Assembly (NCBI RefSeq): GCF_002218195.1
Contig: NZ_CP022336.1
Coordinates: 2,351,001-2,415,000, forward strand
DNA length: 64,000 bases
Reading direction: 5' to 3'
Source of the DNA: Sphingorhabdus sp. SMR4y
GTDB taxonomy: Bacteria; Pseudomonadota; Alphaproteobacteria; Sphingomonadales; Sphingomonadaceae
Positions within the stretch are counted from its first letter, which is position 1. Each line of letters starts with the position of its first letter. Below the pieces are notes generated by a model. It was not told where the DNA came from. It searched no databases and saw only the letters and a program-made list of their open reading frames with translations. Shown here in pieces: positions 1-64,000 of the stretch. The position numbers were made by a program, and so were the translations under genes.

Positions 1-2
1 AT

Positions 3-221
3 ACCGGCAATCTGCGGCCGGCGGCCCGGCGGATTGCCGCGCCGACAATGGTCGTTCACGGCGCAGATGACCCGCTGATTCCGTTCGCGTGCGGAGAGGA
101 TATTGCGGCGCATGTTAAAAATGCGAGGTTCGAGCTGGTTCCGGGCATGGGTCATGATCTGCCCCCCAGCAAATTGCCGGCGATGGTTGATCTGATCGCG
201 GAGCATTGCCGCGCCGCCTAG
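3..221 (+). CDS. alpha/beta hydrolase, C-terminal end only (partial)
   Basis: An open frame enters from the left edge and ends in TAG at 219-221, giving about 72 residues. It carries VVHGADDPLIP, which matches the strand and turn that hold the catalytic Asp in alpha/beta hydrolases. Further on is PGMGHDLP, which matches the catalytic His loop. The nucleophile elbow would lie outside the window, so the substrate cannot be judged. The gene converges on the lipid kinase at 232-1140, with only 10 bases between the two stops. Family assignment is fairly sure; function is unknown. Confidence 0.75.
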   Translation, partial: TGNLRPAARRIAAPTMVVHGADDPLIPFACGEDIAAHVKNARFELVPGMGHDLPPSKLPAMVDLIAEHCRAA

Positions 222-231
222 CACGGCCCTG

Positions 232-1140
232 TTATGCCGGCAGCGGCAGGCAATAGGTGACCGTCTGCTCAACCATCCTGATTTCGCCGGGTTGTGTTAA
301 AAGCAGGTCGCCATCCACCTGAAAAGCGGCCTGGCGGGACGGCTGGTCTGCTGCAGTTATCGAGAGACGGCGCGCGGGTAGCGACTGAACAAATGCAAGC
401 TGTGCCGGATCCCGGCCGAGTGCAATCGCCAGCAGGAAGCGCAGAAAATCACGACGCCGTGCGCGACTCAAGGCAATGACATGGAATCTGTCTGCCGCCA
501 GTTCTGCCGAGGGCGCCAGCGTCCAGTCGCCGGCATAGTGATGCGCCTTGATCACGTAAAAGGCGGCGCCGGTCAGCTTGGTTTCCGAGCCGTCGGGTGT
601 TTCCGCGGTCAGGCAAAAGCGAAGTTCCGGCCAGTCGCCGAACAGTTTCAGCAAGGACCATGCATAGGCGGCTCCCCCGATCCGTTTTTTCAGTGCTGGA
701 CTGTGTCGGGCGACAGCCTGTCCGTCCGGTCCTGCGCTGATGCAGGCGACAAAGGGCTGGCCATCGGCGGCGATCAACGGGGCTTCCAGCCGGGCGAATT
801 GGCTGTCCAGATAGCCCGTCATGATCTCGCGTGCGAATATTTCAGGATCGTCGGAATAGCCCAGTTCCCTGGCGACCAGATTGACGGTGCCGGCGGGAAA
901 CACGCAGAGCGGTTTCGAGATACCGGACCGGACCATCGATGCGACGACCAGCCGCAAGGCGCCGTCGCCGCCCGATACGCAGACAAGGTCGCATTCGGGG
1001 AAAATCTCGAACTGGCCGTCTATCTCGGTCCGGCCCAGCCGGACCTGCGCCCCACAGGCCTCAAAAGCGCGAGACAGCACGTCCAGCCGGAATTCGTCAA
1101 ACGTGCCCGAGGCCGGGTTGTGGATGAGTTCAACAATCAC
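232..1140 (-). CDS. diacylglycerol kinase-like lipid kinase
   Basis: This 302-residue protein has the diacylglycerol/sphingosine kinase catalytic fold. It starts with ELIHNPASG near residue 4, has the nucleotide-binding SGGDG at residues 56-60, and has PAGTVN at about 82-87 in place of the usual PxGTxN. Such enzymes phosphorylate diacylglycerol or related lipids with ATP at the membrane. The start is GTG, chosen because AAGGAAG lies at the right distance upstream. The gene stands alone between a convergent hydrolase and the acyl-CoA cluster. The lipid substrate is not predictable. Confidence 0.85.
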   Translation of the reverse strand: MIVELIHNPASGTFDEFRLDVLSRAFEACGAQVRLGRTEIDGQFEIFPECDLVCVSGGDGALRLVVASMVRSGISKPLCVFPAGTVNLVARELGYSDDPEIFAREIMTGYLDSQFARLEAPLIAADGQPFVACISAGPDGQAVARHSPALKKRIGGAAYAWSLLKLFGDWPELRFCLTAETPDGSETKLTGAAFYVIKAHHYAGDWTLAPSAELAADRFHVIALSRARRRDFLRFLLAIALGRDPAQLAFVQSLPARRLSITAADQPSRQAAFQVDGDLLLTQPGEIRMVEQTVTYCLPLPA

Positions 1141-1220
1141 CGGTCTTCCTTGCGGCGATTAGCCGCGACCCGTCAATGGTCGAGATGTCAATAAATGCTC
1201 AAAAAACAAGGTCTTCGAAC

Positions 1221-2861
1221 CTAGGCCGGTACCTGCACCCGTTCCAGCGCGATCTCTTTGGCCGCCTTGTATCCCGCCTTGCCATTGGCGGCGCGCGGCA
1301 CTTCGTCGACCAGGACAATCGCGCGCGGCGCCTTATAGGCAGCGAGTTTGGACCGGACATGGTCATTGAGCTCCGCTTCGTCGAAACGGGCGCCTTCAAC
1401 CAGAGACAGGACCGCTGTAACTTTCTGTCCGAAGCGATCGTCGGGCAGGCCGACAACGAGGCAGTCGTAGACGCTGTCATGGGTCTTGAGGGCTTCCTCC
1501 ACTTCTTCGGGAAAGATTTTTTCGCCGCCGCTGTTGATGCAGGCCGAGCCGCGGCCGAGCAGGGTGATCGAGCCATCCGCCTCGACCGTCGCAAAGTCCC
1601 CGGGGATTGAGTAACGCACACCGTCGAAGGTCTTGAAGGTCGCCGCGCTTTTCGCCTCGTCCTTGTAATAGCCGAGCGGCACCATCCCGCCGTTGCAGAT
1701 AAGCCCCATTTCGCCGGAGCCGGGCGCGACCGGCTTGCCCTCTTCGGTCAGCACCTTGGTTGTCGGGTTCATTTCGAACTTGGCGGTCTGGTCGCTGTCG
1801 ATATTTTCAATCGTGGTGATCGATGTGCCCATGCTGCCTTCGGTCGAGCCCATGCTGTCGACGATTGCCATGTGGGGCAAATGGCCCAGCAGGCCGCGCT
1901 TCACTTCCGTCGACCACATCACGCCGGAACTGCCCATCATCTGAAGTGACGACAAATCATAGGCTTGCCCTGCCGTCTTGGCCTCCTCCAGCGCGGCCAG
2001 CATCGGCTTGGCAAAGACATCGCCGACGATGGTGATGTCGGTCACCTTTTCGTCCTGGGCGAGTTGCCAGAGCGCCGCCGGATCAAAATGGCTGTTGTCG
2101 AACAGGACGACGCACCCCCCCAGGCTGTGTGGGATCATCGCCCCGATCCACATGCCGGTGCCGTGCATCAGCGGGCAGGCCGGTATCGAACGTCCCGTCG
2201 CCCCGGCGGCATGCAGTTGCTGGACCAGCGGACCAAAACTGGAAGCATCGGTGGGCGGTTCCATTTCGCGCATTTCAAAGCCCTTGGCGAGCAGTGCCGT
2301 GGCGAAGCTCTTGTGATCATACATCACGCCCTTGGGCATGCCGGTCGTGCCGCCGGTGTAGAGCATGTAGATATCATCATTGGACCGATCTATCGGCGGC
2401 ATCGGCTGCGTGCTTTGCAAGGTCTCTTCATAGTCAAGGGCACCGTCGAGATGCTCACCCGACCCGTCGTCGATTTCGAGGAAGAGTCTGACCTGTTCCA
2501 GCTGGTCGCGGATCGCGGCCACCCGCGGTGCAAACTGGGCCTGGAAAACCAGCGCCTCGCTGTCGCTGTTGTTGATCACATGGGTCAGTTCCGTCTCGAG
2601 ATAGCGATAGTTGACGTTGACCGGGGTGACGCGCGCCTTGAACGCGCCGAACTGGGTCTCCAGATATTCGGCCGCATTATAGGAATAGATCGAGAGTTTC
2701 GCACCGGGCTCGAGACCGTGGCTGGTCAGCAGCTGTGCGATGCGGGCCGCGCGATTTTCATATTCCGCCCAGCTATAGCGCTTGTCGCCATCGACGATTG
2801 CGGGCTTGTCGGGAATTGCCGCGGCAATATTTTCCCAGATATCGGCCATCTGCCAGGTCAT
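1221..2861 (-). CDS. AMP-dependent acyl-CoA synthetase
   Basis: This 546-residue member of the ANL family activates a carboxylic acid to its CoA thioester through an acyl-AMP. The phosphate-binding motif YTGGTTGMPKG is at residues 168-178. The C-terminal lobe has GRGSACINSGGEKIFPEEVE, and the adenylation lysine sits in RAANGKAGYK. The reading frame stays open for another 107 codons upstream, but I place the start at the ATG at 2861. It is preceded by AGGAGAG, and the upstream residues look like a shadow of the CoA-transferase gene. The gene ends the minus-strand acyl-CoA cluster. The TetR gene at 10223 may control it, but the sequence does not prove that. The chain length of the substrate is unknown. 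Confidence 0.9.
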   Translation of the reverse strand: MTWQMADIWENIAAAIPDKPAIVDGDKRYSWAEYENRAARIAQLLTSHGLEPGAKLSIYSYNAAEYLETQFGAFKARVTPVNVNYRYLETELTHVINNSDSEALVFQAQFAPRVAAIRDQLEQVRLFLEIDDGSGEHLDGALDYEETLQSTQPMPPIDRSNDDIYMLYTGGTTGMPKGVMYDHKSFATALLAKGFEMREMEPPTDASSFGPLVQQLHAAGATGRSIPACPLMHGTGMWIGAMIPHSLGGCVVLFDNSHFDPAALWQLAQDEKVTDITIVGDVFAKPMLAALEEAKTAGQAYDLSSLQMMGSSGVMWSTEVKRGLLGHLPHMAIVDSMGSTEGSMGTSITTIENIDSDQTAKFEMNPTTKVLTEEGKPVAPGSGEMGLICNGGMVPLGYYKDEAKSAATFKTFDGVRYSIPGDFATVEADGSITLLGRGSACINSGGEKIFPEEVEEALKTHDSVYDCLVVGLPDDRFGQKVTAVLSLVEGARFDEAELNDHVRSKLAAYKAPRAIVLVDEVPRAANGKAGYKAAKEIALERVQVPA

Positions 2862-2949
2862 GCGATTCTCTCCTATATTTTTCTGGAGAGAATAGCCGGA
2901 TTGCGGGCCGACGCAACAGGATGGCGGCGTCCGAGCCGATTGAAGCGAT

Positions 2950-4107
2950 CTATTGTGGCGGGCGGGAGGCCAGCTCGGCGCGAATAGCCTCGCTATGTTC
3001 TCCCAGTGCCGGACTGGGCCCGCAGGGCGCGAGCTTGGTTCCGCCAAAGCGAGCGGGCGCGGTGACATGCCGGACCGTCCCGAGAAGCGGGTGTTCGGCC
3101 TGTTCGAATATGCCGATGGCGATGGCCTGCTGGTGGGTGGGCAGGTCTTCCAGGGCCAGGCAGGGCGCGGCCGGCACGTCATGTTCGGCGAGACCGGCGA
3201 CCATCTCGGCGCTGGTCAGGTCCGGCTTTTGCGCAGCGATGATCGAGGCCAGTTCCGCCATATGGATGCTGCGGTTGGCCATGCCCTGATATTTTTCCAC
3301 CGTCTTCAGATCGGGGCGGCCGACGATGTCGAAAATGGCGGCCCAATGGTCATCGGTCATCGCGGCATAGGCGATCGCCCCGTCGGTCGAGCGAAGCGGG
3401 AGCTGGTAATAGTCGGCGAAGGGCGCGCCGTGAGTCACGTCGTCCGCCTGCAGCGTGAGGTGCATGCCACCGTCGGGCCAGAGAAAGGCGATACAGCTTT
3501 CGAGCATCGACAGATCGATATGCTGGCCGCCGGCGCCGCGTTCGCGGGCAAACAGGGCGGCGGTGATCGCCTGCGCGGCGGTATAGGCGGTGACCTTGTC
3601 GCAGATCAGGGTTTTGACATAGGCAAAATTGTCGGGATAGCCCTGCAAAGTCATGAAACCGGCCATCGCCTGCATCACATGATCATAGGCGGGACGGCCG
3701 GAGAGCGGGCCTTCATGACCAAAGCCGGTGATCGCGCAATAGATGAGCTGCGGCTTTTCCTCGCGCAGCGCAGCGCTGCCCAGGCCAAGCCGGTCCATCA
3801 CGCCGGGCCGGTAATTGTGGATCACCACATCGGCCTCCAGACATAACTGCCGGGCGTGGGCCACGTCTTCCGCTGATTTCAGATCGAGTGTAATCGAGCG
3901 CTTGGCCTGATTGCAATTGTGGAACAGGCCGGAAATCCCGTCCTTCTGGCTGCCCAGCCAGCGCATCGGATCGCCGATCCCGGGGGGTTCCACCTTGATG
4001 ACATCCGCGCCTTGCTGGGCAAACATCATCGTTGCCAGCGAGGCGGTTATCATGGTGGAAAATTCAACGACCTTGATCCCGGCCAGGGGCTGTGTTGCTT
4101 CTGTCAT
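2950..4107 (-). CDS. CaiB/BaiF-type (family III) CoA-transferase
   Basis: The 385-residue protein matches family III CoA-transferases in length and layout. Its N-terminus has IKVVEF, then ADVIKVEPPGIGDPMR and KRSITLDL. The catalytic aspartate that forms the acyl anhydride is expected in RPAYDHVMQAMAG, where Asp142 is present. These enzymes move CoA between carboxylic acids; some relatives are racemases. The start ATG has GAGGATGG upstream. The gene sits between the acyl-CoA synthetase and the nitronate monooxygenase on the same strand, which suggests the cluster has two ways to activate an acid. Compare the paralogue at 42082, which lacks this Asp. Confidence 0.88.
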   Translation of the reverse strand: MTEATQPLAGIKVVEFSTMITASLATMMFAQQGADVIKVEPPGIGDPMRWLGSQKDGISGLFHNCNQAKRSITLDLKSAEDVAHARQLCLEADVVIHNYRPGVMDRLGLGSAALREEKPQLIYCAITGFGHEGPLSGRPAYDHVMQAMAGFMTLQGYPDNFAYVKTLICDKVTAYTAAQAITAALFARERGAGGQHIDLSMLESCIAFLWPDGGMHLTLQADDVTHGAPFADYYQLPLRSTDGAIAYAAMTDDHWAAIFDIVGRPDLKTVEKYQGMANRSIHMAELASIIAAQKPDLTSAEMVAGLAEHDVPAAPCLALEDLPTHQQAIAIGIFEQAEHPLLGTVRHVTAPARFGGTKLAPCGPSPALGEHSEAIRAELASRPPQ

Positions 4108-4167
4108 GCCATCCTCTATCCCGGCCCTGTCTCTGCAGAGCGCGGCCGACCATATGGCGCAACCGGA

Positions 4168-4190
4168 CCTTCGACAAGCTCAGGATGGAT
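4168..4190. repeat. REP-like half palindrome (single arm)
   Basis: The stretch CCTTCGACAAGCTCAGGA lies between the CoA-transferase and the nitronate monooxygenase. It is the same arm that appears as an inverted pair at 5373-5441, 7462-7530 and 30159-30239. Only one arm is clear here, so it may be a decayed copy. Confidence 0.6.
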
Positions 4191-4199
4191 AGGGGACCA

Positions 4200-5354
4200 T
4201 CAGTCCTCCAGATTGCCAGCAAGCCGCTCATAAGCGGTCAGGAAATCTTCCTTGAAGCCCTGCACCACCTGTCCCGCCGTCATCTGTTCGTTCATCAGCC
4301 CGACGCCCTGCCCGACCCAATAGGTGGCGAGGTCCCTGGCGCCCTGATTGTCGCCCTGACTCAGCTTGTCGAGCACCCGCAGCGGCGGTTCCGCGACCAG
4401 AGACTGCAACGGCATCGGCAGCGGTGATGGCGCGTCTTCCGCCTGCCACGCGTCGGTCCAGGGCGAGCGCAATTGCCGCGACGGTTTGCCGGTGCGCGAG
4501 CGGGCGCGCACCGTGTCGCGGGATGTGGCGGCAAGCATCTTCTCTTTCACCACCGGATTGGTCTCTGCCTCGACCGTGGTCAGCCAGACCGATCCGCACC
4601 AGACGCCGCTCGCGCCCATGGCCATGGCCGCGGCCATCTGCGCGCCGGTGGCAATGCCACCCGCCGCGAGCACTGGCGTGTCGTCGCCAATCTGTGCCAG
4701 CGCGTTGCAGATTTCGGGAATCAGCACCATGGTCGAGATATCGCCGGTATGGCCACCGGCCTCGCCGCCAACCGCGATGATGATGTCGACACCGGCGGCG
4801 ACCTGACTCATCGCATGGTCGCGCGTCCCGACCAGCGCCGCGACGGGAACCCCGTGCTTCTGACCCATGTCCAGCATGACCTGCGGCGGAATGCCAAGGG
4901 CATTGGCGATCAGCTTGATCGGATGGCGGAACGCGACTTCTAATATTGCCTCAGCCGTGCCGCCGCGGAGATTGTCGGTAAAGGCGACCTGTTCCCGGCG
5001 GACTGCTTCGATGTCTCCGGCGATCCGTCCGGTGTCGACGCCATGGCGTTGCAATATGTCGTTGGTGAATTGCTTATGTTTTTCCGGTATCGCGGCCAGA
5101 ACGGCTTCCGGATCGGGCCGTTCGCCTTTGCCTTCAACCTTGTTCGGGACGATGATATCCAGACCATAAGGCTTGCCGTCGACATTCGCATCGATCCAGC
5201 TGAGCTCCTCCTCGAGCGTTTCCGGTGAACAGTTCACGCCGCCGAACACACCCATACCGCCAGCGCGGGAGACCGCCGCAACGACATCGCGGCAGTGGGA
5301 GAAAGCGACCAACGGGAACTCGATTCCGAGCATGTCGCAGATTTTATTGTTCAT
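4200..5354 (-). CDS. nitronate monooxygenase / 2-nitropropane dioxygenase family flavoprotein
   Basis: The 384-residue protein is an FMN-dependent TIM-barrel of the NMO family. It has GGEAGGHTG in the middle, where the family carries its active-site His. It then has VLAAGGIATGAQMAAAMAMGA, which fits the FMN phosphate loop. Family members oxidise alkyl nitronates, but many copies in acyl-CoA clusters have no proven nitro substrate and some act as enoyl reductases. The ATG start has AGGAGA upstream. Neighbours are CoA-thioester enzymes on the same strand, so a role in the same catabolic pathway is plausible but not shown. Confidence 0.85.
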   Translation of the reverse strand: MNNKICDMLGIEFPLVAFSHCRDVVAAVSRAGGMGVFGGVNCSPETLEEELSWIDANVDGKPYGLDIIVPNKVEGKGERPDPEAVLAAIPEKHKQFTNDILQRHGVDTGRIAGDIEAVRREQVAFTDNLRGGTAEAILEVAFRHPIKLIANALGIPPQVMLDMGQKHGVPVAALVGTRDHAMSQVAAGVDIIIAVGGEAGGHTGDISTMVLIPEICNALAQIGDDTPVLAAGGIATGAQMAAAMAMGASGVWCGSVWLTTVEAETNPVVKEKMLAATSRDTVRARSRTGKPSRQLRSPWTDAWQAEDAPSPLPMPLQSLVAEPPLRVLDKLSQGDNQGARDLATYWVGQGVGLMNEQMTAGQVVQGFKEDFLTAYERLAGNLED

Positions 5355-5372
5355 TGTTGGGTCTCCTCATTG

Positions 5373-5441
5373 CCGTTCGCCCTGAGCCTGTCGAAGGGCC
5401 CTTGGCGGTCAATCGTACTTCGACAAGCTCAGCACGAACGG
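5373..5441. repeat. REP-like inverted pair
   Basis: The left arm reads CCGTTCGCCCTGAGCCTGTC and on to GAAGG (5373-5397). The right arm reads CTTCGACAAGCTCAGCACGA and on to ACGG (5418-5441). The two are near-perfect reverse complements around a 20-base loop. The pair fills the short gap between the NMO and biotin carboxylase genes, so the mRNA could fold into a long hairpin between cistrons. Confidence 0.8.
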
Positions 5442-5447
5442 TCTTTA

Positions 5448-7445
5448 TCAACTATCGGTTTCTTCAGCTTCATCGGCGACAATTTCCAGGATCAGGTCAT
5501 CGGCTGCAATCTGCTGGCCGGCTGTCGCGGCGATGGTTTCGACCGTGCCGTCAATCTCGGCCAGTATTTCATGCTGCATCTTCATCGCCTCGAGCACGGC
5601 CAGCTTGTCGCCCTTGGCCACCTGCGCGCCGGCTTCCACCAATATCTCGAGCAACAGCCCGTGCATCGGCGCGACCACGGTGCCGCCACCACCGGCGTCT
5701 TCCATGGCGCTGAGGCCGGTCAGATCGGTGACGGTCAGCGAGCGGTCGGGCAGCGCCAAATAAAGGGTGCGATGGTCGTCATAATAGATCGCCTCGAGCG
5801 TGCGGCCGTCGACCCGCAATTTCGCGCGATCGACGTTCAGGCTTAGCAGGATAATCTCTGCAGCCTCTGCGCCTGCACGGACCCGGTAATGGCCGGGCTT
5901 GTCGACATGGACATGGATGGTCTGGGCATCCTCGCCATCGGCATATTGCGTAACCGTTTCCAGCGCGCCGGTGTTCGACCAGTCGAGCATTTCCGGATTG
6001 ACGTTGAGCGCCAGCCGGTGCGCCGCCTGTTGCCGTAGCTTGTGATGGATGACAGCGGCGATCGCGTAAGAGGCGAAATCATGGCCGCCGAGATCGACCC
6101 CGTCCTCCCCGTAATTTTCGGCGATAAAGGCGGTGGTCGCCTCCCCGGTCACAAAGTCCGGTTTGTCCAGGGCATCGATCAGGAAGTCGCGATTGGTCTT
6201 CGGACCGAATAGCGCGGTTTCCGACAGCGCCTTGATCATCCGCCGGCGGGCTTCGTCGCGGGTTGCGCCATGGGTGATGATCTTGGCGACCATCGAATCG
6301 TAAAAGGGCGACACTTCGCCGCCGCTCTGGATACCGCTGTCGACCCGCGCGAGGGTGGAAGGTTTCCACAAGTGTACCGGGCCAGTACTGGGCAGAAAAT
6401 CATCCGCCGGATCCTCGGCATAGAGGCGGACTTCCATCGCGTGACCGCTAAGCGAGATGTCCTGTTGCTCAAGACCAAGCAAGTCGCCTGACGCAACTTT
6501 GAGTTGCAGCGCCACAAGATCGAGTCCGGTCACTTCCTCGGTGACCGGATGCTCGACCTGCAGGCGGGTGTTCATTTCGAGAAAATAGAAGCCGCCCGAC
6601 TGGTCGAGCAGAAATTCGACCGTGCCGGCGCCGATATAATCCACCGCTTTCGCCGCCTCGACCGCCGCTGCGCCCATTTGCGCGCGCAATTCTGGCGTCA
6701 TGACGGGGCAAGGGGCTTCCTCGATCACCTTCTGGTGGCGGCGCTGGACCGAACAGTCGCGCTCGCCAAGGTGGATGGTGTTGCCGTGGCTGTCGGCAAA
6801 GACCTGAATCTCCACATGGCGCGGCTTGATGATCGCCTTTTCGAGGATCAGCTCGCCATTGCCAAAGGCATTTTCCGCTTCCGACCGCGCCAGCTTGATC
6901 GCATTGGGCACGTCTTTCAGATCGTGAACCAGCCGCATCCCTCGCCCCCCGCCGCCAGCCGCTGCCTTGACCATCAGCGGCACGCCGATCTTGTTGGCTT
7001 CGGCGATCAGCACATCGTCTGCCTGATCATCACCCTGATAGCCGGGCACGCACGGGACGCCGGCGGCGATCATCGCGCGTTTCGACCGGGCCTTGTCGCC
7101 CATCACGTCGATCGCCTTTTCCGGCGGGCCGACAAAGATGATATCGGCCTCGGCGCACGCCTTGGAAAAGGCGGCATTTTCCGAAAGGAAACCATAGCCG
7201 GGATGTATGGCATCCGCGCCCGTGTCCCTCGCCGCCTGAATGATAGTGTCGATCAGCAGATAGGATTCATTGACCGGAGCCGGTCCGATACGCACGGCAT
7301 CATCCGCCATTTTGACATGGGGCGCGTCCGCGTCCGCATCGGAATAGACCGCAACCGTGCGCATGCCCTGCGCCTTGGCGGTGTGCATCACGCGGCAGGC
7401 GATTTCGCCGCGATTGGCAACCAGGAGTGTGTTTATTCGGGTCAT
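5448..7445 (-). CDS. acyl-CoA carboxylase alpha subunit (biotin carboxylase plus biotin carrier)
   Basis: The 665-residue protein fuses biotin carboxylase and biotin carrier domains, as in methylcrotonyl-, geranyl- and propionyl-CoA carboxylases. The N-terminus is NTLLVANRGEIACRV. The ATP-grasp loop is KAAAGGGGRGMR, followed by the carboxylase signature EMNTRLQVEHPVTE. The C-terminal carrier has EAMKMQHE with the biotinyl lysine at about residue 622. I start at the ATG at 7445, which has AAGGAA upstream; a start five codons earlier is possible but lacks a ribosome site. Its beta subunit is encoded at 8479-10101, two genes upstream in the transcript. Which acyl-CoA is carboxylated cannot be read from motifs. 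Confidence 0.93.
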   Translation of the reverse strand: MTRINTLLVANRGEIACRVMHTAKAQGMRTVAVYSDADADAPHVKMADDAVRIGPAPVNESYLLIDTIIQAARDTGADAIHPGYGFLSENAAFSKACAEADIIFVGPPEKAIDVMGDKARSKRAMIAAGVPCVPGYQGDDQADDVLIAEANKIGVPLMVKAAAGGGGRGMRLVHDLKDVPNAIKLARSEAENAFGNGELILEKAIIKPRHVEIQVFADSHGNTIHLGERDCSVQRRHQKVIEEAPCPVMTPELRAQMGAAAVEAAKAVDYIGAGTVEFLLDQSGGFYFLEMNTRLQVEHPVTEEVTGLDLVALQLKVASGDLLGLEQQDISLSGHAMEVRLYAEDPADDFLPSTGPVHLWKPSTLARVDSGIQSGGEVSPFYDSMVAKIITHGATRDEARRRMIKALSETALFGPKTNRDFLIDALDKPDFVTGEATTAFIAENYGEDGVDLGGHDFASYAIAAVIHHKLRQQAAHRLALNVNPEMLDWSNTGALETVTQYADGEDAQTIHVHVDKPGHYRVRAGAEAAEIILLSLNVDRAKLRVDGRTLEAIYYDDHRTLYLALPDRSLTVTDLTGLSAMEDAGGGGTVVAPMHGLLLEILVEAGAQVAKGDKLAVLEAMKMQHEILAEIDGTVETIAATAGQQIAADDLILEIVADEAEETDS

Positions 7446-7461
7446 TTTAATTTCCTTCACC

Positions 7462-7530
7462 CCGTTCGTGCTGAGCCTGTCGAAGCATGGCCTTGTGCCA
7501 GCTGTCCTTCGACAAGCTCAGGACGAACGG
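7462..7530. repeat. REP-like inverted pair
   Basis: The left arm (7462-7485) starts CCGTTCGTGCTGAGCCTGTC, and the right arm (7507-7530) starts CTTCGACAAGCTCAGGACGA. The arms are reverse complements around a loop of about 21 bases. The pair separates the enoyl-CoA hydratase and biotin carboxylase genes of the same operon. Confidence 0.8.
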
Positions 7531-7550
7531 AAGAATTTGCGAATATCTGC

Positions 7551-8363
7551 TCATTCCGGTTTCACCACCCAATTGGGTTTGCGTTTCTCGAAGAAACTGG
7601 CGACGCCTTCCTTGGCCTCGTCGCTGACCATGCGGTCGGCGAAATTCTCTGCGGCCAGGCGGATCACTTCCTCGCGCGGCTGGCCGGCGATCTGGCCGAG
7701 CAGTTCCTTGGTCGCCGCAATGGCGCCGGGCGCTGCGCCCAGAACCTGTTTGCGCAATTGCATTTCAATGGCTTCGAGGCCGGTGACATCGTCGGCGATG
7801 AAATCGGCAAAGCCCAGTTCGTGCGCCTCGCTTCCGTCAAACCGTGCGGCGGTCAGCATCAGCCGGCGGCCGGTGGCATAGCCGAGCTTCTGGATCACGA
7901 ACGGGGATATCTGCGCCGGTGTTACGCCAATAGCGGTCTCGGTCATTGCGAAGCGCGCTCCGCTTTCGCAAATCACCACATCGGCGCAGCAGGACAGACC
8001 AAAGCCGCCGGCCATAGCGGCGCCTTCGATCAAGACAATCACCACCTGGGGAGCATTGTTGACCAGGTCGAAAATCTCCGCTGCGCCGCTCGACATCTTG
8101 ATGATTGCCGCGCGGTCGCCGCTCTGCTGGAAATTCTCTTTGAAATTCTTGAGATCCGCGCCGGCGCAGAAGACGCCGCCGCGACCCCGCATGGTGATGC
8201 CGCGGACAGTACGATCTTTGCGTATGCTTTTTAGCACATCGGCCAGTTCGGCGACCAAAGCGTCGCTCAGCGCGTTGCGGTTCTCCGGCTGGTTGAACCA
8301 GATGGTGAGCCAGCCGTTTTGGAGCTCGAGTTCCAGTGTTTGGGTGGTGGGGAGATCGGTCAT
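7551..8363 (-). CDS. enoyl-CoA hydratase/isomerase family protein
   Basis: The 270-residue crotonase-fold protein shows RGVFCAGADLKNF-type oxyanion residues (GRGGVFCAGADL near residue 60) and the second oxyanion element EGAAMAGGFGLSCCADVVI near residue 100. Members hydrate or isomerise 2-enoyl-CoA. It lies between the carboxyltransferase and biotin carboxylase genes, the same order as the hydratase in leucine or acyclic terpene (Liu/Atu) clusters. There it hydrates the carboxylated enoyl-CoA. That role here is inference from position. The ATG start has GGGAT upstream. Confidence 0.9.
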   Translation of the reverse strand: MTDLPTTQTLELELQNGWLTIWFNQPENRNALSDALVAELADVLKSIRKDRTVRGITMRGRGGVFCAGADLKNFKENFQQSGDRAAIIKMSSGAAEIFDLVNNAPQVVIVLIEGAAMAGGFGLSCCADVVICESGARFAMTETAIGVTPAQISPFVIQKLGYATGRRLMLTAARFDGSEAHELGFADFIADDVTGLEAIEMQLRKQVLGAAPGAIAATKELLGQIAGQPREEVIRLAAENFADRMVSDEAKEGVASFFEKRKPNWVVKPE

Positions 8364-8378
8364 GGTCTGTATCCCGTT

Positions 8379-8458
8379 CTGTGCTCCGGCCCCCGAGCCG
8401 GAGCTCTGGCGTCGGCAGCATTGCGCGGCGAGAGCACCGCATCAAGTGCGGAGCACAG
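8379..8458. repeat. nested intergenic inverted repeats
   Basis: An outer pair CTGTGCTCCG (8379-8388) and CGGAGCACAG (8449-8458) is perfectly complementary. Inside the left part, GCTCCGGC and GCCGGAGC (8383-8390, 8397-8404) form a second hairpin that competes with it. A related sequence, CCTGTGCTCCGCC with GGCGGAG, is at 13216-13240. This looks like a second family of short interspersed palindromes. Confidence 0.6.
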
Positions 8459-8478
8459 CGTGATCGTCGCCGCGATGC

Positions 8479-10101
8479 TCATATCCGCGCCACCCCGAAG
8501 GCATTGGGATGCAGTGTCCGGTTTTGCGCCTCGAAAATTGTTTCCAGCGCAAAGCCAAGGACCTTGCGGCTGTCGCGTGGATCGATCACACCGTTGTCGA
8601 GTATCCGGCCGGAGGTGAAGAAGGCGCTTTCCTGCGCTTCGAAAATATCCTTGATCCGCTGTTCCTGTTTGGCAATCGCGTCTTCGTCCGGCTCCACGCC
8701 CTTGCGCTTCGCCTGCACCCGCGCGACATGGCTCATTGTATTGGCCGCCGATGCCCCCGCCATGACGCCGGTCTTGGCATTGGGCCAGCTGAACAGGAAA
8801 TCGGGTTCGAAGGCGACACCGCTCATGCCGTAATTGCCGGCACCAAAGCTCGCACCGATATAAAGAGCCAGTTTCGGCACCCGGACGTTGGAGACCGCCT
8901 GGATCATCTTGCTGCCCAGCTTGATCATGCCCTTATGCTCGGACTCGGTGCCGACAATATAGCCGGTGGTATTGTTGAGGAAGATGATCGGCAGTTCCGA
9001 CTGGTCGCAGAGCTGCAAGAAATGCGTGGCCTTGGCCGCCGCTTCGGGGTCAAACGGGCCGTTGTTGCCGATCAGGCCGACCGCATGGCCCATGATGCTC
9101 GCCTGCATGCAGACGGTGCCGGGGCCATAGCGCGGCTTGAATTCCTCGAAATCGGAACCGTCGACGATCCGTGCTGCGACTTCGCGCACATCATAGGGAA
9201 TGGTATAGTCGACCGGCACCACGCCCGCGATCTCGTCAATATCATAGACGGGCTCTTCATAGTCATTGCGGCGGATCGGGGTGGTATTCTTGTTCCAGTC
9301 GAGCCGCCCCATGGTTTCGCGGGCAATGGCAATGCCATGGGCGTCGTCATCGGCAAGATATTCCACGCTGCCGGTGGTTGATGCGTGCATTTCCGAGCCG
9401 CCCAGTTCGCGGTCATTGGCAACCTCTCCGGTGGCGGCATGGACAAGGGCTGCACCGCCCAGCGCGGCCATGCCATTGTCGCGAATGCCGATCACATAAT
9501 CCGACATGCCGGGCATATAGGCGCCGCCTGCGGTCGAAGGTCCGTGTAACACGACCATGGTCGGAATGCCCGCCGCGCTCAGCCAGGCGAGGTTCCGGAA
9601 CAGCATGCCGCCATGGGCCCACAGTTCGACCTTATATTCCATCAGGTTCGCACCCGCGCTTTCGACCAGATGGATGAACGGCAATTTGAGATCCTGGGCG
9701 ATTTTCTGCGCGCCCTTGCTGGCGTCCCAGCCGCCGGTGGTGGCCGCGCCGGCGCGAATACCGCTGTCATCGACCCAGATCATGCAGCGCACGCCTTTGA
9801 CAAAGCCGATGCCCAGGATCACGCTGCCGCCCGGGATGCTGGTCTCGGGATTGCTGTCCTCGACCAGATAATTGGCCATATTGTATAGCTGCAGCCACGG
9901 CATGCCGGGATCGAGCAGACGTTTCAGTCGCTCGTGCGGCGTCAACTGGCCGCGTTTTTCAAAAGTCGGCCGGCGTTTTTCCGAGGCTGCGATGGCCCGG
10001 TTCTCGAGGCTGCGCAAATGATCGATCAGCGCCAGCATATCCTTGCGATTCTGGGCAAAACCTTCCGAACCGGTGACAATTTTCGATTTGAACTGGGGCA
10101 T
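8479..10101 (-). CDS. acyl-CoA carboxylase beta subunit (carboxyltransferase)
   Basis: The 540-residue protein is a full-length carboxyltransferase of the acetyl/propionyl/methylcrotonyl-CoA carboxylase beta family. It has GQLTPHERLKRLLDPG at about residues 50-65. The glycine-rich oxyanion segments include GPSTAGGAYMPGMSD in the N-terminal half and GASFGAGNYGMSGVAFEP in the C-terminal half. It would transfer carboxybiotin CO2 to the acyl-CoA bound by the complex with the 5448-7445 subunit. It is the first gene of the minus transcript and faces the TetR gene across a 121-base control region. Substrate preference (methylcrotonyl-, geranyl- or other acyl-CoA) cannot be settled by eye. Confidence 0.92.
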   Translation of the reverse strand: MPQFKSKIVTGSEGFAQNRKDMLALIDHLRSLENRAIAASEKRRPTFEKRGQLTPHERLKRLLDPGMPWLQLYNMANYLVEDSNPETSIPGGSVILGIGFVKGVRCMIWVDDSGIRAGAATTGGWDASKGAQKIAQDLKLPFIHLVESAGANLMEYKVELWAHGGMLFRNLAWLSAAGIPTMVVLHGPSTAGGAYMPGMSDYVIGIRDNGMAALGGAALVHAATGEVANDRELGGSEMHASTTGSVEYLADDDAHGIAIARETMGRLDWNKNTTPIRRNDYEEPVYDIDEIAGVVPVDYTIPYDVREVAARIVDGSDFEEFKPRYGPGTVCMQASIMGHAVGLIGNNGPFDPEAAAKATHFLQLCDQSELPIIFLNNTTGYIVGTESEHKGMIKLGSKMIQAVSNVRVPKLALYIGASFGAGNYGMSGVAFEPDFLFSWPNAKTGVMAGASAANTMSHVARVQAKRKGVEPDEDAIAKQEQRIKDIFEAQESAFFTSGRILDNGVIDPRDSRKVLGFALETIFEAQNRTLHPNAFGVARI

Positions 10102-10138
10102 TTTCAGGACGCCTTTGCGGGGAATGGCTTGGCCGAAT

Positions 10139-10183
10139 AATGGCTATTTGACACGTTGAGTCTCCTATGGCTATTTGAATAGC
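10139..10183. promoter_or_regulatory. candidate TetR operator between divergent genes
   Basis: The 12-base word ATGGCTATTTGA occurs twice, at 10140-10151 and 10167-10178. The second copy extends into a perfect dyad GCTATT-TG-AATAGC at 10170-10183. The site lies between the carboxyltransferase start (10101) and the regulator start (10223), where an autoregulated TetR protein would bind. Binding is inferred. Confidence 0.5.
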
Positions 10184-10222
10184 ATTCGGTATTTTCGAGT
10201 CAAGCTCATTAAAGGACAGATT

Positions 10223-10951
10223 TTGGCGACTAAAGCGGTCAATCCGGAAACCCAGCGGGCCAAGCTGGAGCGCAAGGAACGGGCGATTCTCGGTGCGGCG
10301 CGCGCCATTTTCGTCGAACATGGCTTTGACGGCGCGCGCATGTCCGAGATCGCGCGGCGGGCGGGGATCGGCGAAGGCACGATATACAGCTATTACGAAT
10401 CCAAGGCGGAACTGATGCTCGCGGTGTTGCAGCAGTTCTGGGATGTGCTGACCCGCGAGGCCGAAGCGGTCATGGCGTCAACACAGGCAGAAGATTTTGC
10501 CGGCCGGTTGCGCGCCTTGGCCGAATATCATCTGAACACGGTGATCGTGAACGCCGACTTCATCAACCTGAGCTTTGCGCTGCGCCGCAACAACAGCGAG
10601 GTCAGCATGTCACGCGACCATCTGCGCCACTATGTCACGGTTTTCGACCAGCTGTTCCGGCGCGGGCAGGATCGCGGCGAGTTGCGCCGGGATGCGGTGT
10701 TGTGGCAGGCGCGGGATATCTTCTACGGCAGCCTCGAATATAGCGCGCGATCGATCGAGATGACTATCGACGAAGACCGGGCGGAACGGCAGCAAGGCCC
10801 GGTGGTCGATCAGATGGTGGCCCTGTTTCGGGCGCATTATGGTACGGACCGCGACGGACCAGCTGCGGACGGCGGGGATTTCAAGCAGCTGTCCCGGCAG
10901 ATCGAACAGCTCGACGCGAAACTCGAGGCCCTGACAAAACGGCTTTCCTGA
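10223..10951 (+). CDS. TetR/AcrR family transcriptional regulator
   Basis: The 242-residue protein has a TetR N-terminal helix-turn-helix: ERKERAILGAARAIFVEHGF followed by ARMSEIARRAGIGEGTIYSY and YYESKAELM. The C-terminal ligand domain is helical and not diagnostic. I choose the TTG at 10223 because AAAGGA ends six bases upstream. A TTG at 10175 keeps the frame but lacks a ribosome site and would overlap the dyad at 10170-10183. It is divergent from the acyl-CoA carboxylase operon, so it probably represses that operon, perhaps relieved by an acyl-CoA. The ligand is unknown. Confidence 0.9.
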   Translation: MATKAVNPETQRAKLERKERAILGAARAIFVEHGFDGARMSEIARRAGIGEGTIYSYYESKAELMLAVLQQFWDVLTREAEAVMASTQAEDFAGRLRALAEYHLNTVIVNADFINLSFALRRNNSEVSMSRDHLRHYVTVFDQLFRRGQDRGELRRDAVLWQARDIFYGSLEYSARSIEMTIDEDRAERQQGPVVDQMVALFRAHYGTDRDGPAADGGDFKQLSRQIEQLDAKLEALTKRLS

Positions 10952-10959
10952 CGGGCAAA

Positions 10960-10983
10960 AAAGAGCGCCCGAAGGCGCTCTTT
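10960..10983. terminator. bidirectional rho-independent terminator
   Basis: AAAGAGCGCC and GGCGCTCTTT form a perfect ten-base stem around CGAA, with an A-run on the left and T-rich sequence on the right. It sits between the convergent ends of the TetR gene and the FadB-like gene and can serve both. Confidence 0.85.
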
Positions 10984-11003
10984 CTTGTCGTTTCTGATTT
11001 CGC

Positions 11004-13193
11004 TCAAGCCGCTTTGTAGAAGCTCTCGCCGGCGTCCGCTTTCTCGCGGAAGCTCATCGGCGGCTTGAACCGCTCGCCATATTTCTGCGCGAGATTGTCG
11101 GCGATGCGGACAAAATTGTCGACACCCATCGTGTCGATATGGCTCATCGGGCCGCCGGTCCAGGGCGCGAAGCCCCAGCCGAAGATCGCGCCCAGATCGG
11201 CGGATTGCGGATCGCTGACAACTTCCTCGTCGAAACATTGCGCGGTGGCGATCAGCTGGATGAACATCAGCCGCTGCTTGACCTCTTCGACATCCGGCTG
11301 TTCTTCGGCCAGCGGGAAATGGTCGGCCAGGCCGGGCCACAGTTTCTTGGAGCCGTCTTCGGCATATTCGTAGAAGCCGCCGCCGAAGCGCCGTCCGCGC
11401 CGGTCGATCTTGTTGACCATGATCTCCATCAGATCCTCGGTGCCGCTCGGGACATAGGCATCGCCCATCTCTTCCTTGGTCGAAGTCATGATGTCATAGC
11501 CAAGCTGCAGGGTGGTTTCATCAACTACTGCCAGCGGTCCGATCGGCATGCCCATGGCGATGGCTGCATTTTCGATCAGCGCCGGTTTTACGCCTTCCGC
11601 TACCATGAGCATCGCTTCATTGGCATAAGGCGGGAACACGCGGTTGGTGTAGAAGCCGCGGACATCCTTGACCACGATCGGCACCTTGCGGATTTTCGCA
11701 TTATAGTCGAGTGCGACCGCCAGAGCCTTGTCACCGGTTTCGGCGCCAGGAATGATTTCAAGCAGTGGCATTTTCTCGACCGGCGAGAAGAAATGCATGC
11801 CGATAAACTGGTCGGGCCGCTCGCTGTTCTTGGCCAGGCCGGTAATCGGCAGGGTCGAGGTGTTCGAAGCAAAGACGACATCCTTGCCGATGACCGCTTC
11901 GGCCTTCTTGATCACGTCGGCCTTGACGTCGGGCCGCTCGAACACGGCTTCGATGATCAGGTCGACATCTTTCAGGTCGTCATAATTGTCGGTCGGGGTG
12001 ATCCGCGCCATGAAGGCGTCGGCCTTTTCCTGCGTCATCTTGCCGCGTTTCACGCCCTTGTCGACGATCTTCTGGCTGTAATCGATGGCCTTCTGCGCTT
12101 CTTCCATATTGCGGTCGAGGACGATGACATTCATGCCGCCCTTGGCTGTTACATGGGTGATGCCCGATCCCATCAGGCCGGCACCGAGAACGCCGACGGT
12201 CTTGATATCGGACGGCGGAACACCTTCCGGACGCGCCGCGCCTTTCTCCGCTGCCTGCTTGTTGATGAACAGGGTGCGGATCATGTTCTTCGCCTGAGGG
12301 CCGCTAAGCAATTTGGTGAAATATTTGCTTTCGACGCGCAATGCGGTGTCGATCGGCAACATGGAACCTTCGTAGAGGCAGGACAGGATTGCCTTGACCG
12401 CTTCGAAATTGCCCTTGCTCTGCTTCAGCGCCATCGCCGAGGAACCGAGATAGAGCGGAACGGCGCGGGGATCCATCGATCCGGCGCCGCCGGGGAACTT
12501 ATAGCCCTTCCTGTCCCATGGCGCAGAGGCCTTGGGATTGGCCTTGACCCACGCTTTCGCCTTGGCAACCACCTCGTCGACCGGGACAACTTCATCAACA
12601 ATCTTCTGCGCGAGCGCAGCCTGCGGGTTCATCGGCTGACCGGTCATGATCGCCATGCCTGCGGCCTGCAAGCCTGCGAGACGGGGCAGGCGCTGGGTGC
12701 CGCCGCCGCCGGGCAGCAGGCCAACCTGCACTTCGGGCAGACCGAGCTGAATCTTCGGATGATCGGCGCAAACGCGATAGTGGCAGGCCAGTGCCAGTTC
12801 GAGACCGCCACCAAGGGCCAGTCCGTTCAGCGCGCAGGCTACCGGCTTGGCGTGGGCGGTTCCCTTGAGCAGTTCCTTGGCCGTATGTCCGCCAGTTTCC
12901 ATGCGGCGCAGCATGCCGTTCAATTCCCAGGCGCCCTCAAAGGCCTCGGCCATGCTGTCGGCCTTGGATGCGCCGAGCATGTTGAGATCGGCGCCGGCGA
13001 GGAAGCCGGATTTCTTGCCCGATGTGATCACCGCGCCCTTGATCGCGTCGTTGCTGATCAGCTCTTCGGTAAAGCCCTTGAAATCGGCGATCAGCGCCTG
13101 GTTCCAGACGTTCATTGACTGGCCGGGCAGATCGATCGTGACCAGGGCGATGCCGTCGCTGTCGATATCGACGGTAAATGTTTCGTAGCTCAT
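11004..13193 (-). CDS. bifunctional enoyl-CoA hydratase / 3-hydroxyacyl-CoA dehydrogenase (FadB/FadJ type)
   Basis: The 729-residue multifunctional beta-oxidation protein has an N-terminal crotonase domain with [12 protein letters not shown] near residue 62 and [11 protein letters not shown] at 128-138. The catalytic glutamates are expected at Glu132 and Glu154 ([20 protein letters not shown]). A dehydrogenase domain begins with the NAD-binding [12 protein letters not shown] at about 334-345 and includes [17 protein letters not shown]. It hydrates 2-enoyl-CoA and oxidises 3-hydroxyacyl-CoA. The thiolase gene lies directly upstream, so the two probably form the trifunctional complex. The ATG start has AAGGAA upstream. 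Confidence 0.95.
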
Positions 13194-13215
13194 ATTCTTT
13201 TCCTTATTTTCCCAT

Positions 13216-13240
13216 CCTGTGCTCCGCCGCAGGGGCGGAG
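13216..13240. repeat. small intergenic hairpin
   Basis: CTCCGCC (13222-13228) and GGCGGAG (13234-13240) pair around a five-base loop, and CCTGTG precedes them. It resembles the left part of the repeat at 8379-8458 and lies between the thiolase and FadB-like genes. Confidence 0.5.
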
Positions 13241-13248
13241 GACGAAAA

Positions 13249-14463
13249 TCAGTTCACGCGTTCGATAATCGTGGCGATTCCCATGCCGCCGCCGATACAC
13301 AGCGTCGAAAGAGCGGTGGACTTGCCGGAACGTTCGAGTTCGTCGAGCGCGGTGCCCAGAATCATTGCGCCGGTTGCGCCGAGAGGATGGCCCATGGCGA
13401 TCGCGCCGCCATTGACGTTGATATCGCCATGGTCGACCTTCATCGCATCCATGAAACGCAGGACAACGGCAGCAAATGCCTCGTTCAATTCCCACAGGTC
13501 AATGTCGTTCGCGGTCATGCCGGCGCGTTCGAGCGCCTTTTTCGCGGCGAATTCGGGACCGGTGAGCATGATCGTCGGTTCCGAACCGATGGAAGCCATC
13601 GAAATGATCCGGGCGCGTGGCTTCAGACCGTATTTTTCGGCGGCTTTTTCGTTGCCGATCAGTACCGCCGCCGAACCGTCGACAATGCCGGAGCTGTTGC
13701 CGGCGTGGTGGACGTGGTTGATCTTTTCAACATCGGGATGCTTGAGAATCGCGACATCGTCGAAGCCGGGCATCTGTTCGCCCATCATCTGGAAAGCCGG
13801 GCCGAGCGCGCCGAGTGACTGCATGTCGGTTTCGGGCCGCATCAGTTCGTCATGATCGAGCACGACTTCTCCGATGACATCGCGGATCGGCAGAATCGAT
13901 TTGGCGAAGCGCTTCTCGTCCCAGGCCCTGGCGGCGCGCTTCTGACTCTCGACTGCGTAGGCATCGACATCATCGCGGCTATAGCCATATTTGGTGGCGA
14001 TCAGATCGGCGGAAATGCCCTGCGGAACGAAATATTCCTGAAAGACGAGGGAAGGATCGGCCATGCCGCCGAGGCCATCGCTACCCATCGGAATGCGCGA
14101 CATGGATTCGATCCCGCCGCCGATCGCCAGATCGGTTTCGCCGGAGCACACCTTGCCAGCTGCGATATTGACCGCTTCGAGGCCGGATCCGCAGAAGCGG
14201 TTGACCTGAATCGCCGAGGTGGTGTCGGCATAGCCGGCTTTCAGCGCCGCCATGCGGCTGATGACCGCGCCCTGCTCGCCGACGGGAGAGACGCAGCCAA
14301 AGGCGATGTCCTCGACTTCATGGCCTTCTAGCTCGTTGCGATCATTGATCGATGCCAGCACCTGGGCTGACAGATCGAGAGCGGTGATTTCATGCAGGGC
14401 GCCGTCGTTGCGGCCCTTGCCGCGCGGGGACCGCACTGCGTCATAGATAAAGGCTTCGGTCAT
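13249..14463 (-). CDS. acetyl-CoA C-acyltransferase (thiolase)
   Basis: The 404-residue protein is a typical thiolase that splits 3-ketoacyl-CoA with CoA. The nucleophile Cys91 lies in VNRFCGSGLEAVN. The C-terminal catalytic His lies in AMGHPLGATGA, and the second Cys in TLCIGGGMG. It precedes the FadB/J-like gene by 55 bases in the same transcript, the classic beta-oxidation pairing. The start ATG has GAGAGGAA upstream. A LiuR-like palindrome about 75-90 bases upstream may control the pair. Confidence 0.95.
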   Translation of the reverse strand: MTEAFIYDAVRSPRGKGRNDGALHEITALDLSAQVLASINDRNELEGHEVEDIAFGCVSPVGEQGAVISRMAALKAGYADTTSAIQVNRFCGSGLEAVNIAAGKVCSGETDLAIGGGIESMSRIPMGSDGLGGMADPSLVFQEYFVPQGISADLIATKYGYSRDDVDAYAVESQKRAARAWDEKRFAKSILPIRDVIGEVVLDHDELMRPETDMQSLGALGPAFQMMGEQMPGFDDVAILKHPDVEKINHVHHAGNSSGIVDGSAAVLIGNEKAAEKYGLKPRARIISMASIGSEPTIMLTGPEFAAKKALERAGMTANDIDLWELNEAFAAVVLRFMDAMKVDHGDINVNGGAIAMGHPLGATGAMILGTALDELERSGKSTALSTLCIGGGMGIATIIERVN

Positions 14464-14537
14464 AAGGGGTTCCTCTCACTGGAAGAATTGGAAGGATGTT
14501 GCACAATGCTAATGGTGCAGTGCAGCACAGTCAAGCA

Positions 14538-14554
14538 GTTTACGTAAACGTCAA
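14538..14554. promoter_or_regulatory. LiuR-like inverted-repeat operator candidate
   Basis: The sequence TTTACGTAAACGTCAA (14539-14554) is an imperfect dyad of TTTACGT and ACGTCAA. GTTTACGTAAAC at 14538-14549 is itself a perfect palindrome. From memory, MerR-type LiuR regulators of branched-chain amino acid and fatty acid catabolism bind sites of this type. It is 75 bases upstream of the thiolase start. No MerR gene is in the window. Confidence 0.45.
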
Positions 14555-14560
14555 GCAAGA

Positions 14561-14581
14561 CCGGGGGCGACTCGCCCCCGG
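14561..14581 (-). terminator. GC-rich hairpin after the acyl-CoA dehydrogenase gene
   Basis: CCGGGGGCG and CGCCCCCGG form a perfect nine-base stem around three bases. It lies 23 bases beyond the stop of the minus-strand dehydrogenase, and a TCTTGCTTG tract follows on that strand. This implies that the thiolase operon has its own promoter. Confidence 0.65.
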
Positions 14582-14603
14582 AACTGCATAATTCTGTTAT
14601 AAA

Positions 14604-15764
14604 CTATTCGAGGATCGATTGATATTTCTGGCTGAAAACGTCGCGTCCGACGATGTAGCGCATGATCTCGCTCGACCCGGCATAGATGCGGCTCATCCGG
14701 GCGTCGGTGAAGATCCGGCTGATTTCATATTCCTTCATATAGCCGGCGCCGCCGTGCAGTTGCAGTCCGAGATCAGCCATTTCCCATTCGATTTCGCTGC
14801 CCAGCATCTTGCCCTTGGCGGCCATATTGGCCGTCAGGCCACCCTGATTGTGGATATCGACGCATTGATCGACATAGACCTGCAGCATGTCGATTTTCGC
14901 ATCCATTTCGGCCATTTTGAACTGGGTATTCTGCATATCTGACAATTTCTTGCCAAAAACATCCCGTTCCATGACAAATTCGCGTGTCACGTCAAAAGCC
15001 CGCCGCGCTGTGGCAGCATAGCCAACCATCGCGATCAGCCGCTCTTCGGCCAGCCCTTCCATCAGATGGATGAAGCCCTTGCCCGGCGTGCCCAGCGTGT
15101 TTTCCTTGGGTATCTTGACGTTGTTGAAAAACAGCTCGGCAGTATCTTGCGCATGCAGCCCGATTTTTTCCAGATTCTGTCCGCGTTCGAATCCTTCCAT
15201 CCCGCGCTCGAGGATCAGCAGCACCATCGCATGCTTGTCATCAACCCCGTCGATCTTGGCCGCGACAATCACCACATCGGCATTGATGCCGTTCGAGATA
15301 TAGGTTTTTGATCCATTGAGCAGCCAATGGTCGCCCATGTCCTTGGCCGTGCTCTTCATGCCCGAAAGATCGCTGCCGGCGCCCGGTTCGGTCATCGCGA
15401 CGGCGAGAATCGTCTCGCCGGTCACGCATTTCGGCAGAAAACGTTCGCGCTGCTCTTCATTGCCGATATTCTGCAGATAGGGCCCGACCAACCTGCTGTG
15501 CAGCGTGTTATACCACTCGCCGCAGCCCGCCCGTGCGGTTTCCTCGATGATGATCTGTTCATAGCGGAAATCACTGTCGCCCATGCCGCCATATTTTTCA
15601 TCCGGCCAGATCATCAGAAAGCCCTGGTCGCCGGCCTTCTTGAATATTTCGCGATCGACAATTCCGGCTTCGCGGAATTCGTCCATCCGTGGCGCGACTT
15701 CATCGGCGAGAAAACGGCGATAGGCATCGCGGAACATATGCTGTTCTTCGGTAAATTTACGCAT
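14604..15764 (-). CDS. acyl-CoA dehydrogenase
   Basis: The 386-residue flavoprotein has the full acyl-CoA dehydrogenase layout. The FAD-binding loop is VAMTEPGAGSDLSGMKSTA, then DHWLLNGSKTYISNG. The C-terminal QLHGGAGYMKEYEISRIFTD carries family residues, and RIYAGSSEIMRYIVGRD ends the domain. It would introduce the 2,3 double bond for the FadB-like and thiolase enzymes encoded downstream. The ATG start has AAAGGAA upstream. Chain length is not predictable. Confidence 0.94.
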   Translation of the reverse strand: MRKFTEEQHMFRDAYRRFLADEVAPRMDEFREAGIVDREIFKKAGDQGFLMIWPDEKYGGMGDSDFRYEQIIIEETARAGCGEWYNTLHSRLVGPYLQNIGNEEQRERFLPKCVTGETILAVAMTEPGAGSDLSGMKSTAKDMGDHWLLNGSKTYISNGINADVVIVAAKIDGVDDKHAMVLLILERGMEGFERGQNLEKIGLHAQDTAELFFNNVKIPKENTLGTPGKGFIHLMEGLAEERLIAMVGYAATARRAFDVTREFVMERDVFGKKLSDMQNTQFKMAEMDAKIDMLQVYVDQCVDIHNQGGLTANMAAKGKMLGSEIEWEMADLGLQLHGGAGYMKEYEISRIFTDARMSRIYAGSSEIMRYIVGRDVFSQKYQSILE

Positions 15765-15917
15765 GGGAAATTCCTTTTGTCTGAGGAGAGAAAAGCGCGC
15801 TCGAGGCTCGCGATTTGCGACCGGTCATAATGACGCGAGTTTAATCGGTCAATTAAGAAAGAAAGTCGCTGCACAAGACCGTTGCAATTGCCCTTCAATC
15901 CTCGTTATGGCGTTCCC

Positions 15918-16484
15918 GTGAAACAGACAAAAAAACCGTTCATCCTTGGCATTGGTGGAACCACCAGTGCCTCATCCTCGACCGAAGTCGCGCTCGCGAT
16001 TTCCCTGCAAGCCGCCGCAGATGCCGGAGCAGAAACCGAATTGTTCGGGTCGGACCGCCTGATGGCGCTGCCCCATTACCGGTCCGATCCGGCCGGTCTA
16101 AACCAGACCGGCAAGGAATTTGTCGAACTGGTCCGCCGCGCCGACGGCTTTCTGATTTCCAGCCCCGGTTACCACGGCACCATCTCCGGTCTGGTGAAAA
16201 ACGCGATAGATTATATCGAGGAAACATCGACCGATGATCGCGTCTATCTGGATGGCTTGCCGATCGGCCTGATCGTGACCGCTTACGGCTGGCAGGCGGT
16301 TGGCAGCACGCTCGCGGCCCTGCGTTCGATCGTTCACGCCCTGCGCGGCTGGCCGACTCCGCTGGGCGTTGGAATCAATGCTTCGGGCGGAATGTTCAGC
16401 CAGGGCGTCTGCACCGACGAATCGGTGAATGACCAGCTGAAGATGGTCGCCCAGCAGGTTATGCTGCGAGCCGAAGCGCGCTAG
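15918..16484 (+). CDS. NADPH-dependent FMN reductase family protein
   Basis: The product has a flavodoxin-like fold. It starts with FILGIGGTTSASSSTEVALA, in which the serine-rich loop would bind the FMN phosphate. Then SSPGYHGTISGLVKNAIDYI matches the family's flavin and dimer segment. I place the start at GTG 15918 (188 residues). A TTG at 15882 would add twelve residues with no clear function, and neither start has a strong ribosome site. It is divergent from the dehydrogenase gene. It may supply reduced FMN to a partner oxygenase, but none is adjacent. Confidence 0.8.
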   Translation: MKQTKKPFILGIGGTTSASSSTEVALAISLQAAADAGAETELFGSDRLMALPHYRSDPAGLNQTGKEFVELVRRADGFLISSPGYHGTISGLVKNAIDYIEETSTDDRVYLDGLPIGLIVTAYGWQAVGSTLAALRSIVHALRGWPTPLGVGINASGGMFSQGVCTDESVNDQLKMVAQQVMLRAEAR

Positions 16485-16616
16485 ACCGTTTCGGCTGGCC
16501 TGTGCCCGACAGGGGCGGCCACCGCTTTACATCGTCTCCAGAATTTCACCGGGCCTCCGGCCTGTAACCGCTGCGCGCAAGAGATTCGCGCCATGCTGAG
16601 ACCGCCGGACCCGCAA

Positions 16617-16652
16617 TGAAAAACGGCGGCGCCTTTCAGCACCGCCGTTGTC
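16617..16652 (-). terminator. rho-independent terminator for the TonB receptor gene
   Basis: Read on the minus strand, AACGGCGG and CCGCCGTT (16622-16629, 16642-16649) form an eight-base stem. A T-run follows at 16617-16623. It lies about 60 bases after the receptor stop. The rest of the gap 16485-16710 shows nothing else. Confidence 0.75.
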
Positions 16653-16710
16653 CTGTCATTTCCGGGCCCGCCATGATGGTCGATCACAGCGGGCCGATTG
16701 GCTTTACGTC

Positions 16711-19227
16711 CTAGTAGCCGAAGATCAGCGAAATGCTCGCCGCGCGCGGTGCGCCGATCTGGACGAATGGCGAATTGCCATCGAGATCGCCGCCAAAGCC
16801 GCCGACATAGAGTTCGTCGAACAGGTTGGTCACGTTCAACTGCAGCGCAACATCATCACCGAAAGGATTCTGTGTGATCGTCCAGCGCAGGTCGAGATCG
16901 ACCAGCGTGTAGCCGCCAACAGACCGTTCGTTGGTGTCATTGACCCAGCGCTTGCCGGTATGCTTGACCTGAGCGCCCAGTTCGAAGTCGCCGAACTGCT
17001 GCTGCACACGTGCACCAACGGTCCAGAGCGGGGCTCCGCTTTCGTTCTTGCCTGCCGTCAGGGCAAAGATCGGATCGCCAACCGCGGTACACTGGGCAAC
17101 GCCATCGGTTACGTCAGTCGCAGAGCAGACATCGGTCTGTACATTGTCCTTGATTTCCGATTCGTTGATCGAGCCGAAGACATAGACCATCGTTGCTGGT
17201 GTCGGTGACCAGGCAACCGAGGCATCGAGACCATATTTGTCTACACGACCGAGGTTCCGGAATACCGATTCATCAAGAATCGGATCATAGGACGATGCCA
17301 GTCGGTTATTGTAGCGCGTAAACCAGCCAGCGAACTGGGCCTGGATATTTCCGCTCTGATACCGGAGCCCGAGATCGAGGCTGTCGGTTGTTTCAGGTAC
17401 CGGCTGAACACCCGGCGCATCTTCCGGGAAGTAGAGCGAGTCATAGAGCGGATCGGTAGCCGGGACCGAAAGCCCCTTGGCGTAGTTTGCAAATACCGAT
17501 GCGCTGCCGAAAGCGTAAGTCAGGCCGATGTTAGGCAGGATATCGTCATATTTATAAGTACGTGACTGTGGCACAGCCGAACCGGTGACGGTGTTGGTCG
17601 CTGCATCATAAGTATATGGGTTGGCCGCTTCATACGCCGCGCTGACGCCGCCCACGCAATCGAGGAAACCGCTTGCCGATGTGGTATAGCAATTCTGGTT
17701 CAGTTCGCGCTTGAAGAATGGCGCCCGCAGACCGAGTACCGCGGTGAGATCACCAAAGGTGCCGCGATATTCACCGGAAATCTGGTGCAGGGTTGCATAA
17801 GACTGCCGGTCGCGCTTGTTGAGTTCGAAGCCGTCGACGGTCACCAGTCCGTCGTTGACCGGGAAAACATCGGCAATTTCACCATTGAGAAGGGCAACCG
17901 AGGTCTGGCCGGTCTGACGGTGGTTGGCATCGTCATAGGTGTAGGCGAGACGGAAACGGTGATCCGGGTTGAGCTCGTAGGAGAGGTTGGAGATCACGCC
18001 GAAACGCCGGGTGCGGGTCTGGCTTGGATCGTTACCGGTTACTTCGTCAAGCGTATCGCCGTCGCCATTGAGGTCGCGGCCGAAATAATAGCGTCCACGA
18101 ATGAAGCCGGTCATTTCAACACCGCCAACGTTGCGGGTCTGCTCGAGCAGTTCTTCGTCACCGCCGCCATTGGCTTTTACATATTGAAAGCTTGGATCGA
18201 CCGTAAGAATCAGGCCGTCGGTCAAAGTGAAACGCGATGCGCCACGGATGTTGCCGGTGTTCGACGGGTTGTAGCGACGATCAAATTCCGCGCCGCAATT
18301 ATTGTCCACCTGGGCGGTGCCGGCTTGCGGCAAGTCGACCGTGCAGGGATAGTTGATGTCGTAGAACCGGTCTGCCTTGGTTGTCGGGAAGCTGTCCAGG
18401 GAGAAGGAACCGAAGAAGTTGTTCCGGTTTTCATTATAATGGCCGGCGACGGCGATGAAGTCGCCATTGCTGCCGATATCCTGCCAGATACGGCCGTTAT
18501 ACTGCTGCTTTTCGACAATGCCGTAGTTGTTGAACGGGTTGTTGTAACGCGTGTAGCTGGCCGAAACGAAAGCCTTGGTGCCGAAACCGGTGATATCGCC
18601 GGTGTCGATCATGCCGAAGCCACGAACATAGAGCCGGTCGCGGTTGCCTTTGTCACCTTCGGCAAAGGTGCTGCCGGTCGAAAGCGTTCCGGTCAGCTTG
18701 AAATCGTCGCTGGGTTCGCGGGTGCGAAGGTTGATCGTGCCGCCAACGGCAGAAGCGGTCGGGCTATCAACGTCGGTCACGCCAAGGTTGACGTTGACCT
18801 GCTCGATGATTTCCGAATCGACCTGCTGGTTGGTGTACAGCGCATAGTTGCCCGAATCGTTGAGCGGCAGGCCGTCAAGCGTCTGCGAAATGCGATCATC
18901 GCTGAAGCCGCGGATGGTGAACGAACCGCCCGAAGAGCCCCAGGGGTCATTGTTCTGGAAGCTGACACCCGGAACGAGGTTGACGATATCATTGACCGTC
19001 TGGCCGGGGCGCTGGCGCCGGATGATTTCTTCTTCGAGAACCTGTTTCGCTTTTGGCGTGTTGGGAATTTCTACCCCGCCAACGTCGCTTGATCGACCGC
19101 CGGTAACGACAATAACGTCATTTTCGAAGTCCCGCGTACCGGTGGACTGTGCCGACGCCGACGTGGCCATCAGGCCAGCCGTGGAAAGGCTGACGACACT
19201 GGCAGCCAAAAGATATTTGATTTTCAT
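16711..19227 (-). CDS. TonB-dependent outer-membrane receptor
   Basis: The 838-residue protein starts with a Sec signal peptide ending ATSASAQ at about residue 27. DVIVVTGGRSSD follows and may act as TonB box. The plug domain (about 50-170) has NDIVNLVPGVSFQNND and FTIRGFSDDRI. A long beta-barrel follows and ends in SLIFGY with the usual C-terminal aromatic residue. Such receptors take up siderophores, sugars or other larger substrates by TonB energy. No Fur site or regulator is adjacent. It lies downstream of the nucleoside-type operon (19464-22925) on the same strand but has a 236-base gap, so it may or may not be functionally linked. Confidence 0.93.
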   Translation of the reverse strand: MKIKYLLAASVVSLSTAGLMATSASAQSTGTRDFENDVIVVTGGRSSDVGGVEIPNTPKAKQVLEEEIIRRQRPGQTVNDIVNLVPGVSFQNNDPWGSSGGSFTIRGFSDDRISQTLDGLPLNDSGNYALYTNQQVDSEIIEQVNVNLGVTDVDSPTASAVGGTINLRTREPSDDFKLTGTLSTGSTFAEGDKGNRDRLYVRGFGMIDTGDITGFGTKAFVSASYTRYNNPFNNYGIVEKQQYNGRIWQDIGSNGDFIAVAGHYNENRNNFFGSFSLDSFPTTKADRFYDINYPCTVDLPQAGTAQVDNNCGAEFDRRYNPSNTGNIRGASRFTLTDGLILTVDPSFQYVKANGGGDEELLEQTRNVGGVEMTGFIRGRYYFGRDLNGDGDTLDEVTGNDPSQTRTRRFGVISNLSYELNPDHRFRLAYTYDDANHRQTGQTSVALLNGEIADVFPVNDGLVTVDGFELNKRDRQSYATLHQISGEYRGTFGDLTAVLGLRAPFFKRELNQNCYTTSASGFLDCVGGVSAAYEAANPYTYDAATNTVTGSAVPQSRTYKYDDILPNIGLTYAFGSASVFANYAKGLSVPATDPLYDSLYFPEDAPGVQPVPETTDSLDLGLRYQSGNIQAQFAGWFTRYNNRLASSYDPILDESVFRNLGRVDKYGLDASVAWSPTPATMVYVFGSINESEIKDNVQTDVCSATDVTDGVAQCTAVGDPIFALTAGKNESGAPLWTVGARVQQQFGDFELGAQVKHTGKRWVNDTNERSVGGYTLVDLDLRWTITQNPFGDDVALQLNVTNLFDELYVGGFGGDLDGNSPFVQIGAPRAASISLIFGY

Positions 19228-19463
19228 GATATAACTTTCCTGTTCATGAACCGCATTGGAGGAGGTGTTTTATGGTGAATGCTGGCGAATTAATTGCGCT
19301 GCCAGACCTGAGCACGAGCAGCCCTAGGGGCCATTAGTGACAGTTTTATATCATTTGAATCGTCAAATGCCGCAGTGCAGCATTTTGCATTGGGAATGCT
19401 CTGGCTGGGGGTCTCTATCGTTGTATAAGAAGGTTCGCATCCAGTGCGAAACGTCTGCCTATA

Positions 19464-20084
19464 TCACTGATTTTGCGCTGTTAATTTTGACAAGATCAGG
19501 CGAAGCGGTTGTTCGTAATGCATTGCCGACTGTTGCGAATTTATCACGATGTCGGCATGAATTTTCGACGGTTCGACATGTAAATCGTGCATCGGCCCGA
19601 CCTGATTGGCGAATTGTTCCTGCACCGACTGCTCGGTTCGGCCGCGTTCGCGAACATCGCGTGCGATTCGGCGGGCAAATCGGGTTTCTGAATCGCATTC
19701 GACGAAGATGCTGAGGTCGAGCAGATCGCGCAGCGGCCGGTGCTGGAGAATCAATATACCGTCGAGCAGGATGACCGGCCGGGGTTCGGTGCGCCGGGTT
19801 TCCCCCTTGGGCATGTGGGTCGGGAAGTCATAGAGCGGGCGGTCGATCACCTGGCCGGATTTCAGTTGCGCAAGCTGCGTGCACAGCTTGTCAAAATCGA
19901 CCGCATTGGGATGATCGAAATTGGGTCCGCCCTTGCCCTGCGGGGCATCGCCGAGACCGAAGAAATAATCATCCTGTGGCAGAATGACGCATTGATCGGG
20001 GCCGAGCGCTTCGAACAGCACCTGTGTCAGCGTGGATTTCCCCGAGCAACTGCCGCCGCTTATACCAACCACTTTTGCGGTCAT
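19464..20084 (-). CDS. uridine kinase-like P-loop kinase
   Basis: The 206-residue protein has the Walker A motif GISGGSCSGKST at residues 7-18. It has LPQDDYFFG, close to the DxFY segment that binds the nucleoside in uridine kinases. RPVILLDGILIL fits the second nucleotide-contact strand, and CDSETRFARRIARDVRERGR resembles the lid. It would phosphorylate a nucleoside to its 5'-monophosphate, or a related substrate. Its start overlaps the stop of the upstream 2OG oxygenase gene by ATGA at 20081-20084, so the two are translationally coupled. It is the last gene of the four-gene operon that starts at 22925. Confidence 0.85.
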   Translation of the reverse strand: MTAKVVGISGGSCSGKSTLTQVLFEALGPDQCVILPQDDYFFGLGDAPQGKGGPNFDHPNAVDFDKLCTQLAQLKSGQVIDRPLYDFPTHMPKGETRRTEPRPVILLDGILILQHRPLRDLLDLSIFVECDSETRFARRIARDVRERGRTEQSVQEQFANQVGPMHDLHVEPSKIHADIVINSQQSAMHYEQPLRLILSKLTAQNQ

Positions 20085-21025
20085 GCCAGTCCGATTTCAC
20101 GTAGCCGCTGCATCAGATAGTCGTGGGCGGTGATTGGTTCGGGGTAGAGATCCGGATGGGCGTCATCGATGCAACTCGGGAGCGTCTCGATCGCATAGTC
20201 GGGCCGGAAGTGGAGAAAGAAGGGCATCGAATAGCGGGAGAAACCCCGCCGTTCGGGCGCCGGGTTGACCACGCGATGGGTGGTCGAGGGCAAGCGGTTG
20301 TTAGTCAGCCGCTGCAACATGTCGCCGATATTGACCGCAAGCTCGCCGGGCTTCGGGGTAACCGCGCGCCAATTGCCCTGTTTGTCGAGCAGTTCGAGGC
20401 CGGCTTCCTCGGCACCGATCAGCAGCGTGATCGTGTTGATATCTTCATGCGCGCCGGCCCGGACCGCCGGCGAATCCTCCGGTACCGGCGGATAGTGGAT
20501 CAGCCGCATTACCGAGTTGCCGTCGCGCACCGTGTCGACGAAAAAATCGGGAGCCAGTCCGAGAAAACGGGCGATCGCCTCGAGAATACGCGCGCCGGCC
20601 TTGTCGAATGCGGCAAACATTTCGAGATAGGTTTCGCGGAAGCCGTCGAGCTCCTTTGGCCAGATATTGGGCGGCATGTAGGATTCGAACGGATGGCCGG
20701 GCGGCAAATCGCGGCCGATATGCCAGAATTCCTTGAGATCGTGGATATTGCTATCCTTGGCGCTTTCGGTGCCGAACGGCGTGTAGCCGCGGGCGCCGCC
20801 GCCCCCGGGGATATGGTAGGACCGCTTCACCGCTTCCGGCAGCGCGAAAAAGGCGCGCGACATGGCTTCGGCGCGTGCGATCAGTTCGTTGGATATGCCG
20901 TGATCGGCGACCACCGCGAAGCCCCAGTCGGAAAAGCTGCGGCCGATGCGCTCGGCAAATGCGGCACTGTCCTCGTCCGCCATCGCCAGCGAAACGGCGG
21001 CCAATGTGTCTGGGTTCTGGGTCAT
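20081..21025 (-). CDS. 2-oxoglutarate/Fe(II) oxygenase, isopenicillin N synthase family
   Basis: The 314-residue protein has an N-terminal DIOX_N-like part (SFSDWGFAVVADHGI, about residues 30-44) and a C-terminal double-stranded beta-helix. The iron ligands are visible as His193 and Asp195 in AGAHEDINTITLL and His250 in STTHRVVNP. The 2-oxoglutarate clamp is Arg264 and Ser266 in SRYSMPFF. Such enzymes hydroxylate or desaturate small molecules; thymine hydroxylase is one relative. Between a CNT transporter and a uridine-kinase-like gene, a nucleobase or nucleoside substrate is likely, but that is inference. Confidence 0.88.
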   Translation of the reverse strand: MTQNPDTLAAVSLAMADEDSAAFAERIGRSFSDWGFAVVADHGISNELIARAEAMSRAFFALPEAVKRSYHIPGGGGARGYTPFGTESAKDSNIHDLKEFWHIGRDLPPGHPFESYMPPNIWPKELDGFRETYLEMFAAFDKAGARILEAIARFLGLAPDFFVDTVRDGNSVMRLIHYPPVPEDSPAVRAGAHEDINTITLLIGAEEAGLELLDKQGNWRAVTPKPGELAVNIGDMLQRLTNNRLPSTTHRVVNPAPERRGFSRYSMPFFLHFRPDYAIETLPSCIDDAHPDLYPEPITAHDYLMQRLREIGLA

Positions 21026-21082
21026 GGTCTTAAAATGCGCTCTCGTGTTTCTTTGTCAATCGGGATGAGTCAGGCCGGCAAA

Positions 21083-22318
21083 TCAGGCCAGCGACAGCAG
21101 GATGCCGGCGAGAGCCGCGCTCATCAGATTGGCGAGCGATCCGGCGGCGAGCGCGCGGAGGCCGAGCCGGGCTATCACCGGGCGCTGGTTCGGCGCGAGA
21201 CCGCCGGTGACGGCAAGCTGGATCGCGATGCTGCTGAAATTGGCGAAACCGCACAGCGCGAAGATGACGATTGCATTGGTCAGCGGGGATATGCCCGCCT
21301 GTATCTTGCCGAGCTCGATGAAGGCGACAAATTCGTTGAGCACCACCTTGGTACCGAACAGCCCGCCGGCGTTCAGCGCCTCTTCCCAGGGCACGCCGAT
21401 GAGATACATGATCGGCGCAAAAACATAGCCGATCACCTGCTGGAAGCTGAGTTCCGGATAGCCGAACCAGCCGCCGATGCCGCCGAGCAGGCCATTGGCC
21501 AGTGCAACCAAAGCGACAAAGGCAAGGACCATCGCGCCGACGGCCACCGCCAGCTTCACTCCGGTCTGCGCGCCCATGCCCGCGGCCATGATGATATTGG
21601 CCGGCTTTTCCTCTTCATATTCGACCGCGACGACCAGCTCTTCCGGCGCCGGGTCCTCGGGATTGTCCGGCATGATGATCTTGGCCATCATTATGCCGCC
21701 CGGCGCCGACATGAAGGCGGCGGCGAGCAGATAATCGATACGGATACCCATGGCAGCATAAGCGGCGAGAATCGTGCCCGCGACACCGGCCATGCCGACG
21801 CTCATCACGGTAAACAGCTGTGACTGGGTCAGGCTGGCGAGATAGGGGCGGATGACCAGCGGCGATTCGGACTGACCGACAAAGATATTGGCTGCGGCAC
21901 AAAGCGATTCGACTTTCGAAATACCGGTGATTTTCTGGATGCCGCCGCCCACCCATTTGATGATGAACTGCATGATGCCGAGATAATAGAGGATCGAGAT
22001 CAGCGCCGAGAAGAAGATGATCACCGGCAGCGCGGCAATCGCAAAACTGTTGCCGCCAATCGTCGGATCGGCGAGCGGACCGAAGATGAAATTGGTGCCG
22101 GCCGAGGCATAGCCCAGCAGATTGGAGACGCCGAAGGCCATCGCCTCGATCACCCGCTTGCCGGCCGGGATATAGAGCACGATCACGGCAATCCCGGCCT
22201 GCAGCGCAAAGGCGGCGCCGACCACGCGGAGACGGATATTCTTGCGGCCGGTCGACAGCGCGAGGGCAATCAGCAGGATCAGCGCCATGCCGGCAAGGCT
22301 TGTCAGGATCGGGATCAT
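21083..22318 (-). CDS. concentrative nucleoside transporter (CNT/NupC family)
   Basis: The 411-residue membrane protein matches NupC in length. It carries the family motifs FVGQSESPLVIRPYL, in which the QSE segment contacts the nucleoside, and ALCGFANFSSIAIQL near the C-terminus. Many hydrophobic segments span the sequence. It would import nucleosides with protons or sodium across the inner membrane. It lies 37 bases downstream of the LOG-type gene and 57 bases upstream of the 2OG oxygenase gene on the same strand. The context points to uptake of a nucleoside for the adjacent enzymes. Confidence 0.92.
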   Translation of the reverse strand: MIPILTSLAGMALILLIALALSTGRKNIRLRVVGAAFALQAGIAVIVLYIPAGKRVIEAMAFGVSNLLGYASAGTNFIFGPLADPTIGGNSFAIAALPVIIFFSALISILYYLGIMQFIIKWVGGGIQKITGISKVESLCAAANIFVGQSESPLVIRPYLASLTQSQLFTVMSVGMAGVAGTILAAYAAMGIRIDYLLAAAFMSAPGGIMMAKIIMPDNPEDPAPEELVVAVEYEEEKPANIIMAAGMGAQTGVKLAVAVGAMVLAFVALVALANGLLGGIGGWFGYPELSFQQVIGYVFAPIMYLIGVPWEEALNAGGLFGTKVVLNEFVAFIELGKIQAGISPLTNAIVIFALCGFANFSSIAIQLAVTGGLAPNQRPVIARLGLRALAAGSLANLMSAALAGILLSLA

Positions 22319-22355
22319 CGCATTCTTTCAGTCGCTGTTTCAGGTCGGACCCGGT

Positions 22356-22925
22356 TCACCAGGTAAAGCTGCCGGTTTCATTATTGCAGGCAGCGGCGAG
22401 CCGGTCGAGGCAGTCATCGATATTGTCGGAGACGATAAGATGCTTGCGCCGTTCGGCGGACACGAATCCCTGTTCCGACATTTTGTCGAGAAAATCGATC
22501 AGCGAATCCCAGTAGCCGCCGATATTCAATATCGCGAAGGGCTTGTTGTGATAGCCGAGTGCGTTCCAGCTCCAGGCCTCGAACAGCTCGTCCATCGTGC
22601 CGACGCCGCCGGGCAGGGCGACAAAGGCGTCGGTCAGATCGGTCATCTTGGCTTTGCGCTCGTGCATATTTCTGACGATATGCAATTCCGTGATGCCGGT
22701 GTGCGCGACTTCCAGATCTTTCAGCATTTCGGGAATAACGCCGTGGACGCGGCCGCCCTCGGCCAGCACCGTATCGGCGATAATGCCCATCAGTCCCAGC
22801 CTGCCGCCGCCGTAAACCAGTTCGACATCGCGCTTTGCCATGGCCTGACCAAGAAGAACCGTCGATTCGGCATAAGCCGGATCCTGTCCGGCATTGGCGC
22901 CACAATATACTGCCAGTCTCTGCAA
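22356..22925 (-). CDS. LOG-family nucleoside 5'-monophosphate phosphoribohydrolase (TIGR00730)
   Basis: The 189-residue protein has YGGGRLGLMGIIAD near residue 40 and LPGGVGTMDELFEAW near residue 105. The latter is the PGGxGTxxE signature of LOG proteins, long mislabelled lysine decarboxylases. They hydrolyse the N-glycosidic bond of nucleoside 5'-monophosphates, such as N6-modified AMP, to the free base and ribose 5-phosphate. It is the first gene of an operon with a nucleoside transporter, a 2OG oxygenase and a kinase, so it probably acts on a modified nucleotide made by the kinase. Confidence 0.9.
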   Translation of the reverse strand: MQRLAVYCGANAGQDPAYAESTVLLGQAMAKRDVELVYGGGRLGLMGIIADTVLAEGGRVHGVIPEMLKDLEVAHTGITELHIVRNMHERKAKMTDLTDAFVALPGGVGTMDELFEAWSWNALGYHNKPFAILNIGGYWDSLIDFLDKMSEQGFVSAERRKHLIVSDNIDDCLDRLAAACNNETGSFTW

Positions 22926-22969
22926 ATTATCCCCCGATGGCGCGACACCAAGGGCCGCGATCTGCTACA

Positions 22970-23010
22970 TGTGATATTCTGTCCCCCTATAGAAAAAATC
23001 ACACTTGTGA
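22970..23010. promoter_or_regulatory. palindromic candidate operator before the YhhQ-like gene
   Basis: TCACA-CT-TGTGA at 22999-23010 is a perfect dyad. A further TGTGAT at 22970-22975 pairs with ATCACA at 22998-23003. The site is between the divergent LOG and YhhQ-like genes. I tested by eye for a preQ1 riboswitch and found no convincing match. Confidence 0.35.
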
Positions 23011-23052
23011 CTATTTCTTTTTTTTCGCTGCCGATCGCGCTAGGCGTTCGCG

Positions 23053-23694
23053 ATGACCGAATTATCGAAAACCAACCTCATCCCGCGATCCCTGTTTGTC
23101 TTTGCCGTGCTCTATGGCGGCATGACCTGTATCGCCGGAATATTGGGCGCGAAGCAGGTCGCGATCGGACCCCTCGCGGTGGAAGCGGGGATCTTTCCGT
23201 TTCTGTTGCTGGTGGTCCTGTCCAGCTCGGTTGCAGAACTGCATGGCCGGGATGTCGCGAACCGGCTGGTGCGTCTCGGCTTCGTGCCGCTGATTACCGC
23301 CATCGTCCTGATCCAGATCGTGCTGGCGTTGCCGACCGATCCGGGGATGTACGAACCGGCGAAAGAGGCCTTTCCGATCATATTGGAGCAGGGCGCACGG
23401 CTGATGTTCGCCGGGATTATCGCCTATGGCGTGTCACAGTTTCTCAACGTCTATATCTTCTCGCGGCTGGCGGCGATGAAAGGCCGGATGCTGGCCTTGC
23501 GCGCGGCGATTGCCAGCGCGCTGTCGCAGCTTGTCGATACCATCATCTTCATCACCATCGCCTTTTACGGCGAGCGGCCGATCGCGCAATTGCTGGTGGG
23601 CCAGGGCTCGGCGAAAGTGGCATTGTCCTTCCTGCTGGTGCCGTTCCTGATCGTGTTCTTCGTGAAACTGGGACAGCGGCTGGACCGCGACTGA
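23053..23694 (+). CDS. yhhQ: queuosine precursor transporter (YhhQ/VUT family)
   Basis: The 213-residue membrane protein resembles YhhQ. ILGAKQVAIGPLAVEAGIFP and the following hydrophobic segment match the N-terminal family region. Several more membrane segments follow and it ends KLGQRLDRD. YhhQ proteins import preQ0/preQ1 for tRNA modification. The start ATG at 23053 has only a weak ribosome site. It faces away from the LOG gene, and a modified base links both sides loosely. I am fairly sure of the family and less so of the substrate. Confidence 0.75.
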   Translation: MTELSKTNLIPRSLFVFAVLYGGMTCIAGILGAKQVAIGPLAVEAGIFPFLLLVVLSSSVAELHGRDVANRLVRLGFVPLITAIVLIQIVLALPTDPGMYEPAKEAFPIILEQGARLMFAGIIAYGVSQFLNVYIFSRLAAMKGRMLALRAAIASALSQLVDTIIFITIAFYGERPIAQLLVGQGSAKVALSFLLVPFLIVFFVKLGQRLDRD

Positions 23695-23721
23695 GCGTGT
23701 TGCAGCGGGTGAGGGGTTGAT

Positions 23722-24315
23722 TTACCGGAACAATCTGTTGGCTTCAGCGAGATCGTCTGTCGTGTCTATATCCATCAGCAGCTGATCGCTGCCTGCCACC
23801 AGAAGAGCGTCAGCCAAGAGCATGCGCGCGCCGGCATCGCCTCGCAATTTCAACAAATTGTCCAGCGCGCCCGACGGGAATATGGCCGGCGGCATTGCCT
23901 GTCCGCTGCGCGCCGATGCCACGGTCCTTGTTTCACCGGCCTGGTCGAAACGCTCGATCAGATTGCCGAGATGGCCGCTGGTCACGAAGGGCATATCGGC
24001 CAGCATGATGCAAAGGGCGCTGGCTCCAGCCTGCACAGCTTGCCGCGCGGCGAGCCGGACGGACGTCGACTGGCCGTCGGCAGCGGCGGCGTTGGCGATC
24101 GGTTGGTAACCCATAGCGCGCCAGCCCGCCGCACAGATATGGTCCGGCAATGCAATCACCAGCCTGTGCGAGAAGGGCATGTCTGCCGCCGCTGCAGCGC
24201 CGTGCAGGCCGAGCCTCTTGCCGCCCAGCAAGGCACCGAGCTTGTCCTGATCGCCAAATCGGTGCGATTGTCCGGCGGCCAGCAGCGCCAGCATCATCCC
24301 GGGGCGCGGGTTCAA
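23722..24315 (-). CDS. MobA-like nucleotidyltransferase, probable molybdopterin cytidylyltransferase
   Basis: The 197-residue protein has an NTP-transferase fold. Its start is LALLAAGQSHRFGDQDKLGA, the loop that binds the nucleotide, and CIMLADMPFVTSGHL is the metal-binding segment with its aspartate. MocA-type members make the molybdopterin cytosine dinucleotide needed by xanthine-dehydrogenase-family enzymes. That fits the operon with the molybdenum hydroxylase at 24793-27483. The start is TTG 24315 overlapping the cytochrome stop, or ATG 24297. The Cys- and Arg-rich remainder gives no further clue. Confidence 0.75.
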   Translation of the reverse strand: MNPRPGMMLALLAAGQSHRFGDQDKLGALLGGKRLGLHGAAAAADMPFSHRLVIALPDHICAAGWRAMGYQPIANAAAADGQSTSVRLAARQAVQAGASALCIMLADMPFVTSGHLGNLIERFDQAGETRTVASARSGQAMPPAIFPSGALDNLLKLRGDAGARMLLADALLVAGSDQLLMDIDTTDDLAEANRLFR

Positions 24316-24779
24316 TTGGCGGTCACGCTTTCGATATAGGCAATGACGGCCTGTCGTTTTGACGGTTCCGCGATTGCCCCCGCGACCATCGTCGTACCGG
24401 GAATTTTACCGGCCGGGTCGGCAATGAAGCTGTCCAGTTCTGCCGCTGTCCAAACGATACCGGACGCCTTGAGCGCGTCCGAATAGGCAAAACCGGCAAC
24501 CTCACCGGCGGCCTGTCCGACAATGCCGACCAGATTGGGGCCGACACCATTGGGCGCACCCTGTTCCAGACTGTGGCAGGCGGAGCAATTGGCAAAAGCG
24601 GCCTTCCCGTCGGCGATCAATGTGCTCGCCGGTGCGTCGGCCGGAGCAGCAGCAATGGCCGGTGCCGTGCCGGGTTCGCGGACGATGATCTGTTCGAGCG
24701 GTTCCGGTGCCGGGTCGCTGCCACAGCCAGCCAGGACGAACAGCGATGACAGAGCAGCAGCGCGAATATATTTCAGCAT
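24312..24779 (-). CDS. lipoprotein c-type cytochrome
   Basis: The 155-residue protein starts with a lipoprotein signal, [14 protein letters not shown], in which the Cys at about residue 19 would be lipidated. The mature domain has one haem site, [12 protein letters not shown], and an axial Met is likely in GTTMVAG. It would sit on the periplasmic face of a membrane. It would pass electrons from the adjacent molybdenum hydroxylase to the respiratory chain. I start at the ATG at 24779; the frame is open 50 codons further but overlaps the hydroxylase gene. Confidence 0.88.
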
Positions 24780-24792
24780 TTCAGGTCTCCGG

Positions 24793-27000
24793 TCAGGCAA
24801 AATCATGCTTGGCAATCGGCAGTTCGCGGAGCCGCTTGCCGGTCGCCGCAAAAATCGCATTGGTGACGGCGGGCGCGATCGGCGGCAGGCCCGGTTCGCC
24901 CGCGCCGCCAATCCGGTCATGATCGCCATTGATCAGCGCCACCTCGATTTCGGGCGTTTCGTTGATCCGCAGCATATTATAATCGTGGAAGTTGCTCTGC
25001 TGGACCGCGCCGTCCCTGACCGTGATCTCGCCGTATAGGGCGGCGGTCAGACCATAGGCAATGGCGCTTTCCATCTGCGCGATGACGGCATCCGGGTTCA
25101 TCGCGAAACCGACATCGGCGCAACAATATACTTTCGTTACACGGGGTTTCGCGCCTGTCATATCCACTTCCGCCACCTGCGCCACGACCGAATTGAAAGA
25201 AGGAATGAAGGCGATGCCACGGCCATGGCCGTCGGGCATCGGACTGCCCCAATTGGCCATATCGGCGGCCTTGTTGAGGACGGCGAGATGGCGCGCTTCG
25301 CCGGCCAGCAATGTCTGGCGAAAGGCGAGCGGGTCTTTGCCGGCGGCATCCGCAAGCTCGTCGACAAAGGATTCGATGAACCAGCCCTGGTGGCTCTGGT
25401 CAACCGACCGCCACGGACCGAAACGCAAATGGGTCGGTGCATCGACCTTGCGGATCAACTTGTTGGGAATGGCATAATGTTTGATTTTCGCCGCTTCCTT
25501 GGGATCAAAGGAATGGACATGGATATTGGTCCAGCTGTCGAGATTGCCGGCGGCGTCGAAACCGGCGGCAAAGCGCGTGGAAGCTGACGGACGGAAAAGA
25601 TCCTGCGCGACATCTTCCTCGCGTGACCATATCATCTTGACCGGATAGCCGGCCGCCTTGGCCAGCCGCGCCGCCATGATCGGGACGTCGGTGATCGAAC
25701 GGCGCCCGAACCCGCCGCCGAGATATTGATTCTCGACATGCACATCATCGGCATCCATTCCCAGCGCTGCGGCAACATCGCGCCGCACCCCGATGGGATT
25801 CTGGGTGCCAAGCCACAGATCGCAGCGCCCGCCGGCGATGCGGGCGGCGCAATTCATCGGCTCCATCGTGGCGTGGGCCAGAAACGGCACCCGATAGTCT
25901 GCCTTGACGGTTTTTGCCGCATCGGCGAGTGCGCTTACAGCATCACCTTCTTCGATCTCGATATCGCCGCCGTCGCTGCCTGCGTCGTCCATCGCCTGCG
26001 CGTAGCGCGCAAATATGGCGTCGCTATCCAGCTCCTGGCCTTCGGCTTCGGAATAAGTGGTATCGATGGTGTTGAGTGCCTGCTGCGCCTGCCAATAGCC
26101 ATCGGCAATGACCGCAACAAAATCGCCCATGTTCAAAATCTGCAGCACGCCCGGCATGGCTTTGGCGGTGCTTGCATCCATGCTGGTGACGCTTGCGCCG
26201 AGCACCGGCGGAGCCTTGACCGCTGCGTATTTCATACCTTCGATATCGACATCAATCCCAAAGCTTGCCGTGCCGTCGACCTTGGAGGGGATATCCTTGC
26301 GCGGCATCGGCTGGCCCATCAGCTTGAATTCACTGACAGTCTTGCGCTGCGGTTTGGCCGGCACGGGCTGCTTTGCAGCCGCCTCGGCCAGAGCGCCATA
26401 GGTCGCAGACCGGTTGGACGGCGCGTGGTTCACCATGCTGTTGGCGGTGGTGATCTCCTCGGCGGGAACGCCCCATGTCTCGGCCGCTGCGGCGATCAGC
26501 ATTTCACGCGCGGCGGCGCCGGCGGTGCGGATGCTGCGCTGTCCGACGCCGCGAATGGAGAAACTGCCGCCGGTGATGGTCAGCGACAGCATATCAGCGA
26601 GCGCCAGAAAGCCGCCCTGCGCGGTGGGTTCCAGAATCGCCGGAACTTCCAGCTTGGGGGTCAGAAAATCCCGGACAATGTCGGCTGACGCATAAGTGCG
26701 CACACCGGGCGCTTCGAGCACGGCGACCGTATCCCAGTCTGCATCCAGTTCGTCGGCGAGCATCTGGGCGAGCACGCTGTGCGTGCCCTGGCCCATTTCG
26801 GCATGGGGCACGATCGCGGTGATCCTGTTGTCCGGCGCGATTTTAACCCAGCTGTTGAGCAATTGTTCGCCTTCGCCTCCGGCAATCGATGCCTTGAGTT
26901 CGTCGCTCGGATCGCCGGGCCGCACGGCAATGCCCACGACCAGGGCGCCGCCCGCAGCAACGCCGGCGCCGATGAATGCGCGTCTTGTCCATTTGCCCAT
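24793..27000 (-). CDS. molybdenum hydroxylase large subunit (isoquinoline 1-oxidoreductase beta-like)
   Basis: The 735-residue protein starts with a Tat-type signal, [20 protein letters not shown], and is thus probably exported folded with its cofactor. The molybdopterin domain is shown by [14 protein letters not shown] and EPMNCAAR. The catalytic glutamate is expected in [13 protein letters not shown] near residue 705. This is the single-chain Mo subunit type that pairs with a small 2Fe-2S subunit, as in isoquinoline oxidoreductase and periplasmic aldehyde oxidoreductases. Substrate is not predictable: N-heterocycle or aldehyde. The adjacent genes supply the Fe-S subunit and an electron acceptor. 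Confidence 0.9.
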
Positions 27001-27003
27001 GAG

Positions 27004-27483
27004 CTAGGCCTCCACTTTTGCGGGTTGTTCGCTATTCGCGGCGGCCTTGATCGCCTTGCGGATCCGTCCATACATGCCGCAGCGGCAGATATTGCCGGCC
27101 ATGGCCGCATCAATCTGTGCATCGGTTGGCCGGGGATGTTTTTCCAGCAGCGCGGTTGCCGCCATGATCTGGCCGGACTGGCAATAGCCGCATTGCGGAA
27201 CCTGCGCTTCGATCCACGTTTGCTGCACCTTGTGCAAGGTGCCGACTGCACCGGCAATGCCCTCGATGGTGGTAATGGACTTGCCTTCGGCGGCTGAAAC
27301 CGGAGTCGAGCAGCTGCGCACCGGCTTGCCGTCGAGATGCACGGTGCAGGCGCCGCACTGAGCGATGCCGCAACCGAATTTGGTGCCGGGCAACTTCAAA
27401 CTCTCGCGAACGACCCACAATATCGGTGTCGCCGGGTCGGCATCAACCTCCCGGGTCAGACCGTTGACGTTCAGCTTGATCAT
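27004..27483 (-). CDS. 2Fe-2S subunit of molybdenum hydroxylase (isoquinoline 1-oxidoreductase alpha-like)
   Basis: The 159-residue protein has an N-terminal plant-type ferredoxin domain with [15 protein letters not shown] and a fourth Cys in VRSC. The C-terminal helical 2Fe-2S domain has [11 protein letters not shown] and [10 protein letters not shown]. It is a typical small subunit of xanthine-oxidase-family enzymes with no FAD domain, and it passes electrons from the Mo subunit. It has no export signal and would travel to the periplasm with the Tat-bearing partner. I start at ATG 27483, since the frame upstream looks non-coding. It ends three bases before the large-subunit start. Confidence 0.92.
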
Positions 27484-27794
27484 GGAAGTTTCACCCGAAT
27501 ATTTGAATAGCAATTTGCAATGGATAGCGAAGGGATTGTTGCAAGCCAAGTGGCCTTTGGGACATGGCATCGCCCGCGCATCAGTGGCAGGAAGGGGGCG
27601 ACGCAATGTCCCTGAATATATTCTATGCGATCGGCAGCGCGCGGTTCATTGCGCTGTGATCCTCTCCGACTGGCGGACAGCAGATGCTCGCGATCCACGC
27701 TTGCCGTAGCGTCAGCTTAATTGCTCGGTTAATTGCTTGTTTTGCGCGGTTTTCAGCTTATAGTCCGGCCAAATTCTGACCAAGGAGCACTCCC
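27484..27794. promoter_or_regulatory. intergenic control region between divergent operons
   Basis: I see no gene in these 311 bases. A nine-base word TTAATTGCT occurs twice, at 27717-27725 and 27729-27737, one helical turn plus two bases apart. A possible promoter with TTGCTT (27733) and TTATAG (27758) lies next to it, before the acyl-CoA dehydrogenase operon. Both are weak by eye. Confidence 0.35.
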
Positions 27795-28991
27795 ATGAAT
27801 CTGGAATTCACAGAAGAAGAAAAGGCCTTTCGCGCCGAAGTGCGTGACTTTATTGACAATAATTATCCGAAAGATATCGGGACTCGCGGTGTTCAGGATG
27901 AACTGAGTCCCGAGGACATGCTCGCCTGGCACAAGATTCTCGGCAAAAAGGGCTGGTCGGTTCCGGCCTGGCCAACGGAATATGGCGGCACCGGCTGGAC
28001 GCCGACGCAGCGCTATATCTGGGGCGAGGAAAATGCCCGGAAAAACACGGTCATGCCGCTGCCCTTCGGCGTTTCGATGGTTGGCCCGGTGATCTACACA
28101 TTCGGCAATGAAGAACAGAAAGCCGAACATCTGCCCGGCATCCGTTCGGGCGATGTATGGTGGTGCCAAGGCTATTCCGAGCCCGGCGCCGGTTCCGATC
28201 TGGCTTCGCTGAAGACCACCGCGGTGCGTGATGGTGACGATTATATCATCAACGGCCAGAAGACCTGGACGACGCTGGCGCAGCATGCCGACTGGGGGTT
28301 CTTCCTGTGCCGCACTGACCCGGATGCACCGAAACCGCAAATGGGTATCAGCTTCATTCTCGTCGACATGAACACGCCGGGCATTGAAGTGCGCCCGATC
28401 AAGCTGATCGACGGCGGTTACGAGGTCAACGAAGTATGGCTGACCGATGTCCGCGTACCGGCGACCAATCTGATCGGCGAAGAGAATAAGGGCTGGACCT
28501 ACGCCAAGTTCCTACTGGCGCACGAACGCTCCGGCATCGCCGGCGTCGCGCGGTCGAAACGTGGTGTCGAACAGCTCAAGGAAATTGCTGCCTCGGAAAT
28601 GCTCGACGGCAAGCCGCTGCTCGAGGATATGGGGTTTGCACAGAAGATCAGCCAGCTGGAGATCGATCTCTCGGCGCTGGAAATCACCGAACTGCGGACG
28701 CTGGCCGGCGAACAGGCGGGCAAGGGGCCGGGACCGGAAAGCTCCCTGCTCAAGGTCAAGGGGACGGAAATCCAGCAGCGGCTGACCGAGCTGACGCTGG
28801 AAGCGGTCGGCCATTATGGCGCGCCCGATTTCCGCAGCTTCCCGGATGACGGGTCGAACGACTTCCCGATCGGTCCGGACTATGCCCATCACGCGGCGCC
28901 GACCTATTTCAACATGCGCAAGACGTCGATCTACGGCGGGTCCAACGAGATCCAGCGCAACATCATCACCAAAATGATCCTCGGCCTTTAA
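27795..28991 (+). CDS. acyl-CoA dehydrogenase (large partner of a pair)
   Basis: The 398-residue protein is an acyl-CoA dehydrogenase with YSEPGAGSDLASLKTTA and YIINGQKTWTTLAQHADW, and ends in KTSIYGGSNEIQRNIITKMI. In medium-chain enzymes the base is a Glu in the position that reads IYGGS here, so this subunit may use another residue or a partner. It is followed 24 bases later by a second, shorter dehydrogenase. Such pairs form alpha2beta2 enzymes in steroid side-chain breakdown. ATG with AAGGAG. Confidence 0.93.
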   Translation: MNLEFTEEEKAFRAEVRDFIDNNYPKDIGTRGVQDELSPEDMLAWHKILGKKGWSVPAWPTEYGGTGWTPTQRYIWGEENARKNTVMPLPFGVSMVGPVIYTFGNEEQKAEHLPGIRSGDVWWCQGYSEPGAGSDLASLKTTAVRDGDDYIINGQKTWTTLAQHADWGFFLCRTDPDAPKPQMGISFILVDMNTPGIEVRPIKLIDGGYEVNEVWLTDVRVPATNLIGEENKGWTYAKFLLAHERSGIAGVARSKRGVEQLKEIAASEMLDGKPLLEDMGFAQKISQLEIDLSALEITELRTLAGEQAGKGPGPESSLLKVKGTEIQQRLTELTLEAVGHYGAPDFRSFPDDGSNDFPIGPDYAHHAAPTYFNMRKTSIYGGSNEIQRNIITKMILGL

Positions 28992-29015
28992 CCGGACCGA
29001 CAGAGGGGAATTATC

Positions 29016-30149
29016 ATGGATTTCGATTTTACCGACGAACAGAATATGGTGCGCGACGGCATTTCACGCCTGATCCGCGAGGAATATGATTTCGATACGC
29101 GTCGCAGCGTTGTCGCAAGCGAATCCGGCTGGCGGCCGGAACTGTGGGCACAGCTCGCCGAACTGGGCATGCTGGCGGCCCCGTTTTCGGAAGAAGATGG
29201 CGGCTTTGGCGGCGCCACCGAAGCGATGATCATAATGGAAGAATTCGGCAAGGGCCTGGCGGTCGAACCGTTCGTTCCATCGGTGGTCTGCGCTGGCGGG
29301 GCCCTGAAACATGGCGGCAATTCGGCGCAGCGTGAAGAATATATCGGCGGCATCATTTCCGGCGAGATGGTGTTTGCCTTTGCCTATGCCGAACCGCGCG
29401 GACGCTATGATCTCGCCAATCTGGAAACCACGGCCAAGGCCGATGGCGGCGATTATGTCATCAACGGTCACAAGGCGGTTGTCATTGGCGCGCCCTGGGC
29501 GACGCATCTGGTTGTCACCGCGCGCACGTCGGGCGGACAGAGCGACAAGGACGGTGTCTCCGTGTTCATCGTCGACAAGGCGGCACAGGGCGTCAGCACC
29601 CGCGACTATGCGACGGTCGACGGCCGCCGCGCTTCGGAAGTCTATTTCGAAAATGTCAAAGTTTCGGGCGATGCCCTGATCGGCGATGCGGGTAACGGCC
29701 TGCCCCTGATCGAGAAGGTCGTTGACGAAGCGACCGCAGCGGTTTGCGCCGAAGCGGTTGGCGCGATGAAGGTGACCCATGAAACCACCGTCGACTATTC
29801 ACGCCAGCGCAAACAGTTCGGCACGCCGATCGGATCCTTCCAGGTGTTGCAGCATCGGATGGCCGACATGCTGATGGAATATGAGCAGTCGGTATCGATG
29901 TGCTATCTGGCGACGATCAAGCTCGACGAGGATGACGCGACGCGCAAGAAGAATGTCTCCGCTGCCAAGGTTCGTATCGGCCAGGCCGCGCGCTTCATCG
30001 GCCAGTCGGCGATCCAGACCCATGGCGGCATGGGCATGACCGACGAACTGGCAGTGGGCAGCTATTTCAAGCGGCTGTCGATCATCGAGGGCGAATTCGG
30101 CAGCGTTGATCATCATATGCGGCGGCACATTGCGCTGACAGCGGGCTAG
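29016..30149 (+). CDS. acyl-CoA dehydrogenase (small partner of a pair)
   Basis: The 377-residue protein belongs to the same superfamily but is more divergent. YAEPRGRYDLANLETTA stands where the usual T-E-P-x-A-G-S-D loop would be, YVINGHKAVVIGAPWATHL follows, and TGGMG-like THGGMGMTDELAVGSYFK is near the end. It ends RLSIIEGEFGSVDHHMRR. The variant FAD loop supports a heteromeric role with the 27795 protein. The start ATG has GAGGGGA upstream. The substrate may be a bulky acyl-CoA, but this is inference. Confidence 0.9.
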   Translation: MDFDFTDEQNMVRDGISRLIREEYDFDTRRSVVASESGWRPELWAQLAELGMLAAPFSEEDGGFGGATEAMIIMEEFGKGLAVEPFVPSVVCAGGALKHGGNSAQREEYIGGIISGEMVFAFAYAEPRGRYDLANLETTAKADGGDYVINGHKAVVIGAPWATHLVVTARTSGGQSDKDGVSVFIVDKAAQGVSTRDYATVDGRRASEVYFENVKVSGDALIGDAGNGLPLIEKVVDEATAAVCAEAVGAMKVTHETTVDYSRQRKQFGTPIGSFQVLQHRMADMLMEYEQSVSMCYLATIKLDEDDATRKKNVSAAKVRIGQAARFIGQSAIQTHGGMGMTDELAVGSYFKRLSIIEGEFGSVDHHMRRHIALTAG

Positions 30150-30158
30150 GAGAACAAA

Positions 30159-30239
30159 ACCGTTCGTCCTGAGCCTGTAGCAGGATGAACGCGGCACAGA
30201 GCGGCCTGCAATGTGCTTTGACAAGCTCGGCACGAACGA
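30159..30239. repeat. REP-like inverted pair (diverged)
   Basis: The left arm ACCGTTCGTCCTGAGCCTGT starts at 30159, and the right arm CTTTGACAAGCTCGGCACGA at 30216. The arms are related to those at 5373-5441 and 7462-7530 with several substitutions and a longer loop. It lies after the dehydrogenase pair. Confidence 0.65.
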
Positions 30240-30348
30240 CATCGTGGGGCGATACAAGTATTGCTCCTATCAATTAAGGGGATAGAGCCACGCTGGTTCT
30301 GTCCCCTTTTTCACGCTAGGCCTGCATCGTCCTTTGGAGAGGGTGTAG

Positions 30349-31650
30349 ATGAATTCCAATACCGGCCCGGCCACTGGCGGCGTCTATCGATATTATGTTC
30401 TGATCATGCTGATGCTGACCTTCATGTTCAACATCACCGACCGTCTGGTGATGTCGATCCTGATCGAGGACATCAAGGCCGAGTTCCTGTTGAGCGATAC
30501 GCAGATCGGACTGCTCGCCGGCACCGCTTTCACGGTTTTCTATCTGTTGCTTGGCATTCCGGCCGGTCGGCTAGCGGACCGCACCAATCGCAAGACCATG
30601 GTCGCCATCGCGGTTTCGCTCTGGAGTATCATGGCCGCGCTTTGCGGCGCTGCGGTGGGGTTTTGGACACTGTTTCTGGCGCGTCTCGGCGTCGGGGTTG
30701 GAGAAGCCGGTGGAGCACCACCGTCGGTATCGATCATCACCGACTATTTTGCCCCACACGAACTATCGCGTGCCATGGGTATATTTACCGCAGGCGCTGT
30801 GCTCGGTCCGGTTCTCGGCTATTCGGCGGGCGGTTATCTGGCGGCGGAATATGGCTGGCGCTGGGCGTTTATCGTGCTTGGACTGCCCGGCGTGTTGCTT
30901 GGTATCATACTTTATCTGACTGTTAAGGAACCGGTGCGCGGCCGATTTTTCCCGGCCGATGCGAGCGCTGCCGGTGTCGCGAAACAGGAGCCGTTCAGGA
31001 CAGCGATGCTGTCGCTCTGGCGCAACTCCGTTCTCGCCCGGGTGATCACGGCCAATGCCTTCGCCAATGTTCCCGCCTTCGCCTTCGCCATCTGGCTGGC
31101 GCCGATCCTGATGCGCAAATTTGAAATCACCCAGGGGGAGGCCGGTCTCTATCTCGGTGCGGTGCTGTTTATCGGCGGTGTACCCGGCATGATCTTCGGC
31201 GGCTTTCTGGCCGACCATCTGGCAAAGAGAACCCCGAAATGGCGTCCGTGGTATTGCGCCCTGGCGCTTGGCCTGACCCTGCCGTTCTGGGCCTCCTGCC
31301 TGCTCGCCGACAGCCTGCAATGGACGCTGGGCCTCTATATTGTCGGCTATATCCTGCTCGTTTCCACCCAGGGCGCGGCCTATTCGATGATGCAGGCTGC
31401 GGTAAAACCGACCGAGCGGGGCACGGCCTCGGCCATCGGCAGCCTGCTGGCCAATCTGCTCGGCTATGCGATCGGACCGGCGCTGATCGGCGTGATGAGC
31501 GACGGCTGGGCCGATCAATATGGCGCAATGTCGCTGAGCTATGCGGTGATGGTGACTGCGGTGATCAGTCTGACCGTATCGGTCGCCCTGTTCTGGTGGA
31601 CCAGCCAGGCGATGGCCGATACGCCGTCCGGGCTGGCGCTAGAGCAATAG
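30349..31650 (+). CDS. MFS transporter, Spinster-like
   Basis: The 433-residue protein has twelve hydrophobic segments in the MFS arrangement. FNITDRLVMSILIEDIKAEF and LLSDTQIGLLAGTAF begin it, and GRLADRTNRKTMVAI is the loop between segments 2 and 3. GVGEAGGAPPSVSIITDYF follows. These signatures match proton-driven Spinster/hexuronate-type carriers that often sit with aromatic or lipid catabolic genes. It is related to the protein at 33307. The ATG has GGAGAGGG upstream. Its stop overlaps the convergent SDR stop by 12 bases. Substrate unknown. Confidence 0.9.
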   Translation: MNSNTGPATGGVYRYYVLIMLMLTFMFNITDRLVMSILIEDIKAEFLLSDTQIGLLAGTAFTVFYLLLGIPAGRLADRTNRKTMVAIAVSLWSIMAALCGAAVGFWTLFLARLGVGVGEAGGAPPSVSIITDYFAPHELSRAMGIFTAGAVLGPVLGYSAGGYLAAEYGWRWAFIVLGLPGVLLGIILYLTVKEPVRGRFFPADASAAGVAKQEPFRTAMLSLWRNSVLARVITANAFANVPAFAFAIWLAPILMRKFEITQGEAGLYLGAVLFIGGVPGMIFGGFLADHLAKRTPKWRPWYCALALGLTLPFWASCLLADSLQWTLGLYIVGYILLVSTQGAAYSMMQAAVKPTERGTASAIGSLLANLLGYAIGPALIGVMSDGWADQYGAMSLSYAVMVTAVISLTVSVALFWWTSQAMADTPSGLALEQ

Positions 31651-32379
31651 CCCTCCGTCCGCGATAATTGTCTGCCCGACGATATAGCCGGCCAGCGGCG
31701 AGGCGAGGAAGAGTACCAGCCCGGCCATGTCTTCGGGATCACCGATGCGGCCGAGCGGGATCGACCGGATGGTTGCGTCCCGCCGCTTGGGATTGTCGGT
31801 CGTCACCTTGGTCATCTTGGTCGCGATCAGGCCCGGTGCGACACCGTTGACCCGGATGCCGTCCGGCGCCCAGGCCTTGCCCAATGTGCGGGTCAGGCCG
31901 GCGGCACCGGCCTTGGAAGCATTATAGCCGGGGTTTCCAACGGTGGCGTGAAAGGCTGCGGTCGAGCTGATGATGACCAGTGACCCCTTGGCCTCTTTCA
32001 GCAGGTCGTAGAATTGCCCGGCGCAGGTCATCAGGCTGTTGAGATTGACTTGCACGACCTTGGCGAAATTTTCCGGTTCGAATTCGGCGCGCTTGTATAG
32101 GACCATGCCCTGCGAGCAGACCAATATATCCAGCCGGGTGAATTTCTGGCGCAGGGCGATGATTGCAGCATCGTCTCCGGCATCGAGCTGATGATAGACG
32201 AGGCCGGTCAGGTCGGATCCTTCCCCGGCGTCATAATCGGCTTCGCTGCTCCGCGTCCCGGTGACATGGACCTCGGCACCCTGGGCGCGAAAGGCTTGCG
32301 CGGTGGCATTGCCGATGCCGCTCGAGCCGCCGATGATGCAAACGGTCTGGCCGGTAAAATCGATGGACGTGTCTATCAT
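31639..32379 (-). CDS. SDR family oxidoreductase
   Basis: The 246-residue protein is a classical short-chain dehydrogenase. The cofactor loop is CIIGGSSGIGNATAQ near residue 14. The catalytic pair is in GYNASKAGA near residue 145, after VIISSTAAF. The end GGLLL has the usual C-terminal form. The start has AGGAG upstream. It is divergent from the SDR at 32467. It would oxidise an alcohol or reduce a ketone with NAD(P). Substrate unknown. Confidence 0.9.
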   Translation of the reverse strand: MIDTSIDFTGQTVCIIGGSSGIGNATAQAFRAQGAEVHVTGTRSSEADYDAGEGSDLTGLVYHQLDAGDDAAIIALRQKFTRLDILVCSQGMVLYKRAEFEPENFAKVVQVNLNSLMTCAGQFYDLLKEAKGSLVIISSTAAFHATVGNPGYNASKAGAAGLTRTLGKAWAPDGIRVNGVAPGLIATKMTKVTTDNPKRRDATIRSIPLGRIGDPEDMAGLVLFLASPLAGYIVGQTIIADGGLLL

Positions 32380-32466
32380 TATCTTCTCCTATGCAATTGA
32401 CTATTGGCCGACCATTTCGGGATCGTCTAGGGCTTGTTGCACAATCTATCCCGGAGCAGAGACATT

Positions 32467-33237
32467 ATGGATATCCCCTTTTCGCTGGAAGGCCGCACCG
32501 CGCTGATCGCCGGTGCATCATCGGGTTTTGGCGCGCGTTTTGCCAAGCTGTTTGCTAAGGCGGGGGCGAATGTCGTGCTCGGTGCCCGGCGAACCGACCG
32601 GACCGATGCGCTGGCCAAAGAGATTATCGACGAGGGCGGCAAGGCGCTGGCGGTGCCACTGGATGTTACCGATGAAGCGTCGATCATCGCGGCCTATGAC
32701 GCGGCGGAAGCACAATTTGGCACGGTCGATTCCATCGTTGCGAACGCCGGTGTCGCTGCGACAGGGCGGTCGACCGATGTGTCCGCAGACCGTTTGCAGA
32801 TGCTTCTCGATACCAATTTCAAGGGCGTCTATCTGGTTGCGCGCGAAGGCGCCAAGCGGCTGATCGCCAGCGGCAGCCGGGAAAAGGAAAATGGCCGGAT
32901 TGTGATCATTGGATCGATCACCTCGCGGCTGACCGGCGAGGGCGACAGCGCCTATGCCGCGAGCAAGGCCGGCGTGACTCATCTCGGCCGCAATCTGGCA
33001 CGCGAATGGGTGCGGATGGGGGTGAATGTAAACACCATCCACCCGGGCTATATTCCGACCGAGATCCAGGGCGACTGGTACCAGACCGCAGGTGGCCAAG
33101 CGCAGATTGCCGGCTTCCACCGTCGCCGCCTGCAGGACATCGAATCGCTTGATCCGATGATGCTCTATTTTTCCTCCGATGCGTCGCGGATGGTCACGGG
33201 GTCGGATATTGTCATCGACGACGGCCAGTCGCTCTGA
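32467..33237 (+). CDS. SDR family oxidoreductase
   Basis: The 256-residue protein has the cofactor loop LIAGASSGFGARFA at about residues 13-26 and NAGVAATG near residue 90. The catalytic YAASKAGV is at about residue 160. The frame stays open upstream, but I start at ATG 32467, since the extra residues match no family. The MFS gene follows after about 70 bases. I cannot assign a substrate. It may belong with the neighbouring catabolic cluster. Confidence 0.9.
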   Translation: MDIPFSLEGRTALIAGASSGFGARFAKLFAKAGANVVLGARRTDRTDALAKEIIDEGGKALAVPLDVTDEASIIAAYDAAEAQFGTVDSIVANAGVAATGRSTDVSADRLQMLLDTNFKGVYLVAREGAKRLIASGSREKENGRIVIIGSITSRLTGEGDSAYAASKAGVTHLGRNLAREWVRMGVNVNTIHPGYIPTEIQGDWYQTAGGQAQIAGFHRRRLQDIESLDPMMLYFSSDASRMVTGSDIVIDDGQSL

Positions 33238-33306
33238 TCTGACCAATGGGCAGCCCTAGCTAAACAAAGGGTGCCGGGAAGAAAATAATCCTGTCATAGC
33301 TGGGGG

Positions 33307-34623
33307 ATGGTAGAGGACATTCGCCCCAACGAGGGCTTCGAGATTTCGGCAGACAATGCGTCTGCCTCGCGGCGGCGCGCCAATTACGCGCTTGCGATCC
33401 TGTTCATCGTGACGATGCTCAACTTTCTTGACCGGCAGGTGATCTCGATCGTGGCCGAGCCGATCAAGCGCGATCTCGGATTGTCCGATACCCAGCTTGG
33501 CCTGATGACCGGCCTGTCCTTCGCGATTTTCTATACCACGCTGGCGATCCCGCTGGCGGCTCTGGCGGATCGCTGGAACCGCAGCCGGATCATCGCCATC
33601 GCCATTGCCATCTGGTCGCTGATGACCGTGCTGTGCGGCATGGCGGGCAGTTTCGTGCAGCTGTTTCTGGCGCGGGTCGGTGTGGGCATCGGCGAGGCGG
33701 GATCGGCGCCGGCGTCGCACAGCCTGATCGCCGATCTGTTTCCGCCGGAACGCCGGGCCGGTGCGCTCGGTATCATGGGCGCAGCGGTGCCCGTCGGTGC
33801 GTTCATTGCCTATGCCGGTGGCGGCTATATTACCGAAATGTTCAGCTGGCGCGCAGCCTTTCTGCTGGCTGGCCTGCCGGGCATCATCATCGCTCTGGTG
33901 ATCTGGTTCACCGTGCCCGATCCGCGCGGCAAGGTCAGTCTGGCCAAGGCCTTCCAACCCGTGGCGGGCGAAATGACCTTGCGCGCCGCCCTGATCGAAC
34001 TGTCGCGCAAACCCGCCTATTGGCATCTGGTGGCAGCCGGCGTTCTGGTGCAATTCATCTCCTATGGTCTCGCCAGTTTCTACGGCGGCCTGTTTGTCCG
34101 GGTGCATGGCATGAACTATGGCGAGCTCGGCTGGAAACTCGGCGTGATGGTCGGTTTGACCGGCGGATTCGGGGCCTGGTTTGGCGGCAAGACCGGCGAT
34201 CTGATCGGCAAGCGGGACCCGGCCCTGCCCTTGCTGGCCAGCGGGCTTGTGCTGGCGCTGGCCGCGCCCGGCATGATTGCCGCCATCTATGCCGACAACG
34301 CCAATATTGCCATTGCCCTGCTCGGTATCCCGACCTTCGCCGCGACCTTCTATTTCGGCCCCAGCTTCGCCGCTGTCCAGACCCTGGCCAGCGACCGGAC
34401 CCGGGCCATGGCCGTGGCCATCTATCTGATGATCGCGGGTCTGGTCGGGCTTGGCATCGGTCCGGTCTTTGTCGGCGGTCTGTCCGACTATTTCGCCGGC
34501 GGCAACCGGGAACTGGAAGCAAGCGCGTTGCAACAGGCACTGACGGTTCTGGCTCTATTCAACCTGTGGGCAGGTTTCCACTATTGGCGGGTCTGGGTAT
34601 GGATGAAGCGCCAGCGCGCCTGA
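33307..34623 (+). CDS. MFS transporter, Spinster-like
   Basis: The 438-residue protein has twelve hydrophobic segments. LNFLDRQVISIVAEPIKRDL and LSDTQLGLMTGLSFAIFY match the first two segments, and ALADRWNRSRIIAIAI and GVGIGEAGSAPASHSLIADL follow. The layout parallels the protein at 30349, with which it is probably paralogous. It ends four bases from the convergent SDR at 34628. It probably imports an organic acid or other substrate of the adjacent catabolic regulon. The ATG has GGGGG just before it, which is a poor ribosome-site spacing. Confidence 0.9.
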   Translation: MVEDIRPNEGFEISADNASASRRRANYALAILFIVTMLNFLDRQVISIVAEPIKRDLGLSDTQLGLMTGLSFAIFYTTLAIPLAALADRWNRSRIIAIAIAIWSLMTVLCGMAGSFVQLFLARVGVGIGEAGSAPASHSLIADLFPPERRAGALGIMGAAVPVGAFIAYAGGGYITEMFSWRAAFLLAGLPGIIIALVIWFTVPDPRGKVSLAKAFQPVAGEMTLRAALIELSRKPAYWHLVAAGVLVQFISYGLASFYGGLFVRVHGMNYGELGWKLGVMVGLTGGFGAWFGGKTGDLIGKRDPALPLLASGLVLALAAPGMIAAIYADNANIAIALLGIPTFAATFYFGPSFAAVQTLASDRTRAMAVAIYLMIAGLVGLGIGPVFVGGLSDYFAGGNRELEASALQQALTVLALFNLWAGFHYWRVWVWMKRQRA

Positions 34624-34627
34624 CGGA

Positions 34628-35404
34628 TCATTTGCCACCGGTGACATAAAGACATTGGCCCGTCACCCAGCTGGAGGCGGGCGAAGCCATATAGACCACG
34701 GCGGCGGCAATATCCTCTTCCCGGCCGAAACGGGCCAGCGGTATCTGGAACTGTTTGAGCAGGGCTTCCCGCTTTTCTTCGGAATCGATGCCCATGGATT
34801 CGTCGAAATTTTCGGTCGGGATCGGTCCCGGCGCCACCGCATTGACGCGGATTTTCGGAGCCAGTTCCAGCGACAGGCTGGCGGTCAGGCTGTTTACCGC
34901 CGCCTTGGACGCGCCATAGGGCGCGTTTTTCACTTGCCCTCCGATTGCCGCGCGGGACGAGATATTGATGATTGCCCCGCCATTCTCGCCCATGTGAGTC
35001 GCGGCTGCGACCGCGCCCATCCAGACGCTCTTCAGGTTCAGCTCGATTTGCGCGTCCCAGCTGTCTTCCGGCGTGCGGGTCAGATAGCGCGGCGTGCCAT
35101 CGGGCAGACCACCGGCATTGCTCACCCAGATCGTCAATCGCCCCAGTTCCTCGACCGCGCGGTTGGCGAGGTTCTCCAGAGCGGCGCGGCTCGTGACATC
35201 GGTCGGCACCGCTATTGCGCGACGGCCCATTGCGCGTATCTCTTCGGCGACCTTTTGCAGGTCATCGGCAGAGCGTGCGGCAATGGCGACATCGGCGCCC
35301 GCTTCGGCCAGGCCAAGCGCAATTGCTCGCCCGATGCCCTTGCCCGCGCCGGTGACGACAGCGACTTGGCCGTCGAGTTTGAACTGATCCAGAAGGCCCG
35401 TCAT
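34628..35404 (-). CDS. SDR family oxidoreductase
   Basis: The 258-residue protein has the cofactor loop VVTGAGKGIGRAIALG near residue 17, NAGG near 90 and the catalytic YGASKAAVNSL near 160. The C-terminal GQCLYVTGG is typical of 3-oxoacyl reductase-like SDRs. It is the last gene of the five-gene minus operon that starts at 42017, and lies 27 bases after the FAD dehydrogenase. It would supply an alcohol or ketone step in that pathway. Substrate unknown. Confidence 0.9.
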   Translation of the reverse strand: MTGLLDQFKLDGQVAVVTGAGKGIGRAIALGLAEAGADVAIAARSADDLQKVAEEIRAMGRRAIAVPTDVTSRAALENLANRAVEELGRLTIWVSNAGGLPDGTPRYLTRTPEDSWDAQIELNLKSVWMGAVAAATHMGENGGAIINISSRAAIGGQVKNAPYGASKAAVNSLTASLSLELAPKIRVNAVAPGPIPTENFDESMGIDSEEKREALLKQFQIPLARFGREEDIAAAVVYMASPASSWVTGQCLYVTGGK

Positions 35405-35431
35405 CTCATCTCATCTCCCTGATGGTGCCGG

Positions 35432-37057
35432 TCATTGATTGACCCGTCTCGCCGCCGCGCGGCCCGCGATATAGCCGAATGTCAGAGCCGGGCCCAATGT
35501 GCCGCCTGCTCCGGCATAGACGCTGCCGGTGGGGGCGCTGATCACGTTGCCGGCGCCGAACAGTCCGGCAATCGGCGCCCCGTCGACATCCACAATCTGC
35601 GCCTGCGCATTGGTTTTTGCGCCGCCATTGGTACCAAGCGCACCCATCCGGATTTCCACCGCATAAAAGGGTGCCTTGGTCAGGCCACCCAATGTGGCCG
35701 CGGCCCCGTCCCGCGAACGGTCACCATAGAAGCGGTCATAGCCGGTCTTGCCGCGACCGAAATCCCGATCGTCGAGCTGCTCGGCCTGGTCATTGAACCG
35801 GTTTACCGTGGCCGGAAGGTTGGTGGCATCGACGCCTATCTGGGTTGCGAGTTCTGCCAGCGTATCGGCCTGTGCCACCCAATCGGGCAAAGGCGCGCCG
35901 GGCATGATCGATGAAAGCGGATAGCGCTCCCGATAGTGCGAATCGAAAATCAGATAGGCGGGAAGGTTGGGATAGTCGTAAGTTGCCGGATCGAAGGCGT
36001 GGAAGGCTCCGGCCAGGGCCGAATAATTGGCGGCTTCGTTACAGAATCTCTTGCCGGTTCGGTTGACCATGATGCCGTGCGGCAGGGTCCGCTCGATCAG
36101 CACCGGCATGTTGCGGGTTTCGCCGCTTTGCCATTGCGCTTCGGGAATGGCGAGAGTGGGTACCCACCAGGCGCTGGTCATGTTGCCCAGACCCGCGCCC
36201 GCGGCCATCGCCATTTTCAGGCCATCGCCACGATTGGTCGGCGGCGAGGCCGGCGCCTCCAGCGGCCCGCGCAAGAAGGCGTGTTTCAGCGCATCATTCC
36301 ATTCGAATCCGCCGGTGGCCAGGATCACGCCGTTGCGCGCAGAGATTGTCTCTTGTTCGCCGCCGCGTTCGACAATCGCGCCGGTTACCCGGCCCTGATC
36401 AAGGGAAAGCCGATAACCGCTGCATCCGAGAACAGGCTCGATGCCGCGATCGAGACAGGCCTTCAGCAGCCGCCCGACCAGCGCCTGTCCCCAGCCGCGC
36501 AAATCTTCGGTTTCGCGGCGCTGCAATTCGGCCGGATCGACTACACCGCTGCCGCCGCCGAGCGGCGTTTCGCGCAACATCATTCTGGGTGCAGGGCCAT
36601 GTGCGAACACCCGGTCCTTCCAGAGCCCGAGCGTCCCGAAGTCAAACAGTTCGTTGTCGAGCGAGCGGCCGCCCGTTTTCGCGCCGGGGCGGTCTTCATA
36701 ATAGTCCGGATAATCCGGCATCATCGTCAGCCGGATCGCGTCCACGCCGGTCAGGAAGGAGAGCGCCGGTCCGGCCTCGGCGACAAAGGCCCGGAGCGTG
36801 GCCTCGTCCATCTCGCCGTGATCGAGCGACCGGAAATAGGCCAATGCGTCGGCGTTGCTGTCCGCGATGCCCTGCGCGGCCATCTGGTCATGACCGGGGA
36901 GCCAGACCACACCACCGGAAATCGCGGCGGTTCCGCCCAGCCGGTCCTGCTTTTCAATCAGCTGGACCGAGGCGCCGGATTCATGCGCGGCCAGAGCGGC
37001 GGTCAGTCCCGCTGCCCCCGCACCGATGATCAGAACATCTGTCTCGCTATCGACTAT
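35432..37057 (-). CDS. FAD-dependent dehydrogenase (KstD/fumarate-reductase family), apparent ATA start
   Basis: The family needs an N-terminal Rossmann loop, and the sequence supplies it: DVLIIGAGAAGLTAALAAHE, then LIEKQDRLGG and ISGGVVWLPGHD. This loop is upstream of the first GTG at 36910, which alone would give a 492-residue protein with no FAD site. The in-frame upstream stop is at 37091-37093, and between that and GTG 36910 there is no ATG, GTG or TTG. The likeliest start is ATA at 37057, four bases after GGGAGAGG, giving 541 residues. An in-frame CTG inside the loop is less likely. C-terminal GSVYAGAGGTLGPALTFGYI closes the FAD site. It would dehydrogenate a ring or a saturated chain; the substrate is unknown. 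Confidence 0.8.
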   Translation of the reverse strand: MVDSETDVLIIGAGAAGLTAALAAHESGASVQLIEKQDRLGGTAAISGGVVWLPGHDQMAAQGIADSNADALAYFRSLDHGEMDEATLRAFVAEAGPALSFLTGVDAIRLTMMPDYPDYYEDRPGAKTGGRSLDNELFDFGTLGLWKDRVFAHGPAPRMMLRETPLGGGSGVVDPAELQRRETEDLRGWGQALVGRLLKACLDRGIEPVLGCSGYRLSLDQGRVTGAIVERGGEQETISARNGVILATGGFEWNDALKHAFLRGPLEAPASPPTNRGDGLKMAMAAGAGLGNMTSAWWVPTLAIPEAQWQSGETRNMPVLIERTLPHGIMVNRTGKRFCNEAANYSALAGAFHAFDPATYDYPNLPAYLIFDSHYRERYPLSSIMPGAPLPDWVAQADTLAELATQIGVDATNLPATVNRFNDQAEQLDDRDFGRGKTGYDRFYGDRSRDGAAATLGGLTKAPFYAVEIRMGALGTNGGAKTNAQAQIVDVDGAPIAGLFGAGNVISAPTGSVYAGAGGTLGPALTFGYIAGRAAARRVNQ

Positions 37058-37142
37058 CGCACCTCTCCCGTGACCGGATTGGGGACCAGTCTAGGGACAA
37101 GCACGTGGTGCGACAAACCGCACTTTGGATAGCCGCAGCTGG

Positions 37143-39008
37143 CTAGGCAGCAACAGTTCCCGGCTGCACCGGTGCCGGCAGTCCGGTTTCTTCCAGACAA
37201 TTGGCCCGCAATGTCTCGATATCGGGACCAAAGTTGAACGGACTGTCGGTCGCCACCACATCCGCTGCCATTTCCGCGCGCAGGCTTTCGGTGGCCGGAC
37301 CATCGACGCTGCCGTCTGCGGCGATGACAACGCCATAGTCGCGCGCGCCTTCCACGGTCACCAGCCCCTGACGGATTTCCAGCGCCACCAGTTCGGGATC
37401 GCGCTCCAGCGGGTTGCCCCAGCCGCCACCGCCCCAGGTGATGAAGTGCAGCAGATCGCCTTCGCGGACTTCAACGCCGTCCTGCTTGTTGCCGACCACC
37501 TCTTTTGAACCGTCCGCGCGTTCCAGTATCTTGGTCGCCCGGTCGCCGGGCTGACCGCCGTTGACGCCCCAGGGATAAGTGAACCAGCGGTCGTCATGGA
37601 TCGCCACCGTTCCGGGTTCGAGGAAACGGTAGGTCATGTGAATGCCGTTGCCACCGCGGAAGCTGCCCGCGCCGCCGCTGTCGGGCTTGGCCTCGTACCG
37701 TTCGATTCGCAGCGGGAAATATTTCTCGAGAAACTCGTTCGGCACATTGGTGAATCCGGGCCACAGCGAGTGGCCATCCGGACCATCGCCAAAGGGCCGT
37801 CCGGGAATGCCGCCAAAGCCGATCTGGAAGAGCTGGAACCATTCGCCGCCCTTGTCGAACCCGGAATACATCAGATGCGGGCTGGAGGAGAAGCCCGCGC
37901 CGTTGAGGAATTCGGGTTGCCGTTGACCGAGCAAGCCGCCCAAAATGTCGAAAATCCGGCCCAGTGCATGGGTGCGTCCGGCAAGCGCGGCGGGATATTT
38001 CGGCTTCAGCAGCGAGCCTTCCGGAATGCGCACGTCAACCAGATCATAGAAGCCGTCGTTGAACAATATCTGCGGATCGAAGACCATGATCATGTAGATG
38101 CCGAAGAACATCTTGAACATATTCTCGTTGAGAAAGAAGTTGATCGAGCTGGGCGCTTGCGGGTCGGTGCCCTCGAAATCGAGGATGACCTTGCCGCCCT
38201 CGCGCCACATCTTGCAGCTGATCTTGTAGGGGCCGAAACCGACGCCGTCGTCGCAGATATAGTCGCTGAAGCTGACCGGTTCCTCGCCGATGCTGGTCTC
38301 GATCAGATGTTTCATGGCGCGGTGGTTGCGTGCCAGCAGCAGATCGGTGGCGCCGGCAAATTCATCCTCGCCAAAGCGTGCGCACATTTCGTCGACCCGG
38401 CGGGCTGCGACCCGGCAGGAAGCGATCAGCGCGTTGAGATCGGCGGCGCACCAGTCCGGCTTGCGGCTCTGGTGCAGGACAACCTTCACCATTTCCTCGT
38501 TATAGACGCCTTTCTGGTAGATCTTGACCGGCGGTATACGGACGCCTTCCTCGAACACGCTCTTGCTGTCGATCGGGATCGAGCCGGCGACCTTGCCGCC
38601 GATATCGGACTGGTGACCGAACATGGCGGTCCAGGCGACCAGCCGCCCACCGCGATAGACCGGCAGCAACACCAGCCAGTCATTATTATGGCTGACCGCG
38701 CCGTCGCAACTGTACGGATCGCTGAGGAAGATCATGTCGCCTTCCTCGATGGTCCCGGGATAGGAGCGCAGGAAGCCGTCGATGAAGCTGCCGAACTGGC
38801 CGACCACCATCTTACCGTCGCGATCGGCGATCAGCGGAAAGGCGTCGCCCTGTTCGCGGATACCCGGTGACATGGCCGTGCGGACCAGAGTGGCATCCAT
38901 CTCGATCCGCGCGTTGCGCAAGGCATTTTCCATGATGTCGAGCGTGACCGGATCGACATCGACCTTGTTGAAGGGGGCGCTGTTGGTTTCGATAATCTGT
39001 GCGGGCAT
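37143..39008 (-). CDS. hydantoinase B/oxoprolinase family protein (HyuB-like)
   Basis: The 621-residue protein matches the HyuB family. VDPVTLDIMENALRNARIEM begins it, and VRTAMSPGIREQGDAFPL is the segment near residue 45 that carries family residues. DPYSCDGAVSHNNDWL follows. The C-terminus has GGGGWGNPLERDPELVALE, the usual end. Such subunits pair with HyuA to hydrolyse a cyclic amide or hydantoin with ATP. Relatives are acetone and acetophenone carboxylases and caprolactamase. The HyuA gene lies one base upstream, so they form one complex. The substrate is not predictable. Confidence 0.9.
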   Translation of the reverse strand: MPAQIIETNSAPFNKVDVDPVTLDIMENALRNARIEMDATLVRTAMSPGIREQGDAFPLIADRDGKMVVGQFGSFIDGFLRSYPGTIEEGDMIFLSDPYSCDGAVSHNNDWLVLLPVYRGGRLVAWTAMFGHQSDIGGKVAGSIPIDSKSVFEEGVRIPPVKIYQKGVYNEEMVKVVLHQSRKPDWCAADLNALIASCRVAARRVDEMCARFGEDEFAGATDLLLARNHRAMKHLIETSIGEEPVSFSDYICDDGVGFGPYKISCKMWREGGKVILDFEGTDPQAPSSINFFLNENMFKMFFGIYMIMVFDPQILFNDGFYDLVDVRIPEGSLLKPKYPAALAGRTHALGRIFDILGGLLGQRQPEFLNGAGFSSSPHLMYSGFDKGGEWFQLFQIGFGGIPGRPFGDGPDGHSLWPGFTNVPNEFLEKYFPLRIERYEAKPDSGGAGSFRGGNGIHMTYRFLEPGTVAIHDDRWFTYPWGVNGGQPGDRATKILERADGSKEVVGNKQDGVEVREGDLLHFITWGGGGWGNPLERDPELVALEIRQGLVTVEGARDYGVVIAADGSVDGPATESLRAEMAADVVATDSPFNFGPDIETLRANCLEETGLPAPVQPGTVAA

Positions 39009-39009
39009 A

Positions 39010-41064
39010 TCAGGCTCCTTCCACCAGGTTTATGATCAGATTGCCATGGTCGTCGACCAGCGCTTCGCAGCCGCTGTGGACCAATGTCGTGCTGTCCATT
39101 TCGGTGACGATGGCAGGCCCCGGGACGCGGTTTCCGGCCTTCAGCAGGGCGCGGTCATAAATCGCTGCGTCCTGCATCTTGCCATCCATGTAGAGCTGGT
39201 GATCGCGGGTCTTGGCAGCCGATGGATCAGCGTCGCCCTTGCCGATGGACGGTGGTGCGACATCGGCGGATTTGCCGAGCGCCACGGCGCGGACATTGAC
39301 AATCTCGTGCGGTGTCTCGTCCAGATTGAAGGTGAATAATCGTTCGTGTTCGGTATCGAAGCGCGCGATCAGGCTGGCAATGGAAAGACCTTCCGGTTCT
39401 ACCGCCAGCGGAATTTCGAAGGCCTGGCCGGCGTAGCGGATATCGATTTCATAGAGCAATTCGATATCGCCGGGCGCGACATCTTCGGCCTCCAGTTCCT
39501 GTTTGACCTGCGCGCCGAGACTGTCGAGATAGGCGGTGAGTTCTTCGTCGCTGGTGTTCTGTACCATCTTGTTGAAGCTGCGCTGGGTTTCGACGCGCTG
39601 GCGGGTGGTTGCATCGCCATAGGCGCAAAGCACGCCGGGCGAGGGCGGAATGATCACCGGCCAGCTGTTCATCAGCTTGCCCATCGCATTGGCGTGCAAC
39701 GGTCCGGCGCCACCAAATCCCATCAGCGCGAAGTCGCGCGGGTCATAGCCCTGCTGGACCGAGACCAGGCGCAGCGCACCAAACATATTTTCATTCACGA
39801 TGTCGATAATTCCGGCGGCGGCGTCCATCAGGTCGATCCCCAGCGCGTCGGCAATCGTCTGCACCGATTTTTTTGCCCCTTCGCGGTCGAGGGTGAAGCT
39901 GCCGCCCAGCAGCGATTCGGGCAAATAGCCGAGCACGACATTGGCGTCGGTCACTGTCGGCAATTCACCGCCCTTGCCATAAGCCACCGGCCCGGGCACC
40001 GCGCCAGCGCTTTCCGGACCAACCCGCAGCGCCTTGGTCAACTCGGGTACGAAGGCGATCGAGCCGCCACCGGCGCCGACGGTTTTGACGTCGATGGAAG
40101 AGGCGCGGACATTCAGGTCACCGACCGAGGTCTCCCGCTGCAATCGTGCGGAACCATTCTCGATCAGCGCCACATCGGTCGACGTGCCGCCCATGTCGAG
40201 CGTGAGAATATTCTTCACGCCCGCGCTTTTCGCCACCCAGACGGCGCCGGCAACACCGCCGGCCGGTCCCGACATCAGCAGGTTGACCGGTGCTTCGGCA
40301 CTTTTTTCCGCCGACATCAATCCGCCATCGGAGCGCAGCAGATTGAGCTTTGCCTTTGTGCCCCAATCCTTCAGTTCCCGTTCAAGATTACCGACATAGC
40401 GGGCCACCGCCGGACGTACGGCGCTATTGGCGATGGTGGTGAGGGCGCGTTCATATTCCTGCATTTCCGGCAGGATATCGGAGGAGATGGAAATCGGGAT
40501 ATCGGGAAAGACCTCGGCACAAATGGCGGCGACCGCCTTTTCGTGCCGGCCGTCGACATAGCTGTTCATCAGGCAGATGGTCAGCGCCTCGATCTCTTCC
40601 GATGCTTTCAGCTGTTCCAGCCGGGCGCGCATTTCCGGTTCGTCCAGCTCGCGAACGGTCTTGCCTTCGGCATCCATCCTCTCCGGCGCCTCGATCGTGC
40701 GTTCGAGCGCGGCCATGGGTTCGGGTTTTGGCCAGATGATCCAGGCGGCAAGACCACCTGGCACGAGGCTCCGGGCAATCTGCATCAGATGGCGATAGCC
40801 GTCGGTAACGACCAGCCCGACCTTGGCGATTTTCTTTTCCAGCACCGCGTTGGTCGCCACGGTGGTGCCGTGGAGGAACAGGTCGATATCCGCAGGCGCG
40901 ATATTCTGGCGTTCGCAAAGACCTCTGGCACCGTTGATGACCGCCTGGGAGGGATCGCTCGGGGTGGAAGGGACCTTGTCCCGGAACGTCTGGCCGGTTG
41001 CCTCGTCAATCAGCAACAGGTCGGTGAAAGTTCCGCCAACGTCGACACCCAATCGATATCCCAT
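39010..41064 (-). CDS. hydantoinase A/oxoprolinase family protein (HyuA-like)
   Basis: The 684-residue protein starts with YRLGVDVGGTFTDLLLIDE, the ATP-binding loop of the ASKHA fold. HGTTVATNAVLEKK near residue 67 and SGPAGGVAGAVWVAKSAG near 275 are further family segments, and LTLDMGGTSTDVALI gives the second phosphate loop. It ends in a HyuA C-terminal domain (VPGPAIVTEMDSTTLV). Together with HyuB it would couple ATP hydrolysis to opening or carboxylating a substrate. It lies 32 bases after the HMG-CoA lyase-like gene. Extra subunits typical of acetone carboxylase are absent. Confidence 0.92.
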   Translation of the reverse strand: MGYRLGVDVGGTFTDLLLIDEATGQTFRDKVPSTPSDPSQAVINGARGLCERQNIAPADIDLFLHGTTVATNAVLEKKIAKVGLVVTDGYRHLMQIARSLVPGGLAAWIIWPKPEPMAALERTIEAPERMDAEGKTVRELDEPEMRARLEQLKASEEIEALTICLMNSYVDGRHEKAVAAICAEVFPDIPISISSDILPEMQEYERALTTIANSAVRPAVARYVGNLERELKDWGTKAKLNLLRSDGGLMSAEKSAEAPVNLLMSGPAGGVAGAVWVAKSAGVKNILTLDMGGTSTDVALIENGSARLQRETSVGDLNVRASSIDVKTVGAGGGSIAFVPELTKALRVGPESAGAVPGPVAYGKGGELPTVTDANVVLGYLPESLLGGSFTLDREGAKKSVQTIADALGIDLMDAAAGIIDIVNENMFGALRLVSVQQGYDPRDFALMGFGGAGPLHANAMGKLMNSWPVIIPPSPGVLCAYGDATTRQRVETQRSFNKMVQNTSDEELTAYLDSLGAQVKQELEAEDVAPGDIELLYEIDIRYAGQAFEIPLAVEPEGLSIASLIARFDTEHERLFTFNLDETPHEIVNVRAVALGKSADVAPPSIGKGDADPSAAKTRDHQLYMDGKMQDAAIYDRALLKAGNRVPGPAIVTEMDSTTLVHSGCEALVDDHGNLIINLVEGA

Positions 41065-41096
41065 ATCTCAATCTCTCTCGTTTATTTATATGTCAT

Positions 41097-42017
41097 TCAG
41101 GATTCGGCTCTCGCGACCAGAGACGGAAGCGGCCGGCCGAGAACAGTTTCAAACCATTGATTTGTGGCTATGGCCTTGCGCAGATCGAGATCGTGGCCGA
41201 CGCCGGAGCGGTCGAGCAGATTCACCAGATCTTCGGTCGCGATATTGCCGGTGGCATTGGGCGCGAACGGACAGCCCCCTAGCCCGCCGAGGCTGGAATC
41301 GAGCGTCTCTACGCCGGCCTCTACCGCGGCCCACGCATTGGCGATGCCGGTGTTGCGCGTGTCGTGGAAATGGGCCCGCATCTTAATATGGTCGGGCAAC
41401 AGCTCCTTGAGCCGGCCGAACAGATCGGTGACCTGCGCAGGCACGCCGACACCGATCGTATCGGCCAGCGCAATTTCCATCGGATCTTCGGCGGCGATTT
41501 CTTCGGCGATTCGCAGAACCGTCTCCGGTTTTACCGCGCCTTCGAAGGGACAGCCGAAGGCAGCCGAGATAGTGACCTGCGCTTTCAGTCCCTCGGCCTT
41601 GGCAAATCGGATCATCTCGCGATTCTCCCTGATTCCCTGCTCGATGGTCTGGCCCTGATTCTTCTCGCCAAATGTGTTGCTCGCCACGACCACGCAGCCG
41701 GCTTCGTCAATCCCGCGCTTGTTGCCTTCGCGCGTCGCCAGGCCCCGCAGCACGCCGCGCTTGTTCAGGCATAATCCGATATAGGATATATCGTCGTGGT
41801 CCGGCAGGCCGGCGATCACGTCTTCCGCATCGGCCATCTGCGGTACCCGGCCCGGATGGACAAAGCTTGCCACCTCCATGCGCTTGACGCCAGCGTCCAG
41901 CATGCGTGTTATCAGGCCCAGCTTGTCCGCTGTCGAAATGATTTCGGATTCGTTCTGCAGCCCGTCACGCGGGCCGACTTCAAGAATAGAAATCGTCTTG
42001 CGATTGTCCTTGCTCAT
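41097..42017 (-). CDS. hydroxymethylglutaryl-CoA lyase-like protein
   Basis: The 306-residue TIM-barrel protein matches HMG-CoA lyase in length. EVGPRDGLQNE at residues 13-23 gives the catalytic Arg17 and Asp18. HFHDTRNTGIANAWAA gives the metal-binding His pair, and GLGGCPFAPNATGNIATEDL gives the active-site Cys loop. It would split a 3-hydroxy-3-methyl dicarboxyl-CoA (HMG-CoA or a relative such as citramalyl-CoA) to acetyl-CoA plus a keto acid. The start ATG 42017 has no good ribosome site and lies five bases from the GntR-type palindrome at 42022-42033. It is the first gene of the minus operon that includes HyuAB. Confidence 0.92.
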   Translation of the reverse strand: MSKDNRKTISILEVGPRDGLQNESEIISTADKLGLITRMLDAGVKRMEVASFVHPGRVPQMADAEDVIAGLPDHDDISYIGLCLNKRGVLRGLATREGNKRGIDEAGCVVVASNTFGEKNQGQTIEQGIRENREMIRFAKAEGLKAQVTISAAFGCPFEGAVKPETVLRIAEEIAAEDPMEIALADTIGVGVPAQVTDLFGRLKELLPDHIKMRAHFHDTRNTGIANAWAAVEAGVETLDSSLGGLGGCPFAPNATGNIATEDLVNLLDRSGVGHDLDLRKAIATNQWFETVLGRPLPSLVARAES

Positions 42018-42021
42018 ATAA

Positions 42022-42033
42022 ATTGTATACAAT
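42022..42033. promoter_or_regulatory. GntR/FCD-type operator (site 1)
   Basis: ATTGTATACAAT is a perfect 12-base palindrome. An identical copy is at 44021-44032. From family knowledge, FCD-subfamily GntR proteins bind short palindromes of this TTGTNNACAA kind. The site lies between the divergent HMG-CoA lyase-like and CoA-transferase genes and so may control both. Confidence 0.75.
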
Positions 42034-42081
42034 CCTGTAACTGCTTTGTATAGAAGAAAGGATGATGCGGAGGTATTTTTA

Positions 42082-43263
42082 ATGACGCAAGGTGCTTTGA
42101 CAGGATTACGGCTGATCGAAATGGGTCAGCTGATCGCGGGGCCGTTCTGTGGCCAGCTCATGGGCGACCATGGTGCAGAGGTTATCAAGATCGAGCCGCC
42201 GAAAGTGGGCGACGCGATGCGCAGCTGGGGGCAGGGCATTCCTCTCTGGTTCTCCGTTGTCGGCCGCAACAAAAAGTCGATCACGCTGAATTTGCGGGAA
42301 AAGGAAGGTCAGGCGATCGTCAAGCAGCTGGTCGAGAAATCCGACTTTCTGCTCGAGAATTTTCGCGCCGGCACCATGGAAAAATGGGGGCTGGATTACG
42401 ACACATTAAGTGCCATCAACAAGGGTCTGATCATGATCCGCGTGTCGGGTTATGGCCAGACCGGACCCTATTCGCACCGCGCCGGCTATGGCGGCATAGG
42501 TGAGGCCATGGGCGGCATGCGCTACATCATGGGCGAGCCCGACCGGCCGCCCAGCCGCGCCGGACTGTCGATTGGCGATTCGCTCGCCGCGACCTACGCC
42601 TGTCTTGGCGGGTTGATGGCGCTGGAGCACAGGCACAAGACCGGCGAGGGGCAGGTCGTCGATTCGGCCATCTACGAAGCGGTGCTGGCAAACATGGAAT
42701 CGACCGTCGCGGAATATACGGTAGCAGGCCATATTCGGGAACGAACCGGATCGATCCTGCCGAAAATCGCACCTTCCAATGTCTATCCGACCAGCGATGG
42801 CAGCATATTGATCGGCGGCAATCAGGACAGTGTCTGGAAGCGGATGGCCGCGATGATGGGCCGGCCGGAACTTGCCGAAGATCCGCGCTATGCAACCCAT
42901 GTCGCGCGTGGCGAGAACCAGACCGAGCTGGACGAGCTGATCATGGATTGGACCAGGACAATCAAGAGCAAGAAACTGCTGGAAATGTGCGAGGAACATG
43001 GCGTTCCTGCCGGCAATGTCTATCGCGCCCCGGAGATGCTGGAGGACCCGCATTTCCAGGCACGCGAGGCTCTGGTCGAGATGGATCACCCGCAGCACGA
43101 ACATTTTGTCATGCAGAATGTCGCGCCGAAACTGTCCAAGACCCCTGGCCATATCGATAGCGTCGGGCCAGATCTGGGTGCCCATAATGAAGCCGTCTAT
43201 GGCGAGTTGCTGGGTATGGACAGCGCAACGATGAATGACTTGCGGGAGCGGGGTATTATCTGA
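42082..43263 (+). CDS. CaiB/BaiF-type CoA-transferase family protein, catalytic Asp replaced
   Basis: The 393-residue protein has the family III layout: GLRLIEMGQLIAGPFCGQL, GAEVIKIEPPKVGDAMRSW and KKSITLNLREKEG. At the place of the catalytic aspartate, the paralogue at 2950 reads YDHVMQAM, but here the sequence is AGYGGIGEAMGGM with Gly137. Many relatives in this subgroup also lack Asp, so the mechanism may differ, or it may act as a racemase or in another way. The start ATG at 42082 has CGGAGG upstream. It is divergent from the HMG-CoA lyase-like gene and could activate the acid that the lyase cleaves. Confidence 0.88.
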   Translation: MTQGALTGLRLIEMGQLIAGPFCGQLMGDHGAEVIKIEPPKVGDAMRSWGQGIPLWFSVVGRNKKSITLNLREKEGQAIVKQLVEKSDFLLENFRAGTMEKWGLDYDTLSAINKGLIMIRVSGYGQTGPYSHRAGYGGIGEAMGGMRYIMGEPDRPPSRAGLSIGDSLAATYACLGGLMALEHRHKTGEGQVVDSAIYEAVLANMESTVAEYTVAGHIRERTGSILPKIAPSNVYPTSDGSILIGGNQDSVWKRMAAMMGRPELAEDPRYATHVARGENQTELDELIMDWTRTIKSKKLLEMCEEHGVPAGNVYRAPEMLEDPHFQAREALVEMDHPQHEHFVMQNVAPKLSKTPGHIDSVGPDLGAHNEAVYGELLGMDSATMNDLRERGII

Positions 43264-43290
43264 CGCCGGGTTCCGGTCAACTTTCCCCTC

Positions 43291-43944
43291 TCAGCTTTCC
43301 CCGGTCCGCGATGACGCGCTGCTGAAGCTGTGGAATGCGCGGCGAATATGGCTGGTCATGACGGCGCGCGCCCATTTCTGATCCTTGGCTGCGAAGGCGG
43401 CGATCAGTTCGTCATGATCGGTACCCGACTGGATCAGATCGTCCTGGGAATATTGGTTGGCAGTGTGGCGGACCACCGGCTGTTCGACCAATGCCGGGAG
43501 CAACCGATCCAGTCGCGGTGATTCGGCGCGTTCCAGAATCAAGTCGTGGAATTGCCGGTTTGCCTGCAGGAACGTGGCAATATCGGCCTCCGGGCGGTTA
43601 ACCGCTTCGGTCAGGCGAGCGTTGATGGCACGCAGCCGGGCCAGGCTTTCGTCATCCATGCGTTGTGCTGCCCGTTCTGCGGCGTGGGATTCGAGCATTG
43701 CCCGTAGCGTGAACATCTCGTCGATTTCATCATCCGACCAGTCCGCCACCGACAATCGCTTGGAGGCGCTGCGAACCAGCAGCATCTCATTCTCCAGACG
43801 CTGGACCGCATCGCGCACTGGTGTCCGCGAGACCCCGGAAATTTCGGCGAGTCGTTCCTCGGTCAACTGCATACCAGGCTGCACCTCACCCGACAGGATG
43901 AAGCTGCGTATCTTTCTATATGCGCGATCAGAAGCACGGCTCAT
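43291..43944 (-). CDS. GntR family transcriptional regulator, FCD subfamily
   Basis: The 217-residue protein has an N-terminal winged helix with QLTEERLAEISGVSRTPVRD and LENEMLLVR, which are typical of GntR proteins. The C-terminal FCD domain is helical, with ESHAAERAAQRM and QFHDLILERAESPRL, and a histidine in SHIRRAFHSF that may help bind a metal and ligand acid. I start at ATG 43944. The frame is open to 44073, but those residues are not conserved-looking. It lies between two identical palindromes and is likely the local regulator, probably autoregulated. The ligand is unknown. Confidence 0.9.
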   Translation of the reverse strand: MSRASDRAYRKIRSFILSGEVQPGMQLTEERLAEISGVSRTPVRDAVQRLENEMLLVRSASKRLSVADWSDDEIDEMFTLRAMLESHAAERAAQRMDDESLARLRAINARLTEAVNRPEADIATFLQANRQFHDLILERAESPRLDRLLPALVEQPVVRHTANQYSQDDLIQSGTDHDELIAAFAAKDQKWARAVMTSHIRRAFHSFSSASSRTGES

Positions 43945-44020
43945 GAACCGACTATTGGCGGATTTACGGGCGTTGGGCAAGGGCTGACCCGCAACGCCAG
44001 TTTCCTCTTGACGGATGATA

Positions 44021-44032
44021 ATTGTATACAAT
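44021..44032. promoter_or_regulatory. GntR/FCD-type operator (site 2)
   Basis: This is the second perfect ATTGTATACAAT palindrome. It lies 77 bases upstream of the regulator start on one side and 47 bases before the racemase-like gene on the other, so it can control both. Confidence 0.75.
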
Positions 44033-44058
44033 ACAAAGGATGCAGGGGGATTTATCCT

Positions 44059-44082
44059 ATGAATGTGCCGCAATCGCTATGA
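44059..44082 (+). CDS. seven-codon minicistron before the racemase-like gene
   Basis: ATG at 44059 is followed by seven codons in all (MNVPQSL) and a TGA at 44080-44082. The stop overlaps the racemase-like ATG as ATGA. GGGGGA lies eight bases upstream of the mini start, while the racemase-like ATG itself has no ribosome site. The most natural reading is translational coupling, with the minicistron loading ribosomes for the downstream gene. It is too short for other proof. Confidence 0.5.
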   Translation: MNVPQSL

Positions 44083-44822
44083 AACGGATCAAGGTCATTG
44101 TACCCATCCCGATGGATGCGGAAGGGGTCGCGGCCAGAGCCGAGCAATTGCCTGCCGATTTCGTGCGGTCCGGTTTTCAGCCAGAGTTTGTCGCCGTTCC
44201 CTGGGGCGCTGCCCTGGGCGACAGCTATCATGATACGCTGTTGATGGATTGGACGGTCTTTCAGGCCGGGATCAAGGCCGAGGAAGAAGGCTATGCCGGG
44301 GTGCTGATCGACACGGTCAGCGACAGCGGTATGCGGGCGCTGCGTTCGCGACTGAACATTCCGGTGGTCGGCCCGGGCGAGGCGGCCTTTGCCGCTGCGA
44401 TGATGCTGGGCAAGAAATTTACCGTACTGACAATGTGGCCCGAATGGTTCCCGCTCTATGAAAAGACACTGACCGAATATGGCTGGTGGGAACGGGTCGC
44501 CTCGTTGCGGTCGATCGAGACCCGGCCCGATGTCACCGAATTGCTTGCCGGCAAGGAAGAGGTGATCTTCGACAAGTTGCGCGAAGAAGCGACGCTGGCA
44601 ATGGAAGAGGACGGCGCCGATGTCATCGTGCTGGGGTCGACCACCATGCATCAGTCGGCCCAATATCTTGACGAGAAGCTGCCGATCCCTGTGCTCAATC
44701 CGGGGCAGGTTGCCTATAAATTTCTCGAAACGCTGATCGAACTCGGCCTGACCCACAGCAAGAAGGCCTTCCCGGCTCCCGAAGTGCCGAAAGACGAAGA
44801 TATTCGAAAGGGATGGTATTGA
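44079..44822 (+). CDS. Asp/Glu/hydantoin racemase superfamily protein lacking both catalytic cysteines
   Basis: The 247-residue protein has the two-domain racemase layout. It begins RIKVIVPIPMDAEG, and VLIDTVSDSGMRALRS is the place of the first catalytic Cys in relatives such as hydantoin racemase. VIVLGSTTMHQS is the place of the second. The protein has no Cys at all. A two-base racemase mechanism therefore cannot work as in the family. It might act as a decarboxylase, an isomerase using other residues, or a binding protein. It is followed by two NTF2-like genes with TGATG overlap. The context is a GntR-controlled catabolic unit. Confidence 0.85.
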   Translation: MKRIKVIVPIPMDAEGVAARAEQLPADFVRSGFQPEFVAVPWGAALGDSYHDTLLMDWTVFQAGIKAEEEGYAGVLIDTVSDSGMRALRSRLNIPVVGPGEAAFAAAMMLGKKFTVLTMWPEWFPLYEKTLTEYGWWERVASLRSIETRPDVTELLAGKEEVIFDKLREEATLAMEEDGADVIVLGSTTMHQSAQYLDEKLPIPVLNPGQVAYKFLETLIELGLTHSKKAFPAPEVPKDEDIRKGWY

Positions 44823-45253
44823 TGACTGACTGGACACCCGGAATGGCAGGCCAGGTGCCGCTGCCTTATCCATTTTACATCGATATCGTGACCAAGCGCT
44901 ATTTTGACGGCGTCGACAACAAGAATATGACCCAGGTCCTGAATTGCTTCGCGCCCGATGCGGTGCTGTATGAGGCAACCTCCGATACCACCCACAGGGG
45001 CCGGGATGCGATCAGGGCGATGTTCGAAAAGCTTTTCGCCGATTTCGAGCAGATCTGGCACGGCAATTTCGTCCATACCGCCGACCCGGAATCCAATGCC
45101 ATCTGCTCGCAGTTCACGGTGCTTATTACGCCCAATGGCGGTGAGCAGCTGCGCTATGAAAATTGCAACCGCTTCTATTGCAAGGACCGTCTGTTTCAGG
45201 ACGTCACCGTCTATATGAGCGGCGACAATCTGCTGAAAGAGGGAGACGTCTGA
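44822..45253 (+). CDS. NTF2-like (SnoaL-fold) protein, first of tandem pair
   Basis: The 143-residue protein is a single cone-shaped domain of the nuclear transport factor 2 superfamily. ITKRYF-like TKRYFDGVDNKNMTQVLNCF begins it, and GRDAIRAMFEKLFADFEQIW and a C-terminal TVYMSGDNLL follow. Such domains serve as small isomerases, hydratases or ring-modifying subunits. The ATG at 44822 overlaps the upstream stop by one base (TGATG), so it is coupled. A related protein is next, at 45253. Substrate unknown. Confidence 0.85.
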   Translation: MTDWTPGMAGQVPLPYPFYIDIVTKRYFDGVDNKNMTQVLNCFAPDAVLYEATSDTTHRGRDAIRAMFEKLFADFEQIWHGNFVHTADPESNAICSQFTVLITPNGGEQLRYENCNRFYCKDRLFQDVTVYMSGDNLLKEGDV

Positions 45254-45651
45254 TGCAATATGAACCCGCTCTCTCGCGCGATCAACTGATCCAGCTGGCA
45301 ACCCGGACCTATTTCGGCAATGTCGACGCCAAGAATATGGAGGCCACGCTCGACTGTTTCCATGATGGCGCTCTCTTCTGTGTCCAGACGGATTTCACCC
45401 GGCACAGCGGCAAGGAAGAAATCCGGCGCATGTTCGATGATTTCTTCGCGGCCTATGACACGATCGTTCACCGCGACTTCACTTGCACCGTCGATGAGGC
45501 CAACGGACGGATCGCCGCCTCTTTCGTTGCCGAACTGACCGATGCCGACGGCGGTGTCACGTTGCTCAACAACACCAATTTCTGGAGAGTCCGGGACGGC
45601 AAGTTTCAGGAAGTCTACGTCTACATGAGCGGGGCTAACGTTCTCGTTTAA
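45253..45651 (+). CDS. NTF2-like (SnoaL-fold) protein, second of tandem pair
   Basis: The 132-residue protein resembles its neighbour: TRTYFGNVDAKNMEATLDCF, GKEEIRRMFDDFFAAYDTIV and VYVYMSGANVLV align with the first protein's segments. This suggests a tandem duplication, possibly giving a heteromer. Its ATG overlaps the upstream stop by one base (TGATG). It is followed by a TonB receptor after about 57 bases. Function unknown. Confidence 0.85.
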   Translation: MQYEPALSRDQLIQLATRTYFGNVDAKNMEATLDCFHDGALFCVQTDFTRHSGKEEIRRMFDDFFAAYDTIVHRDFTCTVDEANGRIAASFVAELTDADGGVTLLNNTNFWRVRDGKFQEVYVYMSGANVLV

Positions 45652-45708
45652 TCACCATTTGACGGGCCAGAAGGTCTGCAAAATTTTCCATTCAGGGAAG
45701 GAAGAAAA

Positions 45709-48234
45709 ATGCGACGGGTTAAAACAGGTCTTTCAATTTCAGTGGCTATCGCAGCCTTGGTCAGCTTCAATCCTGCTGTTGCTCAAGTCGGAGCCGAACA
45801 GGACAGCGCAGACGAGAATCAGGATTCAGGTCAAATCGTTGTGACCGCCCGGCGTCAAAGCGAGCTGTTGCGGGACGTGCCGGCATCAGTTTCCGTTCTG
45901 ACGGAAGACGCGCTTGTAAATAGTGGCGCAACGACGGCCGAGGATTTCACCCAGTTGACTGCAGGTGTGACGATCGTGGCGGGCAACACCGAAGCGGGCG
46001 ATAATCAGGTCAATATCCGCGGTCTCAACGGTGCGAGAGATGGCGAGAATAATGTCGCTCTGGTGATTGACGGCGTGCTGAAAACCAATGTTGCGGTGCT
46101 GAACCAGGATCATGGCGAGCTTGAGCAGGTTGAAATATTGAAAGGACCGCAGGGAGCTTTATATGGCCGCAATGCCGCTGCCGGCGCGATTGTCATCACC
46201 ACGAAAGGACCAACAGATTATCTGACCGGTTCTGCTCGAGTGGGCTATGCAACCGACAAGACAATAACCGCCCGGGCCCTGCTGAGTGGACCGATCTCGG
46301 ACAATGCCGGCTTTGTCATCAATGGTGACTTTGCCCGCAGCGACGGTTTTCTGCGCAACTCATTCTTGCCAACGACAGAAAACAGGACGCTGTATCCCGG
46401 GAACACCACCGATCCCGCCTCAATCAACAATTACAGCGGCTGGAATATCAACGGCAGGCTTGTGCTCGAACCTTCTGACGTCACGAAAATTGACGCGAAG
46501 GTCCGCTATGGCGAACGCAAGGGGGGGGCAATTTCATTCAACGCGATTTTCCAGATCCCGTTTCTGGCTGATCTGCTCGGACCCGATTTCAATATCGATG
46601 CCAATGACCACCAGTTCGTTTTTGCACCCAATATTGATCCGCTCAACCAGCAGGAAACACTGGATGCTTCGATCAAGCTGGAGACCGACTTGGGATTTGC
46701 CGACCTGAGCGCCTACGTGGCCTATAATAACAACAAGAATTTTTTCTACGCCGACGGTACGAGCGGCAGTTTTGCATTCTTCAACGGCGAAGCCACCTGT
46801 CAAACCACATCCGCGGCGCTGGCAGGCTTTCCGGTGGAAGCGCCTTTCGGGATCGGAGGTGGTGCCAATCTGCCACCGTATTCACCGACCAGTTGTGATG
46901 GCACGCAATATCAGCAAACCGATCAGGAAGACATTAGCGCCGAAATCCGGCTGGCCGGCGGCGACAGTTTTCTGAACTGGCAGGCGGGGGTCTATTATCT
47001 GCATTTGGATCGCCGGGTGTGCCGCAATCTGGGGCTTGATACGGGGCAGGGCGTAATCGCGCAGTGTTTCACAACGGATCCGAGCAATCCGACTGAAGCG
47101 CTGATCGACGATGATTTCAAAACCGATGTGTTCGCGTTGTTCGGATCGGTCAATTACGAGATACAGACCGGCCTTACCGCCGGACTGGCCTTGCGTTATG
47201 ATATCGAGAAACGAGACAGCAGCAATAATGTTCCGACGGATGTCCGTACCCGCTGGGTGGGAAATGTTCTGACAGGATTTCCGAACGGTACGGCTACCAC
47301 AGCAGCGAATTATTATCTGAACCCGGGCCTGGATCCAGCCAATAATCCGAGCGGAGTGCTGGGGGACCGGTCGCGGACGTTCAAACAGCTGCAGCCCAAA
47401 TTGTCGATCAGTTACCGGGCAACCGATTATCTCAACCTGTTTGCCAACTGGGGGATCGGTTTCAAGTCTGGCGGCTTTAACAACGGTGGTTCTGCTGCGG
47501 TTATCGACAATTTCTTCAACCAGCAATTCAATGCCGGGATCACCATCTTTGACGATTTCAACAAGGAAACATCCAGCGCCTTTGAGGTCGGTCTGAAAGG
47601 GTCTACTCCGGGCAATGTCGTAAATTATGAAATCGCCGGATATTATACCGATGTTACCGACATGCAGTTTTTCGGATTCTTCGTCGGGCCGTTCGGACTG
47701 CTTCGCGTCGTATCGAACATCGACAAGGTCGAACTTTATGGCATCGAAGCCAGTCTGGCCGTCAAGCCAAACAGCTGGCTGACGTTGAGCGCCTCGGGCA
47801 ATATCACCGAGAGCGAGATCAAGCGCAACAGTGCGCGGCCGAATACGGTTGGCAACAAGTCGCCCTATACCGCTGACTATACTCTCAATCTGGGAGCGGA
47901 AGCTCTTGTACCGGTCAGCGACGATACGGACATCTTGCTAAAAGCCGACTATCGTCTGACCGGTCCGACCTGGTTCCATACGGTGCAGGACAATGATGTC
48001 CCGAACCAGTTTGGCCTTATCGGGAATTTCACCAACAGTCAGCGTGATGCATTCGGCATTCTGAACCTCAGAATAGGAATCAACGCAGAACACTGGTCCC
48101 TCGCCGCCTTTGCGCAGAATGTTACCAACAAGAAATTTCTTCAGGAGGTCATTCCGGCTCCGGAATTCGGAGGCTCTTTTGTGGCTCCAGGTTCTGATCG
48201 GGTCATTGGCGTAGAAGCGGGTTTCAAATTCTAG
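45709..48234 (+). CDS. TonB-dependent outer-membrane receptor
   Basis: The 841-residue protein has a signal peptide (about 1-26, ending AVAQ). SGQIVVTARRQSELLRDVPA resembles a TonB box and plug start, and the plug carries NIRGLNGARDGENNVALVID and LKGPQGALYGRNAAAGAIV. The barrel ends in VGVEAGFKF with terminal Phe. Its position after the two NTF2-like genes suggests that it imports the substrate of the GntR-controlled pathway. The ATG has AAGGAAG upstream. Substrate unknown. Confidence 0.93.
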   Translation: MRRVKTGLSISVAIAALVSFNPAVAQVGAEQDSADENQDSGQIVVTARRQSELLRDVPASVSVLTEDALVNSGATTAEDFTQLTAGVTIVAGNTEAGDNQVNIRGLNGARDGENNVALVIDGVLKTNVAVLNQDHGELEQVEILKGPQGALYGRNAAAGAIVITTKGPTDYLTGSARVGYATDKTITARALLSGPISDNAGFVINGDFARSDGFLRNSFLPTTENRTLYPGNTTDPASINNYSGWNINGRLVLEPSDVTKIDAKVRYGERKGGAISFNAIFQIPFLADLLGPDFNIDANDHQFVFAPNIDPLNQQETLDASIKLETDLGFADLSAYVAYNNNKNFFYADGTSGSFAFFNGEATCQTTSAALAGFPVEAPFGIGGGANLPPYSPTSCDGTQYQQTDQEDISAEIRLAGGDSFLNWQAGVYYLHLDRRVCRNLGLDTGQGVIAQCFTTDPSNPTEALIDDDFKTDVFALFGSVNYEIQTGLTAGLALRYDIEKRDSSNNVPTDVRTRWVGNVLTGFPNGTATTAANYYLNPGLDPANNPSGVLGDRSRTFKQLQPKLSISYRATDYLNLFANWGIGFKSGGFNNGGSAAVIDNFFNQQFNAGITIFDDFNKETSSAFEVGLKGSTPGNVVNYEIAGYYTDVTDMQFFGFFVGPFGLLRVVSNIDKVELYGIEASLAVKPNSWLTLSASGNITESEIKRNSARPNTVGNKSPYTADYTLNLGAEALVPVSDDTDILLKADYRLTGPTWFHTVQDNDVPNQFGLIGNFTNSQRDAFGILNLRIGINAEHWSLAAFAQNVTNKKFLQEVIPAPEFGGSFVAPGSDRVIGVEAGFKF

Positions 48235-48273
48235 TTTCGCCGACAAATTTAATGGGTTCAGAAGGGGCAGTAT

Positions 48274-49026
48274 ATGCGACTGGCTGGTAAAAGCGCGCTC
48301 ATCACCGGGAGTAGCTCGGGTATTGGTCGCGCCGTCGCCACCGCCTTTGCCGAAGCGGGGTGTGACAGGCTGATTATCAATTGTCCGGAAAATGACAGAC
48401 CGGCAGCAGAGTCGACTGCTGCCGATCTGAAGAAACTCGGTGCCGATACGATTGTCTTGGTTGCGGATGTCTCCTCGGCCGAGGAATGTCAGCGACTGGC
48501 GGATGAAGCGATCGATTTTGCCGGGGATCTGGACATATTGGTCAACAATGCGGGGATTGCGCACAATCATCTGGTCGAGGACCTGCCGGTCGATGTCTGG
48601 GACAAGGTGATGGCGGTTCACGCGCGAGCGACCTTTCTGATGACCAAGGCGGTACTCCCGCACATGTACGAGCGCAATTCCGGGCGAATCATCAACACGG
48701 TTTCGCAGCTCGCCTATAAGGGTGCGCCGGGCCTGGGTGCCTATACTGCGGCCAAGGGGGCTGTCCTTTCCTTTACCCGATCGCTTGCTCTGGAAATTGG
48801 CGACCGGAATGTCCGGATCAACTGTGTTGCGCCCGGGGCAACGGTCACACCCATTCTCGATGCAGTCGACCCCGAGGTGGTTGCGGCAGTGCTGGCAGGG
48901 ATTCCGGCGGGCCGTCTGGCAAAGGTTACGGACATCGCGCCATCCTATGTTTTTCTGGCTTCGAGGGATGGCGATCATTTCCAGGGTCAATGTATCAGCC
49001 CCAACGGCGGTGACCAGTTCCTCTGA
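48274..49026 (+). CDS. SDR family oxidoreductase
   Basis: The 250-residue protein has the cofactor loop LITGSSSGIGRAVATAF near residue 9 and NNAGIAHNH near 90. The catalytic Tyr and Lys lie in GAYTAAKGAVLSF near 155. It has the typical SDR end (GQCISPNGGDQFL). It lies 40 bases after the TonB receptor and 45 bases before another SDR. They probably carry successive redox steps in the same pathway. Substrate unknown. Confidence 0.9.
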   Translation: MRLAGKSALITGSSSGIGRAVATAFAEAGCDRLIINCPENDRPAAESTAADLKKLGADTIVLVADVSSAEECQRLADEAIDFAGDLDILVNNAGIAHNHLVEDLPVDVWDKVMAVHARATFLMTKAVLPHMYERNSGRIINTVSQLAYKGAPGLGAYTAAKGAVLSFTRSLALEIGDRNVRINCVAPGATVTPILDAVDPEVVAAVLAGIPAGRLAKVTDIAPSYVFLASRDGDHFQGQCISPNGGDQFL

Positions 49027-49070
49027 ACGGGCCGGAAGCAGGGCATCATTAAAATTGAGAAAGGTAGCTT

Positions 49071-49832
49071 ATGGAACAGCGACGGGCGGCAATGGTGTCG
49101 GGTGCTGGAATAGGAATCGGCGCGGCTACGGCCAAGGCGCTCGCGGCTGACGGCTTTCACGTTTTTGTAACGGATATTCTCACAGAAGAGGGCAACGCCT
49201 GCGTCGAGGAAATCAAGGCCACCGGTGGCGAGGCGCAATTTGTTCCACTCGATGTCACCGACAGCGCTGCCTGCGACAAGCTGGTGCAAAGAATCGAGTC
49301 GGAATTCGGTCATATATCCGCATTGGTGGCCAATGCCGGCATTGCGCCACGCGCGGCCTATCCAATCCTCAGCGATGACAAATGGGACGCCGTGCAGGAT
49401 GTGAATCTCAAGGGACAGTTCCGTCTGCTGCGTGCGGTGGCTCCCGCCATGGAAGCAGCCGGAGACGGGGCGATTGTTTGTATCGCTTCGATTGCTGGCG
49501 TGACCGTTGGATGGGATGATCACTGGCATTATTGCGCGGCCAAGGGCGGGATATCCGGAATGGTTCGCGGTGCTGCGGTGGCACTCGCAAAATCCGGGGT
49601 GCGGGTGAACGGCATTGCGCCGGGTTTCGTCCGGACAGCGCAAATTCTTTCAGCTGAAAATTCACTGGGAGCGGAGGGGCTTGCCGAAGCCGAAAAGACC
49701 GTGCCGCTTAGCGGGCGTTCGGGCGAGCCGGAAGAAATAGCAAATGTTGCGGCGTTTCTGGTTTCCGAAAAAGCGAGTTACATCACGGGCCAGACACTGG
49801 TTGTGGATGGCGGTCTGACCGTTTCGATGTAA
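49071..49832 (+). CDS. SDR family oxidoreductase
   Basis: The 253-residue protein has the cofactor loop [17 protein letters not shown] near residue 6, a variant without the usual T-G start, and [12 protein letters not shown] near 85. The catalytic segment is [11 protein letters not shown] near 155. It ends [14 protein letters not shown]. The start ATG has AAAGG upstream. It closes the plus-strand run of the GntR-linked cluster. Substrate unknown. Confidence 0.9.
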
Positions 49833-49914
49833 TGCCTGTCGATGCGGTATCCGGCATTGAACATTGGGCGGCCAAAGGCTGGGCCCGCTTGTGTCCAGAA
49901 CTGCGGAAAAGTCT

Positions 49915-51024
49915 CTATATCCGGGATGTCTGCGCGGGCGAAGTGCGCTGCGCTTGCCCGTCGGTCAATATGTCCCGATAGACGCCGATCGTGCGGTCCG
50001 CAATTTCTTCCCATTGCGGAAACCGGTCGGCGTTCACGCGAAATCCGCCGGGATTGGCATGGGCACGGTGGAGAGCACTGACCAGGCTGCGGGTATTGCC
50101 GGGACTGAAATAATGTTTGGCGTTGAGCCTGAGGTCGCGGTTTTCCGGCAGATCGCTCAACAGCAGCGGACAGCCGAGGCTGATCGCCTCGAGCAAGGTA
50201 TTGGAATGGCCTTCCCGAATCGACGGGTTAACGAAGAAGCGCGCACCGCGGTAGAGCGGTGCCAGTTCTGACCGCGGCAGGCTGCCGAGCAACAGGATCC
50301 TGTCATCGCGCAGATCCTCTATCTGTTTGCGGTCGCTTTTCTTGCCCCAGTCCCCGACGATTACCAGCTGCATTTGCGGATGGTTCTTGGCGAAGATGCG
50401 AAAGGCGGCAATCAGGCTGTGGATATTCTTTTTCCGCGATATCTGGCCAACGAACAATATGTAATCCCCGCTGACCGGCGCGGGCAGGCCTTCGGGATAA
50501 TGTTCGGGCCGGTCGAGGGCGTTGCCGATCACCTGGACATTTTTTCGTTTGCCGGCGCCGTGGAGTTTTGTGGCCAATGCCGGGGTGACGGCGATGATGA
50601 CATCGGCCCAGCGAAGCTGATAGCGCAGCCAGCCCATAGTCCATTTCGCTAGAACAGCTGAAGGGTTTGCGTGGCAATTGGCACCGTAGCAGACGACAAT
50701 CTTGCAGCCGATCAATTTGTAGGCCCAGAGCAGAACGGCGGCTTTCAGTCCGGTGAAATGGACAATATCCGGTCGGGTCCGGATCGCTCTGCACAGCGTA
50801 GCAATCGAATAGAGGAGCCGGTCCAATGCGGGGATCGCGGGCGACGGAGCGCGCCACAGGGATACGCCCTGGTAATTGTCGCTTCGGATATGCGGCTTTG
50901 TCCCGGCAATACATATCTTCCAGCCCCGGCTGGCAAGCAGAGGGAATAGCCGTTCTGCATTTTTCTCTGCGCCGCCCTCAACATCCGGGATGCCGCGAGC
51001 GCCGACGACCAATATAGATTTCAC
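49915..51024 (-). CDS. glycosyltransferase, GT4-type
   Basis: The 369-residue protein has a GT-B layout. ILVVGARGIPDVEGGAEKNA begins the acceptor half. The donor half has YILFVGQISRKKNIHSLIAA near residue 190 and REGHSNTLLEAISLGCPLLL near 290, where E-x7-E binds the sugar nucleotide. It would add a sugar to a polysaccharide or lipid carrier. The frame is open upstream, but I choose GTG 51024 by homology to the usual start. It stands alone. Its product is unknown. Confidence 0.85.
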   Translation of the reverse strand: MKSILVVGARGIPDVEGGAEKNAERLFPLLASRGWKICIAGTKPHIRSDNYQGVSLWRAPSPAIPALDRLLYSIATLCRAIRTRPDIVHFTGLKAAVLLWAYKLIGCKIVVCYGANCHANPSAVLAKWTMGWLRYQLRWADVIIAVTPALATKLHGAGKRKNVQVIGNALDRPEHYPEGLPAPVSGDYILFVGQISRKKNIHSLIAAFRIFAKNHPQMQLVIVGDWGKKSDRKQIEDLRDDRILLLGSLPRSELAPLYRGARFFVNPSIREGHSNTLLEAISLGCPLLLSDLPENRDLRLNAKHYFSPGNTRSLVSALHRAHANPGGFRVNADRFPQWEEIADRTIGVYRDILTDGQAQRTSPAQTSRI

Positions 51025-51334
51025 TATCTGTGTTCCCTGCTGGAGCCAGAATGATAGGCCATATCGGCCAAAGCCGGTTAACAAATTCAAGCGGGAACGG
51101 GTTCATTGGCCGGTTAAGACAAATGGTCGCAACAAAAATCGCCGGATTTCCGCTTTTCCCCCCGGATATTTGCATGACAATCTCCCTGAACCGCTCCGGG
51201 GCACAGAAATTGAACCGGAACGCTGTTGTCCCAATATCGTTATTCAATCGAACCGGTGTCCGGAGACGTACAACCCGCTCCGGCCTTGCGAATTAAACCC
51301 GCGTTTCACGGTTTGGAAGAGGAACCCGTCCATC
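51025..51334. other. intergenic region, no gene seen
   Basis: This 310-base gap lies between the divergent glycosyltransferase and the 82-residue orphan gene. It must hold both promoters. The word GCCGGTTAA occurs at about 51072 and 51110, but I see no clear palindrome or RNA structure. Confidence 0.3.
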
Positions 51335-51583
51335 ATGACTCTCTATCTATTATATTGCCCGCAAAGCCCGGAAGCCCCGCTCGATCTTCATGGCGATGGT
51401 TACAAGATCGATGACAATCTTTACGTCATCCGCAGCGAATTGACCCGCTCCCAGCTCTATCATCGTATCAAATGGCAGCTTGAGAATGGCAGCCCACTGC
51501 TTCTGGCACCGCTATCGGATGCGCCCAAGTTCAAGGGCATGAACCCCGGGGCCCTGAAATGGCTGCGCGAATATGGCTACTAG
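51335..51583 (+). CDS. hypothetical small protein (82 residues)
   Basis: From the ATG at 51335, AGAGGAA lies upstream. The product begins TLYLLYCPQSPEAPLDLHGD, has YVIRSELTRSQLYHRIKWQL in the middle and ends in ALKWLREYGY. It has no signal peptide or membrane segment. I do not recognise the family. It lies beside, and convergent with, the NTP transferase gene, and codon use looks like real coding. Confidence 0.5.
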   Translation: MTLYLLYCPQSPEAPLDLHGDGYKIDDNLYVIRSELTRSQLYHRIKWQLENGSPLLLAPLSDAPKFKGMNPGALKWLREYGY

Positions 51584-51620
51584 GCCGACGAGCCGGATTG
51601 CGCCCGGCCGAAAGCGCGAA

Positions 51621-52418
51621 TCAATGGGCGGCTTTGGCGTCCTGCTCCAGTACATGGGCAACAACCTGATAGGTCCGCTCATTATCCACATCAATTGCAT
51701 TGCGTCCTTCGTCCAGCACGACGGCCGTTATGCGAAGACCAATGCGCTTGGAAATCCGGCGCATAGCGGCATCCAGGCTGACCATGCCGGAACGCAGCAG
51801 CAGCAGGTTCAGCACCCCGAAGCTTTCGACTATCCGGCCCATTTTCTTGGCAAATTGTCCGCCGCCCCTGAAAATTTCAGCCGCCGCGAAAGCATGGGTT
51901 CCGGACAGGCCATAGAGATTGCAGTTGGAATAATGATTGTCCGAAAAAGTATAGAAACGGTTTTGCCCTTCCGGATGCGTGGATAACACGGCCGGTTTGG
52001 TGGTCAGGGCCACAGCAACGTCGGTATCGGACGATAGGGCATCGGCCATTTTCTGGATGGCGACAGCGGTGAGCAGCGCATTGTCCGCCGTGGTGATCAT
52101 GGTGGGTGTGTTACCCATGTCCTCCATCGCAGCAATGACACTGTCGGTGATGCTCGGCTTTGACGGAATACAGCGTATCTGCTTTCCGTTATCGCCAAAG
52201 GTTTCAATGATCGGTGCCAGGGCGGAAAAGGCCTCCGGTTCGATTGATATGCCGATGTCCGCAACAGCCGGATGATGCACCAATGTTTCCAGAACGTGCG
52301 CGATCAGCGGTTTCCCGCCAATGGGGATAATACACTTGTGCGAGACATTGTGGGCGATGGCCAGCGGGTCGGTAATTCCGGGGCGCTGCGCGGCGAGCAG
52401 GATAACATTAACGGGCAT
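51621..52418 (-). CDS. NTP transferase family protein (MobA/GlmU-like fold)
   Basis: The 265-residue protein is a nucleotidyltransferase-like Rossmann fold. VNVILLAAQRPGITDPLAIA is a degenerate nucleotide loop, CIIPIGGKPLIAHVLETL follows with the sugar or base contact, and TMITTADNALLTAV near residue 105 is the metal segment. It is related to sugar-phosphate nucleotidylyltransferases and CDP-alcohol cytidylyltransferases. The start ATG at 52418 is preceded by a weak ribosome site. Substrate and partner are unknown; a nearby glycosyltransferase is a loose hint. Confidence 0.75.
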   Translation of the reverse strand: MPVNVILLAAQRPGITDPLAIAHNVSHKCIIPIGGKPLIAHVLETLVHHPAVADIGISIEPEAFSALAPIIETFGDNGKQIRCIPSKPSITDSVIAAMEDMGNTPTMITTADNALLTAVAIQKMADALSSDTDVAVALTTKPAVLSTHPEGQNRFYTFSDNHYSNCNLYGLSGTHAFAAAEIFRGGGQFAKKMGRIVESFGVLNLLLLRSGMVSLDAAMRRISKRIGLRITAVVLDEGRNAIDVDNERTYQVVAHVLEQDAKAAH

Positions 52419-52721
52419 CTCAACCACCATCACATCTTGTTTCTCACCAGCGGGCTACTGCCTTATGCGTTCGCCGATAGTCAATCGCATAATTGGCACG
52501 CAATTGCCCCAGACTGTTCCGCGACCGAGGACAAATATATCTTCGGCACCGCCGTTACAAAAGTTACATATCAGATTTATCCGATGGAAAACAACAGCCT
52601 GTTTCGAAGTCCCCGGAATTGCCGGCCGTGCTCAAACGGTCGGTCCGCGCAGGGCGAGCGAAACTCTGGTGAATGTCTGAATGGTGCGCGACGCAGTCTG
52701 TAGCGAACGGGTCTCACCGTG

Positions 52722-52756
52722 ATTTTCCCTGTTATCAGGGAATTAACAGGGAAAAT
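52722..52756. repeat. 13-base perfect inverted repeat
   Basis: ATTTTCCCTGTTA (52722-52734) and TAACAGGGAAAAT (52744-52756) are exact reverse complements around nine bases. The same AACAGGGAA word recurs as AACAGGGAA at about 52876 and TAACAGGG at 52897. Confidence 0.7.
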
Positions 52757-52761
52757 TGGTC

Positions 52762-52777
52762 GTTTTGGACCCAAAAC
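52762..52777. repeat. 16-base palindrome
   Basis: GTTTTGG-AC-CCAAAAC is a seven-base perfect inverted repeat with a two-base centre, directly after the 13-base repeat. Confidence 0.6.
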
Positions 52778-53012
52778 AGGCCGATTTGGGCGATCTTGAT
52801 TGTATATGGTGGGAAACTTATGAGACTTTACAGTAGCATAGCAATGCAAAAAGCCGTTTTCCTGTTAATCGACGGAACAGGGAAATAATTCCCCGTAACA
52901 GGGCCCCCAATCGCCAGCAACAGAGGGTTTAATCGTTAGAACAGGAATATTGGCGGTCGCCGGGTCCAGTTGAAATACCACCAACGGTCGCTGTTGGGAA
53001 TAGCTCTTGATG

Positions 53013-53037
53013 AGAACATATGATCCTGATATGTTCT
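53013..53037. promoter_or_regulatory. operator-like dyad before the methyltransferase
   Basis: AGAACATAT (53013-53021) and ATATGTTCT (53029-53037) are exact reverse complements around seven bases. The second arm ends four bases before the methyltransferase ATG. It may be an autoregulatory or phage-type repressor site. Confidence 0.55.
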
Positions 53038-53041
53038 TCTT

Positions 53042-54346
53042 ATGTACATAAACGAATCGCTCGCAGACGATTCTGCCGATCGCCGCCTTGAGGTAAACTA
53101 TACCCGGATCGAAAAGCTGATCCCGGATCCGCGCAATGCGCGAACCCATTCAAAAAAGCAGGTCACTCAGATCGCAGAGTCCATCCGGGCATTCGGGTTC
53201 ACCAATCCCATACTTGCTGATCCGATGGGCAATATTATTGCAGGGCATGGCCGGCTTCGGGCCGCCAGAGAACTGAACCTTGCCGAGGTTCCGGTGATCG
53301 TGCTTGCGGGCCTCAGCGAACCCCAGAAGAAGGCATTGCGCCTTGCGGATAACAAGATAGCGCTCAATGCAGGCTGGGACATGGAAATACTCAAGCTGGA
53401 GCTGACCGATCTTTCGCTGCCAGAAGTAGACATTGATCTGGGCCTGACGGGCTTCAGTCCTGGCGAGATCGACGTAGCACTTGCTGATAGTGAGGACCCG
53501 GACGATGAAGTGATCCCTGCCGTCCCTGAAAATCCGCGTGTGAATTCTGGTGACATATGGCAGCTCGGCGAGCACCGGGTCGCCTGCGGCGATGGGCGTG
53601 ATGCTGGTTTCTTGCAGAATGTAGTTGGTGATGGCGCCTTGATCGACTGCGCTTTCCTTGATCCGCCTTACAACGTGAAGATCAACGGCCACGCCAATGC
53701 CAAGGGCCGTCACCGCGAGTTCGCGATGGCATCTGGTGAAATGAAGGAAGCCGAGTTCAGGATGTTCCTTGCTGAAACGTTGGGTGCTTGCGCTAAAGTA
53801 TCACGCAGCGGAGCGGTTCATTTTATATGCATGGACTGGCGTCACATGGATGATGTGACCGCTTCGGTCGATGATATATACGGCGACCTGCTCAACATTT
53901 GTGTCTGGAACAAGAGCAATGCCGGGATGGGCTCTCTCTACAGGTCGAAGCACGAGATGGTTTTTGTCTACCGTGTCGGTGATGAACCGCACATCAACAA
54001 TGTTGAACTTGGTAAGCATGGTCGCAACCGGACCAATGTGTGGGATTATCCCAGCGTCAACTCCATGCGCGGTTCCCGGCGTGAGGATCTGGCGCTACAC
54101 CCCACGGTCAAGCCAGTGGCGATGGTGGCGGACGCTTACTGCGATGTCACAAGGCAGAACGAGCTTGTGCTGGATATTTTTCTCGGCTCGGGCACAAGTC
54201 TTGTTGCCGCCGAGCGAGTGGGGCGCGCCTTCCGGGGGCTCGATATTGATCCAGCCTATGTTGATCTTGCAATGCAGCGTTGGAGCGACCTTACGGGCAA
54301 GGAGCCGCAACTGGTGTTTCGCGATGGCGAGGAACTGGCGGCATGA
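53042..54346 (+). CDS. ParB-domain DNA methyltransferase
   Basis: The 434-residue protein fuses a ParB/Srx-type N-terminal domain (about 20-110, GFTNPILAD and NIIAGHGRLRAAREL) to an N6-adenine or N4-cytosine DNA methylase. The catalytic motif FLDPPYN is at residues 205-211 and the AdoMet motif FLGSGT at 380-385, which gives the beta-type order. Such genes occur in prophages and mobile elements of sphingomonads and need no restriction enzyme. No restriction gene is adjacent. It is followed by the truncated DUF5681 gene, with which its stop overlaps by ATGA. Confidence 0.92.
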   Translation: MYINESLADDSADRRLEVNYTRIEKLIPDPRNARTHSKKQVTQIAESIRAFGFTNPILADPMGNIIAGHGRLRAARELNLAEVPVIVLAGLSEPQKKALRLADNKIALNAGWDMEILKLELTDLSLPEVDIDLGLTGFSPGEIDVALADSEDPDDEVIPAVPENPRVNSGDIWQLGEHRVACGDGRDAGFLQNVVGDGALIDCAFLDPPYNVKINGHANAKGRHREFAMASGEMKEAEFRMFLAETLGACAKVSRSGAVHFICMDWRHMDDVTASVDDIYGDLLNICVWNKSNAGMGSLYRSKHEMVFVYRVGDEPHINNVELGKHGRNRTNVWDYPSVNSMRGSRREDLALHPTVKPVAMVADAYCDVTRQNELVLDIFLGSGTSLVAAERVGRAFRGLDIDPAYVDLAMQRWSDLTGKEPQLVFRDGEELAA

Positions 54347-54477
54347 GCAGTACGCGCTTTCAGCCTGGTCAATCCGGCAATCCGAAAGGGCGGCCTCGCA
54401 AGCATCGCCGGCCCAATGTGTCGGCGTTCGAGATCATTCTCGACAAAACTGTCCGTCGTCAGAACATTTGGCACTGA
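54343..54477 (+). pseudogene. truncated DUF5681-type gene
   Basis: The ATG at 54343 overlaps the methylase stop (ATGA). The first 35 residues, SSTRFQPGQSGNPKGRP and SAFEIILDKTV, match the DUF5681 start, but the protein then ends with RRQNIWH at 54477. Full members are several times longer. The break lies just before the insertion element, so the gene was cut by that insertion or by a linked deletion. Confidence 0.75.
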
Positions 54478-54524
54478 AGGCTGCGTAAATTAACGGAGCA
54501 TTGGTTCCATCTGGTTGGTTGATA

Positions 54525-55577
54525 TTAAGCGGCAAGCTTGCGGTGTAGCAAGCGCCGATGTTCGATGGTTTGTTTTTTGATCCTTTCTCGTTTTTTGATG
54601 ATGGCGAGTGCTCTGCCGAAGTAGGCATCGGCAGGCGTAACGTTGCCCAGGCTTTCGTGATAGCGCTGGTGATTATAATGTTCGACGAACGCCTCGATCT
54701 GCGTTTCCAAGTCCCCTGGCAGGAAGTAGTTTTCCAGCAGGATGCGGTTCTTCAAAGTCTGGTGCCAGCGTTCGATCTTGCCCTGTGTTTGCGGATGGAA
54801 GGGGGCGCCGCGTACATGGCTCATCTTCTGTGCTTCGATATATTCTACCAGTTCACCCGCAATGTAACTCGGGCCATTGTCAGAGAGCAGCCGTGGCTTG
54901 TGCATAACTGCTGCCTGGTCGCAGCCTGAAGCTTCCAGAGCCATGTCCAGCGTGTCGGTGACGTCCTCGGCCCGCATGGTGCTGCAAAGCTTCCAGGCGA
55001 TGATGTAGCGCGAGTAATCGTCCAGCACCGTCGATAGATACATCCACCCCCAGCCAATGATCTTGAAGTAGGTAAAATCTGTCTGCCACATCTCGTTGGG
55101 CCGCACGGTCGGTGTGTGGAATCGATCAGCAGCTTTGATCACGACATAGGCGGGGCTGGTGATCAGGTCGTGGGCCTTCAGAAGCCTGTAAACCGTGGCT
55201 TCTGACACGAAGTAGCGCTGTTCATCGGTGAACGTCACCGCCAGTTCGCGTGGACTGAGCTCCGAACGTTCCAGCGCCAGATCGATGATCTGGTCATGCA
55301 CTTCGGCAGGGATCCGGTTCCACACCCGGCTTGGAGCCGATGGCCGGTCAGCCAGCGCTTCAGGCCCCCCTTCCAGATACCGATCATACCAGCGGTAAAA
55401 GGTTCGGTGCGGGATCCCCAACTTATCCAGCGTCTTGCGCGCTGACAGATGTGATTGCTCGACGATCCTGATGATCTCAAGCTTCTCCGATGCCGGATAT
55501 CTCATGCGTCGTCGTCCCCATCCGCGATCATGCTTTTTTTGAGCAGACGGTTCTCGAGGGTCAGGTCGGCCACGCAT
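54525..55577 (-). CDS. IS3-family transposase OrfB (integrase core)
   Basis: The frame encodes an rve-type DDE integrase core. DDE residues are in QTDFTYFKI, LLSDNGPSY and GKIERWHQT. The free OrfB product could start at ATG 55505, which overlaps the orfA stop by ATGA. The upstream frame 55506-55577 reads QKKHDRGWGRR and would be used only after a minus-one frameshift from orfA. It cuts and joins DNA ends as part of the OrfAB fusion. There is no stop inside, so it looks functional. Confidence 0.9.
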   Translation of the reverse strand: MRGRPDPREPSAQKKHDRGWGRRRMRYPASEKLEIIRIVEQSHLSARKTLDKLGIPHRTFYRWYDRYLEGGPEALADRPSAPSRVWNRIPAEVHDQIIDLALERSELSPRELAVTFTDEQRYFVSEATVYRLLKAHDLITSPAYVVIKAADRFHTPTVRPNEMWQTDFTYFKIIGWGWMYLSTVLDDYSRYIIAWKLCSTMRAEDVTDTLDMALEASGCDQAAVMHKPRLLSDNGPSYIAGELVEYIEAQKMSHVRGAPFHPQTQGKIERWHQTLKNRILLENYFLPGDLETQIEAFVEHYNHQRYHESLGNVTPADAYFGRALAIIKKRERIKKQTIEHRRLLHRKLAA

Positions 55578-55876
55578 TCCTTCAGATCACGCGACTCCCG
55601 CCGCAGGTCTTTCACTTCATCGCTGGTTGCAGCACGGGCCGTGTCACCGGCCAGCCGACGTTTGCCGGCTTCCATGAACTCCTTCGACCAAGTGTAATAC
55701 AGGCTCTGCGCTATGCCCTCCTTGCGGCACAGCTCGGCAATGCTGTCATCACCGCGCAGGCCGTCGATCACGATCCGTATCTTGTCTTCTGCTGAGAAAT
55801 GCCGGCGGGTCGCACGGCGGATATCTTTAACCACCCGCTCTGCGGGCTTTTTTGCGGTGGAGTGTTTTGGTTTCAT
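55502..55876 (-). CDS. IS3-family transposase OrfA (helix-turn-helix)
   Basis: The 124-residue protein has an HTH_8-type DNA-binding part: FSAEDKIRIVIDGLRGDDS and ELCRKEGIAQSLYYTWSKEF. A leucine-zipper-like tail has DLTLENRLLKK. I start at ATG 55876 (GAAGGAAC upstream); a GTG at 55894 is also open. Near its end, seven A bases followed by G (55534-55540 on the plus strand as T7) form a slippery run. A minus-one shift there would join it to OrfB. Confidence 0.88.
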   Translation of the reverse strand: MKPKHSTAKKPAERVVKDIRRATRRHFSAEDKIRIVIDGLRGDDSIAELCRKEGIAQSLYYTWSKEFMEAGKRRLAGDTARAATSDEVKDLRRESRDLKECVADLTLENRLLKKSMIADGDDDA

Positions 55877-55916
55877 GCTTCGTTCCTTCGTCACTACGAT
55901 GAAACCAAAACACTCC
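55859..55916. repeat. 18-base perfect inverted repeat over the orfA start
   Basis: GGAGTGTTTTGGTTTCAT (55859-55876) and ATGAAACCAAAACACTCC (55899-55916) are exact reverse complements around 22 bases. In RNA read from outside the element, the hairpin would bury the orfA start and its ribosome site. Confidence 0.8.
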
Positions 55917-56135
55917 TTAATTCACAACATCAATTTGGTGACATAGGTGCTGACGGGGAACAATCACGACTCTACTGCGGCAAGCATGCATTGAGTGTTC
56001 AGTCGGTTCGCGAAAGTCGTCGGTCCATGCCATACAATAGCCGTGTCTGAAGAAGCTACCCCGATCCTTAATAACGCTCTTCAGGATCGGTACCCAAAGG
56101 CAACGATACAGCATGCGAATGGCGAGCTATGCAAA

Positions 56136-56681
56136 TCAAAGGAATGTGTTAATATTCTTTGCTTGCAAAACGGTCTGCTGCAAGATCACTTTGCGACGGG
56201 CCAGTTTCAGCGAGCCGTCCGTATCCCGCCTGATCAGATCGACGCGTCTGGCCTTCAGCTCCATCTCGTCATCCTCCGCGTGGTGGCGATTGTTGATAAC
56301 TAGTGAATGAACGGTCCATTCGGTGGGGGTATCGGTCGGTTCGACCTCGATATTGCTCACAAGATGAAAGTGCCGGGTCGGCGGGTCTTCAGCCCATGCG
56401 GAGGGCTGCTTGGCGCGGGCTACGCGAATCTTGAGATATTCGAGATCGTCGTCAAAAAAGGCCATCCTTGTGGGGCTTAACTTGGCGTCGTCATTCCGGT
56501 AGCGTGTTTGCATCCCTGGAATCCAATAGTGGATGTCGTCTGCCAGCAATTCCAGCCATTCATGCAAATGCTCGCCGTCGAGTAGGCGGGCTTCGCGATA
56601 GAGAAATTGCTGAATTTCGATAACAAGATCGACGGAAACTGCTCGATGTTCGCGGGCTTCGATTTTTTCGGCTTGGTTCAC
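56136..56681 (-). CDS. aromatic-ring-hydroxylating dioxygenase beta subunit
   Basis: The 181-residue protein matches the small subunit of Rieske non-haem iron dioxygenases. EIQQFLYREARLLDGEHLHE and WLELLADDIHYWIPGMQTRY begin it, and the HFHLVSNIEVEPTDTP segment follows. It has the NTF2-like cone fold and packs with three alpha subunits. I place the start at GTG 56681, with GAGG upstream and 19 bases between it and the alpha stop. An upstream ATG at 56735 would overlap alpha by 35 bases. The length fits the family. Confidence 0.9.
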   Translation of the reverse strand: MNQAEKIEAREHRAVSVDLVIEIQQFLYREARLLDGEHLHEWLELLADDIHYWIPGMQTRYRNDDAKLSPTRMAFFDDDLEYLKIRVARAKQPSAWAEDPPTRHFHLVSNIEVEPTDTPTEWTVHSLVINNRHHAEDDEMELKARRVDLIRRDTDGSLKLARRKVILQQTVLQAKNINTFL

Positions 56682-56700
56682 GGTCACCTCAAACTGGTAT

Positions 56701-58020
56701 TTAGCGGACTGGTACGTCGGCCCAGGTTTCTGCATTCATTAGATCGGCCCAGCGTTGGTAGAACGCCCGCTGGTTCGCTTCGTTGATCTGGCTCTGATGG
56801 ACATTGCCCTTCAGTTCCTCGTGTTCGATACGCGAATCGAGGCCCATTCCAGCATGGAGTTTCTGTCGTCGCGTGACGACACCTGCATTGACAGCGGTGC
56901 AATTTTCGAAATTCTCACCGTCGTCCATCTCGAAGACCCCTGCTGGAGAGAAAGTCAGCATTACGCCGCGGCGATATTCTTTCTTTAGCTCCTCCGGGGC
57001 ATTGGCGTTCAGAAATACCCAGGTATGAAGCTCCGTTTCTCTCGGACCTTTTGGGTTCCACGTGCGGAAGGTATTGTGCCCGGCCAGGAAGGACAGGTTC
57101 GGAAAAACATTGGCTGAACTGAGCGAGGCGACCATCCTGCTGCGGACCTTCCCCAGCCGTTCGGCAAACCTCGCCTCGTGTTCACGCAGATATTCGACGA
57201 TTTGCGGCGAATTGAGCGTGGCCGCGTTGCCGATGAAATCCAGGCCGAACTCCCACCCGTGGCCATTGACGTTGGCGTGATAGGAACGATCGGGCCGCAT
57301 CGTCGGCTGTTTGCCGAACATGGCGATGAGAGCCGAACTGTGCGTCCATGGAGCGTGGTAGGAATCGCCTACGAAGTTTTCTGCTGGGAACTTCCAGTTG
57401 CACTTGAGGCGGGACTTGATGTTGCCGTCGATAAATTCGATGCCGCCTTCGTCATTGTCGAGAATGACGTCGAGATACCAGCGAAAGTCGCCCAGATATT
57501 CCTCTAGCGAGGGTGCGTCCGGATCGAAGCAAGCAAAATGCATGCCCTTGTAGCTCTCCACCCGAGCCTGGTGGAGGCCGAGCCGAGACTTATCGAAATT
57601 GGACTTGCCATCGTAGGACTTTGGTCGGCTGACGCTCTTCAGACTGCCGTCGAGGCCGTATGACCAGCCGTGGAAATTACATGTGAAACGGCGGGTCTTG
57701 CCAACTTCGGCAAAACACACGCGGTTGCCGCGGTGGGAACAGGAATTGAGGAAAGTATGAATCTTGCCGTCTTCGCCGCGCGAAACGATCACCGCATCCT
57801 CCCCTATCGTAGTGGTAAGGAAATCCCCGACCTCTGGCAGTTGCGAATCGTGCGCAACGAAAATCCAGCAGCGTGCAAAAACTCGCTCGAGCTCGAGCGA
57901 GTAGATCGCATCGTCCCAGAATATCCGGCGATCAATGTAACCTTCTTCCGCATCAACCCAGTCGTTGACCTTGGAGGCGAGTTCCGTTTTATCGTCCGTT
58001 TTTGTGGATAGGTTTGTCAC
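56701..58020 (-). CDS. aromatic-ring-hydroxylating dioxygenase alpha subunit
   Basis: The 439-residue protein has the Rieske domain first, with Cys94, His96, Cys114 and His117 in CSHRGNRVC and CNFHGWSYG. The catalytic iron site has Asp219, His222 and His227 in GDSYHAPWTHSSAL and a third ligand in GVFEMDDGENFEN, all as in naphthalene dioxygenase. It would cis-dihydroxylate an aromatic ring with electrons from a ferredoxin and reductase, neither of which is in the window. The start GTG has AGGAG upstream. The substrate is unknown; the naphthalene-type subgroup is plausible. Confidence 0.94.
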   Translation of the reverse strand: MTNLSTKTDDKTELASKVNDWVDAEEGYIDRRIFWDDAIYSLELERVFARCWIFVAHDSQLPEVGDFLTTTIGEDAVIVSRGEDGKIHTFLNSCSHRGNRVCFAEVGKTRRFTCNFHGWSYGLDGSLKSVSRPKSYDGKSNFDKSRLGLHQARVESYKGMHFACFDPDAPSLEEYLGDFRWYLDVILDNDEGGIEFIDGNIKSRLKCNWKFPAENFVGDSYHAPWTHSSALIAMFGKQPTMRPDRSYHANVNGHGWEFGLDFIGNAATLNSPQIVEYLREHEARFAERLGKVRSRMVASLSSANVFPNLSFLAGHNTFRTWNPKGPRETELHTWVFLNANAPEELKKEYRRGVMLTFSPAGVFEMDDGENFENCTAVNAGVVTRRQKLHAGMGLDSRIEHEELKGNVHQSQINEANQRAFYQRWADLMNAETWADVPVR

Positions 58021-58056
58021 CCTATTCTCCTATTGAAATTGGTTTTCCTGCCGCCA

Positions 58057-58875
58057 TCAGGCCGGTAGGATTTCGGCAAAGCCTAGGCCAGTGACACCGC
58101 CCGACCAGGCTTCGTAAGTAAGCACTTCTCCCCGGCCAGCCGGAAGGGCTCCCATCACCGCTAGATAATGGCGGATTTCCATGCCCCCATTGCCCCCGTC
58201 GCGCATGATCTCTTCGTCGGTCATCGAAAGCAGCGTGGACGGGTCGCCGGACACGATGGCATCGAGGACCTTCTTGTCGAACTCGGGGTTGATTCGGCCC
58301 ATTTCCCCTGTGCCGACCCAGTGGCTGATCCCACCACTGCCGATCAGTACGACGCGTTCGTCACCCGGCATGCCTCCAACCGCATCGCGCACCATCTGCC
58401 CGAACTCATACGCCCGCTGAAGGCGAACATATGGCTCGACGCCGCTGGCCATGTAAACGGGAACGGTCTGAACCGATCCGTCGGTCGGAAGGGCAAGTTG
58501 GGCCGGAACGCCGATTGCATGATCCACGCCCAGATCGCGCGCGACGGATACATCGAACCCGCTACCGTGGGCGTGTTTCACCAGGTAGTTGGCGAAGTCC
58601 GGATCGCTCGCAATCGGTGCATTAGCTACGCCTGGCAGCCGATCAATCGGACCATGCAGCTCGCCGGTAGCGATGAGGAACTGCGGCAGGCAGCGCGGGC
58701 CGAACAGAATATAGTGGTCGGCGCCGAAAATTATCGCTTTGGTCGCGCCCGATGCGCGAACCTTATCGCATATCCGGGAATAGACCGCGAGAAGGTGATC
58801 GCGCTCCTTCTTCTGCGGATTTACGAACAGCAAGGGGTCATGCGGCATTATATAGCCGCCAACGATATTCGCCAT
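58057..58875 (-). CDS. class III extradiol ring-cleavage dioxygenase (LigB family)
   Basis: The 272-residue protein has the LigB fold. GGYIMPHDPLLF at residues 6-17 holds His12, and FGADHYILFG near 50 holds the second His. GSGGISHWVG near 180 gives the region of the catalytic His, and an iron-ligand Glu is expected in the C-terminal half. It would cleave a catechol beside the hydroxyls. Its LigA-like partner is encoded 52 bases upstream (58928). It follows the oxygenase order for a catabolic operon. The ATG has AGGAGAG upstream. Confidence 0.9.
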   Translation of the reverse strand: MANIVGGYIMPHDPLLFVNPQKKERDHLLAVYSRICDKVRASGATKAIIFGADHYILFGPRCLPQFLIATGELHGPIDRLPGVANAPIASDPDFANYLVKHAHGSGFDVSVARDLGVDHAIGVPAQLALPTDGSVQTVPVYMASGVEPYVRLQRAYEFGQMVRDAVGGMPGDERVVLIGSGGISHWVGTGEMGRINPEFDKKVLDAIVSGDPSTLLSMTDEEIMRDGGNGGMEIRHYLAVMGALPAGRGEVLTYEAWSGGVTGLGFAEILPA

Positions 58876-58927
58876 TTAACAACTCTCTCCTGTGTGTCGA
58901 AAACTCGGCGACGTGATGTCGCGCAAA

Positions 58928-59227
58928 CTACAAACTATCCTTACCGCCGCTCGACGCTTCCAACCGTGATGCAAGCTTGGGAACCCGGGCAAGATATTCG
59001 GGCATTGATTGCGGTCCGCGGACGCTGGTCCAAAAGCCCATCAAGAGCATCGGATTGATTCCGTATTCGAACAGGTTTTCTACCTGCATTGAAATAACCA
59101 TCTCGCGTTCGGTCTCGCTGAGTGCATATTTGCCCGCGACTTCTCCGGAATCTTCGCGAAATGCTTCCTTCCGGTTACGTGAAGTACTCACGTCATAAAA
59201 CAATTGCTCGACAGCCCCGTAGCTCAT
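58928..59227 (-). CDS. LigA-like subunit of an extradiol dioxygenase
   Basis: The 99-residue protein matches the small alpha subunit of LigAB-type dioxygenases. SGEVAGKYALSETEREMVIS and PMLLMGFWTSVRGPQSMPE fit that family and would cap the active site of LigB. The frame is open upstream to 59305, but I choose ATG 59227. It lies in the same operon as the LigB-like gene. A free LigA suggests a two-subunit enzyme, as for protocatechuate 4,5-dioxygenase. Confidence 0.8.
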   Translation of the reverse strand: MSYGAVEQLFYDVSTSRNRKEAFREDSGEVAGKYALSETEREMVISMQVENLFEYGINPMLLMGFWTSVRGPQSMPEYLARVPKLASRLEASSGGKDSL

Positions 59228-59376
59228 CCCATTCGCTTTCTTTTTGCATTGCGACGACGGGGATAATCCCCAGTGTCTTTTTAGACATTGGCAGGAATGA
59301 GTCAATACCCTTGCGTATGGTTGGCAATTTTGGGGCCGCCGACTTACCTATTTTTCTGTGCTTTTCTGCGGTGTTA

Positions 59377-60348
59377 CTAAGACAGCACAACTTTACCGAC
59401 CGTTTCTCGCGATCGCAGTGCCTTCATCGCCGCGACCAACTCACCCATTGGATAGACATCCCGAATCAGCGGGCGAATCCCGCCTGCGGCACAAAGCTCG
59501 ACCAGTTCTTGCTGGATCGCGCGGATTTCGTCGGGATCGCGGTCAAAGCTCCAGTAAACGCCGTGCACGCTGGCTGATTTTACCAGCATGTAATTCGCCT
59601 TCAGCGCTGGTATCTCGCCGCTCGCGAATCCGCATATGAGCAGTTTTCCCTGCCAGGCGAGCAGCCGCAGACTCTGTTCCGAAGTTGCGCCGCCGACCGG
59701 ATCAACCACGATGTCGACGCCATTTGGTGACAATGATTTGACCTCTTTGTACCAATCCGGCTGGCGGTAATCGATGACATGGTCCGCGCCATTTTCGATT
59801 GCGAAGCGGCGCTTTTCCTCTGACCCAGCCGTGGCGATAATGCGGGCTCCGGCGGACCGGGCAAGCTGGGTCGCTGCGACCCCGAGACCGCCACTCGCAG
59901 CGTGGATCAGGACCGTCTGACCCGCAGTCAGATTGCCTTTTTGAAACAAGGCAACATGCGCCGTGGTATAGGAAACCGGAAGCGCAGCGGCGGCGCGGGC
60001 ATCGATGTCTCCAATCGCCATCAATCGATCTGATGCAACCGCGCAATATTCCGCGAAGGCACCGCTGCGAACCTGACAAGCGACCCTGTCACCAGGCTGA
60101 AACCGCGAGTCTGCGCTGGTCTCGACGACTGTTCCGGCAAGCTCGTTACCGGGGACAAATGGCGGCTCAATACGGTCCTGATAGCGGCCCGCGATGGCGA
60201 TTTCGTCAGCGAAATTGAGCGCCGCAGCCTCCACCTTCACCAGCGTATCGACCGCATTCGGACCGCCTTGTTCCAATGGAGGAACGGGAATCCGGTCGAA
60301 CACCAGATCTTCTGGCTTGCCATATTCGCTAACGACCCATGCCTGCAT
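59377..60348 (-). CDS. quinone-oxidoreductase-like MDR protein
   Basis: The 323-residue medium-chain dehydrogenase lacks the zinc-binding Cys residues. GNELAGTVVETSADSRFQPG is the GroES-like domain, and HAASGGLGVAATQLARSAGA gives the NADPH loop near residue 145. It resembles NADPH:quinone reductases and enoyl reductases. It would reduce a double bond or quinone. I start at ATG 60348 (alternative ATG at 60375). It is divergent from the acyl-CoA synthetase at 60448 and upstream of the LigAB and Rieske genes. Confidence 0.88.
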   Translation of the reverse strand: MQAWVVSEYGKPEDLVFDRIPVPPLEQGGPNAVDTLVKVEAAALNFADEIAIAGRYQDRIEPPFVPGNELAGTVVETSADSRFQPGDRVACQVRSGAFAEYCAVASDRLMAIGDIDARAAAALPVSYTTAHVALFQKGNLTAGQTVLIHAASGGLGVAATQLARSAGARIIATAGSEEKRRFAIENGADHVIDYRQPDWYKEVKSLSPNGVDIVVDPVGGATSEQSLRLLAWQGKLLICGFASGEIPALKANYMLVKSASVHGVYWSFDRDPDEIRAIQQELVELCAAGGIRPLIRDVYPMGELVAAMKALRSRETVGKVVLS

Positions 60349-60447
60349 AGTTTTCAATTCATTCCCCTCTTGCATATTATCCATTCGCACCAGTATGGAG
60401 AGAACCATATACTGACAAGTCGTATCGGCAAAAAGGGGAAATTATTC

Positions 60448-62103
60448 ATGGTAGCGAGCAATGACGGACACGCATGGCAGGACCATTATCCCCAAAGTGC
60501 CCGCGACCTTTCCCTCCCCGAACCACGCGCGCTGGTCGGGCTGCTCGATGATGCCGCCCGTGATTTTGCTGACCGGCCCTGCCTAACGCTAGAGGATTGG
60601 ACGCTCTCTTATGGTGAGGTCGCCGAACTTGTGTCACGCATCGGGGCCGGGCTTTCTCAAATGGGTATCAAGCCGGGGGAAAGAGTTGGCTATATGGGCC
60701 CGCCCCATCCCCTGTTCACGCTCGGCTGTTTCGCGATGTGGCAAATCGGTGCAGTCTATGTCGGGCTTAATCCATTATACAGCGCGGAGCGATTGGCCGG
60801 GCAATGTGTCGACAGCAGCCTGAAAGCGATCATCACTTTCGATGAGCCCGGGCTGCTTGCCAAAGCGCAACAGATTTGCGATCACATCGGCCATCCCGTG
60901 CCCTTGCTGGTCGGTTCCTTTACACAGGATCCGCGCGAAGCCATCGCGCTGCAAGGGACAGAGAACCGCTCAGCCGTGCAGACCATTCCCGACTTGCTAG
61001 CCGCTGACGGGACGGCGGAGCGAGCCATTTTCGATCCTATCGCTCATCCGGCGGTGCTGCAGTTCACAGGCGGCACCACCGGTGTGCCCAAGGCTGCGGT
61101 CCTCACCCATCACAATCTGCTGGTTAATTCGGCCCAAATGGTTAGCTGGTATCCCCATCTTGAACCGAGCAGGGAAGTAATGCTGTCCGCCGCGCCGGTG
61201 ACCCATGCGGGCGGGATTGGCCCGGTTCAAAATTTCACGATGCAACTGGCGGGCGAACTGGTTTCGCTTCCGCGCTTTGATCCGATGAAGACGCTCGACC
61301 TGATCGAAAAACGGAAGATCACCATTCTTCTGATGGCCCCAACGATGGCCATCGCTTTGCTTGAGGCGGCGCGGGAACGACCGATTGATTGGTCAGGGAT
61401 GAAATGCGTTCAGTGCGGTGCGGGACCGGTCCCAGCAGAGCTGAAGGAAAGATTCATGCAGGCCACCGGCCACTGGATCACCACTCTTTACGGCATGAGC
61501 GAAACCGCCCCTGCCGTCGTCTATTCCCCGCCTGAGCGTAAACTTGCGCAGTTCACCGGTATTCCTCTGCCCTTCACCGAAGTGGAAATCCGCAAGACCG
61601 ATGATCCCCATCAACAGGCGGCAGCCGGCGAAGTTGGCGAAATCTGTCTACGCGGTCCGCAGGTGATGAAGGAATATTGGCGCAGTCCTGAAGCTACGGA
61701 GCAGGCATTTGTCGACGGCTTCTTCCGCAGCGGCGATCTGGGTTCGATGAATGAAGAGGGGCTGGTTACCGTTAGTGACAGGCTGAAGGACATGATTATT
61801 GCTAGCGGCTTCAATATCTACCCTGCTGACATTGAAAGCGCGATTCTGGCCCATCCCGCTGTCCGAGAGGCGGCGGTCATCGGCGTACCCGACGATTACC
61901 GGGGTGAAACCGCCAAAGCTATTGTAAGTTTGCGCCGGGGAGAGCAGCTTGATCTCGAGCAGCTCAAGGATTTTCTCACTGGACGTCTTTCACCGATGGA
62001 AATTCCGACGATCCTGTCGATCGTCGACGAAATTCCGCGCAATGAAAATATGAAGATTTCACGGCTGGACCTGCGTGAACGCGAAGGCCACACTCCGCGC
62101 TGA
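60448..62103 (+). CDS. AMP-dependent acyl-CoA synthetase
   Basis: The 551-residue ANL enzyme has LQFTGGTTGVPKAAVLTHHN near residue 205 and GMSETAPAVVY in the middle. RLKDMIIASGFNIYPADIES gives the C-terminal hinge, and the catalytic lysine lies in PRNENMKISRLDL. It would activate a carboxylic acid, perhaps an aryl-chain acid in this aromatic cluster. The ATG at 60448 has AAGGGGAA upstream; the frame is open further but has no ribosome site. It converges on the dmpG-like gene. Confidence 0.92.
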   Translation: MVASNDGHAWQDHYPQSARDLSLPEPRALVGLLDDAARDFADRPCLTLEDWTLSYGEVAELVSRIGAGLSQMGIKPGERVGYMGPPHPLFTLGCFAMWQIGAVYVGLNPLYSAERLAGQCVDSSLKAIITFDEPGLLAKAQQICDHIGHPVPLLVGSFTQDPREAIALQGTENRSAVQTIPDLLAADGTAERAIFDPIAHPAVLQFTGGTTGVPKAAVLTHHNLLVNSAQMVSWYPHLEPSREVMLSAAPVTHAGGIGPVQNFTMQLAGELVSLPRFDPMKTLDLIEKRKITILLMAPTMAIALLEAARERPIDWSGMKCVQCGAGPVPAELKERFMQATGHWITTLYGMSETAPAVVYSPPERKLAQFTGIPLPFTEVEIRKTDDPHQQAAAGEVGEICLRGPQVMKEYWRSPEATEQAFVDGFFRSGDLGSMNEEGLVTVSDRLKDMIIASGFNIYPADIESAILAHPAVREAAVIGVPDDYRGETAKAIVSLRRGEQLDLEQLKDFLTGRLSPMEIPTILSIVDEIPRNENMKISRLDLREREGHTPR

Positions 62104-62146
62104 TCGGCTCGCATGCGGGTCCATTCCGTACGAAACATGGCGAAAT

Positions 62147-62188
62147 GGGCCGGGCAGCGGAATTACACCGCCACCCGACCCCTTTTTT
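62147..62188 (+). terminator. imperfect rho-independent terminator
   Basis: GGGCCGGGCAGCGG can pair with CCGCCACCCGACCCC, with internal mismatches, and six T bases follow (62183-62188). It lies between the convergent synthetase and aldolase genes. Confidence 0.6.
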
Positions 62189-62201
62189 CGCCAAACACAG
62201 G

Positions 62202-63242
62202 CTAGACCAGGTCGCGTTCCTTGGCCATTGATAGAGCTGTGTCCTCGATCATGTCTTCCTGTCCGCCGATCATCTTCTTGCGAGCCAATTCAATCAGGAT
62301 GTCGCGCGCGGATAGGCCGTATTTCTGCTCCGCTTCCTTGGCTTGATACAAGAAGGTCGAATAGACACCCGCAAAGCCGAGCGTGATAGAATCCCGGTCT
62401 GCACGGGGCGGTTGCGGCATGATCGGCAGCACCCGGTCTTCCGCCACGTCCATGAGCTTGAACAGGTCGACGCCGGTTTCGATACCCATCCGTTCGCTGA
62501 CGGCGGCCATTAATTCCAGCGGTGTATTGCCCGCTCCAGCGCCCAGTCCGGCCGCCGAACCATCGATACGATCCGCGCCGGCCGCCACTGCCGCCAGCGA
62601 ATTTGCTACACCCATGCCAAGATTGTGATGGGCATGAAAACCGATCTCGGTCGCATCCTGCAAGGCTGTGCGCAGCCCGCCAATGCGAATTGTTACGTCA
62701 TCGGGTAGCATGTAGCCGGCCGAATCCACGCAATAGATTGTTGTCGCCCCATATCCTTCCATCAGCAATGCCTGTTCGATCAAATGTTCAGGCGTAGTCA
62801 TATGCGCCATCATCAGGAAGCCGACCGTATCGAGGCCAAGTTCGCGCCCCAGACCGATATGTTGTTCGGTAACATCAGCCTCGGTGCAGTGGGAGGCCAC
62901 ATGAACGCAACCGGCTCCGCTATCAGCGGCCATCCGCAATTCGTCCAGCGTCCCGATGCCCGGAACGTGAAGGACCGAAATGGTTGTATTCTTAACGACT
63001 TTGGCCACTGCCGAAATATATTCACGATCCGAATGCAGACCGCGCCCGTAATTGAGAGACGATCCCCCCAGCCCGTCACCATGGGTGACCTGAATCAAGG
63101 GTACTCCGGCATCATCAAGACCCGAGGCGATGTCGACCATCTGATCCAGAGTAATTTGATGGCGCATCGAATGCATACCATCACGCAGGCACATGTCATG
63201 CAGTTTCAGCTTACGTCCTCTGACCTGATCATCCAGCGTCAT
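62202..63242 (-). CDS. dmpG: 4-hydroxy-2-oxovalerate aldolase
   Basis: The 346-residue protein matches DmpG/Mhp[17 protein letters not shown] near residue 15 gives the catalytic Arg20, Asp21 and His24. [10 protein letters not shown] near residue 195 gives the metal His pair. It splits 4-hydroxy-2-oxoacids into pyruvate and an aldehyde, and passes the aldehyde to DmpF through a tunnel. Its start overlaps the dmpF stop by one base (TAATG). This is the last step of a meta-cleavage pathway. Confidence 0.95.
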
Positions 63243-64000
63243 TATGCGTTCTCCTTCACGGGTTCTAGTTTAAGCTGGCCATCCAGAATGTCCTGAGCGA
63301 ACATTTCGGCGGTGCGGGCAGCGGCTGCAGTCATAATATCAAGATTTCCGGCATATTTCGGAAGGAAATCGCCAAGTCCCTCAACCTCAAGGAAGATCGA
63401 CACCTTACGGCCTTCGAAAGTCGGCCCGTTCTTCAACTGATAGCCGGGGACATATTGTTGCACGGCAGCGATCATCTCGTGGACGGCGGCAGTGATAGCT
63501 TCCTGGTCGGGTTCATCGGCGGTTTCGCAAAAAACCGTATCGCGCATCATAAGCGGGGGCTCCGCCGGATTCACGATCACTATAGCCTTGCCTTTCGTCG
63601 CGCCGCCAACCTTGGCTACCGCAGCGGAGGTCGTGCGGGTGAACTCGTCGATATTTTTGCGCGTGCCCATGCCGATCGACTTCGAAGCGACGGTGGCGAT
63701 GATTTCAGCATAATCCACCTTCTGCACGCTGCTGACCGCAGCGACCATCGGAATCGTGGCCTGCCCGGCGCAGGTGACCATGTTGACGTTCATGGTTTTA
63801 CGCCCGGCAAGGTCTTTCAGGTTAATCGGCGGAACGCACAGCGGGCCGATGGCAGCCGGCGTCAGATCGATCATCAGGACACCCAGTTCATTAAGCTTGC
63901 GACTGTTTTCCGCATGAACATAGGCCGAAGTTGCATCGAACGCTATCTGAACTCCATCTTCAATCACATGGGGAACCAACCCATCGACCCCTTCTGCAGT
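63242..64000 (-). CDS. dmpF: acetaldehyde dehydrogenase (acetylating), N-terminus beyond the edge
   Basis: The frame runs to the right edge, giving 252 residues of about 305. [20 protein letters not shown] begins the visible part. [17 protein letters not shown] and the catalytic Cys in [14 protein letters not shown] follow. It would oxidise acetaldehyde or propionaldehyde with NAD and CoA to the acyl-CoA. It is paired with the aldolase by overlapping stop and start. The N-terminal NAD loop is outside the window. Confidence 0.93.

Follow-up and report, generated by a model that had tools for sequence, protein, structure and literature searches.

We show, at the level of sequence, that the core of the gene cluster at 34628..49832 of the window (the whole 64,000-nucleotide stretch of Sphingorhabdus sp. 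SMR4y DNA that was analysed) forms one GntR-centred regulon. The wider reading, in which a central and a peripheral module under GntR control would open a five-membered cyclic imide and then cleave an alkylmalyl-CoA, is tentative; we infer the chemistry and put the probability of this reading at roughly 45%. In plain terms, the cluster probably encodes a jointly switched pathway, widely shared among bacteria, that opens a small nitrogen-containing ring and degrades the pieces for food. With its own operator and recurring partners, a list of look-alike catabolic genes becomes a testable pathway, and the regulon predicts co-responding genes, two partners missing from the window and compounds to try. 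The features are as follows.

34628..35404, minus strand: accessory SDR (domain scan and comparison with relatives)
35432..37057, minus strand: accessory FAD_binding_2 dehydrogenase (domain and NCBIfam scans), likely AUA start behind GGGAGAGG
37143..39008, minus strand: HyuB, metal-binding subunit (PF02538)
39010..41064, minus strand: HyuA, ATP-binding subunit of a hydantoinase/lactamase-type enzyme (PF05378/PF01968/PF19278)
41097..42014, minus strand: HMG-CoA-lyase-like protein (HMGL), proposed alkylmalyl/citramalyl-CoA lyase (PF00682; NF004283)
42023..42032, no strand: operator TTGTATACAA, a perfect palindrome in the HMGL/CaiB divergent promoter, at the same place across genera
42046..42055, no strand: second, degenerate operator-like site TTGTATAGAA, 23 bp from the first (from sequence)
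42082..43263, plus strand: class III (CaiB) CoA-transferase (PF02515)
43291..43944, minus strand: GntR/FCD regulator (PF00392 and PF07729; start placed from its own ATG and the 217-aa frame of L048)
44022..44031, no strand: operator TTGTATACAA in the GntR/Rac divergent promoter, behind a TTGAC box, conserved in relatives
44079..44822, plus strand: Rac, peripheral Cys-free protein of allantoin-racemase fold (PF01177)
44813..45253, plus strand: NTF2-like protein a (SnoaL_2)
45253..45651, plus strand: NTF2-like protein b, paralogue of a (alignment to a)
45709..48234, plus strand: TonB-dependent receptor of a second clade (identity to receptors of related loci)
48274..49026, plus strand: SDR1, accompanying the second-clade receptor (homologues in related loci)
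49071..49832, plus strand: SDR2, likewise (homologues in related loci)

The domain scan covered ten proteins, including an SDR at 32467 outside the 34628..49832 gene set, and returned the HMGL-like, Hydantoinase_A (with N- and C-terminal domains), Hydantoinase_B, FAD_binding_2, SDR, CoA_transf_3, GntR plus FCD, Asp_Glu_race and SnoaL/NTF2 families. NTF2b, the TonB receptor and the two 3′ SDRs were identified from their translations and their similarity to relatives. The genes named in the initial annotation are real open frames of the families claimed. Its minicistron before the racemase-like gene is unsupported: the close relative L045 has no ATG there, and the operator falls within the supposed frame.

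Operator and GntR control

Exact copies of TTGTATACAA occur twice in the 3.48 Mb genome, each at one of the two divergent promoters of the cluster, which agrees with the earlier proposal of a single regulon centred on GntR. A reversed control pattern occurs at three places genome-wide; the copy number of the operator is no higher than that of the control, and the weight lies in the location of the copies. In the window and 100 related loci all exact copies (104/104) fall in core-gene promoters, while 19 permuted palindromes used as a control gave in total 2 occurrences inside and 12 outside core promoters. Among the 74 loci with GntR, HyuA and HMGL, the operator (at most one mismatch) is present at both promoters in 59, at one in 13 and at none in two; in Lysinibacillus L115 and L083 the site is absent from both promoters. 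At the second operator-like site, TTTGTATAG is found in all eight Parasphingorhabdus-type sequences compared.

GntR probably starts at 43944, and the operator at 44022 is therefore intergenic. GntR, we infer, binds the palindrome at its own and its target promoters, and would keep both repressed as long as its FCD domain has bound neither the substrate nor an early product. The HyuAB and HMGL genes form one gene run behind one operator, and would be expected to answer the same signal.

Core and peripheral modules across genomes

The core (HMGL, HyuA, HyuB, CaiB, GntR and usually TonB) recurs in Sphingomonadaceae and is found rearranged in Lysinibacillus and Halobacillus. It is mostly accompanied by an N-carbamoylsarcosine/maleamate-amidase-like hydrolase that is absent from the window. 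The genes of the set do co-occur: of 149 family genomes, 38 carry HyuA, 41 the amidase and 37 both (Fisher 2.7e-29), and Rac is present in 11, all with HyuA and the amidase. Because the core genes recur together and share an operator, their association, judged from these patterns, is not chance.

The complete block HMGL-HyuA-HyuB-CaiB-amidase-GntR is present in 15 of the 20 Rac-negative HyuA loci, 13 of the 15 also having a TonB receptor at a level of at least 42%, and for this reason Rac-NTF2-NTF2 is classed as a peripheral add-on. Outside the genus (Parasphingorhabdus-type), Rac occurs without HyuA in view in 7/36 loci of at least 20 kb. The co-regulated set that had been proposed thus holds for the HMGL-HyuA-HyuB/CaiB/GntR core, with the racemase-like and NTF2-like genes as periphery and the minicistron dropped.

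Rac is conserved (63–98% identity among the orthologues compared), and its model (pLDDT 87.6) is closest to allantoin racemase (Foldseek E 4.9e-18; 3qvk, TM 0.83; 5lfd, TM 0.85). On this model it shares the fold of the hydantoin/allantoin racemases, but the two catalytic cysteines of hydantoin/Asp/Glu racemases are replaced by T79 and S187 in 30/30 aligned homologues. The model of NTF2-like protein a (pLDDT 94.2) has a ketosteroid-isomerase/limonene-epoxide-hydrolase-like fold, and protein b is 36% identical to it. High conservation together with loss of the racemase cysteines makes Rac and the NTF2 pair strong candidates for a novel enzymatic function.

The FAD frame extends upstream of the listed 35432-36910 with the GAGAAG fingerprint in frame, and its start is likely the AUA codon at 37055-37057; the AUA behind GGGAGAGG is seen in the window and in L045, and the start lies at the matching place in three more relatives. 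Among NCBIfam models the protein comes closest to the 4-oxocyclohexanecarboxylate and 3-ketosteroid dehydrogenases, in both cases below cut-off. The gene is present in 16/24 Parasphingorhabdus-type loci and 0/56 others, a distribution that marks it as a genus-level accessory; of the import, oxidation and opening first envisaged, ring opening is retained and oxidation becomes optional.

The earlier proposal listed these genes within one plus-strand run. By the pattern of identity across loci, the TonB gene and the 3′ SDR genes are an exchanged receptor module: the receptor is 57–66% identical to those of L093, L094, L097, L100, L103, L105, L107, L109 and L110 and 49–51% to the seven other Parasphingorhabdus-type receptors compared. 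Among the related loci compared, homologues above 50% identity occur solely in L105, L106 and L109 for SDR1 (60–65%) and in L105, L106, L107, L109 and L110 for SDR2 (67–68%).

HyuAB, the amidase and the ring

HyuA is nearest to the solved N-methylhydantoinase 7hk5 and scores 465 and 369 bits with the hydrolases (N-methylhydantoinase, caprolactamase) versus 161–282 bits with acetone/acetophenone carboxylase subunits; for HyuB, nearest to 7hk5 and 6yra, the values are 234 and 189 versus 48–130 bits. The best NCBIfam equivalog is far under cut-off (CapA, 521 of 1000 bits). The translation of HyuA contains DVGGTFTD, DMGGTSTD and GAVPGP, matching the ATP motifs DxGGTxxD, DMGGT and GxxPGP given in PMC8453981. 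HyuB has the Asp-His-Asp-His metal site of the small subunit: HNND (HxxD) is followed 25 residues later by another His, both located by eye, and the first Asp is placed by motif, unaligned; the spacing matches H99/D102/H124 of CapB in PMC8453981. The scores speak for HyuAB as a ring-opening hydrolase and against a carboxylase, and ring opening as originally suggested is strengthened by the amidase partner in 37/38 HyuA genomes.

The amidase profile is nearest to N-carbamoylsarcosine amidohydrolase and then to 4l07/3ot4, which we take to be maleamate amidases; the best solved matches are 26st, 4l07, 4l08, 3ot4 and 1nba, and D29, K117 and C150 are invariant in eight sequences. In this genome the gene lies in trans at C1:2673025, and both the amidase and LeuCD loci are outside the cluster and lack the exact operator. 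The amidase is in view in just 6/24 Parasphingorhabdus-type loci. In this genome, therefore, the steps of the chain are not all encoded in a single transcription unit.

In the proposed pathway, the substrate would enter via TonB and be trimmed by Rac/NTF2, the SDRs and the FAD dehydrogenase. HyuAB would use ATP to convert a maleimide- or succinimide-type ring to the half-amide, from which the amidase would release ammonia, leaving a cis C4-dicarboxylate with an alkyl substituent. This would be hydrated to an alkylmalate by an enzyme of LeuCD type, encoded in trans here and in-cluster in Halobacillus. CaiB would transfer CoA onto the alkylmalate, probably from succinyl-CoA, and HMGL would then cleave the alkylmalyl-CoA, giving a 2-oxo acid together with acetyl-CoA or one of its homologues.

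Use of hydantoins (cyclic ureides) by the classical route is an unlikely reading, though one with real points in its favour. Rac would serve as hydantoin racemase, HyuAB as hydantoinase and the isochorismatase-type enzyme as carbamoylase, with the carbon skeleton passing later to CaiB and HMGL; the fold of Rac and the closest relatives of HyuAB and the amidase fit this, as do a RutA-like gene in L105 and a PuuE-like gene in L003. Against it, Rac has lost both racemase cysteines, the route ends in an amino acid with no need for CaiB, HMGL or LeuCD, and most Rac-negative loci keep the full core. The RutA-like and PuuE-like genes (the latter at 146 bits, cut-off 425) hint at ureides as much as at imides.

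CoA transfer, cleavage and related systems

HMGL scores 280 bits against NF004283 (cut-off 246), is nearest to 1ydo by alignment and carries PRDGLQNE, HFHDTR and the GGLGGCPFAP cysteine loop, presumably the catalytic motifs of the HMG-CoA lyase family. Gene context favours alkylmalyl-CoA over HMG-CoA as its likely substrate. CaiB matches CoA_transf_3 (PF02515) over its full length (1-366 of 366), with its catalytic Asp presumably in SIGD; its nearest structures are 4ed9, 10uh and the succinate-hydroxymethylglutarate CoA-transferase 9br7.

LeuCD lies in the same gene run as the core in Halobacillus L116, and a LeuD-like gene adjoins CaiB2/HMGL2 in nine Parasphingorhabdus-type loci, with LeuC also in view in three. 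Alkylmalate-type substrates are common to the HMG-lyase, RipC/Ccl-like and PrpB-like lyase families. Near divergent HyuAB in L148-L150, tblastn finds a RipC/Ccl-like protein of the citramalyl-CoA type (in L149, 207 bits in the profile scan, cut-off 375), and L151 has a PrpB-like lyase, 71% identical to an L003 protein that is itself under cut-off. Since L148 has HMGL (51%) in the same stretch, its replacement by the citramalyl-type lyase is not clean there. The branched hydroxy-dicarboxylate of the initial annotation, CoA-activated and then cleaved, gains support as a deduction from CaiB and HMGL and, locally, from LeuCD or citramalyl-type lyases. The Sphingomonadaceae core block has no hydratase gene, so the true intermediate may already bear the hydroxyl.

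Anaerobic indole-acetate (Iaa) breakdown combines HyuAB with a class III CoA-transferase. By analogy, HyuAB could open an oxindole or lactam-acetate to a 2-hydroxy-2-aryl- or alkyl-succinate for activation by CaiB and cleavage by HMGL, an arrangement that suits the core block in requiring no hydratase. We consider this doubtful: a lactam yields an amine rather than an amide, which leaves the nearly invariant amidase without a job, and the recurring core shows no aromatic oxygenase. PMC8453981 lists IaaCE among hydantoinase-like hydrolases. Decidedly improbable is a reading in which HyuAB is acetone-carboxylase-like and acts on ketones, with HMGL as a genuine HMG-CoA lyase for the degradation of terpenoids or a leucine-type route; the NF004283 score and the resemblance of CaiB to 9br7 would suit it, but matches to carboxylase subunits are much weaker than those to the hydrolases, and the amidase link and the citramalyl-type lyase in L148-L150 also speak against it. 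A chance neighbourhood of unrelated catabolic genes, compatible with the FAD, SDR and 3′ SDR genes not being conserved with the core, has next to no probability given the operator and the co-occurrence statistics, and is already refuted for the core.

If the cyclic imide reading is true, breaking down cyclic imides becomes a natural function of HyuAB-type enzymes. It would be a long shot to go further, to a widespread undescribed pathway for natural alkyl-substituted cyclic imides, such as alkylmaleimides from oxidative chlorophyll/tetrapyrrole breakdown, with a peripheral step by a new enzyme pair made up of the Cys-free allantoin-racemase-fold protein and the paired NTF2-like subunits.

The Iaa pathway of Aromatoleum is alike in that a class III CoA-transferase acts after a hydrolase of HyuAB type, but it is not known to include the amidase, GntR operator, HMGL or Rac/NTF2 pair. 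In Chloroflexus, R-citramalate CoA-transferase and R-citramalyl-CoA lyase are likewise a CaiB-type transferase and a lyase of the HMGL family, both acting on a tertiary hydroxy-succinate; there they serve carbon fixation and are not known to go with HyuAB or the amidase. The amidase resembles the N-carbamoylsarcosine amidohydrolase/maleamate amidase members of the isochorismatase family in its best structure matches and invariant D, K and C, whereas its setting differs, in trans and outside the window here and within the core block of most Rac-negative loci. HyuAB itself is of the two-subunit ATP-dependent type of N-methylhydantoinase and caprolactamase, with their ATP and metal motifs and 7hk5/6yra as best matches, but here it stands with CaiB, HMGL and GntR under one operator, usually together with the amidase.

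Genes and operator of the cluster

The 64 kb window (2351001–2415000 of a 3.48 Mb contig) carries between 34628 and 49832 the genes named in the initial annotation, and their families were borne out by open frames and family scans, with similarity to relatives serving for NTF2b, TonB and the 3′ SDRs.

Genes of the cluster (position, strand, product, basis)
41097–42014, minus: HMG-CoA-lyase-like protein (HMGL); open frame and family scan
39010–41064, minus: HyuA; open frame and family scan
37143–39008, minus: HyuB; open frame and family scan
35432–37057, minus: FAD dehydrogenase; open frame and family scan
34628–35404, minus: SDR; open frame and family scan
42082–43263, plus: class III CoA-transferase (CaiB); open frame and family scan
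44079–44822, plus: allantoin-racemase-fold protein (Rac); open frame and family scan
44813–45253, plus: NTF2a; open frame and family scan
45253–45651, plus: NTF2b; by similarity
45709–48234, plus: TonB receptor; by similarity
3′ part of the plus run, plus: SDR1 and SDR2 (3′ SDRs); by similarity

The minus run reads HMGL, HyuA, HyuB, FAD dehydrogenase, SDR, with a gap of one base between HyuA and HyuB. The minicistron proposed in front of the racemase-like gene is not conserved among relatives and was dropped as a genuine gene. A frameshift in the FAD dehydrogenase gene was likewise discarded, as the fingerprint is found in frame further upstream. In the window this gene seems to use AUA as its start codon, preceded by a GGGAGAGG-like box; the same holds at the matching place in L045, L050, L064 and L088 (L numbers denote loci compared with the window), and the start codon at that place is ATG in L051 and L052 and GTG in L049. 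Gene calls in the fetched loci came from a basic caller of our own that missed or mis-started some genes, and the presence of core genes was therefore scored by tblastn.

Genome-wide, the perfect palindrome TTGTATACAA has two copies, one at 42023 in the HMGL/CaiB gap and the other at 44022 in the GntR/Rac gap; the reversed control pattern occurs at three places. The copy number is ordinary, but the placement of both copies in these two gaps is not. Allowing one mismatch, the window holds three sites compared with 0.38 expected, a number reached in none of 100 shuffles. A second, degenerate operator-like site lies 23 bp from the HMGL/CaiB operator. Over the window and 100 loci (L045–L124 and L133–L152; 1.88 Mb together), all 104 exact copies fall within core-gene promoters, taken as the stretches upstream of GntR, Rac, HMGL, CaiB, TonB and the amidase described below, which comprise 6.8% of the bases. 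In the same loci 19 permuted control palindromes gave a total of two hits inside promoters and 12 outside. An exact copy is present in 65 of the 81 loci having a GntR match. Where GntR, HyuA and HMGL are all found (74 loci), an operator with at most one mismatch stands at both promoters in 59, at one in 13 and at neither in two (L083 and L115). The operator ranges from Parasphingorhabdus to Halobacillus, where exact copies lie upstream of GntR and of CaiB, and these counts are over kin loci that are not independent. Its placement in core promoters rules out an unrelated mixture of genes, and the single GntR-centred regulon of the initial annotation stands: at the level of sequence, both the regulon and the gene association are shown, with GntR as the putative operator-binding protein.

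The core block and its amidase

Rac-bearing loci were analysed as the best 80 of 117 relatives; 63 of the 80 entered the clustering. An NTF2-like gene is present in 73 of these best 80, and in all 55 that are at least 20 kb long. Scored loosely, the same 55 loci contain HyuA (48), HMGL (50), CaiB (50), GntR (48) and TonB (47), and for HMGL, CaiB and TonB the threshold (E of 1e-10, 35% coverage) lets in paralogues; SDR counts from this survey reflect SDR cross-matches and were set aside. A recurrent extra gene, absent from the window, encodes an isochorismatase-family hydrolase (PF00857), the profile of which matches N-carbamoylsarcosine amidohydrolase and 4l07/3ot4 most closely (hereafter the amidase).

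Among 149 Sphingomonadaceae genomes, our own included, 38 have HyuA (E ≤ 1e-220), 41 have the amidase (E ≤ 1e-50) and 37 have both (Fisher test 2.7e-29). Rac (E ≤ 1e-80) is found in 11, every one of which has both HyuA and the amidase. From the 38 HyuA genomes 20 HyuA loci were fetched, all from the 27 that are Rac-negative. Fifteen of the 20 contain HMGL, HyuA, HyuB, CaiB, the amidase and GntR as one block without Rac or NTF2, and 13 of these 15 also have a TonB receptor at 42% identity or more. The other five comprise three with a divergent HyuAB copy (57–59%), one hybrid without GntR and amidase, and L139, on a contig too short to judge. The core is therefore the central module and Rac/NTF2 an add-on. 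The claim that the gene set recurs together holds for the core, with the racemase-like and NTF2 genes peripheral to it; Rac as the pathway core was dropped on the same grounds. No description of this gene set or operator was recognised in searches of the open-licence PMC library.

In the genus of the window, an amidase homologue (E ≤ 1e-45) is present in 30 of 32 genomes, and Rac in 29 of the 31 genomes other than the window's own; the amidase is in view in six of 24 Parasphingorhabdus-type loci, some of them on short contigs. The amidase of the window's own genome lies at C1:2673025 (59% identical to the L048 protein) and belongs to a second locus, where its neighbours are a paralogous HyuAB, LeuC/LeuD, FAD monooxygenases, a PrpB-like lyase and a PuuE-like gene. 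This locus (L003/L004, G000:C1:2664001–2704000), of N-heterocycle type, also has arylmalonate-decarboxylase-like and IclR genes. A third related locus (L131, G000:C1:2146001–2166000) contains CaiB2-HMGL2-LeuD-LeuC and a gene whose isochorismatase-like product is 34% identical to the amidase; PuuE-like, alpha/beta-hydrolase and aldehyde dehydrogenase genes were named there by eye only. NCBIfam at 1e-30 gave no match for three by-eye names, PuuE-like L131:14395, isochorismatase-like L131:12885 and AllA-like L132:13397, of which only the second is otherwise borne out, by the 34% identity. A small protein of about 93–128 amino acids, its size being read in all but L105, stands beside a methyltransferase-domain protein of roughly 400 amino acids in five clusters (L003:3383–4992, L131:17269–18707, L132:13968–15540, L105:15503–16690 and L112:18131–19668); the large L003 protein has no NCBIfam match at 1e-20. 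At 56136–63979 of the window itself, inspection by eye picks out two pairs, one of a ring-hydroxylating dioxygenase and one of an aldolase and dehydrogenase of meta-cleavage type; they seem to form an aromatic pathway of their own.

Rac, NTF2 and receptor modules

The Rac model (pLDDT 87.6; TM 0.83 to 3qvk) shares the fold of allantoin racemase but differs from it in having Thr79 and Ser187 at both catalytic cysteine positions, as do 30 of 30 aligned homologues. The window protein lacks any cysteine, while most homologues have some at other positions. With both catalytic cysteines replaced, Rac is not a racemase of known type, although it may still act on a ring of the shape that such racemases take. 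NTF2a and NTF2b are paralogues modelled with a ketosteroid isomerase- and limonene-epoxide hydrolase-like fold, and both Bacillota loci, like several from gammaproteobacteria, show a single NTF2. The Sphingomonadales locus L093 has an additional Rac paralogue (339–1175) with 48% identity to the window protein. Two GST-like proteins accompany Rac/NTF2 in several alphaproteobacteria (L120:11648–13080, L093, L100, L103, L105); L120:12394 was confirmed by Pfam and its partner assigned by eye. In Pseudomonas a tandem pair of Old-Yellow-Enzyme-like proteins (about 700 amino acids, family by eye) follows Rac-NTF2 (L112:11219–15452, L119, L121).

The window TonB receptor is 57–66% identical to those of L093, L094, L097, L100, L103, L105, L107, L109 and L110. 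It shares 49–51% identity with the receptors of the seven other Parasphingorhabdus-type loci in the comparison; of these receptors, the one of L045 is 81–91% identical to the other six. SDR1/SDR2 homologues above 50% are confined to L105–L110 among the compared loci. The receptor thus looks to have been exchanged together with its SDR partners, which supports a functional tie of SDR1/SDR2 to the pathway. Members of the same group, the Novosphingobium clusters L105 (at 14406–15467), L106, L109 and L110 with Rac and TonB, also encode a flavin monooxygenase resembling RutA (377 bits, below the cut-off of 498).

Proposed pathway and comparison with caprolactamase

The initial annotation had a ring opened to a branched hydroxy-dicarboxylate that is CoA-activated and cleaved. 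This is retained conditionally, in line with the HyuAB scores and the CaiB/HMGL/LeuCD context, and several lines of support lead us to infer that a ring is opened, an amide hydrolysed, CoA transferred and a branched hydroxy-dicarboxylate cleaved by the lyase. As an amidase accompanies the ring-opening HyuAB, the suggested ring is an imide (or ureide), an imide seeming likelier than a hydantoin or lactam. HyuAB would open the imide to a half-amide, from which the amidase would release ammonia and an alkylmaleate; this would be converted to an alkylmalate and, by CoA transfer, to an alkylmalyl-CoA, which the lyase would cleave to acetyl-CoA and a 2-oxo acid.

Several hints make the downstream steps look like a C4-dicarboxylate route. 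LeuCD lies within the Halobacillus cluster. Nine Parasphingorhabdus-type loci have a LeuD-like gene beside CaiB2-HMGL2, and in three of them LeuC can be seen as well. In L049, L051 and L065 the LeuD-like product is 72–79% identical to LeuD of the window's own genome, where LeuC, LeuD, HMGL2 and CaiB2 are contiguous. A RipC/Ccl-like protein (below cut-off) is found near the divergent HyuAB in L148–L150, although an HMGL is present in L148 too, and MmgE/PrpD genes adjoin Rac in L122 and lie about 7 kb from it in L119. HMGL retains the lyase motifs, and Chloroflexus handles citramalate by CaiB plus HMGL-family enzymes. Together these lead to the reading of a path from imide to acetyl-CoA. A hydratase is not part of the Sphingomonadaceae core block. 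Candidate substrates are tetrapyrrole maleimides, flavins or pyrimidines, and oxidised indole-acetates, none of which the sequence favours.

HyuA and HyuB score highest against N-methylhydantoinase and caprolactamase, with acetone and acetophenone carboxylases well below. The cluster's HyuAB has the ATP and metal motifs described for caprolactamase (PMC8453981).
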